Of a stretch of DNA of 64,000 bases, positions 1 through 64,000 are shown in pieces. Every line of letters starts with the position of its first letter. The stretch's first letter is position 1. The DNA lies in contig WHUX01000164.1 of NCBI GenBank assembly GCA_015179025.1, positions 57,122-121,121 on the forward strand, read 5' to 3'. The position numbers and the translations under genes were made by a program. The DNA is from Terfezia claveryi (lineage: Eukaryota > Ascomycota > Pezizomycetes > Pezizales > Pezizaceae). The notes below the pieces were generated by a model. The model saw nothing but the letters and a program-made list of their open reading frames with translations. It was not told where the DNA came from and ran no database searches.

Positions 1-113
1 TTATATCGAGGGTTTCTTATTGTCCCAAGATAATTCTGGCGGGACCGGGGCACTGTTTCTTATATCGAGGGGTTTCTTATATCGGGGGTTTCTTATAACG
101 CGATTTCACTGTA
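1..113. repeat. pogo-like MITE fragment, right end
   Basis: The segment is built from repeated 'GTTTCTTATA' blocks and ends in a sequence reading inward as TACAGTGAAATCGCGTTATA, the terminal inverted repeat type of pogo/Tc1-mariner elements, with a TA target dinucleotide at 112-113. The left end lies outside the window. Related pieces occur at 33869, 35562, 36593, 37456 and 45196. Confidence 0.6.
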
Positions 114-247
114 GGTAGCGCCGACAGGACCTTCGATTTCCCATATATTTCGGATATCACTTCGAGGGATTTGATGTAATGTTCCACATCTTTCCCTTCG
201 AGTTCGCCAATAGCCTAGACTTTTAGCGAAACAATAATTTGAAATAA

Positions 248-536
248 TGAATAGAACGATTGGTCGAAATGAGCGAGAAGAGTAGAAAGAGAAGAGATGT
301 GATGATATAAATCTATGTCATACATACCAAAAAATGCAATCTATCAAGGCGTCCAAGGCCTCATTAAATACACGAACATTGACCTAGCTATAACAATAAC
401 GTGACAACATCCGCACATATCGACACATCCAATATATCCATACACGCCAGACATATCGTTCACCGCATTCGCATGAACACATCCTTCACATGAATGTCCG
501 CATATCCGTGCAGGCTAGCGGATTACCATTCCAACA
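248..536 (+). mobile_element. Decayed LTR-like sequence
   Basis: The last ~60 bases (GCTAGCGG followed by ATTCCAACA) match the end of the solo LTR at 44085-44404, and both carry runs of short 'CATATCC' words. The left limit is a guess at a TG dinucleotide, and I see no clear target duplication. No coding sequence. Confidence 0.35.
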
Positions 537-539
537 TAA

Positions 540-1228
540 TTATCAGTGCGGGCGAACATGAGAGTTAGCTCTGGAGGAAAAAGGTGGGACAAGAGATTCA
601 CCGGGTTTACCTTTTGCATGGGTTCCGTGGTGATGGGTTCCATGATGCGAGGGCTAAAAAACTCCTTGCCATTCATGTGGTTGCTCTTGCCAGCTGTTCG
701 CAGTGGCTGATAGCGGCGTTTTATTTAAGCACAACAATATACCGTATTAATTCTGCACACTGCGACATTACCAGCATACCATGACATTCTTGCTCTTACT
801 ATAATGTCAGCTGCATAAATAATGGCGGTATGATTTGGCTCAGTTTCACCCCTAAGTTCCACTCCATCTCGGAGTGCAATTGAAGCATTTTGAAGAGTAT
901 TTGCATACAATAAGTAGTAAATCTCGGTTGGCTTTTGAAGTAAGTCCCTAAAAATCCAATTGAAGTACATGGTGACTAAGAAGAACTACCTAGGTAAGGC
1001 AAAATTAAAGCAACCTCTGAGACCCAAACTTGAAGGCCCCAGCAGGTGATTTACCAGTGTGAGGTGAGGAATACCGAAAGTGGAAAGAAGAACTGAGGAA
1101 GGAGAACTGTATATAATGAGTGACGGTAGATTGACCCGGTTGAAAAGCCACCCTAAGTTACTCTCCAGTGACAATTCTACACACACCAGCAAATGAGTAT
1201 GAGGTACGCATTGACGCACTGTAATTTC
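540..1228. other. No recognisable gene
   Basis: Only short, unconvincing reading frames on either strand. I see no repeat structure or family signature. Confidence 0.4.
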
Positions 1229-1380
1229 TTGCTGGCAAAAGTCATGATGTGGTTTTGGAGCATGATGTATTTGATGTTATCGCACATGTTCATGATACTT
1301 TGCTGCATGCAGGAAAGAACAAGACGTACCGTATAGTACTATTAACGACTGGTACCATGGAATTACTCGCAGTGAGGTTT
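1229..1380 (+). pseudogene. Integrase zinc-binding (H2C2) domain fragment
   Basis: The plus strand can be read as a ~50-residue piece containing 'DVFDVIAHVHD' and, shortly after, 'HAGKNKTYR'. This resembles the His-rich N-terminal zinc-binding segment that precedes the catalytic core of transposon and retroelement integrases. It has no start and no catalytic core. It may be a shard of an element related to element A (26730, 34925), whose Cys-rich tail type is associated with integrases in other organisms. Identification is from motif shape only. Confidence 0.35.
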
Positions 1381-1448
1381 GAGCTTTTGTAATGTATAAA
1401 ATATAAAAGACTCGGTTTCCATCAATTTGCCTTCATACATTACCTAGA

Positions 1449-1690
1449 GTGCACATATATGCCATTCCAAAACGGCCCTGCAAATTCCGCAATGGACCAG
1501 AACATATATATAGCTTGTGTATTTCCCACTTTACTGTGGATGGGATCGATGCAGATCACAACAGTTCTATACAAAGCTAAGCTATCCGTCTCTTCATTGT
1601 GCACTCAGTCACTTCCCATTATTCATATCCTCCTTCATTGGGCTCATGGCTCTCACGGCTCTCACGGCTCATCTATTCTCATACCCCCCA
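1449..1690 (+). mobile_element. Copia-family LTR fragment
   Basis: Shares word order with the Copia LTR at 61193-61486: a TATATATAGCT box, a 'TTCCCAC..TTACTG' stretch, 'ACAAAGCTA', and then 'GGCTCTCACGGCTC' followed by 'CATTCTC'-like words. It is diverged, and neither end is preserved. Confidence 0.45.
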
Positions 1691-1810
1691 CAGAAAATTT
1701 CTCAATGTCTTTCAGTTATTGTCCATGCTCCGCTATTGTGTAACTGTATTTCGTATCCAGCAACAAATTGATCCCACTAGTGGTGGTAGTCGGTATTCCG
1801 TGATGTTTTA

Positions 1811-2644
1811 TTAATCCATAACATAGAATGGGATGCGGAATAAGCCATAGCTATTCAGGTGGGACGTTCCCGACAGACCAAACATTTTGGATCTGAACTC
1901 CGTGGTAGTTTCAACTACCAATCCGGCCCATTCACTCTCGATAGGCAGATTTTCAACCCGTACAATATGTGGCGAAATCTGACACCCTGTCTCAAACATG
2001 GCACATATACAAGTGCTGTCTCCATTTGGTACATCGTCCCACACCAGGTATGGAATACGAAGGAACCGTATCCCACTTACTGCATTATTAAGTCCTGTTT
2101 CCTCCCTGACCCTACTTTCCCAGTACCACTCAGGTTTATTGTGTGAGATTGATTTTCCCATGGTTGCCCGGGGTTTGTAAAAACATACTTCACAGAAGTA
2201 GTTATGTCTGATGTGTTGCACAAGTGTACATGTGTGCACATTACGTGGTTCCTGCAGCCTTGTAGATATCTCCCCCCTTGATGTTGGTGTGTTTCCACCA
2301 AGAAGAGCGAAGGAGAGATTCATACGAGACAACATCTCACCGGGTAGCTCTTGTTCCATTGTGTCCTCTCTGCAGTGCTCGCACACAAGTGTATTGCAGA
2401 GAATACAGGGCTGCAGGTCCTTGGTACAACTGGGGAATGGTTTTTGTAGCCTGCCAACAGTGGTGGTAAGCGTGAAGTGAAGAACACGACATGTTCGGGC
2501 GAGGTTGACGATTTCACACCGATGACCAGTCGAGAGGATAGATTCTAGGATGGGGTAGATGCCCAACATATGCAGTAGCATTCCTGGGCTGCGAGCAGTG
2601 GGCATTGGTGCTTCATGGTGGATACCGTCTAATGTAATGGACAT
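1811..2644 (-). CDS. F-box-like, Cys-rich protein (paralogue 1)
   Basis: Intact 277-residue frame with an ATG start. Residues ~23-62 look like an F-box: 'PILESIL', then 'EIVNLARTCRVLH'. A Cys cluster follows, C80-x2-C83-x4-C88-x2-C91, and later 'CEVC' at 151-154; together these could bind zinc. The C-terminus carries 'VRVENLPIESEWAGL' and ends in 'IPFYVMD'. All of these features recur in the genes at 8752 and 25840. F-box proteins usually tether substrates to SCF ubiquitin ligases, but no substrate-binding repeat is visible. It stands alone with no operon-like partner. Its 5' flank differs from those of the two paralogues because a GAAGTTCTGG repeat has expanded there. Protein-coding status is likely; function is inferred. 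Confidence 0.7.
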   Translation of the reverse strand: MSITLDGIHHEAPMPTARSPGMLLHMLGIYPILESILSTGHRCEIVNLARTCRVLHFTLTTTVGRLQKPFPSCTKDLQPCILCNTLVCEHCREDTMEQELPGEMLSRMNLSFALLGGNTPTSRGEISTRLQEPRNVHTCTLVQHIRHNYFCEVCFYKPRATMGKSISHNKPEWYWESRVREETGLNNAVSGIRFLRIPYLVWDDVPNGDSTCICAMFETGCQISPHIVRVENLPIESEWAGLVVETTTEFRSKMFGLSGTSHLNSYGLFRIPFYVMD

Positions 2645-2664
2645 GGTGTACGAATAAGGTTGGA

Positions 2665-2895
2665 CCGTTGGAGTTTTTGCTCGAAGAAGTTCTGGTTTTG
2701 TTGCTCGAGGAATGTTGCCCGATGGTTTGTTCCTGTAGGAAGTTCTGGTTTTGTGGGTCTAGGAAGTTCTGGTATGGTGTTTATTCAGGAAGTTCTGGTT
2801 TTGTTTGTTTCTGGAGTTTTGTTGCTGTAGGAACTTCTGGTTTTCTTGCCCGGGGAAGTTCTGGTTCGTTACTCGACGAAGTTCTGGTTCTGTGG
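2665..2895. repeat. GAAGTTCTGG tandem repeat upstream of F-box-like gene
   Basis: Seven to eight irregular copies of a 25-40 bp unit centred on GAAGTTCTGGTTTTG lie just upstream of the minus-strand gene ending at 2644. The paralogues at 9579 and 26553 have only one or two such words in the same place, so the repeat expanded at this locus. Confidence 0.6.
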
Positions 2896-3071
2896 AGGCT
2901 GAGTCCAGTCTAGTTGAGTCCAGGTTGCAAGTGCCACAGCCTAGTCTGGTTGACACGCCGACGACTTAGCATCAATATTTGCTTAGCGACGGTGACGATT
3001 GACATGTACTCTTTTTTTTCTTAAAAAATGCTTGTACCCCTGGGGAGGGGCTAGTGCAAGCCAGACTACGC

Positions 3072-3115
3072 GGTCCCGTTCTGCGAGGGGTAGTGCAACC
3101 AGACTAGGTCCCGTT
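3072..3115 (+). mobile_element. Ultra-short insertion (26 bp) with perfect 9-bp target duplication
   Basis: GGTCCCGTT at 3072-3080 is repeated exactly at 3107-3115. The 26 bases between begin CTGCGAGGGG and end GTGCAACCAGACTA, a variant of the unit at 6088 and 10098. A more decayed copy lies immediately upstream at about 3045-3069. Confidence 0.6.
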
Positions 3116-3170
3116 ATGGGGCCCATGAGGATCCTCGTGATCTCGTTGGCTCCCCGGCATGTCAATGGAC

Positions 3171-3844
3171 TAAGAACAATCAAGATAGGCTAAAATCAAC
3201 CCGGAAATCTAATTTTTACATTCCTAACGCGCACCCAGACTTACGCTGAACCCTCTAGAATCCGAACCTTTAATGCCTCCTACGTACACCCCTCTATTAC
3301 CGCCACCACGACTACCTCTTGAGATCTCTTACATCCCCCAGTATGACCACCCCTCGTAGCCATAGGCTGCCTATAGGTCTACTTTATAAAAATCTATTAG
3401 TATAGACTATTGCTGCTCACGATACATGAAATTACATCACAGGGCGCAGAAAGCTTTCGACTAAGCCTATATTCATTCTAAGAGCAATTGTGATATGGTT
3501 GCAGAGGTATTTGAGGCTTATAGGTTGCAAATTGAGATATAAAGAGGCCGGAATTCGATACCTCGAGAGCAAATTTATAACGGTTTTGGAAAGCAATGAT
3601 ATTCTTCAGAGTTTGCAGTGACGTAATCTCACAAATAGTAAGCAGTATACTGATGGATTTCATAGAGTAGACCCATAGGGAGCTAGGGGTGGTCATAGTG
3701 GGCAGTGTAAGAGGGGTGGTCATCATACAGAGGTGGCCGAAGTAGGTATTGAGGGTTCGAGTTCAAGAGGGTTCAGCTCAGCGTAAGTCTGGGTGTTTGA
3801 TTCAGATTATCTGATGTGTTTTTAGCCTACCTTCATTGTTCTTA
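3171..3844. mobile_element. Fold-back MITE, 674 bp
   Basis: TAAGAACAATCAAGATAGGC at the left end is matched in inverted form at 3820-3844. The arms continue inward (about 3185-3375 and 3690-3832) with shared words such as CACCCAGACTTACGCTGA and AACCCTC. No coding potential. A clear target duplication is not visible. Confidence 0.6.
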
Positions 3845-3960
3845 CTATATTGACATTGTGCATATAGCCGGGGAACCTATATTGATCGTCACGTAGGCAA
3901 CCGGGTTAGTGATATTTCACACGGGTTTATATCAGCGACCGTAGTTTTTCTTCTCAGCGC

Positions 3961-5140
3961 ATTTTTTTTATTTTTTATTAAATACTCATTACTCCGAATC
4001 GGTCCCAGTAAGGGGACAATGAGGAGCCACCCGGAAACCCGGGGAAAAGGCGGTTACCGGCGCGCAAAATAACTCTCAAGTGCCAAAAAGGCAAAAGCAA
4101 AAAGGCAAGAATCAGTCGTAGGGTCTGATCGAGAGTATTAAACAGGCTACCAAAGAGGCTTGACTGAACCTCGACCCAAAGCACTGACATAAAAAACCTC
4201 TCGCGAGTAGAAAGATACCAGAAAGATATTCAGAACATCTCGAGGTAAGAGGGAAAATTCATATGCCGGAGGCGCTGGTAGGAAAGTTAAACAAATCAAA
4301 GTGGGAAACCCACCATGAATTCCTCAGACAATTGACCAAAAATACTCGCAGGTGAAAAATCTCATTCAAATTCTCGAATTCGTTCCCTTGGAAATGGTCA
4401 ACTCTTCCAATCGTATTCCGTGGTAGGGAAGAAACTCTTCACCGCCCTTGCTGGATGTCGATTTCGAGCGATGACGCCATCTTTCCACCCCTTCTTCCTT
4501 CTTGTAGCAGCCACCGAACACCTACAATTTGTTAGAATGAATGCAGTACATTCCGTTCATTCCGCCTATGCCTTGCTATACCATATGCATATAGCATGCT
4601 TCCTGCTTAGCCAGCGGCTTACACTCATATGGCGTGCTTCATACCTTGCTCGCACTCATATCGTGGCATCGCCTAGCTATACGGCTTGCAACGGACATGT
4701 GCTTCTCCTTCTCTTTCTCCTTTAGATGTACGCTCATAGATGTATATATATCTCGTTCATATTCCTACTTGTTTGAGATAACTAAGATATCACTTCACAC
4801 AATACAATACATGCACTCACTGTGTATACGAACATCTTCTTCTCTTCATATTCCTCTCTCTAGTGACCAACTTGCTCTATTCGCACATTCCTTCATTGGA
4901 CAGTTGGATCTCTCCGCTTGCCTGTTGCTATTCCTATTCCTATAACAATTTGGCCCTCTTGTTGTCCTCTTCGATCCAGCGGCGCATTATACCGGGCTTG
5001 TACTTAGTTGGTGCAGCTTGCAGGGACTACTTCTCGTGCTCGCATCGATGTCGGATGAGCTTTCGGGGGTGCCGCCGCCGCAGTTTCTTGTGGCTTGGGA
5101 GGGCTGGTTCCGGGGTGTAGGTACTGCTGCTCCTTTGCCT
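3961..5140 (-). mobile_element. ORF1-only LINE remnant (LINE-B family), interrupted by a solo LTR
   Basis: On the minus strand this begins with an ORF1-type segment (4948-5140 and 4260-4529: 'PTKY' type words, a Pro/Ala-rich stretch). It continues straight into the LINE-B 3' tail, which runs through 'GGGTTTCCGGGTGGCTCCTC' to '...GGACCGATTCGGAGTAATGAG' and an A-rich end. No reverse transcriptase lies between. The same ORF1-to-tail junction ('CCTACCAGCGC') occurs near 32398 (plus), and its start near 24150 (minus). Confidence 0.6.
4530..4947 (+). mobile_element. Solo LTR (Copia type, TGTTA...TAACA)
   Basis: 418 bp beginning TGTTAGAATG and ending CCTATAACA, with a TATATATAT box. It splits a LINE-B ORF1 repeat: the uninterrupted sequence CACAATTTTGGCCCTCTT is visible at 24354-24371, and a further intact copy lies near 32150 on the other strand. 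No internal region remains, as expected from recombination between two LTRs. A partial LTR of the same family lies at 26843-27035. Confidence 0.7.
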
Positions 5141-5156
5141 TTCTGGATCTTCAACT

Positions 5157-5460
5157 CGCCCATATATGCAATATCAGAGAGATTGTGCCAACCAGACTAT
5201 ATCCACCCCACCCGTGTTCACCTGAATTTGCCCCTTCCTTAGTTGGATGTCCAACCCGCCATATTTGCAATATTCGCCTCTTCCCCAGCTGGATATACAG
5301 CCTGCGATATACAGTACCCCGGCGAAAGTAGTTGCGACCCCCCTACAAAAATAAATACTTTCGCCAAGGTATTATATGCAAAATTCACCCCGTCCCTAGC
5401 TACCGCCATATATACAATATCAGCCCGTTCCCGAGCTTGACGTAGCCATATTGCCACTTT
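5157..5460. repeat. Decayed 45-bp tandem repeats (fold-back element family)
   Basis: Degenerate units of the 'CCAGCTGGATAT..GCCTGC..ATA' repeat that forms the arms of the fold-back structure at 39216-44800. An ultra-short insertion core (TGTGCCAACCAGACTA) sits at about 5184-5199 without a convincing target duplication. Confidence 0.45.
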
Positions 5461-5974
5461 ATTTTTTCCTTATCCACCAAACCCCGTGTATACCCTGAAC
5501 TCACCAATACGTAAGTCTTGTTTTCCTTATTCTACGTTTTGATTTCCTTCCTTCACAGTGTAGTCAGCTACACGCCTATTTCCAAATGGACATACGCGGG
5601 GAGGGAAAAAAATATTTACGTGTACGTACACTTGTAGAAAGAATAGGAGTAAATACCAAAGTGAGGGGGGAATGGGGCAGCGCGAAACAGCCGTACCTCC
5701 ATGTATATATCCTCCGGTTTTGCTACTTATGACTATACCCACTGCTATTCCCGATGAGATCCAGACTGCGTTTCTCACATGGGTGCAGTCCAACCAGAAT
5801 CGCAACCTTTGCGAATGATCGGCATGGCGAGTACCTCGTCTTTTTATCCTTCCCGAATAGAAAATTATGTTCAACTCTCCAGGGTAAGGGGGCATAACAA
5901 CGGTGGTCAAATTGGAATAATTTATCAGTCATAAATCTTTAATAAGTACAAGCTCAATGATCAGGCTGGTTTTG

Positions 5975-6231
5975 TTTAATTTTTCTTTTTCTTGCATTAG
6001 ATATTTGGTCGTTTATTTTATTTTTTATTATTTGCCTGTCACACTCTATGATTTTTCCGTGGGTATTATTGGTTTGTTTGGCGGTGTTCTCTACGAGAGG
6101 CTTGTGCCAACCAGACTATGGCGGTTTGATAATTTCGCTTCTCTTTTGGAATTGTTTATTTGTTGGTGCGGTCATTGTTTTGTATGCAACGTCTATTGTA
6201 CATTTCGTGAGACTGGTGCATGCTTAACATC
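5975..6231 (+). repeat. Decayed outer-arm segment of the fold-back element family
   Basis: AT-rich sequence matching 44470-44700 and, inverted, 39330-39545: 'ATTATTGGTTTGTTT', 'TTGTTTATTTGTTGGTGC', 'CATTGTTTTGTATGCAAC', 'CATTTCGTGAGACTG'. It is a third, isolated copy of the outer arm and carries the insertion at 6088-6118. Confidence 0.6.
6079..6127 (+). mobile_element. Ultra-short insertion (31 bp) with 9-bp target duplication
   Basis: TGGCGGTGT at 6079-6087 and TGGCGGTTT at 6119-6127 (8 of 9 identical) flank 31 bases that begin TCTCTACGAGAGG, a small hairpin, and end CTTGTGCCAACCAGACTA. The two homologous arm copies (about 39440-39470 and 44530-44560) have a single target-like word and no insert. 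Confidence 0.7.
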
Positions 6232-6724
6232 CCCGCAGGTTATCTTTCTTCAAGACTTGGAATTCAAATCAGGTGCAAATGGGTCAATCTTCTAACCAAG
6301 GTCATCCCATGTTGAAAAATATTGTCCAATAGAAATTGCCTTTCAATAGAAATTGCCTTATTAACATAAAGTAAAGTCTTTGAGAAGGTCATATGGGTTG
6401 GAAATGCGGAGGGTAGGTATAGAGTTCAGCAATAGTTCAAAATGGGTGAAAGTAAGTGTAGAGTGAACAGGGAAGGTGTAGAGCTAAGTTACAGGTTGGA
6501 AATGAAAACAGGAGGTAACGCAATGTAAAAGAGAAAACTCAACACATTATGATAAAAGGAAGACTGGAAGAGGGGAAATAAAATCAAATAAACCAAAAAC
6601 AACGTAGAATTAAGAGAGAAGGTAAAAGGTCAAGGAGCAATTCCAAGTTTGAGTAAGAGGTCAAACGAGTTTCTGAGGCAAAGGAAGCTAGGTGAGGGAA
6701 GGGGAGCCAGAAAGATTATGGGAG
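6232..6724. other. No gene; purine-rich AT-leaning spacer
   Basis: G/A-rich low-complexity sequence ('GGGAAGG', 'GAGAAAAC') with no reading frame of note. It grades into the minisatellite at 6725. Confidence 0.4.
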
Positions 6725-7810
6725 AGGGAACCTGAGCCGGGAGAGCCAACCTGAGCGAACCTGAGCCGTAAGCGCCTCTCTAAGCGAATCTGGACCGAGA
6801 GAGCATGTGTGAGCGCACATGTGAGCCCAACAGAGCGAACCAGAGCCAACAGAGCCTATGTGAGCGCCTATAGGTAACTAACCAGAGCGAACTTGGACCC
6901 GGAGAGCGGATGTGAGCTCCTGTGTGAGCCAACCTGAGGGAAACTGAATTGTAACCGCCAACATGAACCGGAAGTGACTATATAAGTGTCAATGTGGGCC
7001 TATGTGACCGTGAGCATCTCTGTGAGCCACCCTGAGCCAACCTGAGCTTGGGGAGCCTATGTGATTACCTATATACTGTGCGCGAACCTAAGCAGACCTG
7101 GACCTGGAACCTTAGCTGGAGAGCCCTAAGTGGGCGCATATGTGAGTCGAGCTGAGCGAAGATGAAGAGGAGAGTCCATATAAGCGTACCTATGTGAGCC
7201 ACCCTGAGCCAACCTGAGCTGTGAGCGCGTATGTGAGCGTACCTGGATTGGGAGAGTCGTTGTGAGCGCCTGTACCTATGAGCCGACGTGATCGAACCTA
7301 GACCAGGAGAGCCATTGTGGGTGCCGCAGTGCGCGAGCCTGCATCGGGAGAGTCGTTGTGAGCGCCTAGATGAGCCAACCTGAGTGAACCTGAACCGGGA
7401 GAGCCTATGTGAGCGCCTACGTGAGCCACCCTGAGCCACCCTGAGCTGTGGGCGCCTATGTGAGTGAACCTAGACCGGGAGCCTATGTGAGAGCCTATGT
7501 GAGCGAAGGTGAAGCGAACCTCAGCCGTGAGCGCCGATATGAGCGAACTTGAACTGGGAGTGCCTAGCGAACCTGTGCGCGAACCTGGATTGGGAGAGTC
7601 GTTGTGAGCGCCTGTACCTATGAGCCAACGTGAGCGAACCTAGACCAGGAGAGCCAATGTGAGTGCCTATGTGCGCGAGCCTGGATCGGGAGAGTCGCTG
7701 TGAGCGCCTATCTGAGCCAACCTGAGGGAACCGGCGCCGTGAGCGCCTCTGTGAACGAAGCTGAGTCGTGAGCACCTATTTGAGCGAACCTGAGCCGTGA
7801 GAACCAATTC
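6725..7810. repeat. GAGCC/GAGCG minisatellite, about 1.1 kb
   Basis: Highly irregular tandem array built from the words 'GAGCGCCTATGTGAGC', 'CAACCTGAGC' and 'GAACCTGGACCGGGAGAG'. Unit spacing varies (roughly 20-60 bp). A higher-order duplication is visible around 7240-7330 and 7580-7680. The minus-strand Ser/Arg-rich reading frames here are by-products of the repeat. Confidence 0.75.
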
Positions 7811-7845
7811 TCAACGAGACGCTTGCGCCAACCAGACTAAGCTAA
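7811..7845 (+). mobile_element. Ultra-short insertion copy at minisatellite edge
   Basis: A full 31-bp form (starts TCTCAACGAGACG, ends GCGCCAACCAGACTA) lies exactly where the minisatellite stops. The flanking 9-mers do not match, so a target duplication is not shown here. Confidence 0.4.
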
Positions 7846-7988
7846 GAGAGCCCAATAACCTGAGCCAGCGAGGCAGAATAGATATCCCACGACCGAGCTA
7901 CCTAGCTATGGAGCGGGACCAGCTTTCCAAAGACCTTCGTACGCGAGGTGATGGAGATATCTTTACGGGAACGAATCAATTTGTTTTA

Positions 7989-8644
7989 TTTAAGCTTGTA
8001 CATTTTTTTTTTTTTTTTAAATACTTAGTACTCCTATGCAGCCCGTTAGGGGGGGGGAGCCACACGGAAACCCGGTGGATTCAAGGGGAAGGCAAGTTAA
8101 TCTGCCGACCCCACGCGAAATGTAACTAAATACAAGAACTGGGAAGAGGTCCCATGCTGTCATTAACGGACTGGCCGATGATCCGTAGACCTGACTGAAC
8201 CTCACCCCGAGAATGACGAACTGAACTAAATAAAAGAAAAATTAATATATGAACTGGAACTGAAATGATGACTGAACTGGGGCAAAGGGGACTCGTAAAT
8301 ATTCGTATCACTTTCTCCCTCCTGACGGTCGTCCTTCCAAGCGAAGGGAATTCGTAAATGAAAATGTACTGATGAATGCGGAACTGAAATTGAACTATAT
8401 GAGCTCCTTATATATAATCCCGAAAAAGGCCTCCGTGGCCTCGTAGCTCTCTTCTCCTTCCTTTCTCCAATCCTCCTTATCGAGCTCTACCCAGCTGCGT
8501 CTTGTCCCTAGTAGGGCTCTCCGGTGTTGGTCGAAACGTGGGCAGGTGAAGACGATGTGTTCTCCTGTCTGATTGGGATATCCGCACGCGCACTCTGCTG
8601 AGGCTGCTTTGCCGATGTGATAGAGCCAGCTTTAAGCTTGTACA
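7989..8644 (-). mobile_element. 5'-truncated LINE-B insertion with 14-bp target duplication
   Basis: TTTAAGCTTGTACA occurs at 7989-8002 and again at 8631-8644. Between them (8003-8630, minus) is the 3' part of a LINE: the C-terminal coding end (8395-8630), a ~390-bp untranslated region, the tail 'GGGCTGCATAGGAGTACTAAG', and a poly(A) read as T on the plus strand. This is the classic outcome of target-primed reverse transcription with 5' truncation. Confidence 0.85.
8395..8630 (-). pseudogene. LINE-B ORF2 C-terminal fragment
   Basis: Uninterrupted in-frame remnant of ~78 residues with no start. It contains a Cys/His cluster of the type 'CACGYPNQTGEHIVFTC', typical of the C-terminus of RNase H-bearing LINE polyproteins, then a Trp/Glu-rich end ('EEDWRKEGEE'-like) and a stop at 8395-8397. 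A diverged homologue is read at 15620-15805. Confidence 0.7.
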
Positions 8645-8751
8645 GAAAAGCCAAACCCGGCAGAAGAAACCAAGTGCGCAAAATAAGACAAGTTAATCCA
8701 ACCATGCTGTGATTCGGAGAAGAGGAGCAAAAAAAAAAAAAAAAAAAATAA
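8645..8751. other. A-rich spacer between LINE insertion and gene
   Basis: Contains a ~20-nt A run at 8729-8748, just 3' of the stop of the minus-strand gene at 8752. Confidence 0.4.
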
Positions 8752-9579
8752 CTAAGCATCCATCATATAGAATGGAATAAAAGTTCCGATATACCTATCC
8801 CCACGGTCTGCGTGGGCTGAGTTGCGAGGTAGAATGAGTGCAGATCTGAATTCCCGGGAGAGCTCATGATCTATATGTACCACCGCTGCCCACTCACTCT
8901 CGATGGGCAGGTTTTCCACTCTCACAAGATGAGGTGAAGCCTCACACCTCACAAGATAAGGTGAAGCCTCACACTCTAAGTCAAACATATCACATGCACA
9001 GGCCGTGTCTATGCTCGGTACCTCCCACCACGTTATTGTTGACATGTAGCTGAGCCGCTCGAGATATCCTGGGAGAGATACTGAGATTCTCCAGTCAGGT
9101 TGGAGATATTTACCGATGAGTTCCTCAGGTTCGGAGGAGTAACATGGTCCACAAAGATAGAAATCTTTAATGCGGTGGGAGATCGTCTGCCCAGCCATTA
9201 CCCATCGCTCGCTGCCAATTAGCTCCGGTGATATTCTTGGCTCATTTCTACCAAGGAGAGCGTATTTGAATCTCTGTCTTTTCATCGTTTCTCTGGGTGT
9301 CTCTAGTCGTCTTGAAACCCGGTGGCAATCCTGGCACAAGGGTATGTTGCACAGAAAGCACGGTTTCCGGCCCCAGATACAACTGGGGAATGCATTGGGT
9401 AGCCTGCCGACAGTGGTGGTGAATGTCAAGTGAAGGGTGTGGCAAGTTCGTGCCAGATTGACTATATCTTGCCGATGACTGCATGAGAGCAGAGATTCTA
9501 GCACTGGGTAGGCGTTGAAGATACGCAGCAGCAACTCTGCGCTACGAGTGGTGGGCTTTTGGGATTCATGTTGGTTCAT
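8752..9579 (-). CDS. F-box-like, Cys-rich protein (paralogue 2)
   Basis: Intact 275-residue frame. An F-box-like helix set ('ELLLRIFNAYPVLESLL', 'DIVNLARTCHTLH') occupies residues ~13-55. The Cys cluster is C74-x2-C77-x4-C82-x2-C85, with a later pair C143-x2-C146. The C-terminal signature 'VRVENLPIESEWA' ends in 'FYMMDA'. A 27-bp tandem duplication (8921-8947 and 8948-8974) repeats nine residues just before that signature and is absent from the paralogues. The start is the ATG at 9579; relative to paralogue 3 one base is lost upstream, which removes the earlier ATG that gene uses. The upstream region, with a TATA box, is conserved with the gene at 25840. Likely a real host gene; the ubiquitin-ligase adaptor role is inferred from the F-box alone. 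Confidence 0.75.
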   Translation of the reverse strand: MNQHESQKPTTRSAELLLRIFNAYPVLESLLSCSHRQDIVNLARTCHTLHLTFTTTVGRLPNAFPSCIWGRKPCFLCNIPLCQDCHRVSRRLETPRETMKRQRFKYALLGRNEPRISPELIGSERWVMAGQTISHRIKDFYLCGPCYSSEPEELIGKYLQPDWRISVSLPGYLERLSYMSTITWWEVPSIDTACACDMFDLECEASPYLVRCEASPHLVRVENLPIESEWAAVVHIDHELSREFRSALILPRNSAHADRGDRYIGTFIPFYMMDA

Positions 9580-9775
9580 TGTAAGGGAATGGCCTGGGAC
9601 TCGAGGAATTTGTGAGTTTTGTTGATATAATGAGATGTATGTTCGGTTGGGTTTTTCCTCGTGGATGTTCTAGTTTTGTTGTAGAGTGGGATATTCAGGT
9701 GTTTGTAGTTGATGCTCAGTGACTCTAAGGATGTTTTATACTCAGTCAGAGGGGCCAAGCGCTTCTACACCTTAA
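9580..9775 (-). promoter_or_regulatory. Putative core promoter of F-box-like paralogue 2
   Basis: Minus strand carries TATAAAA (9734-9740) about 155 bases before the start. 'GACTGAGTATAAAA' and downstream 'TTCTAGTTTTG' words are conserved at 26554-26720 ahead of paralogue 3, while the flanking DNA has diverged. Confidence 0.45.
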
Positions 9776-9794
9776 AACTGCCTTTAGTCTCAAG

Positions 9795-9945
9795 ACAAGA
9801 CTGCTAGGTAGTCTGGTTGGCACCTAGGTTGTTCTGCCTTGAAGTTACTAATCTGCCTTTCTCTCACCATACCTAATCGAGGTGACACGGCTCACCTATA
9901 TAGTCTGGTTGGCACAAGCCTACGAACGGCAACCAGACTAGGCTA
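9795..9945. repeat. Cluster of ultra-short insertion cores in both orientations
   Basis: TAGTCTGGTTGGCACC at ~9809, TAGTCTGGTTGGCACAAGCC at 9901, and CAACCAGACTA at 9930-9940. The last two form a 40-bp unit with 11-bp inverted ends (TAGTCTGGTTG...CAACCAGACTA). No clear target duplication. Confidence 0.45.
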
Positions 9946-10088
9946 GAACTGCATGCTGACTGCAGTGAATGGAATGGGTGGGCGCTTAGCATTATTGAAT
10001 AAGGGCAGCCAAAGACACACGTAGGGGAGGCCTTGGTGTGTGACCGTGGTGATCGAACCACTTACTCTTTCTCTCTTCCAGGAACGTC

Positions 10089-10137
10089 CTGCATCTTCCT
10101 CTACGAGGGGCTTGTGCCAACCAGACTACTGCATCTT
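10089..10137 (+). mobile_element. Ultra-short insertion (31 bp) with perfect 9-bp target duplication
   Basis: CTGCATCTT at 10089-10097 is repeated exactly at 10129-10137. The 31 bases between (10098-10128) begin CCTCTACGAGGGG and end CTTGTGCCAACCAGACTA. This is the cleanest example. Further decayed cores follow at ~10223 and ~10375. Confidence 0.75.
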
Positions 10138-10749
10138 AACCGTGCCGAATTCAGTATGTTCCTCTTTGGAGTCTCTGTATCCGTTAAAAACTATAGTAGC
10201 GCTCGTTGGGGTCCGGCCATAGAACCAGACTACATCCATAGGTAGTCTCGTTCTAGCCTCGTAGCAACCAGCCTGTTGTATATGGGGGGAGTTACGAGGT
10301 CACGAACCACAAAAATATTAACCTGGGTGCGAGGCTAGGTAGTCTCGTTCCTCCATAGGTCACCGACCCACAGCCTAATCTGGTTGGCAGAACTCCTTCT
10401 ATCTATTGATATCACTGACCGTTACACCGAACCACCGATCATGAATAGCACAGCCTTGTCACATTTGCCCCACTTTACCCAGCAATAAACTCCAGACAAC
10501 CAGCACGATCTAACAGCCACCAATGCCGCTGTCCTCACATAAAGACCTTACCGTGTAAAACCCTGGCCACCCTATTCCCCAGCGGACACTGCAGCCCTAG
10601 ACTACCAGAAGACCTAGGACCTCTAAAAGGACCAAAAAGGTGATTTCGTTGACTTCGAGGGTAGTCAGTAAGACTATGGTTGACAAATAAATGTGCGTGG
10701 GAATAAGGTTGTTGTTGGTGAACAAACTGAATCCCCCCTCAGTAGGTTG
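10138..10749. other. No gene; scattered insertion-core relics
   Basis: Contains 'GGTAGTCTCGTTC' twice (~10231, ~10338) and degenerate ultra-short insertion cores. No credible coding sequence. Confidence 0.4.
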
Positions 10750-12090
10750 AGACGCCGGAGAGAATGGAAAAGAGACTTCTGGTCAAATATCCGATGGTGG
10801 CCCTGTTTTACCTCCTTCTTCCTCTTCTCCTTCTGCCAATGCTGCCAAAGGCGCTGATCTGGAAGGCACCAGCGAGGGGAACTCGGATACGGTGGTGGAG
10901 GAGGGAGCATCGGTCGATTCCTCGCAAGTCTTTTGCAATCCGGGCAGCCTTTTACGCGGAAGATAGGCGAGGCAACTCCCGCCCTCAGGCCACTCATACC
11001 TAGGGGAGGAATGTACGTTGCAGATACAGAAAGACACGCCGTAGTCCTCTACCTGAAAGACACAAAGACTCATCTATGGTCGCAATTCCTTGGTCCGTAG
11101 CTGTCTCGTCAGCGATGACTATTTCCCAGGGACTGCAGACGGCTGGAAGCGGTATAGAGTCAGAATTGGCAGACATTCTCCTAGAAAGGGATGCCATTAT
11201 GATACATCCATTTCATGGGTCCGCTCTCACATCGGCAACAAAGGGAATGAGGAAGCCGATAGGCTAGCAACCTTTGACTCTGCTTTGGGGCAAGGATCCC
11301 TAGCTCCCTCGATGGTAACGGAGGGGGTATCAGGCAAGCCTCGAAAGCGCGTAGGAGTGAGGCACGCACAGCAAAGGAGTTCGGCGTCAGGAGATCAGAA
11401 TGGAATTGGAATGCCCTCTCAGCCTACACATGGCTGCGAACTTACCGTGGGCCCCAAAAGCAGTGGCTCCTGATTCAGTAAATCTGATACCAGCATCTGC
11501 CAGTGCGGCCACCATACCCAAGACGGAGAACTCATCATTTTTGACTGCCTAGGCAGTATCAAAGACTGGGAGGACATTGATCGTCCCATATGGATCCAGG
11601 AGGATGTCGGGGATCAGTGGGTCGCAACACAGGCTGTCAGCAGTTTTCTTTACAGACAGCTCGCCGGGAGGTAGTGGTCACCTCACTTGCCTACCGAGGC
11701 ATCGAAAATTGGTCCCGAGGCGCCGGTAAGCGCCATATCATTCATATCCTTGTTCTCTATGTTGACCATCTGGTGCTTGAGTTCCCTGTCTTCAATTTTC
11801 TAGTTCGCCTCCTTGTTTGGCCAAATGGGTCCTCGAGGCTCGAGTTCACTTATGTTATGAGGTTTTAAGGGTTTTTCTCTTTTTGGAACCTCAATCAAGC
11901 TCCTAAGATCATCTGGCACTGCCGGTTAATGTTAGCACGGAGGTCTCGTTCTCTTTGAGTCTTGTTCTGGGTTATTTGTCTGGCCAATAGGCCCTTGAGC
12001 TTACTTCTTGCCAAACCTGGCAGATTCACTTGCCTTGTCCTGAATCCACCCGGGTTTCCGGGTGGCTCCTCATGGTCCCCTTGTTCTAGA
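10750..12090 (+). mobile_element. Decayed LINE (RNase H, C-terminal Cys motif, 3' tail)
   Basis: Broken coding traces on the plus strand: an RNase H end ('SWVRSHIGNKGNEEADRLA', about 11205-11268), then a C-terminal 'CQCGHHTQDGELIIFDC' type motif (about 11500-11556). An untranslated region follows that shares the LINE-B tail 'CACCCGGGTTTCCGGGTGGC' (12046-12070). Several frameshifts and stops make it inactive. The upstream coding part, including the reverse transcriptase, is unrecognisable or missing. Confidence 0.6.
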
Positions 12091-13139
12091 CCGCTCGATT
12101 TGATTTCTGAATTCAATAATAATTCCCATGTGAGATAATAGGTCCGACACTAGATATTGATCTGGGCGTATGATAGATTAAAAGCCTAGCTGAGATCCGG
12201 TATTTGTGAGTTTTATTCATTGCTGAATATCAATACATTACAACACCTTCCCTTGGTTTTCTACTAGTTTATGTACCTTTCTAGCCTACTACTGCGAGTT
12301 TTGCAGAAGTTTTATTTAAATGGAAATAAAAACTTTGTTGTAGAGACTGGAAGAGAACTTCGAGTTCTTCGTAACTGGCAACTCTTTGGTGTGATCTCAA
12401 ATATGTATTATGCACTTCCTTCATGGAGGTTAGGAAAAAATATTTAAAATTATTTGGAAGCATCAGTAGAGGTAATTACAATTATAGAAATATATCCCTA
12501 AACTGTCAAAACACCTTGTGCAATTCTAATTGCCCCTTATCTCTACCGACAGGTTTCCCCAAAATGCCTTGAACAAACCAACTTAGTTTACTAAGGGAGA
12601 AAAAAGATTCCTGTTTTCTTAATGAAACGCATAATACAGATCATTGAGCTGCTTATATATGGTTCTTAGAATGAAACATCTCTAGATTCTATGGATGATC
12701 TATGATCTATTTGTGGTATATCAATAAATATTGCGTTGTGTCTGTAGCTATTGTGGACATTGTTTTGGAGGGTATGTGGGGTTGACGAGTTGGAGAGGTA
12801 TGTCAGCTCTAAGGGGTATGTCACATTGGAGGATATATGGCGAGAGTCTCTCGATATTGGAATTAATTGTTTTTGGATGTCAGGTTAAGAGAGTCTTTAG
12901 ATTTTTGAATTTTGCGGTGTGGGGACCATATCATGAGGATGTCTCAATTCTTGTCGTAAATACACTCGAGAGTACAGGAGTTCAATTGTCATAGTAATAG
13001 GGAGACTGGTAAGTCAGAATGGTCAGTCAGAATGGTCACCAAGTTGCCAAGGAGCTTGCTAGCTACAATTTCCACGATTGTAATTAGCAAGTTACTACCT
13101 CTAGTATCATGGAATAATTCGGCCAGTTAAGCACTGACC
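12091..13139. other. AT-rich spacer with possible LTR scrap
   Basis: Around 12210-12245 the minus strand has 'GCAATGAATAAAACTC', similar to the polyadenylation region of the LTR-like sequence at 22526-22812. Otherwise no recognisable feature. Confidence 0.35.
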
Positions 13140-15170
13140 CGTCAAATTTTCGGTACGAAGGCGAGACCTAGCAACACTGGATTCCCCCCTCCCTACCCGG
13201 TCCCATCCAGCATTATGAAGTGTACGTCTACGAACGCTATAAGGATAAAGCGTTCTATATAGACAATCAGGGGTACTCGGTATTCAAAACGAGGCCCTCT
13301 CACAGCCCTGAGCCAGCATAACGATGGGACGCAAAATACCAAGGAGCCCAGACTTTACACGGATGGGGGTGGATGTATTATCTTAAGAACATATCAGGTG
13401 CATACCAAGTGACTACTGAGTTTACCACTTAGATCCAAATACCACCGTTCTGTCTGTCCTCGCTGACCATGGCGGTGAATACATAGAATTGATACTTACC
13501 TCCAGCAACAGGAGATACGCCATATAAGGATATACCCCCTTCTTCTCATCCATCTAATAGGGTCCCCGAGCGGTATAACCGAACAATACAAACAATGGTC
13601 AGAGGCATGGTCACCTACCTGACAAAAGATTATGGCCAGAAGCCTGCTCAACCGCTAGTTACCTTAGAAACAGCCTTCCATATGCACACCTTCAAGGGAA
13701 AACACCCTTCGAAGCTCTCTACAACAGAAAACCGTCGACCAGATACTTGCAATCATTCGGACAGCAATGCTTCGCTCAGATCTACAAGGAAAATAGTTCT
13801 AGTGGTAGCAAGCTATTCCCAAGAGCAGAAAGTGCAATTCGGTCGGCTATACGGACAGCACATCCATACATCGAATGCAGCTTAACAACAAACGAATCAA
13901 AGCAATTAGGGCACTTGCACATTCTTACCTGCTGGAACGAACATGCCCTTACATCCCAGCCAACCTTCAATCCAACCCACGGGCCTACCCTCCAGCCCTA
14001 GTACTGTATAGACATACTAAATGACTGGCGGTATGATCTAAGGCCTAGAAAAAGGGCAAGAATAGATTCTATAGCTCAAGAACCCGATAAGGTCAGTTCG
14101 CCCAACCTTGATCCAATACAGTCATCTGATCCAATAAAGCCACTTGATCCGACTCAGCCACCAGCGTCCATAAAATATGAACTTGCAGTTCGACATCAAT
14201 AACGAACCTAAGACATATACACAAGCAGCATCAGGCCCGATGCCCCTAAATGTTCGAGGCAATGCGAGCAGAACTCGAAGTATTGGCGGATCAAAAGTTT
14301 GGGATGTTGTGCCCAAACCCACAAATTGCAACATTGTTGGCTCCAAAATATAAGATTAAATGGGATGCAGTCAGCAGTTATAAAGACTGATAGCGCAAGG
14401 ATTTTCCCGACAACCCAGGAAGATTGACTGGCATCTTATACCACTTGGCTACAAAGCGACAAATTTTGACCCTTGTGTCTTAATCCACACTAGCCACAAT
14501 ATTATCATGCAATTTATGTCGATGATATTACTATTTGGTGCCAGTCCACTGAGACAAGAACTCAAAGAATCACTTAGGAAAGAATTCGATCTCAGTGATC
14601 TTGGTTCTCTGAATTGGTTATTATGCATACAAATTGGAAGGCATCATGATTCGGTTACCTTATCACAGCAAGCATATATAGACCAATTATTTACGAAATC
14701 TGGGATGGACACATGCAACCGGTCATTCTACCTTAATCCTCACCATAAATTGGAAAAGGCTGAAGAAGGAAATGATCTTGCTGATGTTTGCCTATACCAG
14801 CAGATTATAGACTCTTATGTACCTTTACGATAGGAACTAGACCGGACCTCGTATTCACGGTTTCGGTCCTTTCCCAATTTGCATCCAAGCTTACAACTTA
14901 TGCACCACCCGGGTTTCTGGTCGGCTCCTCATTGTCCCCTTACTGGGACATTTTTTAGATGAAAAGCAATGAACACAACCTGCTGGAGAGCTATTAAACA
15001 ACCATATACAGCTACATCTACAATCGAAGCTGTACATCGCCCCATCTACAGCAGCCAAGGAGCATTGTGACTACAGCATGGTCTGGATGAGCTAGAAATG
15101 TTTATTCCAACTGCTTTAAGTACGGACAACAATGGCACTGTCGACCTGACCTCAGATCCTCGAATCAATG
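13140..15170 (+). pseudogene. Degenerate Copia polyprotein (integrase, RT, RNase H)
   Basis: Fragments in Copia order on the plus strand. The integrase core includes 'DHGGEYI' (~13470) and 'RYNRTIQTMVRGM' (~13570-13610). A reverse transcriptase part includes 'FGASPLRQELKE' and 'DLSDLGSLNWLL' (14530-14640), then 'SQQAYIDQL'. RNase H traces include 'CWRAIKQ'-like words at ~14990 and 'ALSTDNNGTVDLTS' at 15115-15160. It matches the better copy at 61785-63728, but large parts are deleted and many stops are present. A LINE-B tail has inserted at about 14905-14953. Confidence 0.75.
14905..14953 (+). mobile_element. LINE-B 3' tail inserted in the Copia remnant
   Basis: 'CACCCGGGTTTCTGG..GGCTCCTCATTGTCCCCTTACTGGGAC' interrupts the Copia RNase H-region coding order. 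Only ~50 bp of the LINE 3' end is present. Confidence 0.6.
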
Positions 15171-15179
15171 GCCGAAAAG

Positions 15180-16015
15180 AAGGAGGGTTAATGCGATCGA
15201 TTTGGCAGGGGCAGAGGTGGGCAATGGCCCAGGAGATGGGTAGGGAGGGATGGGTTAAGAGTTGGAAGGGAGTGGGCGGTTGCAAACATCAGGGGGAGAT
15301 TGGGGAAGACAGAAATATCAGGCCAAACATTCGGGAAAGGATCATAAGGATCTGGATTCAGAGAATTGGACTGTTCATGAATGGACCAACGCAGATTGGG
15401 GTGGCAGGGATGAGAGTATAGATGGTAAGGCTGGAGGGAGGTACCGACATCCTCCAAGGCAATTCGGAAGGAAGCCAAACGCAGGAAGGGCTTCGGCGAT
15501 CGGAGATGCGAATGACGTCGGCACACAGTTTCGGCCTACACGTGGATGAGAACGGACTGGGCCAACTTAAGAGCTGACTTCACCGCATGGGAAAAGCAGA
15601 GATCACGGCATGCGAGTGCAAACACCACTTAGAAAACGCACACCACATCACGTTCGAGGGCCCGTGGAATACGAGAGAGGGCCAGTATCTGAGGAACAAG
15701 AGAGCATTGGAAGTGTTAGACAAAGCGGAGTGGAGGAAGGAGGGAGAGGATACTTTCGAGGCCACGAAAGCCTTATTCAGTTACCTATATAAAGAGCTCC
15801 CATGATTTTCCCCTTTCCTAGTACCGTACTTACGATTTGAGTCCCATTTGTTTCTCCTATGTCTTATTAGGGCTCTAGGATTTAATGAGCCCCCGTCAAG
15901 AATCTTCACTAGTTACCATCATGTTTCACGAGCACTAGTACTTTTAGTTTTGGGTCGAGGTCCAGTCAGGCTTCCCTGGGTCATCGGGCGCAAGCCGCGT
16001 TAATGATATTTTAAA
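15180..16015 (+). mobile_element. LINE-B 3' portion (decayed ORF2 C-terminus and 3' UTR)
   Basis: Plus-strand coding traces end in 'CECKHHLENAHHITFEG', then 'EWRKEGEDTFEATK' and a stop at ~15805. This matches the C-terminal Cys/His motif of the copy at 8395-8630. The UTR contains 'GGGTCATCGGGCGCAAG' and ends in an A run near 16012. Upstream frames are shifted several times. Confidence 0.65.
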
Positions 16016-17740
16016 AAAAGTGTTAGACATGTTCTCCCACCGTAGTCTTTTACTATCTTCCGTTCCTTCCTTTATTTCTTCATGGTGTTGCCCCATGGCA
16101 CCTTGTTTTTCTTTAATGTCCCATGCTGCCTTCGCTGGTGGCATATCCCCTCTTCATCTTGCGATATAGCCTATCATCACGAATCTAATGCTTAACTTTT
16201 CAAGCCTTAGCTTGCGTTTTCCTTCGTTGCTCATATCCGGAGGCCTCCTCGTTGTAATAAGATATCCGATATTACCTCTGCATTGGTTGTTGACATTTGC
16301 GGAACCTGATATTTCTGGAGCTGAAAGGTTATAGTTTCAAAATCGCCATCAGGGGATTCCTCAAACTCTCCGTCTCTCCGAATCTTCAGGTACATCCATG
16401 CCTTGTCTCCTTCTAGACAATCCGTCATATCCCCGCACAGTAAACGTGTTTGATATCGGAGTCCAATATCTTATCCACATTACCTCACCAAAGAGCTTTA
16501 GACCTTGCCTAGGGCCTCTGATTCAGCCATCTTCCTTCGCTTCTTCACAACTGACCGCCAACTTGCCATCCGTAGCTTGTTCAATGACCTGGATTTCTTT
16601 GTCTGCCAATGCTCCTACCCTCCCTCGCTCCTGCTTGGTGATCTAGATATACGCTTCAAGAACTTGCGATTATTTTTTCCCCAGACAATTGAAGTTAAAG
16701 CTCAGGTAAATTACACCTCAAATCTTAGATTATTTTCTGAAGTTCCGCTGCAGCAACACCCTTATCAAGGGTAGAGTTGCTGTGCCCGTTGACATCGTCA
16801 TTGCTAGGGTATAAGGGTGTGTGATGTAAAGACGTGAAAGATGGCAGGTATGGAGGGGTTGATTGGTTGGAGGGTTCTATAACCAGGTTAGCATATGAGA
16901 AATGGTCAATTGGTGAAGGGTTTAATCGGTAAAGAGGTTGATCAGTGGAGAAGACTAGGGCCTCCACAGTCGGGCGGTCGTGTAACCAAATAATGGCTCT
17001 AGAAAAGTCCGTTGGGCCATAGTCTGGTTGTTCGGCCATTGCTGAATGTAGACACCGTGGAGAAGGTAGAGTATGAATTAAGGATGTAGCCAACGAAACG
17101 CCTTATATTATCTCAGCCCACAACAATATATATACCGAAGGCCCCCTACGACATCCAACAGCAGAGTTAATCCCACGGTGAAAGGCTTCTCTCTCCAGGG
17201 ACATTCGAGCTCCTTGTCCCAAAAGGCAACCCTCTCTTCCCTGTGCTTCCGGCCGATCTATATTGTTGCCCCACTACGGGGCATACCTCCTCCTGCAACA
17301 GTCCATGAACCTTTCAAGGTCCTACAGTAGCCTACTAGAACACAGTCACATCCCGAAATCTGCCTCTGCTCGCATGTGGACGAGATTAACTCCTTATAAT
17401 CACTACAGGCGATAGATACTCGGTTCTACAACATGGTGATTAAAAGCTCTGTAGCACTGCCCCAGGATGTTAAGATGGGTAGGCGACCTCCTCCATCCCA
17501 AACGGTTCCATATGACACTGAATGGCAGGATATGCGGTCATGTAACGGTGGCAGATGGAGAGGGGATAGCTCTGAGGCCACCACATGAAATTTAAGGTCA
17601 TTTTGAGGATCAATTAGCACACTAGGCCAATGTTGATTTTAACCTAGGGCCCGCTCTACTTTGCCTTAAATCAAATCAAACCACAATCAAATTCACCACA
17701 ACTATAGCTGCAATCACAGACCCATAACAGTGGGTTTAGC
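16016..17740. other. No confident gene
   Basis: The only long frame is 16725-17093 on the minus strand (122 residues, ATG start, Pro/His/Ser-rich, 'SPIDHFSYANLVIEPSNQS'). It has no family signature and I cannot tell whether it is real. The rest shows no recognisable structure. Confidence 0.3.
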
Positions 17741-17744
17741 ATAT

Positions 17745-18885
17745 AAGTCTAGGGGGAGGGAAGATGACATTCAAATATATTTGAATGGTGTGGGGGAGGG
17801 AATTCCGATTGGATGAAAGAGGAAAAGGGATCCTCAACGCTTGCTTCCTGCTTTACCCCGAAGGAAAGTGGCAGGAAGCCACTTTCCTGTCTTCTCAACT
17901 AACTAGTTAGTTGAAAAGTCCCCCTCTCCCCACTCTTCAATTTTCTCTTTTTTTTTAGTTTATTATCATATTCATATGATAATACTAAAAAAAAATTGAT
18001 TATATATATATATATATATAATCAACCTTTTAATAATTATTCTCATTTTAATATGATAATAATAATTAAAACTTACTAATTCATATGCATTACATGCTAT
18101 GAATTAAGTAAGCGCCTATATATCATAGATATATAGGCGGGGAGAAAATAAAGCGAGTGGGGCTATCCCTCTCTTATCCTATGAAAGAAGAGAAGGTGAC
18201 CTGAAAGAGGGGATTTTCTTACTACGTAAGAAGAGAGAGAGGGGTGGGAAAGATACAAGAAAGTGAAAGAAAAAGAAGAGCGAAGGGTGGGGGGGGCTGG
18301 TTTGAAAGCAGGGACTTTAAAGCTTCCTTCGCTGAAACTGTCTTCCTCTCACTTTCCTCCCTATTCAACTAGTTGAAAAGTCTCCCCCTAGCTGTGAAAA
18401 ACACTAGGTGTGACTCCCCCTCATCAACTATATAGTCATTTACTATATAGTTGATGAAAAGACCTTTACTTCATCTCTCTTTTAACTTTTTTTAGCAGAA
18501 TTGACTTTGCAGCAATAAAAAAAATGAAAGCGGGATGGGGGCAAGACCCCCCCTCAGGTCGACCCCCCCCCCCCTTTCTTTCACCACACCTATCCGTTTT
18601 TTCTGAAAGCAAAAAAGAGTACACCCCACCCCACACCATTCCAATATATATCTAATATTATCAAACTCTAATTATATATGATCAGCCCCTTTCTTTCACC
18701 TCACCTAACGTACGGTTAAGTGTGGTGAAAGAAAGGGAGGTCGGGGACTTTCTCCTTACCCTATCCGTTTTTTCTGAAAGAAAAAAAGAGTACACCCCAC
18801 CCCACACCATTCCAATATATATTTAATATTATCAAAATCTAATTATATATGATCAGCCCCTTTCTGAAATAAAGGGGGGATTCAC
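17745..18885. other. Hairpin-rich block, probable mitochondrial-derived insertion
   Basis: AT-rich DNA dense in perfect palindromes: TCAACTAACTAGTTAGTTGA (17895-17914), an (AT)n hairpin with TTGATT/AATCAA ends (~17995-18026), a 28-bp palindrome at 18112-18139 (GCGCCTATATAT...), and a 35-bp one at 18422-18456. A direct repeat of ~104 bp occurs at 18591-18694 and 18762-18865. Such double-hairpin and G/C-cluster structure is typical of intergenic fungal mitochondrial DNA and unlike the flanks. No mitochondrial gene is recognised, so the origin is inferred. Confidence 0.5.
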
Positions 18886-19915
18886 AATTAAAGGGTGCTA
18901 TCCGGCATTGAAACTTTCTACATATTTACACCATCCTCACAGTCTCAGATTATATCTTTGAACTACTGCAGAAATAAGCCTCCAGAGACGATATGGTTGG
19001 TTACATGCTAAAGTCACACAATGAGGGTTATTTTTCAGGATGTGGATCAAAGGCGGCAATAGATTATGGTTCCGTAGCATGGGATAATGGGGATGGGGTT
19101 TATATGGTTAAAGTATAAAAGCTCTTTTGATGAAATTGGATGGTTTAATCAAGGGTTTGAAGAGAGGAAATAATATAAAGGAAGCAGGATTGTGAATCAT
19201 AGTTAGCATCAGTAGAATTCAAATTTAAGTCTTTTGGGCTTCAGCATCTCTTGGTCCTACAATCACGCAATGTCGTATTATCTGTCTTTAATTGCGGTTT
19301 ATCTTGTTACCCTTAACTTCCTCGTTGACCACCTACTCACGTCGTCGTTCATTAAGTTCATCTAGGCAGTCACAGACCTGTGACCTAGACGCTAAAACAA
19401 ATACATTATGAGTCTTTAGGCGTTGCCCTGAGAACTTGCCCTAAGGACTCGCGGGATGACTCAGACTGTTGCCACAAAAACAACTTCAGATCATTTCTCT
19501 TCTGTCGACACACATCTTTCAGGCATCCACTGGGAGCGTGCCCTTGGCCACACCAGAAGTCACAGTTTTAGGCTACATTTAGCAATAGTACCAGTACGAT
19601 TTCCATCAATATCTGCAGCAATATCTCCTCAAAGACTATCAGCGACATTGCTAGCAGTGACTCCAAACTGGACTCAGGTAGGCTCTCCTTCAGGTTCCCT
19701 CACCCAGTTCACTTCCACTGACCTAGCTCAAGGGCCATCTCATAGTTCTCCCCCATGCCTCGCTCTTCTCATAGGGCTTAGGAAATGGGTACCAGTTGCA
19801 AACGCTACTCCCTCCTCCATCAAATGTTAAAAATACCAAACCCACCAAACTCTCTGCATTGCCACGAGGATTTCAATACACACAAATAATAAAAGTTTAG
19901 AACCAATAATACTTC
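18886..19915. other. No confident gene upstream of the satellite array
   Basis: A 124-residue Thr/Ser/Pro-rich frame with an ATG occurs at 19456-19830 (plus). It has no family signature, and I do not call it a gene. Confidence 0.3.
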
Positions 19916-19919
19916 CATA

Positions 19920-22525
19920 TATCAGGAATATCCGGACATCGTACCCTCCTACTCGCAAAGACTACTCCCTCTCTAGTATCGGAACACCTGATACGCAAAA
20001 CCCCTCCCCTGGGGGTTTTCGACAGGAACCAGTAAGAGTGCATCCAGAATCAATGATAGGGGCATTGCTAATATTTTCAAAGGTCTGCAGATAAACAGTA
20101 GCCCTCCCATATATTACAACAGGAATATCCTGAGATCGTACCTTCCTATTCGCAAAGGGTACTTCCTTCTCTAGTATCGGAACACCTGATACGCAAAACC
20201 CCTCCCCTCTCTGGGGGTTTTCGACAGGCACCAGTAAGAATGCATCCAGAACCAATGATAGGGGCATTGCTAATATCTCCAATGGTCTGCAGATCAACAG
20301 TAGCCCTCCCATATATTACAACAGGAATATCCTGAGATCGTACCTTCCTATTCGCAAAGGGTACTTCTTCCTCTAGGATTGGAACACCTGATACGCAAAA
20401 CCCCTCCCCTCCCTGGGAGTTTTCGACAGGCACCAGTAAGAATGCACCCGGCAATGATACGGGCATTGCTAATATTTATGAGGGTCTGCAGATTAATAGT
20501 AACCCCCCCACATAACCATCATTCTTTTAAGTCTATACCGGTGATCGACCTAAAGTCATGACGGGGACGCCTCCGATATATCACAACAGTGATATCCTGA
20601 GATCGTACCTTCCTACTCACAAAGACTACTCCTTCCTCTAGGATCGGAACACCTGATACCCAAAACTCCTCCCCTCCCTGGGGGTTTTCGACAGGCACCA
20701 GTAAGAATGCATTCAGAATCCATGGGACGGGCATTGCTAATATTTCTGAGGGTCTGCAGATTAATAGTAGCCCTCCCATATATTACAACAGGATTATCCT
20801 GACATCGTACCCTCCTACTCGCAAAGACTACTCCCTCTCTAGTATCGGAACACCTGATACGCAAAACCCCTGCCTGGGGGTTTTCGACAGGAACCAGTAA
20901 GAATGCATTCAGAATCAATGATACGGGCATTGCTAATATTCCAAGGGGTCTGCAGATAAACAGTAGCCCATATATTACAACAGGATTATCCGGACATCGT
21001 ACCCTCCTACTCGCAAAGACTACTCCCCCTCTAGTATCGGAACACCTGATACGCAAAACCCCTCCCCTGGGGGTTTTCGACAGGAACCAGTAAGAGTGCA
21101 TCCAGAATCAATGATATGGGCATTGCTAATATTTTCAAAGGTCTGCAGATAAACAGTAGCCCTCCCATTTATTACAACAGGAATATCCTGACATCGTACC
21201 TTCCTATTCGCAAAGACTACTCCTTCCTCTAGGACTGGAACACCTGATACGCAAAACCCCTCCCCTCTCTGCGGTTTTCCGACAGGCATCTGTAAGAATG
21301 CATTCAGAATCCATGTGATGGGCATTGCTAATATTTCCAAGGGTCTGCAGATAAACAGTAGCCCTCCCATATATTACAACAGGAATATCCTGAGATCGTA
21401 CCTTCCTATTCGCAAAGGGTACTCCTTCCTCTAGGACTGGAACACCTGATACGCAAAACCCCTCCCCTCCCTGGGGGTTTTCCGACAGGCACCAGTAAGA
21501 ATGCATTCAGAATCAATGATATGGGCATTGCTAATATTTCCAATGATCTACAGATAAACAGTAGCCCTCCCATTTATAACAACAGGAATATCCTGACATC
21601 GCACCTTCCTATTCGCAAAGACTACTCCTTCCTCTAGGACTGGAACACCTGATACGCAAAACCCCTCCCCTCCCTGGGGGTTTTCCGACAGGCACCAGTA
21701 AGAATGCATTCAGAATCCATGATATGGGCATTGCTAATATTTCCAATGATCTACAGATAAACAGTAGCCCTCCCATTTATTACAACAGGAATATCCTGAC
21801 ATCGTACCTTCCTATTCGCAAAGACTACTCCTTCCTCTAGGACTGGAACACCTGATACGCAAAACCCCTCCCCTCCCTGGGGGTTTTCCGACAGGCACCA
21901 GTAAGAATGCATTCAGAATCAATGATACGGGCATTGCTAATATTCCAAGGGTCTGCAGATAAACAGTAGCCCATATATTACAACAGAATTATCCGGACAT
22001 CGTACCCTCCTACTCGCAAAGACTACTCCTCTCTAGTATCGAACACCTGATACGCAAAACCCCTCCCTGGGGTTTCGACAGGAACCAGTAAGAGTGCATC
22101 CAGAATCAATGATAGGGCATTGCTAATATTTCAAAGGTCTACAGATAAACAGTAGCCCACCCATATATTACAACAGGAATATCCTGAGATCGTGCCTTCC
22201 TATTTGCAAAGGTACTCCTTCCTCTAGGACTGGAACACCTGATACGCAAAACCCCTCCCCTCCCTGGGGTTTCCGACAGGCACCAGTAAGAATGCATTCA
22301 GAATCAATGATGCGGGCATTGCTAATATTCCAAGGGGTCTGCAGATAAACAGTAGCCCATATATTACAACAGGATTATCCTGACATCGTACCCTCCTACT
22401 CGCAAAGACTACTCCCTCTCTCTGATCCGCAAAACTCCTCCCCTCCCTGGGGGTTTTCGATAGGCACCAGTAAGAATGCATTCAGAATCAATGATTTCGG
22501 GCATTGCTAATATTCCAAGGTGTCT
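19920..22525. repeat. Satellite array, unit about 200 bp, about 13 copies
   Basis: Tandem units each contain 'ACAACAGGAATATCC', 'CGTACCTTCCTATTCGC', 'GGAACACCTGATACGC', 'AAAACCCCTCCCC', 'CAGGCACCAGTAAGAATGCA', 'GGGCATTGCTAATAT' and 'GTCTGCAGAT'. Unit starts fall near 20115, 20317, 20582, 20775, 20975, 21175, 21376, 21587, 21782, 21978, 22165 and 22365. Units differ by point changes and small indels, and those near 22020-22220 carry several one-base losses. The long minus-strand frames are repeat by-products. Confidence 0.85.
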
Positions 22526-22812
22526 GCGATAGAGAATCAAGCGAATTGAAGAGTTGCTTTATTCAGTGAAAAATACAGGTCCGGAGCGTTGTCTATATAG
22601 ATGGAATTTTAGGGTAAACAGAGTGACTCAATCCAACATACGGAAAATACTTGCGTACGTGCGAACGTAAGACGCTTGTGTATGCGCGGACGTAAGGCTG
22701 CTTGCGTGTGTGCGAGTTCAGCTGAATATTGTCATTGTGGCGATAGCAGCGTTTCCTGCCGGACAACGGAGGCGCAATAGCAATATCTGGGTGTATTGGA
22801 CGTGCGGTTCTA
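22526..22812 (-). mobile_element. LTR-like sequence (TGTTAGAACC...)
   Basis: On the minus strand it starts TGTTAGAACCGCACG. It has a TCTATATAGA box (~22590-22600), then 'ACTGAATAAAGCAACTC' resembling a polyadenylation region, and it ends against the satellite. No polypurine tract or primer site is recognised, so LTR status is tentative. Confidence 0.4.
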
Positions 22813-23640
22813 ACAGTCTAGTTGGTAACCCCCGTGAGAATATCAAACTCGAGCCCTACATATTATTATCCACATATGATGCAAACCACCTATCATTAAG
22901 ACAAGGCTTGCTTCCTTAACAAACATTCACCGAGTCAAGAAAACCACATATAAATATAAATACTTACCACTCGATGTCATCCCTACAAATCTTCTTATGT
23001 ACCATCAAATTCCATCCTCGTCAGAATCCTCCAAAGGCGGGGGACATACACCATACAATGTTACCGGCCTTTCTGCTCAATGCCTAATTTCATTTCGTAC
23101 TTTCCTCCCATTTTGTATTCCAATGCAGGTTTTATTCCACGTTGTATCTACTATATATCAAATTTTACTTACTTGTGGAGAAATTATGTGCTCCCGTGTG
23201 CCAGGCCTCTCGCGAATATATTGAGTTCTCGCGGCGGGGTCCCTGGACACTGTCATAAACAGGCTTGCGCCCAATGACCCAAAGCTTTGAGGCCTGACTG
23301 AACCTCGGCTCAAAAAGAAAAAAGGAGAACCACAGCTCGAAAACATATGCCCGTACAAAAAATATCTCGCAGGTGAAAAGCTTTTTTTTCTTCTTTCTTT
23401 ACGTAGTCTATACATCTGTGGAGTCTAAGGCTATGAGACAGCCACGTTCCCTCATCTTAACAAAGAATTACTTAACAGAGTCACCTCCCCTTACCATGAC
23501 ATAAATATGACTTCCGCCGCCACGCCCCGTACCGGCCCTCCTATTTGAAACAAAAGAAAACCAACCAATACCGCTAATGTTGGGTTTATTGTGCTTGTTA
23601 TAGCTCTTCCGGTTTTGTTTTTAAGCAGTCAGGCCCCCTG
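22813..23640. other. Spacer containing a minus-strand LINE-B tail scrap
   Basis: At 23240-23400 the minus strand carries 'GTCAGGCC...GGGTCATTGGGCGCAAGCC', part of the LINE-B 3' UTR. The rest holds no recognisable feature. Confidence 0.4.
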
Positions 23641-23803
23641 GGTCATCGGGCGCAAGCCCGTTAATGACAGCATGGGCTCACCTCTGTATTTAGCGTTAGA
23701 CCTAGCAATTAACTTGCCTTGTCCCTAAATTCACCCATGTTTCAGGGTGGCTGGTCCCGCTAACGAAATTTGAAAAAGAAAAAAAAAAAAAAAAAAAAAA
23801 AAA
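23641..23803 (+). mobile_element. LINE-B 3' tail (plus strand)
   Basis: 'GGGTCATCGGGCGCAAGCCC', 'CTAGCAATTAACTTGCCTTG' and 'CACCCATGTTTCAGGGTGGC', then an A run of more than 20 (23779-23803). It meets head-on the minus-strand LINE fragment that follows. Confidence 0.6.
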
Positions 23804-24140
23804 ACGCCCTTCGCACATACCGTACAATCCAGGTTGGAGAAAAACGTCTCAACCAGATCCACGGTGAATTCCTCTCCTCCAACCTCCACCGGCTTCCACC
23901 TCCCCTGCTCATATCTCCTCCCAATTATCCGCCTTCTGCCGGTCTCCTCACCACGCGGACACACCAAGGCTACACCGCCGCATGTTCGGCACGTGGAATC
24001 GACTGTATTATCCAACTTCGCTCGCCATGATCGGAGATTTCCCTTCCCGGTCCTACAGTGGGCGTAGTTGATCCTTGCCTTTCTCTCCCACCTCACCACT
24101 CTGCCTCCTTCTGCTCCTGCTACCCTCAGGTGGAATAACT
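23804..24140 (-). pseudogene. LINE-A ORF2 C-terminal fragment
   Basis: Minus-strand residues include 'RVVRWERKARINYAHC', 'GKGNLRSWRAKLD' and 'CRTCGG', and end in 'VDLVETFFSNLD'. This parallels 59670-59990 of the full-length LINE-A. The His of the Cys/His cluster is deleted. Confidence 0.7.
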
Positions 24141-25480
24141 TAAGCGCTGGTAGGAAATTACACACAACCCTCACCCAAAATACTCGCGGATGGAAAAACT
24201 CATTCAAGGCCTCAAATTCGTTCCGATCGAAATGGTCATCTCTTCCAATCGTACTCCGTGGTGCGGAAGAATCTCTTACCCATGCGGAGCCATGCTGAAT
24301 GCCGCCATCTAACTCCATCTTTCCGCCCTTTCTTCCTTACAGCCAGCAAATCCCACAATTTTGGCCCTCTTCAATCCAGCGGCATATGGCTTGTACTTAG
24401 TTGGGGCAGCATCCAAGACTACTACTCGTGCTCGCGTCGATGTCGGAATTTTCGGAGGGTTCGGGAGTGGTGCCGCCGCCGCAGGTTTCTTGTGGGTAGG
24501 GGGTATGTTGGTTCAGGGGTGGAAGTACTGCCGCTTCCGCCGACTCTTTGCCTTTGCCCCTCAGACCGGGTTTGTACTTAGTTGGGGCAGGATGTAAGAC
24601 TAGTACCCCTCGTGCTCGCGTTGATGTCGGATTCTGCGGAGGGTTCGGGGGTGCTGCCGCCGCCGGATTCTTTTGGGTAGGGGGGGTTCGGAGGGGAGGT
24701 ACTGCCGCTTCTGCCGACTCTTTGCCTTTACCCTTCAGACCGGACCTGTCGTTAGTCGGGGCAGCATGCAAGACTACCGCTCGTGCTCCCGTCGATGTAG
24801 GAATCTTCGGAGGGTTCGGAAGTGCCGTTGCCGCCGGTATCTTGTTGTAGGTAGAGTTGTGTTCGGCGATGGAGGTACTGCCGCTTCCGCCGACTCTTTG
24901 CCATTGCCCTTTGGTGGTGGGGCTCGTAGTATGGTCGTGTTGGTGGTGGTAGTGAGTGCGGCCTCAGTGTACGTGCGTGTTGGAGGGGGATCAGTGTTGG
25001 TAGACAGGCTGTTCAGTATCGCGGTCCTTCCTCTAAATTTTTCCTCGCCTCCTCCTATTCTTTCTCTGCCTGGGTGGTCGGAGGTATGGTCTGGGCGGCT
25101 GTGTCGAATGTTGAGATTTTGCTCGATCCGGGAAAAAATTCCGATGGATCAGGTCACTGAGGGTGTTGTTTTGCGGTGGGGGATTGTGCGCTGTAAGCTT
25201 TCCTATCCCTGAGGGGTCAGAGGGGACTGCCAGCCAGGTCCTTAGTGGTGGGTTTCGCCGATCCATTTTCCCCGGGTTGTCCTTTCTCTTTCCCTTGCCT
25301 GGCGTCTCGTAGATTGGCACGGAGGTCGTTGCTTTGCGGCTCCCGCAGTGTTGGCCAGGTGTGGGAGTTACCGGTATCTGCTGGGAATTGGGCGGGGGTG
25401 GCGTAGCAGCGAAGGTGTGGGGAGCTACCTAAGTCGGGAGTGTTCTGTCTCCAGGGTCACAGGGTGGGACAGGTACAGGA
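24141..25480 (-). pseudogene. LINE-B ORF1 remnant with an internally triplicated segment
   Basis: The minus strand carries the ORF1 type also seen at 31690-32340. Three successive copies of a ~175-bp piece (about 24390-24570, 24570-24740 and 24745-24905) repeat 'APTKYKPGL..GKGKESAEAA' and a Pro-rich 'PPNPPQNPTSTRARG' stretch. The ORF1 end (24141-24330) is fused directly to the LINE-A C-terminal fragment, so this is a chimera of two LINE families. There is no intact frame. Confidence 0.55.
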
Positions 25481-25839
25481 ATGGATTTCTTAGTATCTTA
25501 CCATGATTCTTTCACCTTGTCTATACAGTTTATACATGTCGCGGGTCTTGTACATTTGTATTAGGAATTTTGTAGACGTATAAATTTCTTTTAACAAATT
25601 AAAAAAAATAAAAATATGATTGAAACTATGTCTACAGGAGGAGACAGCTACGAAAACACAATATTCAAGGGGGAAACTCGTGAATGAGCACCCCATACAA
25701 ATCTCGACTTGCAAGTGCTAACGCAATGTAGAACCAAGTAACCTAATTATGAAACAGAGAAGACGAACTTGAGGCACGGTGGTAAGGGTGACTTCGGGAC
25801 GAAGGTGAAACGGTCAAGGTGAGCGCTACCAAAACCAAA
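25481..25839. other. No recognisable feature
   Basis: AT-rich spacer 3' of the minus-strand F-box-like gene. Confidence 0.4.
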
Positions 25840-26553
25840 CTAATCCATTATATACAATGGCACCAAAGATGTGGGATTCATAGACCCTCTGTCTTCGTAT
25901 GTCAACCCCGCAAATTCACTCTGGATGGGCAGATTTTCAACTCTCACAAGATGCGGCGAAGCCTCACACTCAGACAAGGCACATGTACAAGGGCTAGCTG
26001 CGTTCGGTATATAGCCCATCCACATGGATTGAACATAAAATTTCTGCCTTAGATTGTATAACCCATCCCTTAAAAGGAGCCAGTCATGTCGGACCGGGAC
26101 CGGTTTACCCATGGGTGTGTAGGGTTTATGGAAACATTCTTCACAAAACCAGAAGCATTTGATCTCTTGATTGATTAGCCCTGTATATCGCTCTTGATGT
26201 GGTGCGCGTCTCGCAAGGAGTGCATATTGGTAGCCCATGCGAAACATAGTTTCACCGGGTTTCTCTTGCTCTCTTCTCTCCAGTCTGCAGTCCTTGCACA
26301 AGGGTATATTGCACAGAAAACACCGGTTCAAAAGGCTGGTACAACGGGGGAATGCATTGCGTAGCTTTCCAACAGTAGCGGTGAACGTCAAGTGAATAGT
26401 GCGGCAAGTTCGGGCCAGATTGATGATATCGGGCCGATGACTGTAGGAGAGGATAGATTCTAGGATTGGGTAGGCGTTGAAGATACGCAGTAGCAATTCT
26501 GGGCTCTGAGCCGTGTGCTTTGGGGATTCATGTTGGTCCATTGTAAGGGACAT
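25840..26553 (-). CDS. F-box-like, Cys-rich protein (paralogue 3)
   Basis: Intact 237-residue frame starting at the ATG at 26553; a second in-frame ATG four codons on matches the start of paralogue 2. The F-box-like part ('ELLLRIFNAYPILESIL', 'DIINLARTCRTIH') is at ~19-60. The Cys cluster is C78-x2-C81-x4-C86-x2-C89, with a later pair C137-x2-C140. The C-terminal signature 'VRVENLPIQSEFAGL' ends in 'PLYIMD'. It is shorter than its paralogues, mainly in the last 50 residues. It shares promoter words with paralogue 2, so the duplication included regulatory DNA. Same functional inference as paralogues 1 and 2. Confidence 0.75.
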   Translation of the reverse strand: MSLTMDQHESPKHTAQSPELLLRIFNAYPILESILSYSHRPDIINLARTCRTIHLTFTATVGKLRNAFPRCTSLLNRCFLCNIPLCKDCRLERREQEKPGETMFRMGYQYALLARRAPHQERYTGLINQEIKCFWFCEECFHKPYTPMGKPVPVRHDWLLLRDGLYNLRQKFYVQSMWMGYIPNAASPCTCALSECEASPHLVRVENLPIQSEFAGLTYEDRGSMNPTSLVPLYIMD

Positions 26554-26725
26554 GGCGTGAAGTTGTAGTTTTGATGAAAAAGTGGGATGGATGTTCTGTT
26601 GGGTTTTTTCTCCGGAAAGTTCTAGTTTTCTGTCGATAAAGTGATATTCAGTTGAGTTTTGTTTTGTGATTGATGTTCAGTGGCATTGAGGATCTTTTAT
26701 GCTCAGTCACAGGGTCAAGTGCTTG
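26554..26725 (-). promoter_or_regulatory. Putative core promoter of F-box-like paralogue 3
   Basis: Minus strand reads 'GACTGAGCATAAAAG' (TATA-like at 26695-26701) about 145 bases before the start, parallel to 9734-9740. Conservation ends exactly where element A begins (26730), so the transposon landed just upstream of the promoter. Confidence 0.4.
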
Positions 26726-26842
26726 TACCTGTTCTGGCCTGCCCGGGAATCGGCTGATTCGTTCATAGGCCAGCCCATTCGCGAATGGGACAATTCCTAG
26801 AGAGGCCATGAATTGGCCCAATTCAAGAATGGTGGTCAGTTA

Positions 26843-27035
26843 TGTTAGAATGCCGTCTATTCCGTCGTTCATTCCGCCCATACCTTGCTATACCACTTGC
26901 ATCGGCTTGCACTCATATGGCGTGCTTCACAACCTCCTTCAGATGTACGTTCATACATGTACTGTATAGATATCTCGTTCATATTCCTACTTGTTTGAGA
27001 TAACTAAGTCTTTACTACACTTCACTACAATACAA
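26843..27035 (+). mobile_element. Partial LTR, same family as 4530-4947
   Basis: Starts TGTTAGAATG and shares 'CCTTGCTATACCA', 'CACTCATATGGCGTGC' and 'CTACTTGTTTGAGATAACTA' with the solo LTR at 4530. It is cut off where the pogo-like element begins at a TA. Confidence 0.6.
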
Positions 27036-27270
27036 TACAGTGAACTCTGGTTATAAGAATATACCCCCCCCACCCTGCCCCCATACAAAATAAGAATATA
27101 TTTGATAGAAGAAAATTCTTATTTTCTCGAGGTTTTTTACTAAGTTATTCCTATAGCAAGAGTACCTGATTGGGTAATGTATAGGTACACAGCCTAGCTG
27201 AAATAGGAAGGCTTATCGATAAGAAATCCCGCAACCAACAACACCGCCAAAGACACGCGCCCAAACACAA
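27036..27270 (+). mobile_element. pogo-like element, left half (empty-site reference)
   Basis: Begins TACAGTGAACTCTGGTTATA. From 27070 to 27250 it is collinear with the element at 51860-52616 ('AGCAAGAGTACCTGATTGGG', 'ACACCGCCAAAGACAC'). It lacks both insertions found there (LINE-B tail and 31-bp unit). The right end is missing. Confidence 0.65.
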
Positions 27271-27275
27271 TAAAA

Positions 27276-27605
27276 ATGAGGAGTCTGATAGAGAAGCTTT
27301 ATAACCTCTACCGGACTTGTAAAGAGTTTGATGGTGAAGCCCCACAACCTGAAGACCTACTCCGACGTGTTCAAAAAAATTCTACTAAAGCTCTTCAAAA
27401 TATGGTGAAGCGGTATGAACAACAATATAATATTGACGTTTTTGCTATTGGAGATATTGTTAGTTTACATATACCTCGACAAGATAGATATGGTTTTGGT
27501 GACCGACGCCTTTATTGTCTTGTTGTTCGCAACCTCATCCTGAGTGAGTCGATCGACATGCTTTATGAACTGTGGATTGTTGGATCGGCACTTTCCAAAT
27601 CGTGA
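27276..27605 (+). pseudogene. Element A protein remnant
   Basis: A 109-residue frame including 'VKRYEQQYNIDVFAIGDIVS' and 'PRQDRYGFGDRRLYCLVV', truncated at both ends. It is homologous to 35165-35535 in copy 2. In copy 2 the coding trace resumes in a Cys-rich tail at 35873, which copy 1 lacks. I cannot name the family with certainty. Confidence 0.5.
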
Positions 27606-27889
27606 GCTAGTACGCATCCAGACTCATAGATGCACATAAACTTTCGAACATTAAGGGAATTAATATTTTTACTTCTGTGTGTATGTATGTATGCCTGACA
27701 TTGATAAGCATGGTAATAATTTATTATTGAGTACAATATATGTTTGTTAGCACTAATGTATTTTCACCTTACCATGTACCGTCATAAAATGACTACATTT
27801 GCTCGTTATCACATTCCCGGGGCGACCAACCCCTCCTGTTCTGGCCTCCGGAGGAATTTCACTATTGTATTCCCGGGCAGGCTAGAACA

Positions 27890-28029
27890 TACTTCTGTCT
27901 TGAAACATTCACAAACTGAATAACAAACAGCCTTAGCGGAATTTAGCAACGGCTCCGCAAGTCCTCATTCAAAATAATATTTCTCGCCACAAATATCCAT
28001 CCAGCAAACCTTCACCCCGCTGCTGTCAC
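27890..28029. other. Spacer right of element A
   Basis: No recognisable feature. Confidence 0.3.
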
Positions 28030-28395
28030 CTCCGCTACTTCCAACTCCGCGCTGTCACCTACTCCGCTAGGTATTTTTTTTTCGTTTGGAACACTTATCC
28101 CATTTTAGGAAAAATTCCCCATTGGATCTATCACCTCGGCCGCCGCCGCTATCACGTCCACCTCCGCTACTGACACGTCCACCTCCACTACTGTCACCTC
28201 CACCTCTGCTGCTGTCACCTCCACCCCCGCTACTGTCACCCCATCTCTGCTGGTGTCACCCCCTCACTACTGCTATTATCTCCACTTCCGCTACTGTCAC
28301 TTCCACCTCCACCTCCGCTGCTGTCACCTCATTTCCACCGCTACGACTTCCGCCGATGCTGGTACTTCCGCTGCTGCCCCGCTAAATTTTCTAGA
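28030..28395 (+). repeat. Thr/Ser/Ala-type tandem repeat (CTCCGCTACTGTCACCTC)
   Basis: Irregular 15-18 bp units. One frame reads 'TSTSATVTSTSTSAAVTS', another is Pro-rich. There is no start or signal peptide and the array is short. It lies 3' of the kinase gene that ends at 28581. Confidence 0.5.
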
Positions 28396-28580
28396 GAAAA
28401 GAAATATATAGTTTTCATTTCATTTGACTATCTTGATTGATATTGCTTAAAGGAATGGAAGAGTATCGAGACCCCACATCTCAAGATTCTATGATATACA
28501 AACACTACGTTTGATATAAGCGGATATTGATATAAGCGGACACGAAACTTAGCAGACAAGCCTACTCCCAACTCCCACAT

Positions 28581-30744
28581 CTACAACCAAACTAGAAACT
28601 CAAGCCGCACTTTCCACAAATCCAGCTCGTTCACTTCCTGCTCAGCTAAGTCCACCATCTGTCTCCATGGGTCACTGGTCTTCAAGACCTCCCACAACCT
28701 CACCAGCCTCTCCTGTTCCACTGAATTCACCGTTTCTATACGATTATAACTGAACCAGCGCAGGGGAAAGGGGAAGATAAGCGTGTTTATCAACATTACG
28801 AACGCAAGGTAGTCGTGGACTGGACGGGGCTTGTAGAGGAGAGTTTCGAATGGTGAATTCTCATCCTTAACATACTCATTATTATGGTCGAGATCCATAT
28901 CGCTAGGTGAGTAAACATTCCGCGCTCGCTGAAGCAGTTCCGACGGACAAGAAATATAGCCTCCCTCATAAACGCAGTCAATCCCAATCTTCGTCGCTCT
29001 ATCAAAATCAATCAATAAACCCCTATATCTCCATTTCCTGTCAATATCCCCGATATCCTCAACATCCCAATCTTGATAAACAACCACATTATCCGTCCTC
29101 ACATCCCTATGCACCACTCCTTTCTCATGGACCCACCCCAGCGCTTGGAGTACATCCTCCAAACAAACTCTAAACTCAGCAGGGTCCTTAAAAAGCTCCA
29201 GATGAATACACTGTCCTGCAGGTGTAATTCCAAACTCGGGTAACTCGCCGACCACTTCATGATTGTGGATATAGACAAGCTCTGGGACAGACCTGGGTTT
29301 GCCTGGAGTCTGAAGCAGTTGGAGGATATTGATTTCAGAGCTGATTGCCTCGGTCCAGGCGGGTTTGGATGCGGCTTTAACAATCCGGTTTTTTCCTTCC
29401 GGAGAACGGTAAACTGCAACGACAGCATTGGACTGTCGCTGAAGGACATGGACTAGTTCCCCGGCGCCAGGGTGGAATGGAAGCATTGGTGGGTTTGCAG
29501 TTTCCGCTGTAAGTTCATTATACAGGTGTCTGAGAGCAATTGCGAGTGTGGTTTTCTTGTACTGCACTAGCCTGCCTGTATATGAGCTAGGTTGTTGACT
29601 ACGTCTGCGATGCTGCCCATACGTGGAGCCAATGGTGTATTTGACTATAATCGCGTCTTTAAGGTCCGTCAACATCGCGAGGAATATACACCTCCCAGGT
29701 TGGCAGTCTACCAGTTCCATGAGGTAGTCCCAGATTTGGCCAAGGTTGTTAGCGGTACCGAGCTTACCCCCAGGCCCAGAAGCGGTGCCTTTGAGATCGA
29801 GCACGGCAGCGACATTAAAGCGGTCAGCAGAATTCGTATTGCGTTGGATAGTGATGTCTGGAGCGAGGTCATTTAAATAACGACGTTCATGTGTGTCAAG
29901 GACATGGGTTTTGCCGAAGCCAAGGGAGGTTTGCGGGGAGAAGTATGTGTTTAATAAGCGGACGACGGAGGCGTAGTCGATGTTCTGCTCTTCCTCACAA
30001 GTGAATCTTGTGAGTTGCGGGACTAAGTTTGCGTTGGGGTCGATACCCCGCCTCGCAGTTGATGGCGGGTCTTGGTTGATGGCTGAGGTGGTCTGGGAAA
30101 TCGCCTGCTGCCATGCCTTTGCGCGCGTGACTGACCCCGCATAGCGTGGATGTGGGTTGGGTAGGGCGGGTGGGGTGGAGACTTTATTCAGGGCTGCGGA
30201 CAGGTTAACAATGGCCAGAGTTTCAGAATTTTTCTCAACAAGTGCTGCGAGCTGCTGGTTTTGTGCTGCGAGCTGCTGGTTTTGCGCTGCGAGCTGCTGG
30301 TCTCGTGCTGCGAGCTGCTGGTTTTGCGCTGCGAGCTGCTGGTCTCGTGCTGCGAGCTGCTGGTTTTGCGCTGCGAGCTGCTGGTCTCGTGCTGCGAGCT
30401 GCTGGTCTCGTGCTGCGAGCTGCTGGTCTCGTGCTGCGAGCTGCTGGTCTCGTATTGCCAGCTGCGTAGCGAATAAGTTTGCGACCTACAGACGATTATT
30501 AATAACTAGGAAACGATTCTCCGGAGGAAAGGAAGGACAAGACATCACGGATGAGTTTTCGCAAGACTGAATCCCACAGTTCATCGACCTGTATTTGTTT
30601 CAAGATTTGACTTGTCTCTGTACAGGTGGAAAAATTTAGTACTCCGTAGGGACCCTTAACAAGGAGAGAAGGGCAGGACTTGCGTGTAATAAGGTACTGC
30701 TCCCTCTCAGCAGTCAGGAGTGCCTGGTCGGGTAGAGGATGCAT
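28581..30744 (-). CDS. FunK1-like protein kinase, copy 1 (two exons)
   Basis: Exon 1 is 30744-30544 (67 codons, ATG, 'MHPLPDQALLTAERE') and exon 2 is 30485-28581, joined by a 58-nt phase-0 intron (30543-30486) ending in TAG. The product is 701 residues: an N-terminal domain, heptad repeats QQLAARD/QQLAAQN predicted to form a coiled coil, a linker with 'TSLGFGKTHVLD', then the kinase. Kinase motifs are an ATP-lobe Lys in 'RIVKAAS', 'HRDVRTDNVVV' as catalytic loop, and 'LLIDFDRAT', where the usual DFG is DFD, a known FunK1 trait. The family is fungal-specific and its substrates are unknown. The donor here is GTCTTG; copy 2 has GTTTGT, four bases longer, so splicing may be weaker here. It is an inverted duplicate of 48507-50683. 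Confidence 0.8.
30245..30465 (-). repeat. 21-bp coding minisatellite in kinase copy 1
   Basis: About nine tandem 21-bp units (CTGCTGGTCTCGTGCTGCGAG and variants), each encoding one heptad QQLAARD or QQLAAQN. There is one unit fewer than in copy 2 (48790-49035). Unit length keeps the frame. Confidence 0.85.
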
Positions 30745-31170
30745 GGCAGACGCGCGTGAATGTACTAAAGCCGAGGGGTGTCGCAGCGGGGTGATATCGT
30801 GTGTGAGAGCAGAAGCTGAAAATGTAAACCAAGATCTGCGTGCCTCACGCGGTTGATTTATTTGGTTATCTGGGAAGCAGCCACGCGTCTGATGAGATTG
30901 TCATATGACTAAGCTCTTGGCTGGCACACACGCTAGTAAAGGTTGTTGTCGCCAAGACCCACCTATCCGCCCCATGGAAACAACGAGATCGAGATAACTC
31001 CCTGCCTTCATCATAACTTCCACACCTACGAGGGGCGTTGTGCCTTCGGAATACCAAGATAATTCCGACACCTACACGAGCAGCCAGCCTAGTCTGGTTG
31101 CACCGTTGATGACATGAAAGGGAGGGGAAAGTGGATGGCGATTAAGCAGCCCTCTGCGAGGGGTACCTCA
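30745..31170. other. 5' flank of kinase copy 1 and spacer
   Basis: Some homology to copy 2 upstream DNA ('TTTTCAGCTTCTGC' on the minus strand). It also has several ultra-short insertion cores ('CTACGAGGGGCGTTGTGCC' ~31026, 'CTAGTCTGGTTGCACC' ~31088, 'CTCTGCGAGGGGTACC' ~31152) without visible target duplications. Confidence 0.4.
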
Positions 31171-32690
31171 ACCAGAAGTGCAATCCACCACCGACTGCCA
31201 GTGCGCATATTCCGCCACCGCAAAACAACATCCTGAGTGACCCGAGGTCAACAACGGAGTGGCATATGCGCTCTGAGAATATACTGACAGAGCAGGGCCA
31301 CAATATCGGTCAATGGGACTTCCACTTTTTACCGGGATTGAGCTAAAGCTCAAAGTTACTCTCAATGGAGTACCTCCCGAGTTCCGACAGGGATCAATGT
31401 GATATCAGAAAGAGGATCTAATTCTCAGAATACTCCGTCTGCATTCCCAACTACCCCACCACCAGCACCAGTATCCAACACCGCCACCCAGACCACACCC
31501 CCGACAGCCAGGCACACCGAGGGGCCACAGACCACATTTCCAACAGAAAGTAGATGATAGTCCGAGGCGGCAACGGGTTGAGGCGGAAAAAGAATGGCAA
31601 AAAAAGATAGCCGCACATGACATCGCGTTAGCATACCGGAGGGAGGAGGACTCAAAGCGGGATCAAGAGCGGGAAGGTTTGGAGGATGAGATCGATGTTT
31701 GAGGGAGGAGCTTGCTTATTTGGAAGAGAACGGAGAGGAGGCAAGCAAGCGAAACACTCCTTCAAGACACCCACCGACACCAGCACCCAAGACCGCGACG
31801 CTGAACGCGTGTCTACCAACAGCGGTCCCCTCCAGCAGGCATGTATGCGAGGCAGGAACCAACACTACCTGGCAACCTACACCAGCACAAGCATCACCAC
31901 GAGCCCCACAACCGAAGGGCAAAGGTTAAGAGTTGGCGGACGCGGCAGTACTTCAACCCCCGACGACCGACCCCCCCCAAAGAAAAAAAAAGGCGGCACT
32001 ATTCTCGGCAGCACCACCCCCGAACCCTCCAAAAAGGAACCCGACATCAACGCGAGCACGAGCAGTAGTCTTGCATGCTGCCCCAACTAAGTACAAGCCC
32101 GGTCTGATGCGCCGCTGGATGGAAGACAACAAGAGGGCCAAAATTGTAGGTATTCGCTGGCTGTTGCAAGAAGAAAGAAGGGGCAAAAGATGGCGTCGTC
32201 ACTGGTCATCTACATGGCAGAAATCGACATCCGGCATGGGCTCCCCATGGGTAAGACTCGCAGTACGACTGGACCACCGGAACGATTTTGTGGCTTTGAA
32301 TAAGTTTTTCCAGCTGCAAGAAAGGAGCATGAGTGAAGGATGAGGGGGGGTTTTCTTAGTGGCGGGTGTGCTACTTGAGTTTGTTTTATTTTTCTACCAG
32401 CGCTTCCAACTGCGAGATGTTTTGACTATTTTTACTTGAGTCTTTCTACCTGGGAGGATTTTCAAGCTTTGGGTCGAGGCTCGTTGGGTTATCGGGCGCA
32501 AAACCCGTTTATGACAGCATGGGACCTCTGATTCTCTTGAGTTTCGCGTTTTTGCTTTTTGCCCTTTTGACATTTGCGTTATTTCGCGCGCCGGACCTGG
32601 CAGATTAACTGCCTTGTCTTGAATTGACCCGGGTTTCGGGTGGCTCCTCATGGTCCCCTTACTGGGACCGAATAGGAGTAATGAGAATTT
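31171..32690 (+). mobile_element. LINE-B remnant: broken upstream piece, ORF1, then 3' tail
   Basis: 31171-31430 is homologous, in inverted orientation, to 45845-46020 ('EQGHNIGQWDFH'). 31690-32340 carries the ORF1-type sequence ('APTKYKPGL', 'DNKRAKIVGIRWLLQEER') ending in TGA. The LINE-B tail runs directly from this, with 'GGGTTATCGGGCGCAAAACCC', 'GACCCGGGTTTCGGGTGGC' and 'TTACTGGGACCGAATAGG' up to ~32690. No reverse transcriptase is present. The ORF1 frame is broken in places. Confidence 0.55.
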
Positions 32691-32904
32691 TCTTTTTACC
32701 CTGGCGGGTATGGAGGAGGTTTCATGTTAGACATTACTCTCCTGGATTTGCCTCTTTGGTCCACCTAAAATCCTCCAATGCGACAAATGGTATGGTATTC
32801 AAAGGAGCTGCATTCATTTTTGTTAGATTGCATGGAATCAGTCTCATCAATAGACAACCTCGCAATACTGGATCCAAAGGCCTTATGAACAAGTCAACAA
32901 GGTC

Positions 32905-33083
32905 TTAGGAGGAAGCTTTATACATGGAAAGAGCAACGATATGAATGCTGAAGTAAGTCAATATGGAGAAATTTAATTTATAATTCTAATCATTTAATTC
33001 TTAGGGGCATGCAGCAACCGGATATACCCCCCATGAGGCTTTATTTAAAACAAAGCTTACTACATTACCACTGCCGGAATCAT
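32905..33083 (+). other. Possible exon pair around a 52-nt intron
   Basis: A consensus donor (GTAAGT at 32953) and acceptor (TTCTTAG ending 33004), with CTAATC as a possible branch site, join in phase 0. The predicted join reads '...SNDMNAE' then 'GHAATGYTPHEALFKTK' to a stop at 33083. Upstream exon limits are unclear because of a stop near 32850. It may be the last exon of a decayed gene or of a retroelement. Confidence 0.25.
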
Positions 33084-33868
33084 AACGATTTCAAGCAACA
33101 CTTCATACTAAAAAGTGGTGATGAAATTCAACTATCATGCCTTACAGGTTGCCCAGATGGCCAACCTGTCTTTCAAGATAATTTTAATGACAAAGGCAAT
33201 GTGTCATCCTTATCTCGTAGTGATTCCGCTTCCCATAGGAACTCATCGACCTCTCACAAATACAGTACAGTGTCTAATCAGGAAAAGGCTTCAGAAATTC
33301 TCTCAAGCGGTATTCAGTCACTTGCTTTTACTCTGCTTGATCCGTTTGCCTGAGTTCAGGCTAATACCGTTCCAGCTCTTCCTTCAACGGTTAGCTAACT
33401 TTGGACTATTCCCCACAGCTCGTCCCGTGACCCCATCGCACGGCCTAGGCTAGCCCATTGGGCCTTCACAATTGGAACCCAGTCGACAACATAGCCCAAC
33501 AGGGTAGTTAAAGCTTCTTCATTCCCTTCATTGCCTCCCTTGGCCCACCCGTCACCATATCCAGAAACGGTCAACAATCCGGCCCTAGAATGAACCCCTC
33601 AGCCCTCGAGGCCATGGTTCAGTACTACCATAAGAACCCCGCATTCTGCATCCTCCCTCCAACCGCCAATGGCCGAATCTCTTGTTCCCTATTCATCAAA
33701 GGTCGCCAGGCCCAGTTAGATGATTTAGTCCATGTCCTTGGGTGCCTTCCCCCTGCAGCACCAGTATCCAAATGAGCATCAAATGCAGCAAACCCCATGA
33801 GTTGACTTAATTTGAATTTGGAGGGTGTGGATGGGTTTATATCTTTAGAATTGATTGCTTGCTACAAA
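33084..33868. other. No confident gene
   Basis: Short frames only, such as 33590-33775 (61 residues, ATG, 'LEAMVQYYHKNPAFCILPP'), with no family signature. Confidence 0.3.
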
Positions 33869-34360
33869 TACAGTGAAGTCTCATTATAAGAAATTCCTCG
33901 GGACCGGCTTGGAGTTTCTTATAACGAGAGGTTTCTTATAACCCGGTATATGTTCTGGGCCGCTCGCGGGATGCATACCCTCTGTGCCGCTCTTCGGCAA
34001 TTAATATAATTCCTCAATTTGGTAACTGTGAATCGAACAAAACATTCTGCTACACTCAAAAATAACCCAGTGAAGTCATTTTTGACCACCCCTTCCACAT
34101 CACAGGGAGACGGCAGACTTTGAACAAGGGGAGAATTCCGGAAAAATTACCTCAAGCCGTTCAAATGATGAAGTACATGCTTGTGTAGTTAACAACTCAT
34201 CACCTTCTTCTCTGATGATGAATAGAATGGAGAGGAGGATACTGAGTTTATTCCTACCCTAGAAATCTGCAACGTTTCCTATGCAATAGGTATTTGAAAA
34301 TTAGTTTCTTATCTACGGGTTCTTATCTATGGGGTTTTTAATATATGGGGCTTTATGTTT
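33869..34360. mobile_element. pogo-like non-autonomous element
   Basis: Left end TACAGTGAAGTCTCATTATA at a TA (33869-33870), followed by 'GTTTCTTATAACGAGAGG'. The right side has degenerate 'TAGTTTCTTATCTACGGG' (34302-34330). A minus-strand stretch reads 'EEGDELLTTQACTSSFERLE', which could be transposase relic, but this is weak. Confidence 0.5.
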
Positions 34361-34924
34361 AGGCTATATAGACCATCTTGTAAGTACTATCGATGCGCTA
34401 TGTGGAATTCAGTGAATTTCGGAATAATCATCATTATAATATTTTTTGTCTACATCTTGTTGCAAGATTTATCCTATAAGAAAAATCCCAGCTATTTCTT
34501 ACTTATAGGATCCAGGTAAGGTGACAAACAGTTATATTGTCTATAATAGTAATAATAATATTTGGGTATCCTAAAAAGATTTCGAGATCAACAAGTACTA
34601 CCAGAGGTTACAGAAACGCTGTTAGCTTAGATACTGTTCTCTATGAATGGTGTCTGGCGTTTTGAAAGACAAGTTCCGATGAGTGGTGACCTGATTAAAG
34701 AAAGCAGCGATTATCTTCAAGGCACTATACTCCAACGATGAAGCATTGAAGTTTTCAGATGGTTGGTTAAGTCCGACATCGCGACATGCAGTTGGATCAA
34801 CTTGAAATCTACAGTTCATTGCTCGTGTTCACGTGATGCTAGGTAAAAACCTCTATAAATGCATAACTCCTCTGAAACTCCCGGTCCCGACGTTATGCTA
34901 ATATAGAGATTTGCCTGAAAATAG
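34361..34924. other. Spacer with pogo-like scraps
   Basis: 'TATAAGAAAAATCCC' near 34477 and 'CCCGGTCCCGACGTTATGC' near 34880 echo the pogo-like MITE family. No gene is called. Confidence 0.3.
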
Positions 34925-35034
34925 CGAATGGGATATTCCTATTCGCGAATGTGACAGCTCCCGGAAAGGACATCCTGCCCAGGAATGGGTATTCCTGCGT
35001 GAGATGTCCTCCCAGGAATTGTCCCAATACAAGA

Positions 35035-35170
35035 ATGGTGGTCAGTTAAGGTAGACTCACCGGTGGACATGCGTATACAGGCCAGTTAAAGTAGGTTGCA
35101 GACTCTGGCCAGTTAAGGTAGGCTTGCCATGATATACTTATGCCAGCCAGTTAAGGTAGACTCACCGGTC
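35035..35170. repeat. Tandem GGCCAGTTAAGGTAGACTCA units
   Basis: Four irregular copies of a 25-45 bp unit inside element A copy 2; copy 1 has a single diverged unit at 26835-26850. Confidence 0.5.
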
Positions 35171-35535
35171 GAAAATGAAGAGTCTGATAGAGAAACCTCA
35201 CAACCTCTACCGGACTGTGTTGTTCTGAATCCACCTAAACCCGGGTGGCTTAGCCACTCATGGTCCCCTTACTGGGTCCGAATAGGAGAAATGAGTATTT
35301 ATGAAAAAAAAAAGAAATCTACCAGACTGTGCGGACTCGGTGCCTGATAGAGAGGCTCCACAATCTGTGAAGACCTACTCCGACGTTGTCAAAAAAATAC
35401 AAGTAAAGCTCGCGAAGCGGTATGAACAACATAAAATTGAGGTTCTTGCTATCAGAGATATTGTTAGCATACATTTCCCTCGACAAGCTGACAACTCTTT
35501 TATCTTGTTGCTCATCCTAACCACCATGCTTTATT
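35165..35535 (+). pseudogene. Element A protein remnant, interrupted by LINE-B tail
   Basis: Matches 27270-27530 ('KSLIEK', 'KTYSDVVKKIQ', 'LAKRYEQHKIEVLAIRDIVS'). The frame is broken by the insertion at 35220-35317. Confidence 0.5.
35206..35331 (+). mobile_element. LINE-B 3' tail insertion (98 bp) with target duplication
   Basis: TCTACCGGACTGTG at 35206-35219 and TCTACCAGACTGTG at 35318-35331 flank a 98-bp tail ('CCCGGGTGGC', 'GGTCCCCTTACTGGGTCCG', then A-rich). The uninterrupted sequence CCTCTACCGGACTTGTAAAG lies in copy 1 at 27305-27324. Confidence 0.8.
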
Positions 35536-35561
35536 AACAACATATGGTTATTGGATCTCAC

Positions 35562-35649
35562 TACAGTGGAGTCGCGTTATAAGAATCCTTTTCGGATCTG
35601 GCAGAGGATTTCTTATATCGGGGGTTTCTTATAACGCGACTCTACTGTA
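35562..35649. mobile_element. Complete 88-bp pogo-like MITE
   Basis: TACAGTGGAGTCGCGTTATA at the left end faces TATAACGCGACTCTACTGTA at the right end, with TA at both borders. About 45 bases lie between ('GATCTGGCAGAGG'). It is essentially two terminal repeats back to back. Confidence 0.85.
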
Positions 35650-35872
35650 TCCACCTGGTGAGCTACTAGGCATTCCAGACTTAATAGATACACTTAATAT
35701 TCGAATTTTAACTATTTCTACTTCTGAGTGTGCAAAGCCTAAAATATTGCGCAGCAATATATCACACTTCCTGAAGCTGCTCACCGTACTTCACTTAGTT
35801 TATATCCTGAAGTATGTCTTCCGCATTCTGTATTAATTCTTTTTTCCCCACCTAGACTTACATTTATGACAG

Positions 35873-35990
35873 AATTCCTGCAAGTGCAAGGGGAAATGCC
35901 AAACCCGAAAATGCAGCTGCATTAAATCCGATTTGCATTATAGCAGCCGCTGCCATCCATCACAGAGCTGCCCGAATACTCGTATCGACC
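35873..35990 (+). pseudogene. Cys-rich tail of element A protein
   Basis: One frame reads 'NSCKCKGKCQTRKCSCIKS', then 'SSRCHPSQSCPN'. The CxCxxxCxxxxCxC spacing resembles the Cys-rich C-termini of integrase-bearing transposon proteins (those annotated as KRAB-A domain-containing 2-like in animals). There is no start and the link to 35535 is broken. Assignment is by pattern only. Confidence 0.5.
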
Positions 35991-36592
35991 AAGATGCACA
36001 GTAATTGGACTTGGAAGAAGAGTTGGAAGCGGAACTGGAGGATCATGGTGAGATTTCATTACTAAGTACCATTCATGTTCGTCCATACTGATAAGTAAGG
36101 ATGGTGATAGTTTGTTATTTAGTACAATTCATGTTTATTAGCACTGATGTATTTAATCTTTCTTTTTTTTTAAAAATTCTTTTTGTACTCATTACTTCGG
36201 TACCTTCACTAAGTTACTACATTTGGTTATCGCATTCCCGGGGAGGACAACCCATGATCTGTCCTCCGGAGGAATTTCATTTTTGCATTCCCGGGCAGGA
36301 CGATATTCGTGCGTAGAACTGTGGCTTCCCGGGTCCCATTCGCGAATCAGCAAAATTCCCGGGCAGGACAGAACATTAATAAAATCAGGAAAGCTTGCAG
36401 GAAACAAGGATGAGCAACTCGAATGCAATCATAAATCTCCATGACACTTGTAGCACTTAGATAATAATTGATCTAGTACACATAGTTATAGATGTGTAGA
36501 ATAAGACTTTGTTTGCCTAATTCTAAATATCAACGTGTTGAGTAACAATTCAAAATGCAGGGAAGCATTTGCGGCTCCAACAACACCAACCA

Positions 36593-36750
36593 CACCTCGA
36601 TATAAGAAACGGAATTTTTGTATTTGTTAAGAAACCTGCTAATAGCGAGAGTTTATTATTTTCTATACAAATTCTGGTGGGACCGGAGCACTGTTTCTTG
36701 TATCGAGAGGTTTCTTACAATGAGGTTTCTTATGTCGAGACTTCACTGTA
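36593..36750. mobile_element. pogo-like MITE fragment
   Basis: Ends in CGAGACTTCACTGTA (36736-36750) and contains inner 'GATATAAGAAACGG' and 'GGTGGGACCGGAGCACTG' blocks shared with 1-113 and 37456-37612. The left end is decayed. Confidence 0.55.
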
Positions 36751-36815
36751 CAAGGCAGCTGTTCGCACGATTATTCAAGAACCTCATCCTGAGCGACATC
36801 ACCTGCTGACCATCC

Positions 36816-36890
36816 ATGACATTCCCAATTACTGGGACCAAATAGGAGTAAAACAAAAAAAGAAAAAGAAAAAGAAATGTCATTCTCAAT
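36816..36890 (+). mobile_element. LINE-B tail micro-insertion (47 bp) with target duplication
   Basis: ATGACATTCCCAAT (36816-36829) and ATGTCATTCTCAAT (36877-36890) flank 'TACTGGGACCAAATAGGAG' plus an (AAAAAG)n tail. Only the last ~20 bases of the LINE plus the tail are inserted. Confidence 0.7.
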
Positions 36891-37455
36891 CGCTATTTTC
36901 CAACAAAGGAATTACAGCGACTTTACACAGCCATTCCCTCAGTTGGACAAGGTATTCCTATACAACATAACCGCTTGTCATTAACAGTGGCTGCATCACG
37001 AAGTACCTTTACTCTGTTAAAACAAACATCCAGTACACACGTGTTGTCGCCGCCGTCGCCACTATCGCCGCAACCACAATATTCAGCTGAATCCGTATTG
37101 CCTCTAAAGCCGCTTACAGATACGCAAGTATCGTACGTATTGAGTCACTCTGGTTGTCAGGATCGCCATCAATCCTTGTATTCTCTTGTTTCTGATTGGC
37201 CGAATATCACATCCTGTGCATTGTCTTACCCTGAATCGCTTACTCAACAGTATGGGCCATTGGATAGTTTTCTTTTTAATTTTTTTTTTTTTGACTCAGT
37301 ACTCTCGTATGCGCAACCAAGGCTAACTATGTACAATATGATAAATACGTAAATTTCCGCGCCCCACCCGTGCTCTTCTCCCTCTTCTTCCTTCTCGGTT
37401 AATCAAGCTCTTCCAACGTTGAGGCGCTCCCTAAGAGCTCACGGTTTTGTACATA

Positions 37456-37612
37456 TAGTGAGGTCGCGTTATAAGAAACCCCCGATATAAGAAACGGTGC
37501 CCCGGTCCCGCCAGAATTAGTATGGGAAAATAAGAAACCCTCGATATAAGAAAGTTTCTTAAGTTTCTGCTTAGTAATACATTCAGTTTCTTATATCGTG
37601 ACACTGGTTGTA
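37456..37612. mobile_element. pogo-like MITE fragment
   Basis: Starts TAGTGAGGTCGCGTTATAAG and has inner 'GGTGCCCCGGTCCCGCCAG'. The right end is degenerate ('TATATCGTGACACTG'). Confidence 0.55.
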
Positions 37613-38099
37613 TGCAGCCACCACATAGTTTCTTCACGCATTCACTGCCGAACAAAGTGCACAAGGTTCTATTCTCTCTACAAGTGTTTATTGTTCGAAG
37701 ATAGATTACTCTCCATACGTCTACTTTGAACTTGGCATTCTCTCATGTCATCTAAGTAGACCCCCACTCAGCAATTGCAAATCCTTCCTGAGTTTATTGA
37801 TTCTGTACTTGCACATGAAATGAGCGTGCAAAATATGGCCTAGGCACAAGAGGAGGGAACAAGGCCATCTCATAGCTTTGGGCTCCAGAGCGTATAGACT
37901 TCAAGAAACTAAAATAAATTTGGCCGAGCCACAATCCTGTGAGGTCGGTCAAATTTGGCCATGATTCAGACATATATATGTCCCAGTCGCTCGTGCAAGA
38001 GTCTTGTATTCCCAATTACCATCCACTCCTGAAGTTGCATTCTACCAGCCAGACTTCAACTTTATATTCTGCTTTACACTAGCTATTTCTGTCATCAAG
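37613..38099. other. No gene recognised
   Basis: 5' flank of the gene at 38100. It includes TATATATG at ~37974, about 125 bases before the start and possibly a TATA element. Confidence 0.3.
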
Positions 38100-38798
38100 A
38101 TGTCACATGAAGGAGATATTGCTTACTCTGGGGTTCCCTCAGATATCAATGCGCCTCCCTTCTACTACTTTGATGAGTTTCCCGAGCTCTTCGAGGATTA
38201 TCCCGAACTCTTTGGCCTCAGCGATGAGGCCTGGAATATGACCGTTGACCAAAGCACCCTTGATACCATTGGGGTGCCAAGCACCCTTGATACCATTGGG
38301 GTGCCAAGCACCCTTGATACCATTGGGGTGCCAAGCACCCTTGATACCATTGGGGTGCCAAGCAACATTGAGGCCCAAAGCGATACCACAGCGTTCTTGC
38401 AGGAACCAGCTCCATCCACCCAAGTTCTTCCGGGCGCTTGGGACCCGAGAAGACCCACATGGAACTGCTATCGCTGTGACGCATGCGGCTACACAAGCGA
38501 AGTGTGTGGGGATGTGACCAGGCATATCCGAATGCGGACTGATCATGATCCATGGCACGTTAGCGTGTCTTGGGTCGGTGATCAAAATGCTAGACTCGCT
38601 CCCGGGTTCATCAATGGCGAAATATTTATAACGAGGTTGCGACGGCTGGCTATGAAAGAGCAAGAACGCAAAGACCGCAGAGAATGCAAAAAAAAGACCC
38701 AAGAGATACTGGAGCAGAGAGAGAAAGAAGCCAAGGCCAAGCAGGCGGAGATGGGCAAAGTAACGGGCTGGGTTCACTATAACCCATCCCACTGTTAG
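38100..38798 (+). CDS. Zinc-finger-like protein with nine-residue repeats
   Basis: Intact 232-residue frame from the ATG at 38100. The N-terminus is acidic and aromatic ('PPFYYFDEFPELFEDYPELF'). Four exact tandem copies of STLDTIGVP follow (27-bp DNA repeat, 38251-38358). Next comes a Cys/His segment, 'CYRCDACGYTSEVCGD', with 'RHIRMRTDHD', compatible with a C2H2-type finger. The C-terminus is a Lys/Glu-rich, probably helical stretch ('KEQERKDRRECKKKTQEIL'). An acidic region plus one finger could mean a transcription factor or effector-like nuclear protein; no family is recognised. The frame could be extended upstream only through non-ATG codons. Confidence 0.6.
   Translation: MSHEGDIAYSGVPSDINAPPFYYFDEFPELFEDYPELFGLSDEAWNMTVDQSTLDTIGVPSTLDTIGVPSTLDTIGVPSTLDTIGVPSNIEAQSDTTAFLQEPAPSTQVLPGAWDPRRPTWNCYRCDACGYTSEVCGDVTRHIRMRTDHDPWHVSVSWVGDQNARLAPGFINGEIFITRLRRLAMKEQERKDRRECKKKTQEILEQREKEAKAKQAEMGKVTGWVHYNPSHC
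38251..38358 (+). repeat. 27-bp coding tandem repeat, four copies
   Basis: Four near-identical 27-bp units (AGCACCCTTGATACCATTGG plus seven bases), each encoding STLDTIGVP, a recent in-frame expansion. Confidence 0.85.
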
Positions 38799-39004
38799 GA
38801 TGCACTCGAACGATCGTGAAACTGATTATTGAATTGCCCTCCGTTGCTATAGATGGACCTCTTCGTTCCCAATCTGAGTTGTTTGTCGTATCTGAATTAC
38901 CTAGAACCAATATTACCTGTAGCAGTAAAACTATCTCATATTGAAATCTGTCACCCAATACACTATCTATCTCCATTATTATCCTTATACATTCGTTGTT
39001 CAGG

Positions 39005-39212
39005 TGTATGTTCTGACCCTTCAGTACTTATTTACGAGTCCCCTTTGTCCAGTGCAGTCCTTTACTTGCGTCTTTATGTATTTATTTGCGTGGGTTTGGC
39101 AGATTAACTTGCCCTTCCCTTGAATCCACTCGGGCTTCCGAGTGGCTCCTCATAGCCCCCCGACGGGGCTGCATAGGGGTTACAAGTATTTTTTTAAAAA
39201 AAAAAAAAAAAA
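39005..39212 (+). mobile_element. LINE-B 3' end (5'-truncated)
   Basis: 'TTTACGAGTCCCCTTTGTCC', 'GCAGATTAACTTGCCCTTCC' and 'GGGGCTGCATAGGGGTTAC', then ~20 A. It matches the UTR of the minus-strand copy at 8003-8390. It abuts the outer end of the fold-back structure at 39216. Confidence 0.6.
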
Positions 39213-39215
39213 AAA

Positions 39216-40325
39216 AGGGCAAATATATCGACCCATTGGCCAATGAGACGCTATTGGCAGTAGGGTCGACCCAGAAACCAATGGCACTAGGTAACGACCG
39301 GCCCCGCCACCAATCTCACGCTAAGTCACGTCGCATGCAGCAGTCTCACGAAATGTTTAATGTATGTTGCATACAAAATAATCATCACCATTCCAGATTG
39401 CATGCAGAGTACAAAACAATGACTGCACCAACAAATAAACAACCCCAAAATACGAGTTAATTATCACCACGCCAGTAAACAAACCAATAAATTAACCTAA
39501 AAAACAAATCAATGCAATAGGCAAAAAATAAAATAATAAAATAATATCCAAAAATACTGGTTTGTACTACGCCCCTTCCCTGGCTGCGCCTCGCCCCCCC
39601 TAGTTCTTACTGGCTTCTCCCTCCCCCTACCTGAAATGGGAGAAAGAAGACTTCCATATTGGTGAGATTGGGTATATTGCCAGTGGTACATCAAGCTGTT
39701 GAAGGTGTGAATATTGGATATATCGGAGTTGGCAAGTTCAGGGTAAACACGGTGGATACGCCGCAGGCCGAATATCCAGCTGGAGAAGGAGTGAATATGG
39801 GGTATATTGTAGGCCGAATATCTAGCTGGAGAAGGGGCGAATATGGGGTATATTGCAGGCCGAATATCCAGCTGGAGAAGGGGCGAATATGGGTACATTG
39901 CAGGCCGAATAGCCAGCTGGAGAAGGGGTGAATATGGAGTATATTGCAGGCTGAATGTCCCGCTGGAGAAGGGGTGAATATGAGGTATATTGCAGGCCAA
40001 ATATTCATGTAGGGAAGGCGCGAATATTGGCATACCGCAGGTTGTTTATCTAGCTTGGGAAGGCGCAAATATTGAGTATACCACAGGTTGTTTATCCAGC
40101 TGGGCAAAACACAAATATTGAGTATACTGCAGGCTGAATATTAAGCTCAGTTAACTCATGAGTCCTCTGCCTAGATCATGCCCCTGTAGGTACTTGTCAT
40201 TATCTCAGTAGCATGTTGGCAGTAGCTGCCCAAAACAGCTGGTAGCATGTGCGTGATGCAGGTTGACCTTGCAGGAGGTGCAACTGTTGGTCCCATTTAT
40301 TCTCAATACGGTACAGCATGATACT
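39216..40325. repeat. Left arm of a ~5.6 kb fold-back structure
   Basis: 1.1 kb inverted match to 42671-44800. Order from outside in: a terminal segment ('GGCAAATATATCG', 'CCAATGAGACGCTATTGGCA'), an AT-rich segment, a short G/C-rich part, a 45-bp tandem array (39665-40150), and an inner unique part ending 'CTCAATACGGTACAGCATG'. It lacks the solo LTR present in the right arm. Confidence 0.8.
39665..40150. repeat. 45-bp tandem array in left arm
   Basis: About ten units of 42-46 bp containing 'GGCCGAATATCCAGCTGGAG' and 'GGGGCGAATATGGGGTATAT'. Because 45 is a multiple of 3, long frames with a 15-residue period arise on both strands; these are not taken as genes. Confidence 0.8.
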
Positions 40326-40775
40326 GGGCTTTCCGTTAGGTGCAGTTAGTATTCCAACTGGCTCTTCGTTCACTTTACCTAACTCACTAGGGAGTTGCTA
40401 TTATTGTTCTACATAATACTCACAAGAGGAATATCACTATACCTAGATGCCATACCCACTGCCAAATATAAATGAATATGTATATATTGGAGCCTGCGAT
40501 ATATATATATTTCCTGTTGTTGGCAACGAAGTTGCCAATTTCAATTGGTACGAAGTTGTTATTTATTTTCTTATAATATACTGTACTTCTTGCACGCTAG
40601 CACACTTGGCGCTTTTAGCGGGCAGCCACGTGATGACAGCCACGTGACATGACACAGGTGTATGTGTCTGCAGACCGTTGTAGACCCCGCCTGCGCACCG
40701 CATACCAACTGCCACAACCCGCACCGCATACCAACTGCCACAACTCGCACCGCATACCAACTACGAGACCCCGTT

Positions 40776-41603
40776 ATGGCGCATCAAATAAACCCTGTTT
40801 CGTGCTCAAGGTGTAGAAAACCGTTCGATCCATCAGAATGGACATTCACGCAAACCGGTGATAGGTGGAGGACCTGTGATCGGTGCAGGTCTGGGAGACG
40901 GATTGTGAAGTTGACCGCAAGTTTTCCAAGTAGCCCATTCGATAAATATATGGCATTGATTTAACTATGTCCATGTCTATAGAGTAAACGGCGGGAAGAA
41001 TCAGAAGAATTAGAACAGCAGCAAAATCACCTCGAACAACAGCCAGCTCAGCCCCACCAACCACCTGCCTGCCCGAGGTGCAGAAAAACCTTCGATCATT
41101 CGGACTGGACATGTATACCAACTGGTGATAGGTGGAGGACCTGTGATCAGTGCATCTCAGCCCGAGGACGGTCCGTCCTCGCGTCACCCCATAAAATTTT
41201 ACGTGAGGGTGATTTGCCGTGTCATAGCGCATCACCCTCCCACCCCTGCGTCCTCGCATACAAATTGATTTGGGGTGATTTGCGTATTCGGCCCACACCA
41301 ATCCTCCATGTGTTACACCAATCACCCGCATCCAAGCGCAGTTGTAAATTCCTGTCACCCCATTGTTCACCCCAATTACCGCTTTGCCCAAACCATTGTT
41401 CATCCCAATCACCCCATTGTTCACCCCAATTACCACTTTGCCCAAACCATTGTTCATCCCCATCACCCCATTGTTCACCCCAATCACCCGCATATCACCC
41501 CAATTACACACATACTAGCGCTCCACACATGCTCCCTTATTCTGCCTTATTACCCACATCTACGGGCTTTGCACACCCATCCGGAGGGGGTTATCCAGGC
41601 TAA
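40776..41603 (+). CDS. Two-exon protein with duplicated CxxC zinc modules, inside fold-back element
   Basis: Exon 1 is 40776-40904 (ATG, 43 codons) and exon 2 is 40983-41603. The 78-nt intron has donor GTGAAG, acceptor TAG and a TTTAAC branch-like word, and joins in phase 0. The ~249-residue product has two copies of a module: 'CSRCRKPFDPSEW...GDRWRTCDRC' and 'CPRCRKTFDHSDW...GDRWRTCDQC', joined by a Gln/Glu-rich linker. Each has two CxxC pairs able to hold one zinc ion. The C-terminal third is encoded by a tandem repeat and may be spurious. Its place in the loop between inverted arms suggests an element-encoded DNA-binding protein, but this is inference. Splice sites are predicted, not proven. 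Confidence 0.45.
41375..41500. repeat. CCATTGTTCACCCCAATTAC tandem repeat
   Basis: Several 18-60 bp units ('CCCAAACCATTGTTCATCCC', 'CACCCCATTGTTCACCCC') at the 3' end of the preceding frame. Confidence 0.65.
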
Positions 41604-41604
41604 T

Positions 41605-41915
41605 ATCTAGGGCCAGCAAATATCCAGGCTGATATCTGGGGCGAGCAAATATCCAGGCTGATATATGGGGCAAGCAAATATCCAGGCTGATATATGGGGC
41701 GAGCGAATATCCAGGCAGGCATATTGAGCGAGCGAATATCCAGGCTAACATATAGAGCAAGCGAATATTCAGGCTGACATGTAGAGCGAGTGAATATCCA
41801 GGCCGATATATAGAGCGAACGAATATCCAGGCTGGCATGTAGAACGAGCAAATATCCAAGCTGGCATATAGGGCGAGCAAATATCTAGGCTGGCATATAG
41901 AGCGAGCAAATATCC
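41605..41915. repeat. ~40-bp tandem repeat (GAGCAAATATCCAGGCTGAT)
   Basis: Seven to eight units of about 39-41 bp in the loop of the fold-back structure. They share 'ATATCCAG' with the arm repeats but have a different unit. Confidence 0.7.
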
Positions 41916-42068
41916 ATGCTACTGTATGTTTCCTGTCGCTGTATGTTTCCTGTCTCTATGCGCTGTATGTTTCCTATCTCTATGCGCCTGTCTCTACAAT
42001 TGAATTGGCAAGTAGAAAAAGTAACGAGTTTTAGCAGAATATAGCACTATAGTGTTTGAAACTGACAG

Positions 42069-42390
42069 TAGGCATAGCGCAGTGGTAAGTTCTTTACTTT
42101 ACGGTTTATGTTTATTTATTGAGGGCCCGAGTTCGATTCCCAGTCGAGGCAAGAAGTTAATTGCCTTAATATCACTGTCGGCGGACCGGGAGCAGGGTTG
42201 TCGGGTATCCATTCCTTAATGCTCCAGTTCACTATATCTCCACCAAACCACAAGTCTACAACGAGGGCGACCTAAGAAGTAGTGTGATGGCGCTCGGAGT
42301 ATAGTGAACTGGGGTAACTCGTTTTGCCTTTTGACATAAGTGTCTTTCTTAGCGACCGCTCCCTGGCAGGGATCGAGACTCCTTTTTTTC
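42069..42390 (+). mobile_element. tRNA-derived SINE-like sequence with pol III boxes
   Basis: A-box-like TAGCGCAGTGGT (42075-42086) and a canonical B box GTTCGATTCC (42131-42140) 44 bases on. The acceptor stem does not pair, so it is not a working tRNA. The body has an inverted repeat (CCAGTTCACTATA at 42224, TATAGTGAACTGG ending 42312), and T7 at 42383-42389 could end pol III transcription. Target duplication not found. Confidence 0.5.
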
Positions 42391-42889
42391 TATAACCTTT
42401 AATACGACTATGATCTTTGCCCGAGTAGTGATCGTTGCCAAATCAGGGTGACCACATCGTCGTCAACCTCAGTTACCTTGTATGTAATAGCCAGAAAGGG
42501 ATATAGGTAAATAACCATGGAGAGCAATGGCATGTATTTTCATATGAGCAAGATATATATGATAGGCCGCGCACAAGATAGGTACGAATCTGGCGATTGC
42601 CTCTTTAAGAATGGCTGATTTTAATAGAATGAACAAACGAACAGCCGGTTTGAGTAACAACGGAAAGTCCCGTATCATGCTGTACCGTATTGAGAATAAA
42701 TGGGACCAACAGTTGCACCTCCTGCAAGGTCAACCTGCATCACGCACATGCTAGCAGCTGTTTTGGGCAGCTACTACAAACATGCTACCGACTTAATGAC
42801 AAGTACCTAAAGAGGCATGATCTAGGCAGAGGACTCATGAGTTAGCTGAGCTCAATATTCAGCCTGCAGTATACTCAACATTCGAGTTT

Positions 42890-44035
42890 TGCCAAGCTGG
42901 ATAAATAACCTGCAGTATACCCAATATTCGCGCCTTCCCTACATGCATATTCGGCCTGAAATATACCTCATATTCACCCCTCCTCCAGCAGAATATTCAG
43001 CCTGCAATATACTCCATATTCACCCCTTTGCCAGCTGGCTATTCGGCCTGCAATGTACCCATATTCACCTCTTCTCCAGCTGGCTATTCGGCCTGCAATA
43101 TACCCCATATTCGCCCCTTCTCCAGCTAGATATTCGGCCTGCAATGTACCCCATATTCACTCCTTCTCTAGCTGGATATTCGGCCTGCGGCGTATCCACC
43201 GTATTTACCCTGAACTCGCTAACTCCGATATATCTAATATTCACGCCTTCCATAGCTTGATGTACCACCGGCAATATACCCCATATTCGCCCTTCTCCAG
43301 CTGGATATTATACCCCATATTCGCCCCTTCACCAGCTGGCTATTCGGCCTGCAATGTACCCATATTCGCCCCTTCTCCAGCTGGCTATTCAGCCTGTAAT
43401 ATGCCCCATATTCGCCCCTTCTCCAGCTAGATATTCGGCCTGCAATATACCCCATATTCACTCCTTCTCTAGCTGGATATTCGGCCTGCGGCGTATCCAC
43501 CGTATTTACCCTGAACTCGCTAACTCCGATATATCTAATATTCACGCCTTCCATAGCTTGATGTACCACCGGCAATATACCCCATATTCGCCCTTCTCCA
43601 GCTGGATATTATACCCCATATTCGCCCCTTCACCAGCTGGCTATTCGGCCTGCAATGTACCCATATTCGCCCCTTCTCCAGCTGGCTATTCAGCCTGTAA
43701 TATGCCCCATATTCGCCCCTTCTCCAGCTAGATATTCGGCCTGCAATATACCCCATATTAACCCTTCTCCAGCTAGATATTCGGCCTACAATATACCCCA
43801 TATTCACTCCTTCTCCAGCTGGATATTCGGCCTGCGGCGTATCCACCATGTTTACCCTGAACTTGCCAACTCCGATATATCCAATATTCACACCTTCAAC
43901 AGCTTGATGTACCACTGGCAATATACCCCATATTCGCCCCTTCTCCAGCTGGATATTCGCCCTGCAATATACCCCATATTTGCCCCTTCTCCAGTTGGAT
44001 ATTTGGCCTGCAATATACCCAATCTCACCAATATG
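42890..44035. repeat. 45-bp tandem array with 301-bp higher-order duplication
   Basis: About 24 units containing 'CCAGCTGGATATTCGGCCTG' and 'CAATATACCCCATATTCGCC'. A 301-bp block starting near 43202 is repeated almost exactly from 43503, a recent multi-unit duplication. The long frames here have a 15-residue period and are by-products. Confidence 0.8.
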
Positions 44036-44079
44036 GAAGTCTTCTTTCTCCCATTCCAGGTAGGGGGAGGGAGGAGCCA

Positions 44080-44409
44080 GTAAGTGAAAGAATGAGAGGA
44101 ACGAGTGAATGAATGAGTGTGTGAGAAGAGATATATTCACATAAACCCCGAAGACCATTGTAGATCCATCACGGCATTCATGGCCTTATTATATACACAA
44201 ATATCGGATCTAGCAAGAACAGTACTGGGACAACCCATCCATCCGTACATATCCATATCCATCTATATCCCCACATATCCAGCATATCCACACACATCAT
44301 ACATATCCGCATCCGTACTCATATCCGCATCCGTGTCTTCACATGTGTGCCATAGGATAGGCTAGCGGGTTGCCATAGGCTAGCGGGTTATGCATATTCC
44401 AACAGTGAG
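44080..44409 (+). mobile_element. Solo LTR (320 bp) with 5-bp target duplication
   Basis: 44085-44404 starts TGAAAGAATG, ends ATGCATATTCCAACA, and lies between GTAAG (44080-44084) and GTGAG (44405-44409). The left arm keeps the empty site (inverted GCCAGTAAGAACTAGG at ~39600-39615), so this inserted after the arms formed. A related end occurs at 500-536. Confidence 0.7.
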
Positions 44410-44848
44410 AACCAGGGGGGGCGAGGTGCAGCCAGGGAAGGCGTCAGTATTTTTGGATATTATTTTATTATTTTATTTTTTGCCTATTGCATTCTGTTTT
44501 TTAATTTAATTTGATTTGTTTTTTAGGTTAATATTATTGGTTTGTTTACTGGTGTGGTGATAATTAACTCGTATTTTGGGGTTGTTTATTTGTTGGTGCA
44601 GTCATTGTTTTGTACTCTGTATGCAATCTGGAATAGTGATGATTATTTTGTATGCAACATTCATTAAACATTTCGTGAGACTGCTGCATGCGGCGTGACT
44701 TAGCGTGAGATTGGTGGCGAGGCCGGTCGTTAGTGCCATTGGTTTCTGGGTCGACCTGCCAATAGCGTCTCATTGGCCAATAGGCCGATATATTTGCCAG
44801 TGTAGCACCTTGGCGCATGGGTCAGAACATGTATGTAGCCTTGTGACT

Positions 44849-45211
44849 ATGTCTGTAACATCTGGACGGGATACTGGCCGGTGCCAGTGGCTAGCGGGGA
44901 GGAGCAATGCATCTTGGATATCTATGAGATCAGCCCATGTACAAGAGCTAAAGTCCAATCCAGATGACACTCCAAATGTCTCTGTTATTTCTTATAAGGT
45001 TGCACTTCAAAGTGTAGAAGCCCTCCATCTCTTCCGTTTTCAAAATCCTTATGTGAATTTAAAGAAAGGTGAGATGTTCTATATAGAGAAAAGCGGGATA
45101 TTGTGGGCATACAAGGCATGGCTGGAAGGGCACAGTGGCAGACATCAATCACTCGTAATTTTAGGCCACGCTCAGACATTTCCTAGTTTTAGTGTACATA
45201 TCGCGATATAA
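44849..45211 (+). CDS. Hypothetical protein, probably transposon-derived
   Basis: ATG at 44849, about 120 residues ('ALQSVEALHLFRFQNPYV', 'EKSGILWAYKAWLEG'), stop at 45211. It overlaps the left edge of a pogo-like terminal sequence (45196-45262), so it may be the truncated end of a transposase. No family is recognised. Confidence 0.3.
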   Translation: MSVTSGRDTGRCQWLAGRSNASWISMRSAHVQELKSNPDDTPNVSVISYKVALQSVEALHLFRFQNPYVNLKKGEMFYIEKSGILWAYKAWLEGHSGRHQSLVILGHAQTFPSFSVHIAI

Positions 45212-45262
45212 GAAACCCCCCTCCAGTCCCGAAGGGGTTTCTTATAACGCGACTCCACTGTA
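45196..45262. mobile_element. Short pogo-like terminal sequence
   Basis: 'TATCGCGATATAAGAAACCC' faces 'GGGTTTCTTATAACGCGACT' and ends CCACTGTA at a TA. It is a near-minimal MITE or a transposon right end. Confidence 0.6.
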
Positions 45263-45309
45263 CACACATCTCTTATTATATTCCACTGCATCTCGGTTGC
45301 AATTATTTC

Positions 45310-46340
45310 CATAGGGAGCTACTGCAATTAATGCTGCCTATTCTTGTGGCACGAGCTGCCATGATACGCTCTGGTGATCTTTCGTAGAGCTAAGTATTCC
45401 AAACGTTCCATTCCTGATATGCGACATGCGGATGTCTGAATTTGCCCGTGTGTTTGAATCAGAACTCTGTGCCCCATGAAAACATAGGATGTATGCATCC
45501 TGTGTATACGGAATATGGATTTCAATGAGCTGGGGACATGCCCCCATTGCCCTTACCCAATCTCAGAAGCACACAATATTTCTTTCCTGCCTTTTCTGTC
45601 TGATGTAGTATGTGTTTCTTGAAATTGAATTTATGGTCAACTGTGATTCCGAGGGTCGTGGTGGAGTGTGATTTATGCTTATCTCCGATGTCTAAGTGGG
45701 AGTCCTTGCCGGTGTACCATTCTAGTTCGTCGATGTTGGGGGTGGATATGAGAGCAACCCGGCGAACAATCTATTGATGTTCGGCAGCTAAATGCCGTGA
45801 CGTGATGATGAGAGGGTTAAAATCAGCTGCATAGCTGAAGAGTGAGAGTATTCTTAGAATTAGATCCTCCTTCTGGTATCTCCTTGACCCCGCTTGGAAC
45901 TCTAGAGGAACTCCATTGAGAGAACAACTTTGAGTTTTAGCTCAATCCCGGTTTTCGACGGTGTGGAAGTCCCATTGACCGATATTGAAGCCCTGCTCTG
46001 TAGTATAGTGCTCAACGCATATGCCACTCCAAGTTGTTGATATCAGATCACTCAGGGTGTTTGTTTTGCTGTGCGCTGTGGCTTTACCATACATCACCGG
46101 GATATGCATCAGCCCCCACGCGAACCCTGTCGGTCCATTCTTGGCGGCATAGCGGACTGCAAAATGAACGGAAACATTGCCAGCAAAATATATATGCCTC
46201 GTAAAGATATAGAGATTCATTGACATGTGGTGGGAATACGAAATGGACGGGTTTGGATGGGTTAATAGATCGATTTTTGGGTGGCATCTAATATTCCGAG
46301 GCAAAATAGAGACAAGCAACTGACCTGCGGTACTGACCAA
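45310..46340 (-). pseudogene. LINE reverse transcriptase remnant
   Basis: Minus strand, with stops: 'FSYAADFN' where 'YADD' is expected, 'LGITVDHKFNFKKHILHQ' with 'AGKKYCVLLRLG' (thumb region), then 'LEYLALRKITRAYHGS'-like sequence downstream. The upstream part (45942-46340) is open for ~130 residues, and its 'EQGFNIGQWDFH' recurs at 31280-31320. Start and end are missing. It partly forms the left arm of the next inverted repeat. Confidence 0.5.
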
Positions 46341-46680
46341 GTCTTGGGAATATATATGAATTGGGGTTTGAATGGCATAATCTAGAGTGTATAGATGCGG
46401 TTTAAGTTGCTTAAAAGTAATAAAGCGATTAGTCTAACTTTGGAAGGCGAGCAGGAGTTTGTGCACTTTTCCGAGATCTATTTATATAAAAATCTGAAGC
46501 AGCCTGAGCCGTACTAAACTCAGCTGGACTAATTATGCCTTGTCTGTGTGAGCCCAAGTCCGTCTCGGTCCGCCTGAGTTTGTCTAACCCACCTGAGTCT
46601 GCTGGACTAAATCTGAAGCTGCCTGAACTCATCTGTATAAATTATATAGATGCTCAGCATTCCTGACCTTCTCTGATAAA
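46085..46680. repeat. Left arm of ~1.8 kb inverted repeat
   Basis: About 590 bp inverted match to 47315-47890, sharing words such as 'GGAATATATATGAATTGGGG', 'CGATTAGTCTAACTTTGGAA' and 'GCCTGAGCCGTACTAAACTC'. The arm contains part of the LINE remnant. Confidence 0.75.
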
Positions 46681-47314
46681 CTCTAGGCTAGTCTAGACAC
46701 ACCATAGCAATATTGAACTTCAATAAGCTAATATATATTTGCTTGAAGCTACTTGAGACGTCCCAAACTAGTATAAACTCTTGTGAATTACTATTAGGTT
46801 ACTTCAAGTCAGTTGAGCTCGCTGGAGCATACCAATACATATCAGAACTACTCTAATCTCACCAGCATTTATTTTTGGCCATCATATAGTAACTCGGGGT
46901 TAGCTTCCACAGGTCTAGATTGCTTTAGTATACTTGAGAGGCAGTACCTCCATAAGTAATTTTAAACTTCAATTAGGATAAGTCATCCAAGTCAGCTTAG
47001 GCTAGCTTAACCTAGTATATATGCCTGCATCTATCTCAATATACTGAACATTATCTTCTTTACCACTCTGTACAATCACGGACTCTCAAATGAATTGTCC
47101 AAACTCAGGTGGATTCAGGTAAGTCTGAGTTGGCCTATCTAAGCCTGAATTGAATATGCATAGGGCTATATAGGGTAGTATAGGGCTAGGCTAGTAAAGA
47201 GAAGCTCAAGTGAAGGTCCAGTGGTATCACACAGTTTAGAAGTAGTACCCATTACATTATAGAAGTTCAATATTGTTCTGGTGTGCCTAGTCTTCTAGCC
47301 CACAATTTGTCAGA
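46681..47314. other. Loop of the inverted repeat
   Basis: AT-rich sequence rich in 'CTTGAGC', 'TTGAACTTCAATA' and 'AACTC' words, like degenerate copies of arm repeats. No gene. Confidence 0.4.
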
Positions 47315-47890
47315 CAAGGTCAGGATCTATATAATTTATGCAGACGAGTTTAGGCAGCTTCAGATTTAGTCCAGCAGACTCAGGCAGGCCAGGCAAACTC
47401 AGGTGGACCAAGATGGACTTGAGCTCACACAGGCAAGGCATAATTAGTCCAGCTGAGTTTAGTACGGCTTAGGCTGCTTCAGATTTTTATATAAACAGAT
47501 CTCGGAAAAGTGCACAAACTCCTGCTCACCTTCCAAAGTTAGACTAATCGCTTTATTACTTTTAAGCAACTTAAACTACATCTATACACTCTAGATTATG
47601 ACATTCAAACCCCAATTCATATATATTCCCTACCGCAGGTCAGTTGCTTGTCCCTATTTTGCCTCGGAATATTAAATGCCACCCAAAAATCCATCTATTA
47701 ACCCATCCAAACCCGTCCATTTCGCATTCCCACCACATGTCAATGAATCTCTATATCTTTACGAGGCATATATATTTTGCTGGCAATGGTTCCGTTCATT
47801 TTGCAGTCCGCTATGCCGCCAAGAATGGACCGACAGGGGTTCGCATGGGGGCTGATGCATATCCCGGTGATGATGCATTACCCGGTGATG
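47315..47890. repeat. Right arm of ~1.8 kb inverted repeat
   Basis: Inverted copy of 46085-46680. On the plus strand it reads through 'PILPRNIKCHPKIHLLTHP' and 'MNLYIFTRHIYFAGN', parallel to the minus-strand frame at 45942-46340. Confidence 0.75.
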
Positions 47891-48211
47891 GATGGTAGTT
47901 GTCATCAATGCTTATGTCGCTTTTGTATCCGTCGATGCCTGGTGACGGCAGCCGGTAACTAATGGATTTCGCCGATACATTATCCTTTCCATTGCCCATG
48001 CCTGCATTGCCTGACATGTCGTCAAGGGTTGTTACTTTGCGGCTCCGCAGTGTTGGTCATCGACGGGCGTCGCAAAACTCAGAAGTAAGCTGCGTGCCAA
48101 CGGCACGAGACTAGTGCCAACCAGACCAGTCAGTTGCTATGTTCTGCCTAGACCCATATCTGCATAGTTCATGCCAAATTAGTATTAGCAGCGCAACTAA
48201 CATGTAACAAG
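47891..48211. other. LINE-like scrap and insertion cores
   Basis: 'TTACTTTGCGGCTCCGCAGTG' matches 25335-25355 in part. A degenerate ultra-short insertion core (AGTGCCAACCAGACC) is at ~48113. No gene. Confidence 0.35.
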
Positions 48212-48245
48212 GGGTCTTATGTACTAGTCTGGTTGTGGGTCTTAC
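48212..48245 (-). mobile_element. Minimal insertion core (16 bp) between 9-bp repeats
   Basis: GGGTCTTAT (48212-48220) and GGGTCTTAC (48237-48245) flank GTACTAGTCTGGTTGT, a minus-oriented core of the ultra-short unit. Confidence 0.5.
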
Positions 48246-48506
48246 AGCTGCACTATGTACCCTAGTCTCGTGCCCAGACCCTCTGTTAAGAGGATGTACC
48301 CCGGCTTGCATATTTCGGCTTGCAGTCTCATGCCAAGACCCTTCTCGCAGTTGGCATGACAATCTTGAATGTGCGCTTAGCAGCCAAGTGCTTAGTCATA
48401 ATCTCATCGCGTGGCATTGGATTAGTCTGTATTGCATATTTTCAGCTTCTGCACCCACGGCATCTTGCTGTCGCTCTCAAGTTTTCGCAAATCCACCGCG
48501 TCTGCC

Positions 48507-50683
48507 ATGCATCCTCTACCCGACCAGGCACTCCTGACTGCTGAGAGGGAGCAGTACTTTATTACACGCAAGTCCTGCCCTTCTCTCCTTGTTAAGGGTC
48601 CCTACGGAGTACTTAATTTTTCCACCTGTACAGAGACAAGTCAAATCTTGAAACAAATACAGGTCGATGAACTGTGGGATTCAGTCTTGCGAAAACTCAT
48701 CCGTGATGTTTGTCTTGTCCTTCCTTTCCTCCGGAGAATCGTTTCCTAGTTATTAATAATCGTCTGTAGGTCGCAAACTTATTCGCTACGCAGCTGGCAA
48801 TACGAGACCAGCAGCTCGCAGCACGAGACCAGCAGCTCGCAGCGCAAAACCAGCAGCTCGCAGCACGAGACCAGCAGCTCGCAGCACGAGACCAGCAGCT
48901 CGCAGCGCAAAACCAGCAGCTCGCAGCACGAGACCAGCAGCTCGCAGCGCAAAACCAGCAGCTCGCAGCACGAGACCAGCAGCTCGCAGCGCAAAACCAG
49001 CAGCTCGCAGCACAAAACCAGCAGCTCGCAGCACTTGTTGAGAAAAATTCTGAAACTCTGGCCATTGTTAACCTGTCCGCAGCCCTGAATAAAGTCTCCA
49101 CCCCACCCGCCCTACCCAACCCACATCCACGCTATGCGGGGTCAGTCACGCGCGCAAAGGCATGGCAGCAGGCGATTTCCCAGACCACCTCAGCCATCAA
49201 CCAAGACCCGCCATCAACTGCGAGGCGGGGTATCGACCCCAACGCAAACTTAGTCCCGCAACTCACAAGATTCACTTGTGAGGAAGAGCAGAACATCGAC
49301 TACGCCTCCGTCGTCCGCTTATTAAACACATACTTCTCCCCGCAAACCTCCCTTGGCTTCGGCAAAACCCATGTCCTTGACACACATGAACGTCGTTATT
49401 TAAATGACCTCGCTCCAGACATCACTATCCAACGCAATACGAATTCTGCTGACCGCTTTAATGTCGCTGCCGTGCTCGATCTCAAAGGCACCGCTTCTGG
49501 GCCTGGGGGTAAGCTCGGTACCGCTAACAACCTTGGCCAAATCTGGGACTACCTCATGGAACTGGTAGACTGCCAACCTGGGAGGTGTATATTCCTCGCG
49601 ATGTTGACGGACCTTAAAGACGCGATTATAGTCAAATACACCATTGGCTCCACGTATGGGCAGCATCGCAGACGTAGTCAACAACCTAGCTCATATACAG
49701 GCAGGTTAGTGCAGTACAAGAAAACCACACTCGCAATTGCTCTCAGACACCTGTATAATGAACTTACAGCGGAAACTGCAAACCCACCAATGCTTCCATT
49801 CCACCCTGGCGCCGGGGAACTAGTCCATGTCCTTCAGCGACAGTCCAATGCTGTCGTTGCAGTTTACTGTTCTCCGGAAGGAAAAAACCGGATTGTTAAA
49901 GCCGCATCCAAACCCGTCTGGACCGAGGCAATCAGCTCTGAAATCAATATCCTCCAACTGCTTCAGACTCCAGGCAAACCCAGGTCTGTCCCAGAGCTTG
50001 TCTATATCCACAATCATGAAGTGGTCGGCGAGTTACCCGAGTTTGGAATTACACCTGCAGGACAGTGTATTCATTTGGAGCTTTTTAAGGACCCTGTGGA
50101 GTTTAAGGTTTGTTTGGAAGATGTTCTCCAAGCGCTGGTGTGGGTCCATGAGAAAGGGGTGGTGCATAGGGATGTGAGGACGGATAATGTGGTTGTTTAT
50201 CAAGATTGGGATGCTGAGGATATCGGGGAGATTGACAGGAAATGGAGATATAGGGGCTTATTGATTGATTTTGATAGAGCGACGAAGATTGGGATTGACT
50301 GCGTTTATGAGGGAGGCTATATTTCTTGTCCGTCGGAACTGCTTCAGCGAGCGCGGAATGTTTACTCACCTAGCGATATGGATCTCGACAATAATGAGGA
50401 TGAGAATTCACCATTCGAAACTCTCCTCTACAAGCCCCGTCCAGTCCACGACTACCTTGCATTCGTAATGTTGATAAATACACTTATCTTCCCCTTTCCC
50501 CTGCGCTGGTTCAGTTATAATCGTATTGAACGGGTGAATTCAGCGGAACAGGAGAGGCTGGTGAGGTTATGGGAGGTATTGAAGACCAGTGACCCATGGA
50601 GACAAATGGTGCACTTAGCGGAGCAGGAAGTAAACGAGCTGGATATGTGGAGAGTGCAGCTTGAGTTTCTAGTTTGGTTGTAG
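48507..50683 (+). CDS. FunK1-like protein kinase, copy 2 (two exons)
   Basis: Exon 1 is 48507-48707 (67 codons), the intron 48708-48769 (62 nt, GTTTGT...TGTAG, phase 0), exon 2 48770-50683. The product is 704 residues. Exon 1 joins smoothly to 'VANLFATQLAIRD' and then ten QQLAARD/QQLAAQN heptads (coiled coil). The kinase part has 'RIVKAASK', 'HRDVRTDNVVV' and 'LLIDFDRAT' (DFD in place of DFG, as in FunK1 kinases). It is near-identical to copy 1 (28581-30744), which lies inverted 20 kb away. Differences are one heptad more, a net four-residue loss in the acidic 'DLDNNEDENS' stretch, a few substitutions and the donor site. Both frames are open, so either could be functional. No neighbouring gene suggests a pathway. 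Confidence 0.85.
48790..49035 (+). repeat. 21-bp coding minisatellite in kinase copy 2
   Basis: Ten full 21-bp units plus partial ends alternate between CAGCAGCTCGCAGCACGAGAC-type and GCGCAAAAC-type forms. Same unit as 30245-30465. Confidence 0.85.
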
Positions 50684-50762
50684 ATGTGGGAGTTGGGAGT
50701 AGGCTTGTCTGCTAAGTTGCGTGTCTGCTTATATAAAATGTAGTGTTTGTATATCATAGAAA

Positions 50763-50969
50763 CTGCAGATAAATCAGTCAAGTTACAAGTTAGAGTGGAG
50801 TCTCAATATAAGAAACCTGTGATGCAAGAAACTTCATGATGTAAAGTAACTAATCCCTGGTGCCGCAAGAATAACGTAATCTGTTCCAGAAAGCATTCGC
50901 ATGGCCGATACCACCATGACATCAAGCGTTACCATGTGTACTACACCTCCAAATGATGTCTAGGGAATG
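50763..50969. mobile_element. 3' flank of kinase copy 2 with pogo-like scrap
   Basis: The inverted duplication with 28493-30790 ends near 50762. 'GAGTGGAGTCTCAATATAAG' at 50795 is a pogo-like terminal word with no partner. Confidence 0.4.
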
Positions 50970-51002
50970 TTTCTCTCTAGTCTGGTTGGCTAGTTTCTCT
51001 CT
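50970..51002 (-). mobile_element. Minimal insertion core (15 bp) between perfect 9-bp repeats
   Basis: TTTCTCTCT at 50970-50978 and 50994-51002 flank AGTCTGGTTGGCTAG, the inverted form of the ultra-short unit's end. Confidence 0.55.
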
Positions 51003-51859
51003 ACCAGACGGTCAGGTATGCAAGTGCTGCGCAAGCGTTATCTCGCCCAGGATGTCTATATTAATGAGGTGCGGGCAGTCGTGAATCCAGTAAAGGAATG
51101 GAATGAATAGAAGCGGGAAGCTATCAGCAATAAGATGAATAAAAGTAGGAAATACATAAGCTATGTGTACATACGATTAACTGAAAGAACACATATACAC
51201 TCATGAGATCCTATGGAACGTCATATGAAGCACATATAATGTACACACATGTACGGAAGCTTCACACATGTGAAGTGCATATGTGGGTCTGTCGGGTATT
51301 GGTGGAATGATATGCATATACCGTATTAATTCGCAACTAAGAATGCTGTCATTCACAAACGGGCGGTCGGAGGGACCTTAAGCTTACTGACTTATATGCG
51401 ATACTAGATACTTTCTTATAAAAGAAACTCCAAAAAAGACGACAGTGGCATAATTGATATCTTTTTACACGATCTCCTCTCCAAGCATAATTGTAGCATA
51501 TTGCATGGCCTCTTCTTCAGTAATGTAATCTCCCTGCTCAATGTCACTTTCATCCGCTTCCTCCTCATCAAATCGCTGTCCGCCTGCTAGAATTCTGCAG
51601 TTTAAATACTGAGGTTGCGCGAGGTTTTTGACTGGTGGTTTGCGCACTGGGTCCAGGACGGAATTGACATATTACTGAGTCCAGCACGAGGTGCCTGCGG
51701 AATTGACATTGTAACAAGTGATGGTGATGAGTGAAAGAAACCGGCAGCGCCAGTCAACGTTGACATTCCTATACTACAGTCCTATAAGAAAATTTTGCTG
51801 TAAGACTCTTAAACATCATTCGGATAAAAATTAGGCTGTTTTACCCCTGTCTTATACAC
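51003..51859. other. No confident gene
   Basis: An acidic 60-residue minus-strand frame (51465-51647, 'EEEADESDIEQGDYITEEEA') may be a broken transposon protein end. The rest is AT-rich and unassigned. Confidence 0.3.
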
Positions 51860-51993
51860 TACAGTATTCTCTCGATACATATAAGAATATTTGATATAAG
51901 AATATATTTGAGATAAGAATATACCCCCCCCCCACCCCCATACAAAATAAGGATATATATGATAGATGAATATTCTTATTTTTTCGCGGTTGT

Positions 51994-52091
51994 TTGCTAA
52001 GGTATTCCGGGTGGCTCTTCATGGTCCCCTTACTGGGACCGAATAAGAGTAACAAGTATTTTTTAAAGAAAAAAAAATTGCTAAGGTATTC
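51994..52091 (+). mobile_element. LINE-B 3' tail insertion (70 bp) with perfect 14-bp target duplication
   Basis: TTGCTAAGGTATTC at 51994-52007 and 52078-52091 flank 'CGGGTGGCTCTTC...TTACTGGGACCGAATAAGAG' and an A tail. The empty counterpart at ~27130-27145 reads TACTAAGTTATTCC. Confidence 0.9.
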
Positions 52092-52156
52092 TTATAGCAA
52101 GAGTACCTGATTGGGTAATGTATAACAGCCTAGCCAGAATAGGAAGGGTATCGAGA

Positions 52157-52205
52157 AGAAATACCTCTCTGCGAGAGGCTTGTGCCAACCAGACTAAGAA
52201 AACCC
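52157..52205 (+). mobile_element. Ultra-short insertion (31 bp) inside the pogo element
   Basis: 52166-52196 begins TCTCTGCGAGAGG and ends CTTGTGCCAACCAGACTA. The flanking 9-mers AGAAATACC and AGAAAACCC agree at 7 positions. The related element at ~27222-27235 reads AAGAAATCCCGC with no insert. Confidence 0.6.
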
Positions 52206-52303
52206 CGTACACCGTAAGCACACAACGCCGCCAAAAACAACACCGTGACACACAATACTACTACACATACAATACCACCTCCGAACTCCCGAACTAATTC
52301 TAT

Positions 52304-52507
52304 ATGCCTGCTACTGGTGCATTGAAACATCAAGGGTGGACTGAGAAAGAACGCAAGGAGATATATGACTATGCAAATGCACATCCTGCTGCACAACTGG
52401 CAGACAAAAGGAAAGGCAAGCAAACAGTCATTAACGCCTTTTTCACTTCATCCAGGGCTGTTCCTTACCTAGTTCTTCCTCTACCACACGTTAATTCTCT
52501 TATTTGA
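52304..52507 (+). pseudogene. pogo transposase N-terminal remnant
   Basis: 67 residues from an ATG: 'GWTEKERKEIYDYANAHPAA' looks like the first helix of the CENP-B/pogo DNA-binding domain ('..LTxxQRxEIcxYaxxHP..'). It then runs into unrelated sequence to a stop, consistent with an internal deletion of the catalytic region. Confidence 0.55.
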
Positions 52508-52616
52508 TGTACACCTTTAGTAGCTACCCTGACATTTGACATAAGAATATATTTGATATAATATAAGAATATTACCCCCCTGCCGGACGATATTCTTATA
52601 TCGAGAGTATACTGTA

Positions 52617-53017
52617 ATACTGTCCTGCCGAGTGGTACTTTCTTAGTTGCGAATTAATATGGTATTCTAACAGTCTGCCTTTCTAGGGAATCATCTACAG
52701 CTCAGAAAAGAGGGAAGAATTTATCGTCTTCAATACTAGAGCAAGTGTTCTACCAAGCATTGGGCCAAAGGCTAGCCAAACCCAATACCCTACGGCCCCT
52801 CCGTATGCGACATTGGTAAGCCTGTCCGGACAGAAGATTGGTGGGTGACATCCTTAGTACCAGCTAGGGAGGGTCAAGGAACTTCTTTGTCAACAAAAAC
52901 ATCGACGCAATTCTGACGGAGGTTAGCAGCTCAAACAACACTTCAAGCTACAGCTGCCACTGCAACCAAGGTACAAACAAAAGGTGAAATGCAGTACTAG
53001 CTCCGGTGGTGACACTC
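52617..53017. other. No gene recognised
   Basis: Contains 'GTTGCGAATTAATATGGTA', an inverted echo of 51320-51345. Otherwise unassigned; perhaps decayed retroelement coding. Confidence 0.3.
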
Positions 53018-53107
53018 CAGATAGCTCCCTCTTTTTTTTTTATTATTAAATACTTGTTACTCCTATGCGGCCCCATTAGGGGGCCATGAGGAGCAGATAG
53101 CTCCCTC
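53018..53107 (-). mobile_element. LINE-B tail insertion (62 bp) with perfect 14-bp target duplication
   Basis: CAGATAGCTCCCTC at 53018-53031 and 53094-53107 flank a minus-strand tail (poly(T), then 'AAATACTTGTTACTCCTATG' and 'GGGGGCCATGAGGAG'). Confidence 0.9.
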
Positions 53108-53663
53108 AGTGGCGGCAAAAATCAATTTCCTGGATGACTTGCCTCGTGGACACAGAGGGAGAAATAAGATGCATTCACGTGACCCCCTCGTCATACCATA
53201 GACAGCCGAATATGAGTACTGATTTACCAAAATAGTAAGACCCTACCGTATACCGAAGGACAATGAGAAGAGCATGGTTACCATACTGCACCAAAAAACA
53301 CCCCAATATATCATACACGACATCAACATCCAAGGACCGAGCGATCGAACGAGCTCGACTACTAGGACAGCCCCGAGGTCGTACACAAGCTTAAACTGAT
53401 CAGCACGCTCCTGTGAGCAGGCTTATCCGGTTTTCCTAGTCCTTTAATTCACTTCACAGATTCCCCCGAGGGTCAAGTTCGCTGAACTTCTCGCCTCGAA
53501 AGCGGGGTCTTTCTCCCTGACTAATATACGTGGCAACCGATCCAACCTAGGTTGATTCGGCCGACCACTGAGCTCAGGGGCACGTTACTCGGTTTTTTTA
53601 GATCGCACACGCCGCTGGTCGTTTTTCCCGTATTAAATCGGAGGGCGGTCAGCTTCTGTGACG

Positions 53664-56350
53664 ATGGTACCACCCCCAAGGGGTGTCGTTTTTGGCCCCA
53701 TCAAGGACTGGGGCAAGGGAGGCTGCAAATTGCTTCTCGAACATGATGGCGAGGGAGGTTTGAAGAAAAGAAGACAATATACGCTGGAGAACGTGGCAGG
53801 CTGGGCACTGATCCCAGAGTTCAGGGAAAGGGGGGAGGAGGCCCTCAGTCAAGCCATGGCCAACACTGAACACGCCAGGGGGGAGTGGCGAGGCGAGGGG
53901 GATTGGAGCATGCATATCTCCCAAGTCGAAAAAGACCTCAGGGAAGAGGAGGAGACCATCAAGGTCACGGACGGCCCCTCGGCGGAAAGGGCAGTCGAGA
54001 TCCTGAAGAGGTCGATCGCCATCCAGGACGGGACAGTTAATGGCCAGTTGGAAGGATATGATGTGGAATACCAGAGGTCAGACAAGGACGACGGGATTCT
54101 AGAGAGCATCACGGTCAGGCCGGCCGGGGCGGACAGCGGCGCCATGTTTGGGATCACGCATCACTGGACCTTGTCCACACCAAGGGTTAGGAAGAGGGGA
54201 GGGTCTAGGACGGCACTTTCAGCAAAGGAGCAGCTGGCAAATTTGGAAACGGAGTTGGAAAGCATTTCAGAGGGTGAAGGGGATTCGGATGAGGAGCCCT
54301 CAAGAAAACAGAATGCGGGGAACGGCAAAAAGCGAAGGTTGGAACCTGGAAAGTCACTGCAGGAGCTGGGCAAGGAGTTGGGGATGGAGTCGGTCGAACC
54401 GGCAGTACCGAGAAGCTTCGAGGAGATCAGGAGCAATGTGTTCGGGGTCCCCCCTCCAGCTTGGGATTTGGACGGTGATAAGTGGCCAGATGGGAACGGG
54501 CTGGAGGACAGCATGCATGCGGTCAGTGGCCTGACGGAAGAGGAAGTGGCAGGATTAATGGAGGATCTGGTAGAAGGCCAAAGGCCAACTAAGGAGGATG
54601 CCGATATGGAAGAGGCGACAGATGGCATATCAGGGCAGGGGGGGTCATGGAAAGCTGTCTTCGAGCTAAGAAGCGAGCTTGAACTGGTCGGAGCCATCAG
54701 GGAGAATGCTGAGGTCTTGAGACAGATCGGAGAGCTATATAGGGAGCATAGGTCTTGGAGATCTAAGAATGACGCCAACTTGGCTAGATGCATCCTAGTA
54801 GCTAATGGGGATTGCATAGAGGGGGGATTTTTTTTTTTTTTTTTAAATACTCAGTACTCCTATGCAGCCCCGTAGGGGAGGGGGGATGGTGCGCGGATGG
54901 GGATAGCAAAGGCAAGGGAGGGTGGAGGAGGCTTTCCGAGCTGGTAATTATGGAAGGCATACCTGGCAAAATAAAGGCCGTGGTGGAGGCTGAAAGGCAC
55001 TGGAGAACAGCCTTGCAAGTCAAGTCGGGAGCACTCACGGGTCTTGCGTTGGAGCTCAAGGAGGTCAAGGAGCAGCTCGCCCTCCTGGCGGTGGCCATGG
55101 GCGCAGGCACAGTAGAGGAAGTAGCACAGGTTAAAAAGACCATCTCCGCTAGGAAGGGTAGGGTGGAAGAGGAGAAGAGGAAGGAGGCCGAGGTTAAGAA
55201 GATCGAAGCTAAGAAGAGGGCAGTCGAAGCAGAAAACAGGAGGGACCAGGCAGCACAGAAGGAGGCCGAAAAGGTAGCAGCCCAGGGAAAGCTAGTCAGG
55301 GAGAGCCAACGAAGGGCTTGGGTGGCCTGTGAGGAGACGCTGGCAGTGCTGGCAAGAAGGGACAGGTCCGCATTAGGAGAGGATGAACTGATCGAGCTAG
55401 GGGTCAAAATGAAGGAGGCTAAGGCTATGAAGGAAAGGATCGAGAGGGAGACGAAGCAACCTCTGGAAACCAAGATAGGTCGGTCTAGGCAGGTAGTAAA
55501 CGGCGAAATACTTAAGACAGTAGAGGTAGTTATGGGCCACATGTAGGGGATCGATGCGAAAGGGAAGGCGGAGTTGGAGACGGCAGTGGGCAAGGTGAAC
55601 ATGCTGTTAAGGACAACCGGCGTCACCCTAGACCGTACAGCATGGGCGGTCACAGCAAGAGCAGGAACGGGGGACTTTGAGGATGAGTCCTATTGGTCAG
55701 TGGGGAGGGTAGCTCAGGAAATTGACCCCCTGAAGGTAGCTGAAGAAGTGGGGAGAATGCTTGTCCAAGCCTTCGGACGCAGCGGTGAGATTCTGAATGT
55801 ATGGGTGGAGGAGGGCACCGCAGTCAGAATGATTACCCCAGCAGTACCCATGACGGTAGCCAGAGGAAGGAGGGGCTTAGCTGAGAAACTAAGAGAAGAA
55901 AACAAAGATATGAAGGGGGCGAAAAGGATGCCGAAGGCCTGAGGGGGAGCCAAGATCACGGGTTTTATCTTCGATGTAGCAGACTTGACTGAGGCCATGA
56001 GGCTAGTTAAAACAGGGATTATGTGGGATGGGAAGAGGAGAAAAGTGGTGATGTTTGAGCAAGGCAAGGCGGTGCAAGGAGCGGTAAGGAAAGAGGTTGC
56101 TCCACCTAGCTCTAGGTTGGGTCTACATACCCGGCATCAAGGCGCCGAGTTGGGGTTAAGAGGAATACAATGTTATAACTGCAAAGGGTGGGGGCACATG
56201 AGAAGGGATTGTACCTCTACCAGTAGGAGTTTGGATCAGGGCAGGGCAAGAAGGAGAAAGAAGGAGTTTGATGAAGAAGGGTTTGAGCTAATAGGTAGCA
56301 GAAAAGTGATGGCGGCCTCCACTGGCATAGTGAGGCCTAGCCACCACTAA
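53664..56350 (+). pseudogene. LINE-A ORF1 (gag-like, CCHC zinc knuckle), disrupted
   Basis: Starts at the ATG at 53664 ('MVPPPRGVVFGPIKDWGKGG'). The middle is Glu/Lys/Ala-rich and probably coiled coil ('EEEKRKEAEVKKIEAKKRA', ~55165-55230). Near the C-terminus 'CYNCKGWGHMRRDC' (56171-56212) is a perfect CX2CX4HX4C nucleic-acid-binding knuckle. The frame is broken by a LINE-B tail (54829-54877), a TAG at 55544 and a TGA at 55940; beyond each the same gag-like sequence resumes. ORF1 proteins normally coat LINE RNA. Confidence 0.8.
54819..54887 (-). mobile_element. LINE-B tail insertion (49 bp) inside LINE-A ORF1
   Basis: GAGGGGGGAT at 54819-54828 and 54878-54887 flank poly(T) and 'AAATACTCAGTACTCCTATG'. 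Only the extreme 3' end of a LINE-B, minus orientation, is inserted. Confidence 0.8.
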
Positions 56351-56355
56351 CAGTT

Positions 56356-59300
56356 GTCCGAGTGGGGTACCAGAATGTGGGGGGTAGTCACCTAAATACC
56401 CACGCATTTCTAGAGTGGTGTAAGGGGGAGGGGGTAGATGTAGCGTTTGTAGGGAGGCTTGGGTTAATAAAGATGGGAAAGGGAGCCAGAACCATCCGTC
56501 TTTTTAGCTGGGAAGTGGAGTAAAGAAAGGGAGGAGAGTTTTCGTATACTGGAGGAGAAGCTTGTCAGGAAATATCAAGGTAGAAGTGGAGGAGGACAAT
56601 TTAGTTATGGTTGAGGTCTTCGGAAGAAAGCTAGGAGGGGTCTATGCGAATGGGAAGTTGCAGGGGCAGAAATGGGAGGAGTGGCTAGGAAAGGTTAGTA
56701 TGGGGTTAGGGGGAGGCAATGTGGCAGTGGTGGGTGATTGGAATGCGCATAGCCATGACTGGGAAGTGGCCAACGAGGAGGATAGCAGGGGAAGAACTAT
56801 GGCAGCATGGGTCGTGGGCTTAGGTCTGACGGTAGCAGAAGGGGATTGTGGTCTAACGTGGGAAAGGACGAGAAGGGGCAGGGTTGTGAGCAGCAGAATC
56901 GACCTTTTCCTAAGTAGGGGGGAAAAGGAGTGGGGGGGGGTCAAGAGGGAGAAGACCTTGTCGGATCACTAGGCTCTCCTTACAGACATTGAGTGGGGAG
57001 GGGCAAGGCAGAGCATAGAAAAGGAAGCGGTGGACTGGAAAAGCCTAGAGGATGAGGTGGCAGCCCTGCAAGAAGGCAGACCAGAGGCAGAAGAAAGGTG
57101 GGTTAGAGGCCTGGAGGGGCGGACCCCCTACGAGAAGCTTAAAAGCCTGAGGAGTCGCCATAGCAAGATTTTAACAATCACGGAGAGGTCCAAAAGGTAG
57201 TGGGATCAAGAGCTGTCCACCCAGCTAAATACAACAAGGAAGAGCAGGAGAGAGCGCTTGGGGGATGGACTCACTCAGGAGGGATGAGTAAAAAGATGGA
57301 AGGCAGAAAAAGAGAGGCTCAGAGCTATGATTAGGGAGAAGAAAAAAGAGTGCTGGAAACGGTTCTGTGAGGAACATGGAGAAAAAGACCCCTGGGAAGT
57401 GGTGAAATGGGCGAAAGACCCCTGGCACCTGAAGGGGGAAATGGATGACCTGGTAAATGAGCAAGGGGTTAAGTGCACGAGTGAGGTAGAGAAAGTGGAG
57501 AGTTTGATTGAGGATCACTTCAAGTGGAGAGCGGAGGGCCGGCAGGAAGAGGAGGACGAGCTCCAGGAGGTTGGACCTCGGCTCCAGGAAGACCTGGAGA
57601 AGGAGGTGAGAAAGGCTCTAAGTGGAACGTGCAATAGTTCAGCTCCGGGACCAGATGGCATCAGCTACAAATTCATCAAAACAATCCTTTCTACGACCTT
57701 GGGTGGAGATCTAATGAGAGAGGTCGTGGAAAAGCTAGGTAGGGGGGTGATTCCAGTAGAATGGCAGTTTAGTAAGGTAGTGATGATCCCGAAACCAGGT
57801 AAGGATTATGGAAAAACCAAGGGGTGGAGACCAATTAACTTGATCAACTGCATAGGGAAGCTGGGTGAGAAAGTAGTGGCCGAGAGACTACAGCATTCCG
57901 GCCTCCTACACAGGCATCAGTTTGGGTCAGTCAAAGGCAGGTCAGCGGTGGAAGCAGCTCTCAGGACAGTAACGAGGGCCCAGAGATGCATGGCGAGAAA
58001 TGGGGCAGTGGGCTGGGCCTTCTGGGATGTCAAGGGGGGTTTTCAGAATATCAGGGAGGAGGATGTTATTCGCGAGCTGGAGACGTCGGAGGAGGGGAGG
58101 AAGTGGATCCCCTGGGTTAGGGACTTCTTCAGAGCCAGGACTTTCGAGCTAGCGTGGGATGGAGTAGTTAGAGGCAGGGGCAGGACGAACCTAGGGGCCC
58201 CCCAAGGGTCACCCCTATCACCAATCATCTTTTTGATTTGGATGGCCCCTATCATCCGGAGGATGGAGGAAGAAATTGAGATAGGGGCACCCTTCGATAA
58301 TGAACTGCCCTCGTACGTCGATGACCTGCACCTTAATGTGTGTATCAGGGACGCAGAGGTGGCAGGACAAACGGACATGGGGCAGGTCCTGGCGAAGGCA
58401 AATGAGGCGGTACACAGGATAGCAGCAGAGTGCCACCTACTGCTAGAAGATTCAAAGCATGAATCAATGATCCTGAGAAAAAAGAGGAGGAGAAGAAGCA
58501 AGGATGTTAAGTGGGTGAAATGGATCGGCATCATCATAGATGAGAGCCTGACATTCAGGGAACACTGGAAAAGCAGGATAGCTAAGGCAAGGAAGATGTT
58601 GGGGGCGCTTGGGGGGCTAGGCAACTCCAACTGGGGCATGAGTGCCAACAGTTGGAGAGTGGCATACACAGGCATGATCAGGGCAGTGGCTCTATGGGGG
58701 GCGGAGCTGGGCTGGAGAGGCCAGAGAGACTGGGAAGAGGAGTTCGAGAAACTCCAGTACCAGGCTCTTAAGAAATGCGTAAGTGCAACTAACGGCACCC
58801 GCAGAGAGTTGGTGAGCCAAATCGCGGGGGTTGAGTCCCCCAGGATGGCTTTGGATGCAGCCCAGGCTAGGCTCATAGGGAAAATGATGCGTGACCCCAA
58901 GGCCCTGGGGGACTTGTGGTTAGAAGAAGGTTCTGAGGGGAGGAACATTAAGGAAGGCAGGCCCTGGGATTACTTCGGGGAACCCTTCCTGCTGGCGGAC
59001 GGGTTCACCTCGGTGATGTCAGCCATCCGGAGTAAAGCAGGGGTGCTAAAAGAAGAAGGAAATGAGGCACTGAGTATTGGAGGAGAGATGGACAGGTTCC
59101 AGGTTCCCTTGGTAAACTTTGGCCTGTCCAGGGAATCCAAGCCAGAAGAATGGCAGCAGAGGATAGAAGCAGTAAAGGAGGACTCTGTTGCGATTTATAC
59201 AGACGGCAGCATGAGTGAGCAAGGACGAGTAGGAGGGGGTTGGTGCTCTTCGGGGGGTAGGGTAAAGGGGAAGATAGGCATTGGCCGCCTGGCAATAGTT

Positions 59301-59993
59301 TGGGATGGAGAGGTCGTGGGCATCAAGAAGGCTTTAGAGGAGGCTAACGAGGATTGGAGACTCCTAATTCTGTCAGACTCACAGGCTGCTCTGGCAGCCA
59401 TTCGGAAGGCAGGCAGAGCAGGTAAGGCCAGAACGGCTGACCTGAGGGAGGTCGGCAAGCTAGTACTGCGGAGGCAGAGGGCGGTAGGCCAAGGAGCAGT
59501 CAGGCTAGGTTGGGTCAAGGCTCATGTCGGAATTGAAGACAATGAGCTGGCTGACTCTTTGGCAAAGGAGGGGGCTGAGGTCGAATTTCCGGAGCAACCC
59601 CTAATCACGGAAGGGGGGCTCAAGCAGGAATGGAGAAGGAAAAGGGCAGAAGAGAGGAGGGTGGCCGGGACGGGGCGAGGAAGGGTGGTTAGATGGGAAA
59701 GGAAGGCAAGGGTCAACTTCACCCACTGCAGGACGGGGAAGGGTAACCTTCAGTCCTGGCGGGCGAGGTTGGATGACTCGGTCGACCCCACATGCCGGGG
59801 GTGTGGAAGGCACGAGGAGACGGGCACACATGTGGCCCTGGTATGCACCCACGGAGAGGAGTTAGGCAGAAGATGGAGCACCTGGGAAGAGATGGACGGG
59901 AAAGGCAGGTGGCTCAGGACAGTCAAGGATGGGGAGGGGGAACACACAATCGATCTGGTAGAGACCTTCTTCTCAAAACTAGATCTAGCCTAG
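56356..59993 (+). pseudogene. LINE-A ORF2 (endonuclease, reverse transcriptase, RNase H), disrupted
   Basis: Endonuclease traces: 'GYQNVGGS' (56370), then after a frameshift 'VGDWNAHSHDW' (~56735) and 'SDH' (~56965). The main open part is 57327-59993. Reverse transcriptase motifs: 'IPKPGKDYGKTKGWRPINL', 'FWDVKGGFQN' (~58020), 'GAPQGSPLSP' (~58192) and 'YVDD' (58313-58324). RNase H: 'YTDGSM' (~59197), 'SDSQAALAAI' and 'WVKAHVGIEDNELADSLA' (~59510). The C-terminal Cys/His cluster starts 'CRGCGRHEETGTHVALVC' (~59791). Stops at 56970 (TAG), 57198 (TAG) and 57286 (TGA) sit where tryptophan would fit. With the frameshift they inactivate the first third. Confidence 0.9.
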
Positions 59994-60331
59994 GAAGGCA
60001 ACGGGTGGAGGAGGAGGGTCAGGGGATTGGGGAGGAGGGTTGGTGAAAGGCCGGCAGGGGGCGTGGCGGTGGAGGATATCACAAGGGGGACGTGGCCGGT
60101 CATGGGCGTGGCGGAGGAGGATATTATTTTGGGGATGCGGCCGGTCAGCGGGCGTGGCGGGGGAGGGGGGGGTGTTTTCCGGTTGTTTTATTTTTTCCTT
60201 GGTTCGGGAGGCTGGGCGGTTATGCAGCCCGTTGTTCCGTGGGTGTACCGAGTCTTTTAAGACGAGGGAACGGAGCCGCCTCATAGCCTCAGGCTTCACA
60301 GGCGTATAGATTTCAAAAAAAAAAAAAAAAA

Positions 60332-60467
60332 TACCATACTGCACAGGCTACCGGATCATCACGGGTAACCGGATCAAATGGCGATTTGGTGGTTTGTGAG
60401 CAATTTCCAACCAAATAGGCTCAAACTTTGGGATTATTTTGTTTATATAGAGTAGTTGCAGAATATG
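60332..60467. other. Spacer after LINE-A
   Basis: Begins with the right target duplication; otherwise unassigned. Confidence 0.4.
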
Positions 60468-60920
60468 CGGCCGATACGTGGAGACGGGCAGGCACGTACA
60501 TAGCCCTGGTGTGTCCACGCGGGGAAGAAATCGACAGAAGATGGAGCAACTGGAAAGAGATGGACGCGCGGAGGAGATGGTTGAAATAGGTGAAGCACAG
60601 GGGAGGGGAATATACAGTAGACGTTCTTCTCGAACCTGGATCTGGTCCAAGAGAGATGGAGTGGAAGGGGCTTATCTTTGTCTATGGGGAGGGGACGGCA
60701 GGGGAGGAGGTTATACTCATGACGGGGGAGGAGACTGGCAGCGGGTGTGGCGGGGGAGGAAGGGGTTATTGCCGTTATTTCTTTGGCTCGGGAGGCAGGA
60801 CGTTTATGTAGCTCGTTGTTCCGAGGGTGTACCGAGACTTTTAAGATGAGAAATCGGGGCCGTCTCATAGCCTTAGGCTCCGCAGACGTACAGAATCAAA
60901 ATAAAAATAAAAAACTGGGA
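60468..60920 (+). mobile_element. LINE-A 3' fragment (5'-truncated)
   Basis: Matches 59815-60330 ('GAGACGGGCAGGCACGTAC', 'GGTGTACCGAGACTTTTAAG', 'CTCATAGCCTTAGGCTCCGC'), ending in (AAAAT)n. The flanks CAGAATATG (60459) and CAGAATACG (60921) may be a decayed target duplication. Confidence 0.7.
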
Positions 60921-61192
60921 CAGAATACGAGTAATTAAAATTGCCCCCAAGAAAATTCTACAAAATGTAGGCTCACCACTCAAAGCATGCTTGCCGCACA
61001 ACGAAGACTCGCCACTCTAGGCATGCCTGCTACATAATGCATGCTCGCCACTCAAGTTATGGTTCAAAGGCTCATACTCAGATAAGTATGAAATACATCA
61101 AATTGCACGCAAGATATTGTACACTTCGATGTTGTTAAAATCTAGTATCATGTACATTCCTACCGGTAGTATTGACCGACATGCAACCAATG
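60921..61192. other. Spacer with GCTCGCCACTCAAG-like repeats
   Basis: Three to four degenerate copies of a ~30-bp unit ('GGCTCACCACTCAAAGCATG', 'GACTCGCCACTCTAGGCATG') at 60970-61060. No gene. Confidence 0.45.
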
Positions 61193-61483
61193 TGTTAGAA
61201 GGTTGCTCGTGTTATTCCAGCCCATACCTATTAGCTTAACCTTCGCACGGCTCAACCTTCATGTGATCTTCCACATGAACTCACACATGAACTCACATGT
61301 ACGTTCATTCATGTATATATAGCTGTGTAATTCCCACCTTACTGGGATATCTCTCAGGAGATAGATCTATCTCATAGCTGCTCAATACAAAGCTATTTGC
61401 TCATTCACTGTGCTTCTCGACCGTTCTTCCAGATTTGTATCTTCCTTCGTTGGACTCACGGCTCTCACCGCTCACCTATTCGC

Positions 61484-61486
<3 letters not shown>
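61193..61486 (+). mobile_element. Copia LTR, plus orientation, truncated at poly(T)
   Basis: Starts TGTTAGAAGGTTGC and has TATATATAGCT (61314) and 'CAATACAAAGC' (61382). It runs 49 bases further 3' than the inverted copy before meeting the T run. No target duplication is seen. Confidence 0.7.

Positions 61487-61536
<50 letters not shown>
61487..61536. repeat. 50-nt poly(T) run between inverted LTRs
   Basis: Uninterrupted T from 61487 to 61536. Read on the minus strand it is a poly(A) directly following the Copia LTR. Confidence 0.9.
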
Positions 61537-61539
<3 letters not shown>

Positions 61540-61784
61540 CGAATGTGGAAGAACGGTCGAGAAGCACAGTGAATGAGCAAATAGCTTTGTATTGAGCAGC
61601 TATGAGATAGATCGATCTCCTGAGAGATATCCCAGTAAGGTGGGAATTACACAGCTATATATACATGAATGAACGTACATGTGAGTTCATGTGTGAGTTC
61701 ATGTGGAAGATCACATGAAGGTTGAGCCGTACGAAGGTTAAGCTAATAGGTATGGGCTGGAATGACACGAGCAACCTTCTAACA
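61537..61784 (-). mobile_element. Copia 3' LTR, minus orientation, ending in poly(A)
   Basis: On the minus strand it begins TGTTAGAAGG at 61784, right after a polypurine tract GAGGAGGGG (61785-61793). It runs 248 bp and stops at '..CATTCGTAT' followed by 50 A. It is a near-perfect inverted match to 61193-61437. Confidence 0.8.
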
Positions 61785-61793
61785 CCCCTCCTC

Positions 61794-62102
61794 AGCGCAT
61801 ACCAGCCCCTCCTACGCTGATGTAGGTAATCAAGTCAGCCTCATTAAAAAACCTATAAAAAACCATGCGAAGATGGAAAAGAAATAATGCATAGGTAAAA
61901 GAGTACTGAGATTGAATTGTGGTCATGATTTGCCTAGGACAATATCTCTTAGCATGCAGAGTCTTGGACGTGGTAATGCTTTGGTGCATAAGTCGGCTAA
62001 GTTATCATGAGTTGGAATGTGAAGAACAGTGATTTTCCCAGTTTCCACTAGATCTCGTACATGATGATATGCAACATCGATGTGTTTGCTTTTATCGCTG
62101 AT
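61794..62102 (-). mobile_element. Copia region between pol and the polypurine tract
   Basis: Non-coding 3' part of the minus-strand Copia element. Contains 'CATGATTTGCCTAGGACAAT' and ends at the polypurine tract. Confidence 0.5.
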
Positions 62103-63728
62103 TCAAGGATTGGAAGTCAGATCGATAGTACCATCATTGTCAGTGCTTAACGCAGCTGGTGCGTAAATTCTGAGCTCTTCCAAGGCAAGCAGTAGCCATA
62201 CATGATGCTTGGCGGTTGTAGACAGAGCGACGTATTCAGCTTCGACAGTAGATGTAGCTGTACATCGTTGTTTAATAGCTCGCCAGCAGATGGTGTTAGT
62301 AGCTATTTGGAATATGTAGCCCGTAGTAGATTTTCGGTCGGATCGGTCACCTGCATAATCCGCATCTGAATAGCCAGCCAAGCGTATATGTTCTGAATTA
62401 CACATGCCTTTGGCATAGCCAGATAACTTAATAGTGGAACACTTGTGATAGGTAAGCTTCAGGTTGCGAGTTCCTTTAAGGTATCGCAGCACTTGTTTCA
62501 GTGCCCCCATATGAGCTGTTGTAGGCTTGGATGCGAACTGGGAAAGGGCCGAGACTGTAAATGCCAGGTCAGGTCTAGTTCCTATGACAAGGTACATAAG
62601 AGAGCCAATTATCTGTTGGTATAGGGAAACATCAGCAAGATCATCTTCTTCATTTGCCTTAACCAGTTTATGGTGAGGATTGAGTGGAAAAGTAATTGAG
62701 TTGCATGTGTCCATCCCAAATTTCGCCAGTAATTGGTCTATATATGCTTGTTGTGATAGGGAAACCGAATTCTGCTGCTATTCTATTTGTATATCAAGTA
62801 ACCAATTTAGAGAACCCATATCACTAAGATCGAATTCACTCTTAAGTGATTGTTGTAGTTCGTGTCTAAATGGACTGGCACCAAATATAGTAATATCATC
62901 AACATATATAGCAATAATGATATTATGAGTGCAATGGATTAAGACACAGGGGTCGAAATTCGCTTGCTTGTAGCCAAGTGGTATAAGAAAGCCTGTCAAC
63001 CTTCCGTACCACTGTCTAGGGCTTTGTTTTAGTCCATATATAGATCTTTTGAGCCGAGCGTAGGAATTAGGTTGATCATCGAAATAGCCAGGAGGTAGAA
63101 GCATATATACTTCTTCATTAAGATAACCGTATAGAAAAGCACCTTTGATATCCAGCTAGTCTGGCCTAGGCCAGTTTGAACATATTGATAAAGCAATAAG
63201 TAAGCGAAGAGAGTCGTATCTAACCACTGGGGAGAAGACCTCATTGAAGTCGGTGCCGGGTTGTTGAGAAAAACCTTGTGCTACTAGCCTTGCTTTGTAC
63301 CGGCTGATATTTCCGGCTGCATCTTTTTTTACTTTGTATACCCATTTGGAGCCGACAATGTTGCGGTTTGGTGGCTTGGGCACTATTTCCCAAACGCCTT
63401 GATCTGCTAATACTTTGAGTTCTGCCTCCATGGCTGTAAACCATTTTGGAGCTTCAGGGCCAGTTGTGGCTTGCTTGAATGTTTTAGGCTCTTTCGTGAT
63501 ATCGGCTACAAGGAAAGCTAGCTCGAAATTAATTCCCTTTGGAAGCTCAGTGGGATCTGAAGGCTGAGATGAAGAGACATTTTGAGCTATAACATCTATT
63601 TTCGGCTTTTTCCTAGGTCTTAAGTCGTAGTTCGACCTGGTAGGAGGTAGACTTGTAGGAAGTGGTAAATTTGCGGGTAAGCTCTCTTGTACTTTCGGTT
63701 GTACACTGGAGCTGGAGGGTACGTTCAC
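62103..63728 (-). pseudogene. Copia polyprotein (reverse transcriptase and RNase H), disrupted
   Basis: Minus strand. From 63728: linker, 'RYKARLVAQGFSQQPGTDF', 'EVFSPVVRYDSLRLLIALS', a TAG at 63156, 'LDIKGAFLYGYLNEEVYM', 'SIYGLKQSPRQWY', catalytic 'YVDDITIF' (~62895), a stop at 62778, then RNase H with 'GSLMYLVIGTRPDLAF', 'SDADYAGDRSDRKSTTGY' and 'STVEAEYVALST'. Order and motifs are those of Ty1/Copia elements. Integrase and gag would lie beyond 63728 but are cut by the LTR at 63736. The TAG could be a CAG changed by one transition. Confidence 0.85.
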
Positions 63729-63735
63729 TAGTGAG

Positions 63736-64000
63736 TGTCACAACCGTCCTTTCCTAGCCGGGTTTGAGAGTCAGACGGGATTCCGTCCGACTCTCGTTAT
63801 TGTTGATTGATATCGTTGTTATCTCTGTTCCCGAGATAAGGGGTCTCGGGAACCTTATTCCTTCCGGTAGCCTTGGCTAGGAAGGAAGCCTGTATATATA
63901 GCTTGCTCTCTCCGCCCTCTCGTTGGATCCCCATCCAACGTCTTGTATACCCAATACAGGACCTTGCTTCCCCCAGCGCTTGTGCACCTCCCTTGTGCAC
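63736..64000 (+). mobile_element. 5' part of another LTR (TGTCACAACCG type), runs off window
   Basis: Begins TGTCACAACCGTCC, has inverted 'GAGAGTCAGACGGGAT/ATTCCGTCCGACTCTC' and a 'GTATATATAGC' box (~63893). It interrupts the Copia coding sequence. The start type is common among Gypsy elements, but the internal region is not visible. Confidence 0.6.

What the first reader, a model, noticed from the sequence alone, without database searches (positions are those of the whole stretch)
3072..52205. Ultra-short (about 31 bp) insertion unit with 9-bp target duplications
At 10089-10137 a 31-bp sequence ending CTTGTGCCAACCAGACTA lies between perfect copies of CTGCATCTT. At 3072-3115 a 26-bp variant lies between perfect copies of GGTCCCGTT. 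At 6079-6127 a 31-bp copy lies between 9-mers that match at 8 of 9. At 52157-52205 the flanks match at 7 of 9. Each site is in a different context. All copies share GTGCCAACCAGACTA (or GTGCAACCAGACTA) at one end, and a small hairpin (CTCTACGAGAG or CTCTGCGAGAG) at the other in the full form. A 9-bp duplication is the mark of Mutator-like transposition, yet 31 bp is too short for two usable terminal repeats. It could be the extreme product of internal deletion, an end-only insertion, or a new kind of insertion substrate. I know of no described element of this kind; that it is undescribed is inference.
Basis: partly seen in the sequence, partly recalled or inferred. Interest (0 to 1): 0.9.

Follow-up and report, generated by a model that had tools for sequence, protein, structure and literature searches.

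The report
Thousands of one-armed transposon scars
A truffle-like fungus carries thousands of copies of a short DNA end; many sit as inserts of 10 to 34 letters between two copies of a 9-letter target, like a jumping gene with only one of its two ends, and are probably scars of an unusual transposon or else remarkably small insertion units.

Summary
The motif GTGCCAACCAGACTA has 2,885 exact copies in the 72.6-Mb genome, which by protein matches belongs near the desert truffle Terfezia. In 262,575 bases sampled, 25 of 112 motif ends have a perfect 9-bp direct repeat across an insert of 12-120 bp, against 0.2 expected. Pooled over all loci there are 100 perfect events; the repeat does not extend to a tenth base above chance. 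Insert lengths cluster at 10-11, 15 and 26-34 bp (mode 31). Related places lacking the unit show a gain of unit plus about 9 bp. Many full units begin with a small hairpin flush with the target copy; its arms match better within a unit than after swapping. Rarer two-armed forms are near-palindromes of two facing ends. I found no longer parent: among the 89 places of a young 30-mer, only one contig has facing copies closer than 75 kb, and those are separate units. Best explanation (0.45): one-armed excision scars, a retained overhang between target copies. Main rival (0.35): direct insertion of a single end. Unexplained: missing parent, exact lengths, reused targets.

The parts
3072..3115 (+). 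26-bp unit CTGCGAGGGGTAGTGCAACCAGACTA (3081-3106) between perfect copies of GGTCCCGTT
6079..6127 (+). 31-bp unit TCTCTACGAGAGGCTTGTGCCAACCAGACTA (6088-6118) between 9-mers matching at 8 of 9; the same unit recurs elsewhere
10089..10137 (+). 31-bp unit CCTCTACGAGGGGCTTGTGCCAACCAGACTA (10098-10128) between perfect copies of CTGCATCTT
52157..52205 (+). 31-bp unit TCTCTGCGAGAGGCTTGTGCCAACCAGACTA (52166-52196) between 9-mers matching at 7 of 9
50969..51001 (-). 15-bp unit TAGCCAACCAGACTA (50978-50992, minus strand) between perfect copies of GAGAGAAAC
17011..17038 (-). probable 10-bp unit AACCAGACTA (17020-17029, minus strand) between 9-mers matching at 8 of 9
9901..9940 (.). two-armed form: left end TAGTCTGGTTGGCACAAGCC facing right end GGCAACCAGACTA, 40 bp, no matching flanks
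   Evidence: by reading
7808..7839 (+). diverged full-length copy without matching flanks

Best explanation
The units are donor-site scars of a cut-and-paste DNA transposon whose ends begin TAGTCTGG and which makes 9-bp target duplications. On leaving, the transposase frees each 3' end at the border with the target copy but cuts the other strand about 15 or about 28-31 bases inside, leaving long 3' overhangs on both donor ends. The two overhangs have the same sequence and cannot be joined directly, so one is usually trimmed back to the target copy while the other is ligated and filled in: target copy, one end, target copy. The overhang folds into one or two small hairpins, which would explain the preferred lengths. 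Occasionally both overhangs survive and anneal through their self-complementary tips, giving the near-palindromic two-armed forms. Shown: target duplications, lengths, one-armed and two-armed products, better pairing of hairpin arms within than between units, related places without the unit. Inferred: the cut positions, overhang polarity, repair route, and the parent element itself.
For: [quoted passage not shown] Left and right remnants coexist between perfect 9-bp repeats at 10 of 28 distinct two-armed sites fetched (read off). Of 46 two-armed forms 23 are paired over 18 or more outer bases, and none held both a left-side and a right-side hairpin loop of the five kinds tested. Five of 44 class-A contexts have a shortened or mismatched repeat, matching over its first 4-8 bp within 3 bases of the 30-mer, against 0.63 expected for 4-8 bp, and some units carry filler (L072, L087, L088), as end joining gives. 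Hairpin arms match better within units than after swapping. The weak target bias is roughly symmetrical: position 1 is C or G in 64 of 100, position 9 in 60 of 100.
Against: No parent was found: in 262,575 bases no two-ended element over 60 bp with matching flanks apart from a nested composite in L026; of 276 ends none belongs to a fold-back element with the motif at both arms and direct flanks (many loci are short, so this reaches only as far as the locus); among the 89 exact class-A 30-mers the only facing copies within 75 kb lie on C712 and are separate units. The unit is exact for end joining: 17 of 22 perfect class-A cases are exactly 31 bp. Two-armed forms are rare, 92 of 2,885 exact ends (this undercounts diverged arms). 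Different units reuse the same 9-mer in series, which scars alone do not predict. 17 of 44 class-A contexts have no flush repeat of 3 bp or more, although 5 of these have a perfect or one-mismatch 9-mer by the looser scan (L059, L069, L071, L072, L076).
Confidence: 0.45

Rival explanations
1. Direct insertion of one end. The mobile thing is a tiny hairpin-capped or palindromic DNA (two facing ends, about 30 or about 51-53 bp, no cargo). Folded, it offers a single duplex end whose 3' end is joined to a 9-bp staggered target; the hairpin tip is then opened off-centre and sealed to the filled-in other side, leaving one arm plus a few snap-back bases.
For: No longer parent was found where tested. 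Many full units start flush with a stem whose 5' arm varies from 1 to 6 bases (by reading), like palindromic bases from hairpin opening. In one subfamily hairpin loops include both orientations of one loop: TGT 29, ACA 12, AAA 6, TAT 4, TAC 1, AAT 1 of 53. A loop-bearing intact palindrome and a loopless 30-bp palindrome exist. The exact 31- and 15-bp units repeat at many sites. Different units share one target in series.
Against: Only 1 of 46 two-armed forms is intact with a 3-base loop and 24 paired bases per arm, so the proposed mobile form is nearly absent. I know of no transposase established to insert a single end with regular target duplications (recalled).
Confidence: 0.35
2. RNA-mediated: a roughly 31-base double-hairpin RNA ending AGACUA is reverse transcribed from its 3' end and integrated, and the 15- and 10-base forms are early stops.
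For: Constant 3' end with variable 5' ends, and two hairpins whose arms co-vary.
Against: Fixed 9-bp duplications suggest a DNA-cutting integrase or transposase rather than target-primed insertion. Two-armed palindromes with both ends are hard to explain. Stops would fall after the first-read arm of the hairpin, not at its base. No Rfam family matched at E up to 0.5 in window 5900-10400.
Confidence: 0.08
3. Chance or an ordinary microsatellite-like repeat.
For: None found.
Against: 25 perfect repeats against 0.2 expected; 2,885 exact copies against 0 of the reversed pattern; related places without the unit.
Confidence: 0.01

Closest known systems
Cut-and-paste excision footprints (Tc1/mariner such as Sleeping Beauty; P element)
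   Same: One end's overhang sequence flanked by the two target copies (PMC3878927, passages). P element cuts about 17 bases inside its ends and leaves long end remnants (recalled, not from a call).
   Different: Here the retained piece is about 10-15 or 26-34 bases, the target copy is 9 bp, copies of the end number in the thousands and no parent element was found.
Mutator-like elements (MULEs) and their footprints
   Same: 9-bp target duplications, also seen here for two MULEs of this genome; Muta1 without donor duplications occasionally leaves up to 13 bp of its end (PMC5225508, passages).
   Different: Ends differ in sequence; with 8- or 9-bp duplications present about 90% of Muta1 excisions were precise (same passages).
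Mitochondrial GC clusters and double-hairpin elements
   Same: Tiny hairpin-forming mobile units without coding capacity; in yeast GC18 equals the 3' end of GC42 (PMC4478555, passages).
   Different: Those are mitochondrial, and the four commonest in yeast are flanked by AG or ACT; these lie on many contigs of a 72.6-Mb genome with 9-bp duplications.
Miniature inverted-repeat elements (MITEs)
   Same: Non-coding, target duplications, and in the two-armed forms facing ends (family recalled).
   Different: Most sampled copies have one end only, and the two-armed forms have essentially no interior.

Membership tests
Cut-and-paste DNA transposon derivative | target duplication of fixed length | tested here: met
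   100 perfect 9-mers; the next base matches in 30 and 29 of 100 on the two sides
Cut-and-paste DNA transposon derivative | two facing terminal inverted repeats | tested here: inconclusive
   46 two-armed forms genome-wide with both 15-mers exact and 0-30 bases between, but most sampled units have one end
Cut-and-paste DNA transposon derivative | an autonomous parent with the same ends and a transposase | tested here: not met
   none in the stretches and lists tested; the genome could not be searched exhaustively, so this is absence in a sample
Mutator-like element | association with an MULE transposase | tested here: inconclusive
   21 PF10551 matches; of 8 loci read, only L034 holds the core motif, inside a repeat arm of at least 333 bp and not at a demonstrated element end
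P element | P-type transposase in the genome | tested here: inconclusive
   PF21787 found nothing, but no control genome rang either
Excision footprint | end remnant between the two target copies | tested here: met
Excision footprint | an intact element at the same site in a relative or earlier state | not testable with these tools
   no strain or sister-species genome of this fungus was at hand; only within-genome places without the unit
Double-hairpin mobile element | two consecutive hairpins with compensating changes | tested here: met
   arm-swap test: hairpin 1 with 4 or more pairs in 20 of 48 units, 13% after swaps, 0 of 1000 permutations reach the native mean; hairpin 2 in 14 of 16 core types, 40% after swaps, 1 of 1000; 28 of 48 units lack a 4-pair first stem, and units are related, so these are not strict probabilities

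The most novel reading that the evidence does not exclude
A self-spreading nuclear insertion unit of only 10-34 bases, carrying one transposon end and a snap-back hairpin, is inserted whole with 9-bp target duplications from a hairpin-capped single-ended DNA intermediate, with no longer transposon acting as parent, and preferentially beside earlier copies of itself. It would be the smallest mobile unit I know of and a one-ended form of DNA transposition.
Probability: 0.33. Interest if true: 0.96.

Novelty: new variant of a known kind. Interest (0 to 1): 0.82.

Why it matters
Either reading is unusual. If scars, this genome keeps a dense record of transposon departures that would let one measure hop rates, repair outcomes and target choice for a transposon with very long staggered cuts. 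If insertions, DNA transposition can proceed with a single end of 10-31 bases, which the two-ended models I know do not foresee. Repeat-finding software that needs longer elements would probably miss both.

Tried and rejected
Parent search: MULE family PF10551 gave 21 matches, 8 loci read. L029 and L030 have 9-bp duplications but other ends, and their 14-bp terminal pattern occurs only 5 times. L034 holds the 12-bp core inside a long repeat arm and was not accepted as the parent. C712:117185-120420 looked like a 3.2-kb element by spacing but is two separate units, one with a perfect 9-bp repeat and one with a poor match; the third copy on C712 has its own perfect repeat. L038 (834 bp between facing ends) lies in a larger inverted repeat that includes the flanks. 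P-element family PF21787: no match, control silent. Rfam: nothing. Reading frames across emptied sites gave no convincing gene, so relatives' proteins were not searched for empty sites. Literature: the listings and passages of four papers showed no description of such units; the word TAGTCTGGTTGG appeared in 2 papers with unrelated titles, which I did not open. No claim of priority beyond those searches.

I first favoured pure scars, then, on seeing hairpins flush with the target copy and single loops in two-armed forms, hairpin insertion; the described overhang-between-duplications footprint, together with tip annealing in trans, also explains the single loops, so I rank scars first by a narrow margin.
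Full report
What was checked. The four reported sites are in the sequence as written. The 15-mer GTGCCAACCAGACTA occurs 2,885 times exactly in the window's genome of 72.56 Mb in 794 contigs, and the reversed control pattern 0 times (only the first 100 places are listed). A kinase-like protein of the window matches best, among named sources, Terfezia boudieri (80% identity over the full length), then Tirmania nivea and Terfezia claveryi proteins at 56-57%, so I take the genome to be a desert-truffle relative; this is inference from one protein.

Target duplications. I read 20 stretches of contig C1 (198,575 bases, chosen because they hold the motif) plus the window. Of 112 right ends within two edits of CCAACCAGACTA, 25 have a perfect copy of the following 9-mer across an insert of 12-120 bp and 12 have one mismatch; a control with 9-mers from 40-300 bp downstream expects 0.2 and 1.71. 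A scan that asks only for ACTA before a perfect 9-mer repeat at 10-60 bp found 151 hits in 326,603 bases, while ten rearranged tails gave 2 to 24 each; the 151 include both strands of palindromes, some unrelated repeats, and loci chosen for the motif. For 100 perfect events ending CAGACTA or GAGACTA the repeat stops at 9: the next base agrees in 30 of 100 on one side and 29 of 100 on the other. There is no strong target motif. Lengths: 31 (22), 15 (11), 28 and 29 (7 each), 32 and 11 (6 each), 10 (5), others fewer. Loci L057-L138 were picked by the class-A 30-mer, a related 25-mer or the two-armed pattern, so the proportions are biased towards those classes.

Places without the unit. With one target copy and the unit removed, flanks matched other places of the genome. 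In L021 and L086 the alignment shows a gap of 40 and about 38 columns for units of 31 and 29 bp plus 9; in L009 and L090 the same is seen by reading the sequences, because the aligner placed the gap badly; the window site 6118 and L012 have more diverged, unclear matches. So these are gains at sites that once had no unit. This does not tell insertion from insertion followed by departure.

Anatomy. One strand of a full unit reads [Y-rich arm, loop of 3-5, R-rich arm][second hairpin][AGACTA], for example TCTC-TAC-GAGA, GG(C)TTG-TGC-CAACC, AGACTA. In many full units the first hairpin starts flush with the target copy. Variants keep pairing: CCTC-GAGG, CCTCC-GGAGG, CTCT-AGAG in the first; GGCTA-TAGCC, GGCGG-CCGCC, GGTT-AACC, GTCT-AGAC in the second (by reading; the energy fold draws the second hairpin differently in many units). 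Swapping first arms among 48 distinct units lowers the share with 4 or more pairs from 20 of 48 to 13%, and 0 of 1000 permutations reach the native mean; for the second hairpin 14 of 16 core types against 40%, and 1 of 1000. I chose the 48 by hand from the 74, dropping nested, filler-bearing, two-armed or shorter sequences. The genome has four matches to GGNGG...CCNCC, all complementary at N. A second end type, GATCGAGACTA with CCCTCTACGAGGGTCT before it, shows the same layout. Units of 14-15 bp begin at or one base before the loop of the second hairpin, units of 10-11 bp after it. In one subfamily the first loop is TGT in 29, ACA in 12, AAA in 6, TAT in 4, TAC in 1 and AAT in 1 of 53 copies; TGT and ACA are reverse complements, but the reverse complements of AAA and TAT do not occur there.

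Two-armed forms. Allowing 0-30 bases between exact facing 15-mers, the genome has 46. Outer arms pair over 18 or more bases in 23 of 46; one (C712:239236) is an intact palindrome of 24 + TAC + 24, and one (C1:441186) is exactly 15 + 15 with perfect 9-bp flanks; none of 46 held both a left-side and a right-side hairpin loop of the five kinds tested. Of 28 distinct two-armed sites fetched, 10 have perfect 9-mers flush on both sides (read off); several of the others are neighbouring separate units.

Young copies. Of the 89 places with the exact 30-mer of class A I read 46, giving 44 distinct contexts: 22 with perfect 9-mers within 3 bases of the 30-mer (17 of these with exactly one extra base, so a 31-bp unit), 5 with repeats matching over 4-8 bp, and 17 with less than 3 bp; of those 17, five have a perfect or one-mismatch 9-mer by the looser scan. 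In the complete list the closest facing copies other than those on C712 are 75 kb apart; the three on C712 are separate units. So no ordinary-sized class-A parent with two exact ends is present in the assembly; it may be lost, unassembled or diverged at one end.

Interior sequence. Comparing 307 ends across loci, the strongest sharing is between duplicated loci (L051/L136, L067/L111, L099/L101, L087/L088), a dispersed repeat at different distances (L017/L026), and L011/L095; much of the rest of what was printed is the unit words themselves. L011/L095 share a fold-back element flanked by TA that interrupts or adjoins units. Of 276 ends tested for an inverted interior arm within up to 9 kb, 12 hits arise; only the L038 pair has the motif at both arms, and its flanks are inverted rather than direct.

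Serial reuse of targets. In five places two units share a 9-mer, with at most one mismatch, in series (copy-unit-copy-unit-copy): L045, L066, L087 and L088 (two). L087 and L088 are related sequences and one L088 case is a short local repeat, so the independent cases are about three. L026 around 8324-8423 seems to hold three units and four copies of ACAAAAATT by reading; the scan did not catch it. This is not explained by scars alone and suggests that existing units attract the machinery.

Mechanism. Step 1, shown: DNA with the end AGACTA or GACTA sits between 9-bp duplications. Step 2, inferred: a cut-and-paste transposase made them. Step 3, inferred: on departure it leaves long 3' overhangs of one sequence on both donor ends; one is trimmed, the other kept. 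The general form, overhang flanked by duplications, is described for end joining after excision. Step 4, inferred: hairpins in the overhang set the lengths. The rival puts the same structures down to insertion of a hairpin-capped single end. The main weakness of the first is the missing parent; of the second, the near absence of intact palindromes and of any precedent known to me.

Known systems. Yeast mitochondrial GC clusters are the nearest tiny hairpin units I met but are mitochondrial with 2-3-bp flanking repeats. Plant MULEs with 'solo TIRs' are long elements with an additional end, not lone ends. Muta1 footprints with up to 13 bp of the end occur without donor duplications.

Noticed in passing
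L029 (C61:12358-12648) and L030 (C89:29274-29564): Two Mutator-like elements about 2.6 kb long, ends CGGACTGACTC, 9-bp duplications TTGTTGAGG and TGCTACCTA, with a hairpin GGACAGGTA-loop-TACCTGTCC next to the end; few other copies of the end exist.
   Followed up: partly
L034 (C773:256669-256947): Mutator-like gene with a 575-aa open frame inside an inverted repeat of at least 333 bp per arm, 99% matched; the arms contain CCAACCAGACTA.
   Followed up: partly
L045, L066, L087, L088, L026:8324-8423: Several different units share one and the same 9-bp target in series (L026 by reading).
   Followed up: partly
L011:2233-2448 and L095:1-130: Fold-back element of about 215 bp between TA dinucleotides, shared by two loci and interrupting or adjoining units.
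   Followed up: partly
window 28581-30485 and 48770-50683: Inverted duplicate of a kinase-like gene whose frame starts with QLAARDQ repeats that differ between copies.
   Followed up: no
window 57288-59993: Open frame of 901 aa resembling a LINE reverse transcriptase with RNase H (by reading).
   Followed up: no
window 6719-7806: Degenerate GTGAGC/AACCTGAGC repeat array ending right at a diverged unit copy (7808-7839).
   Followed up: no
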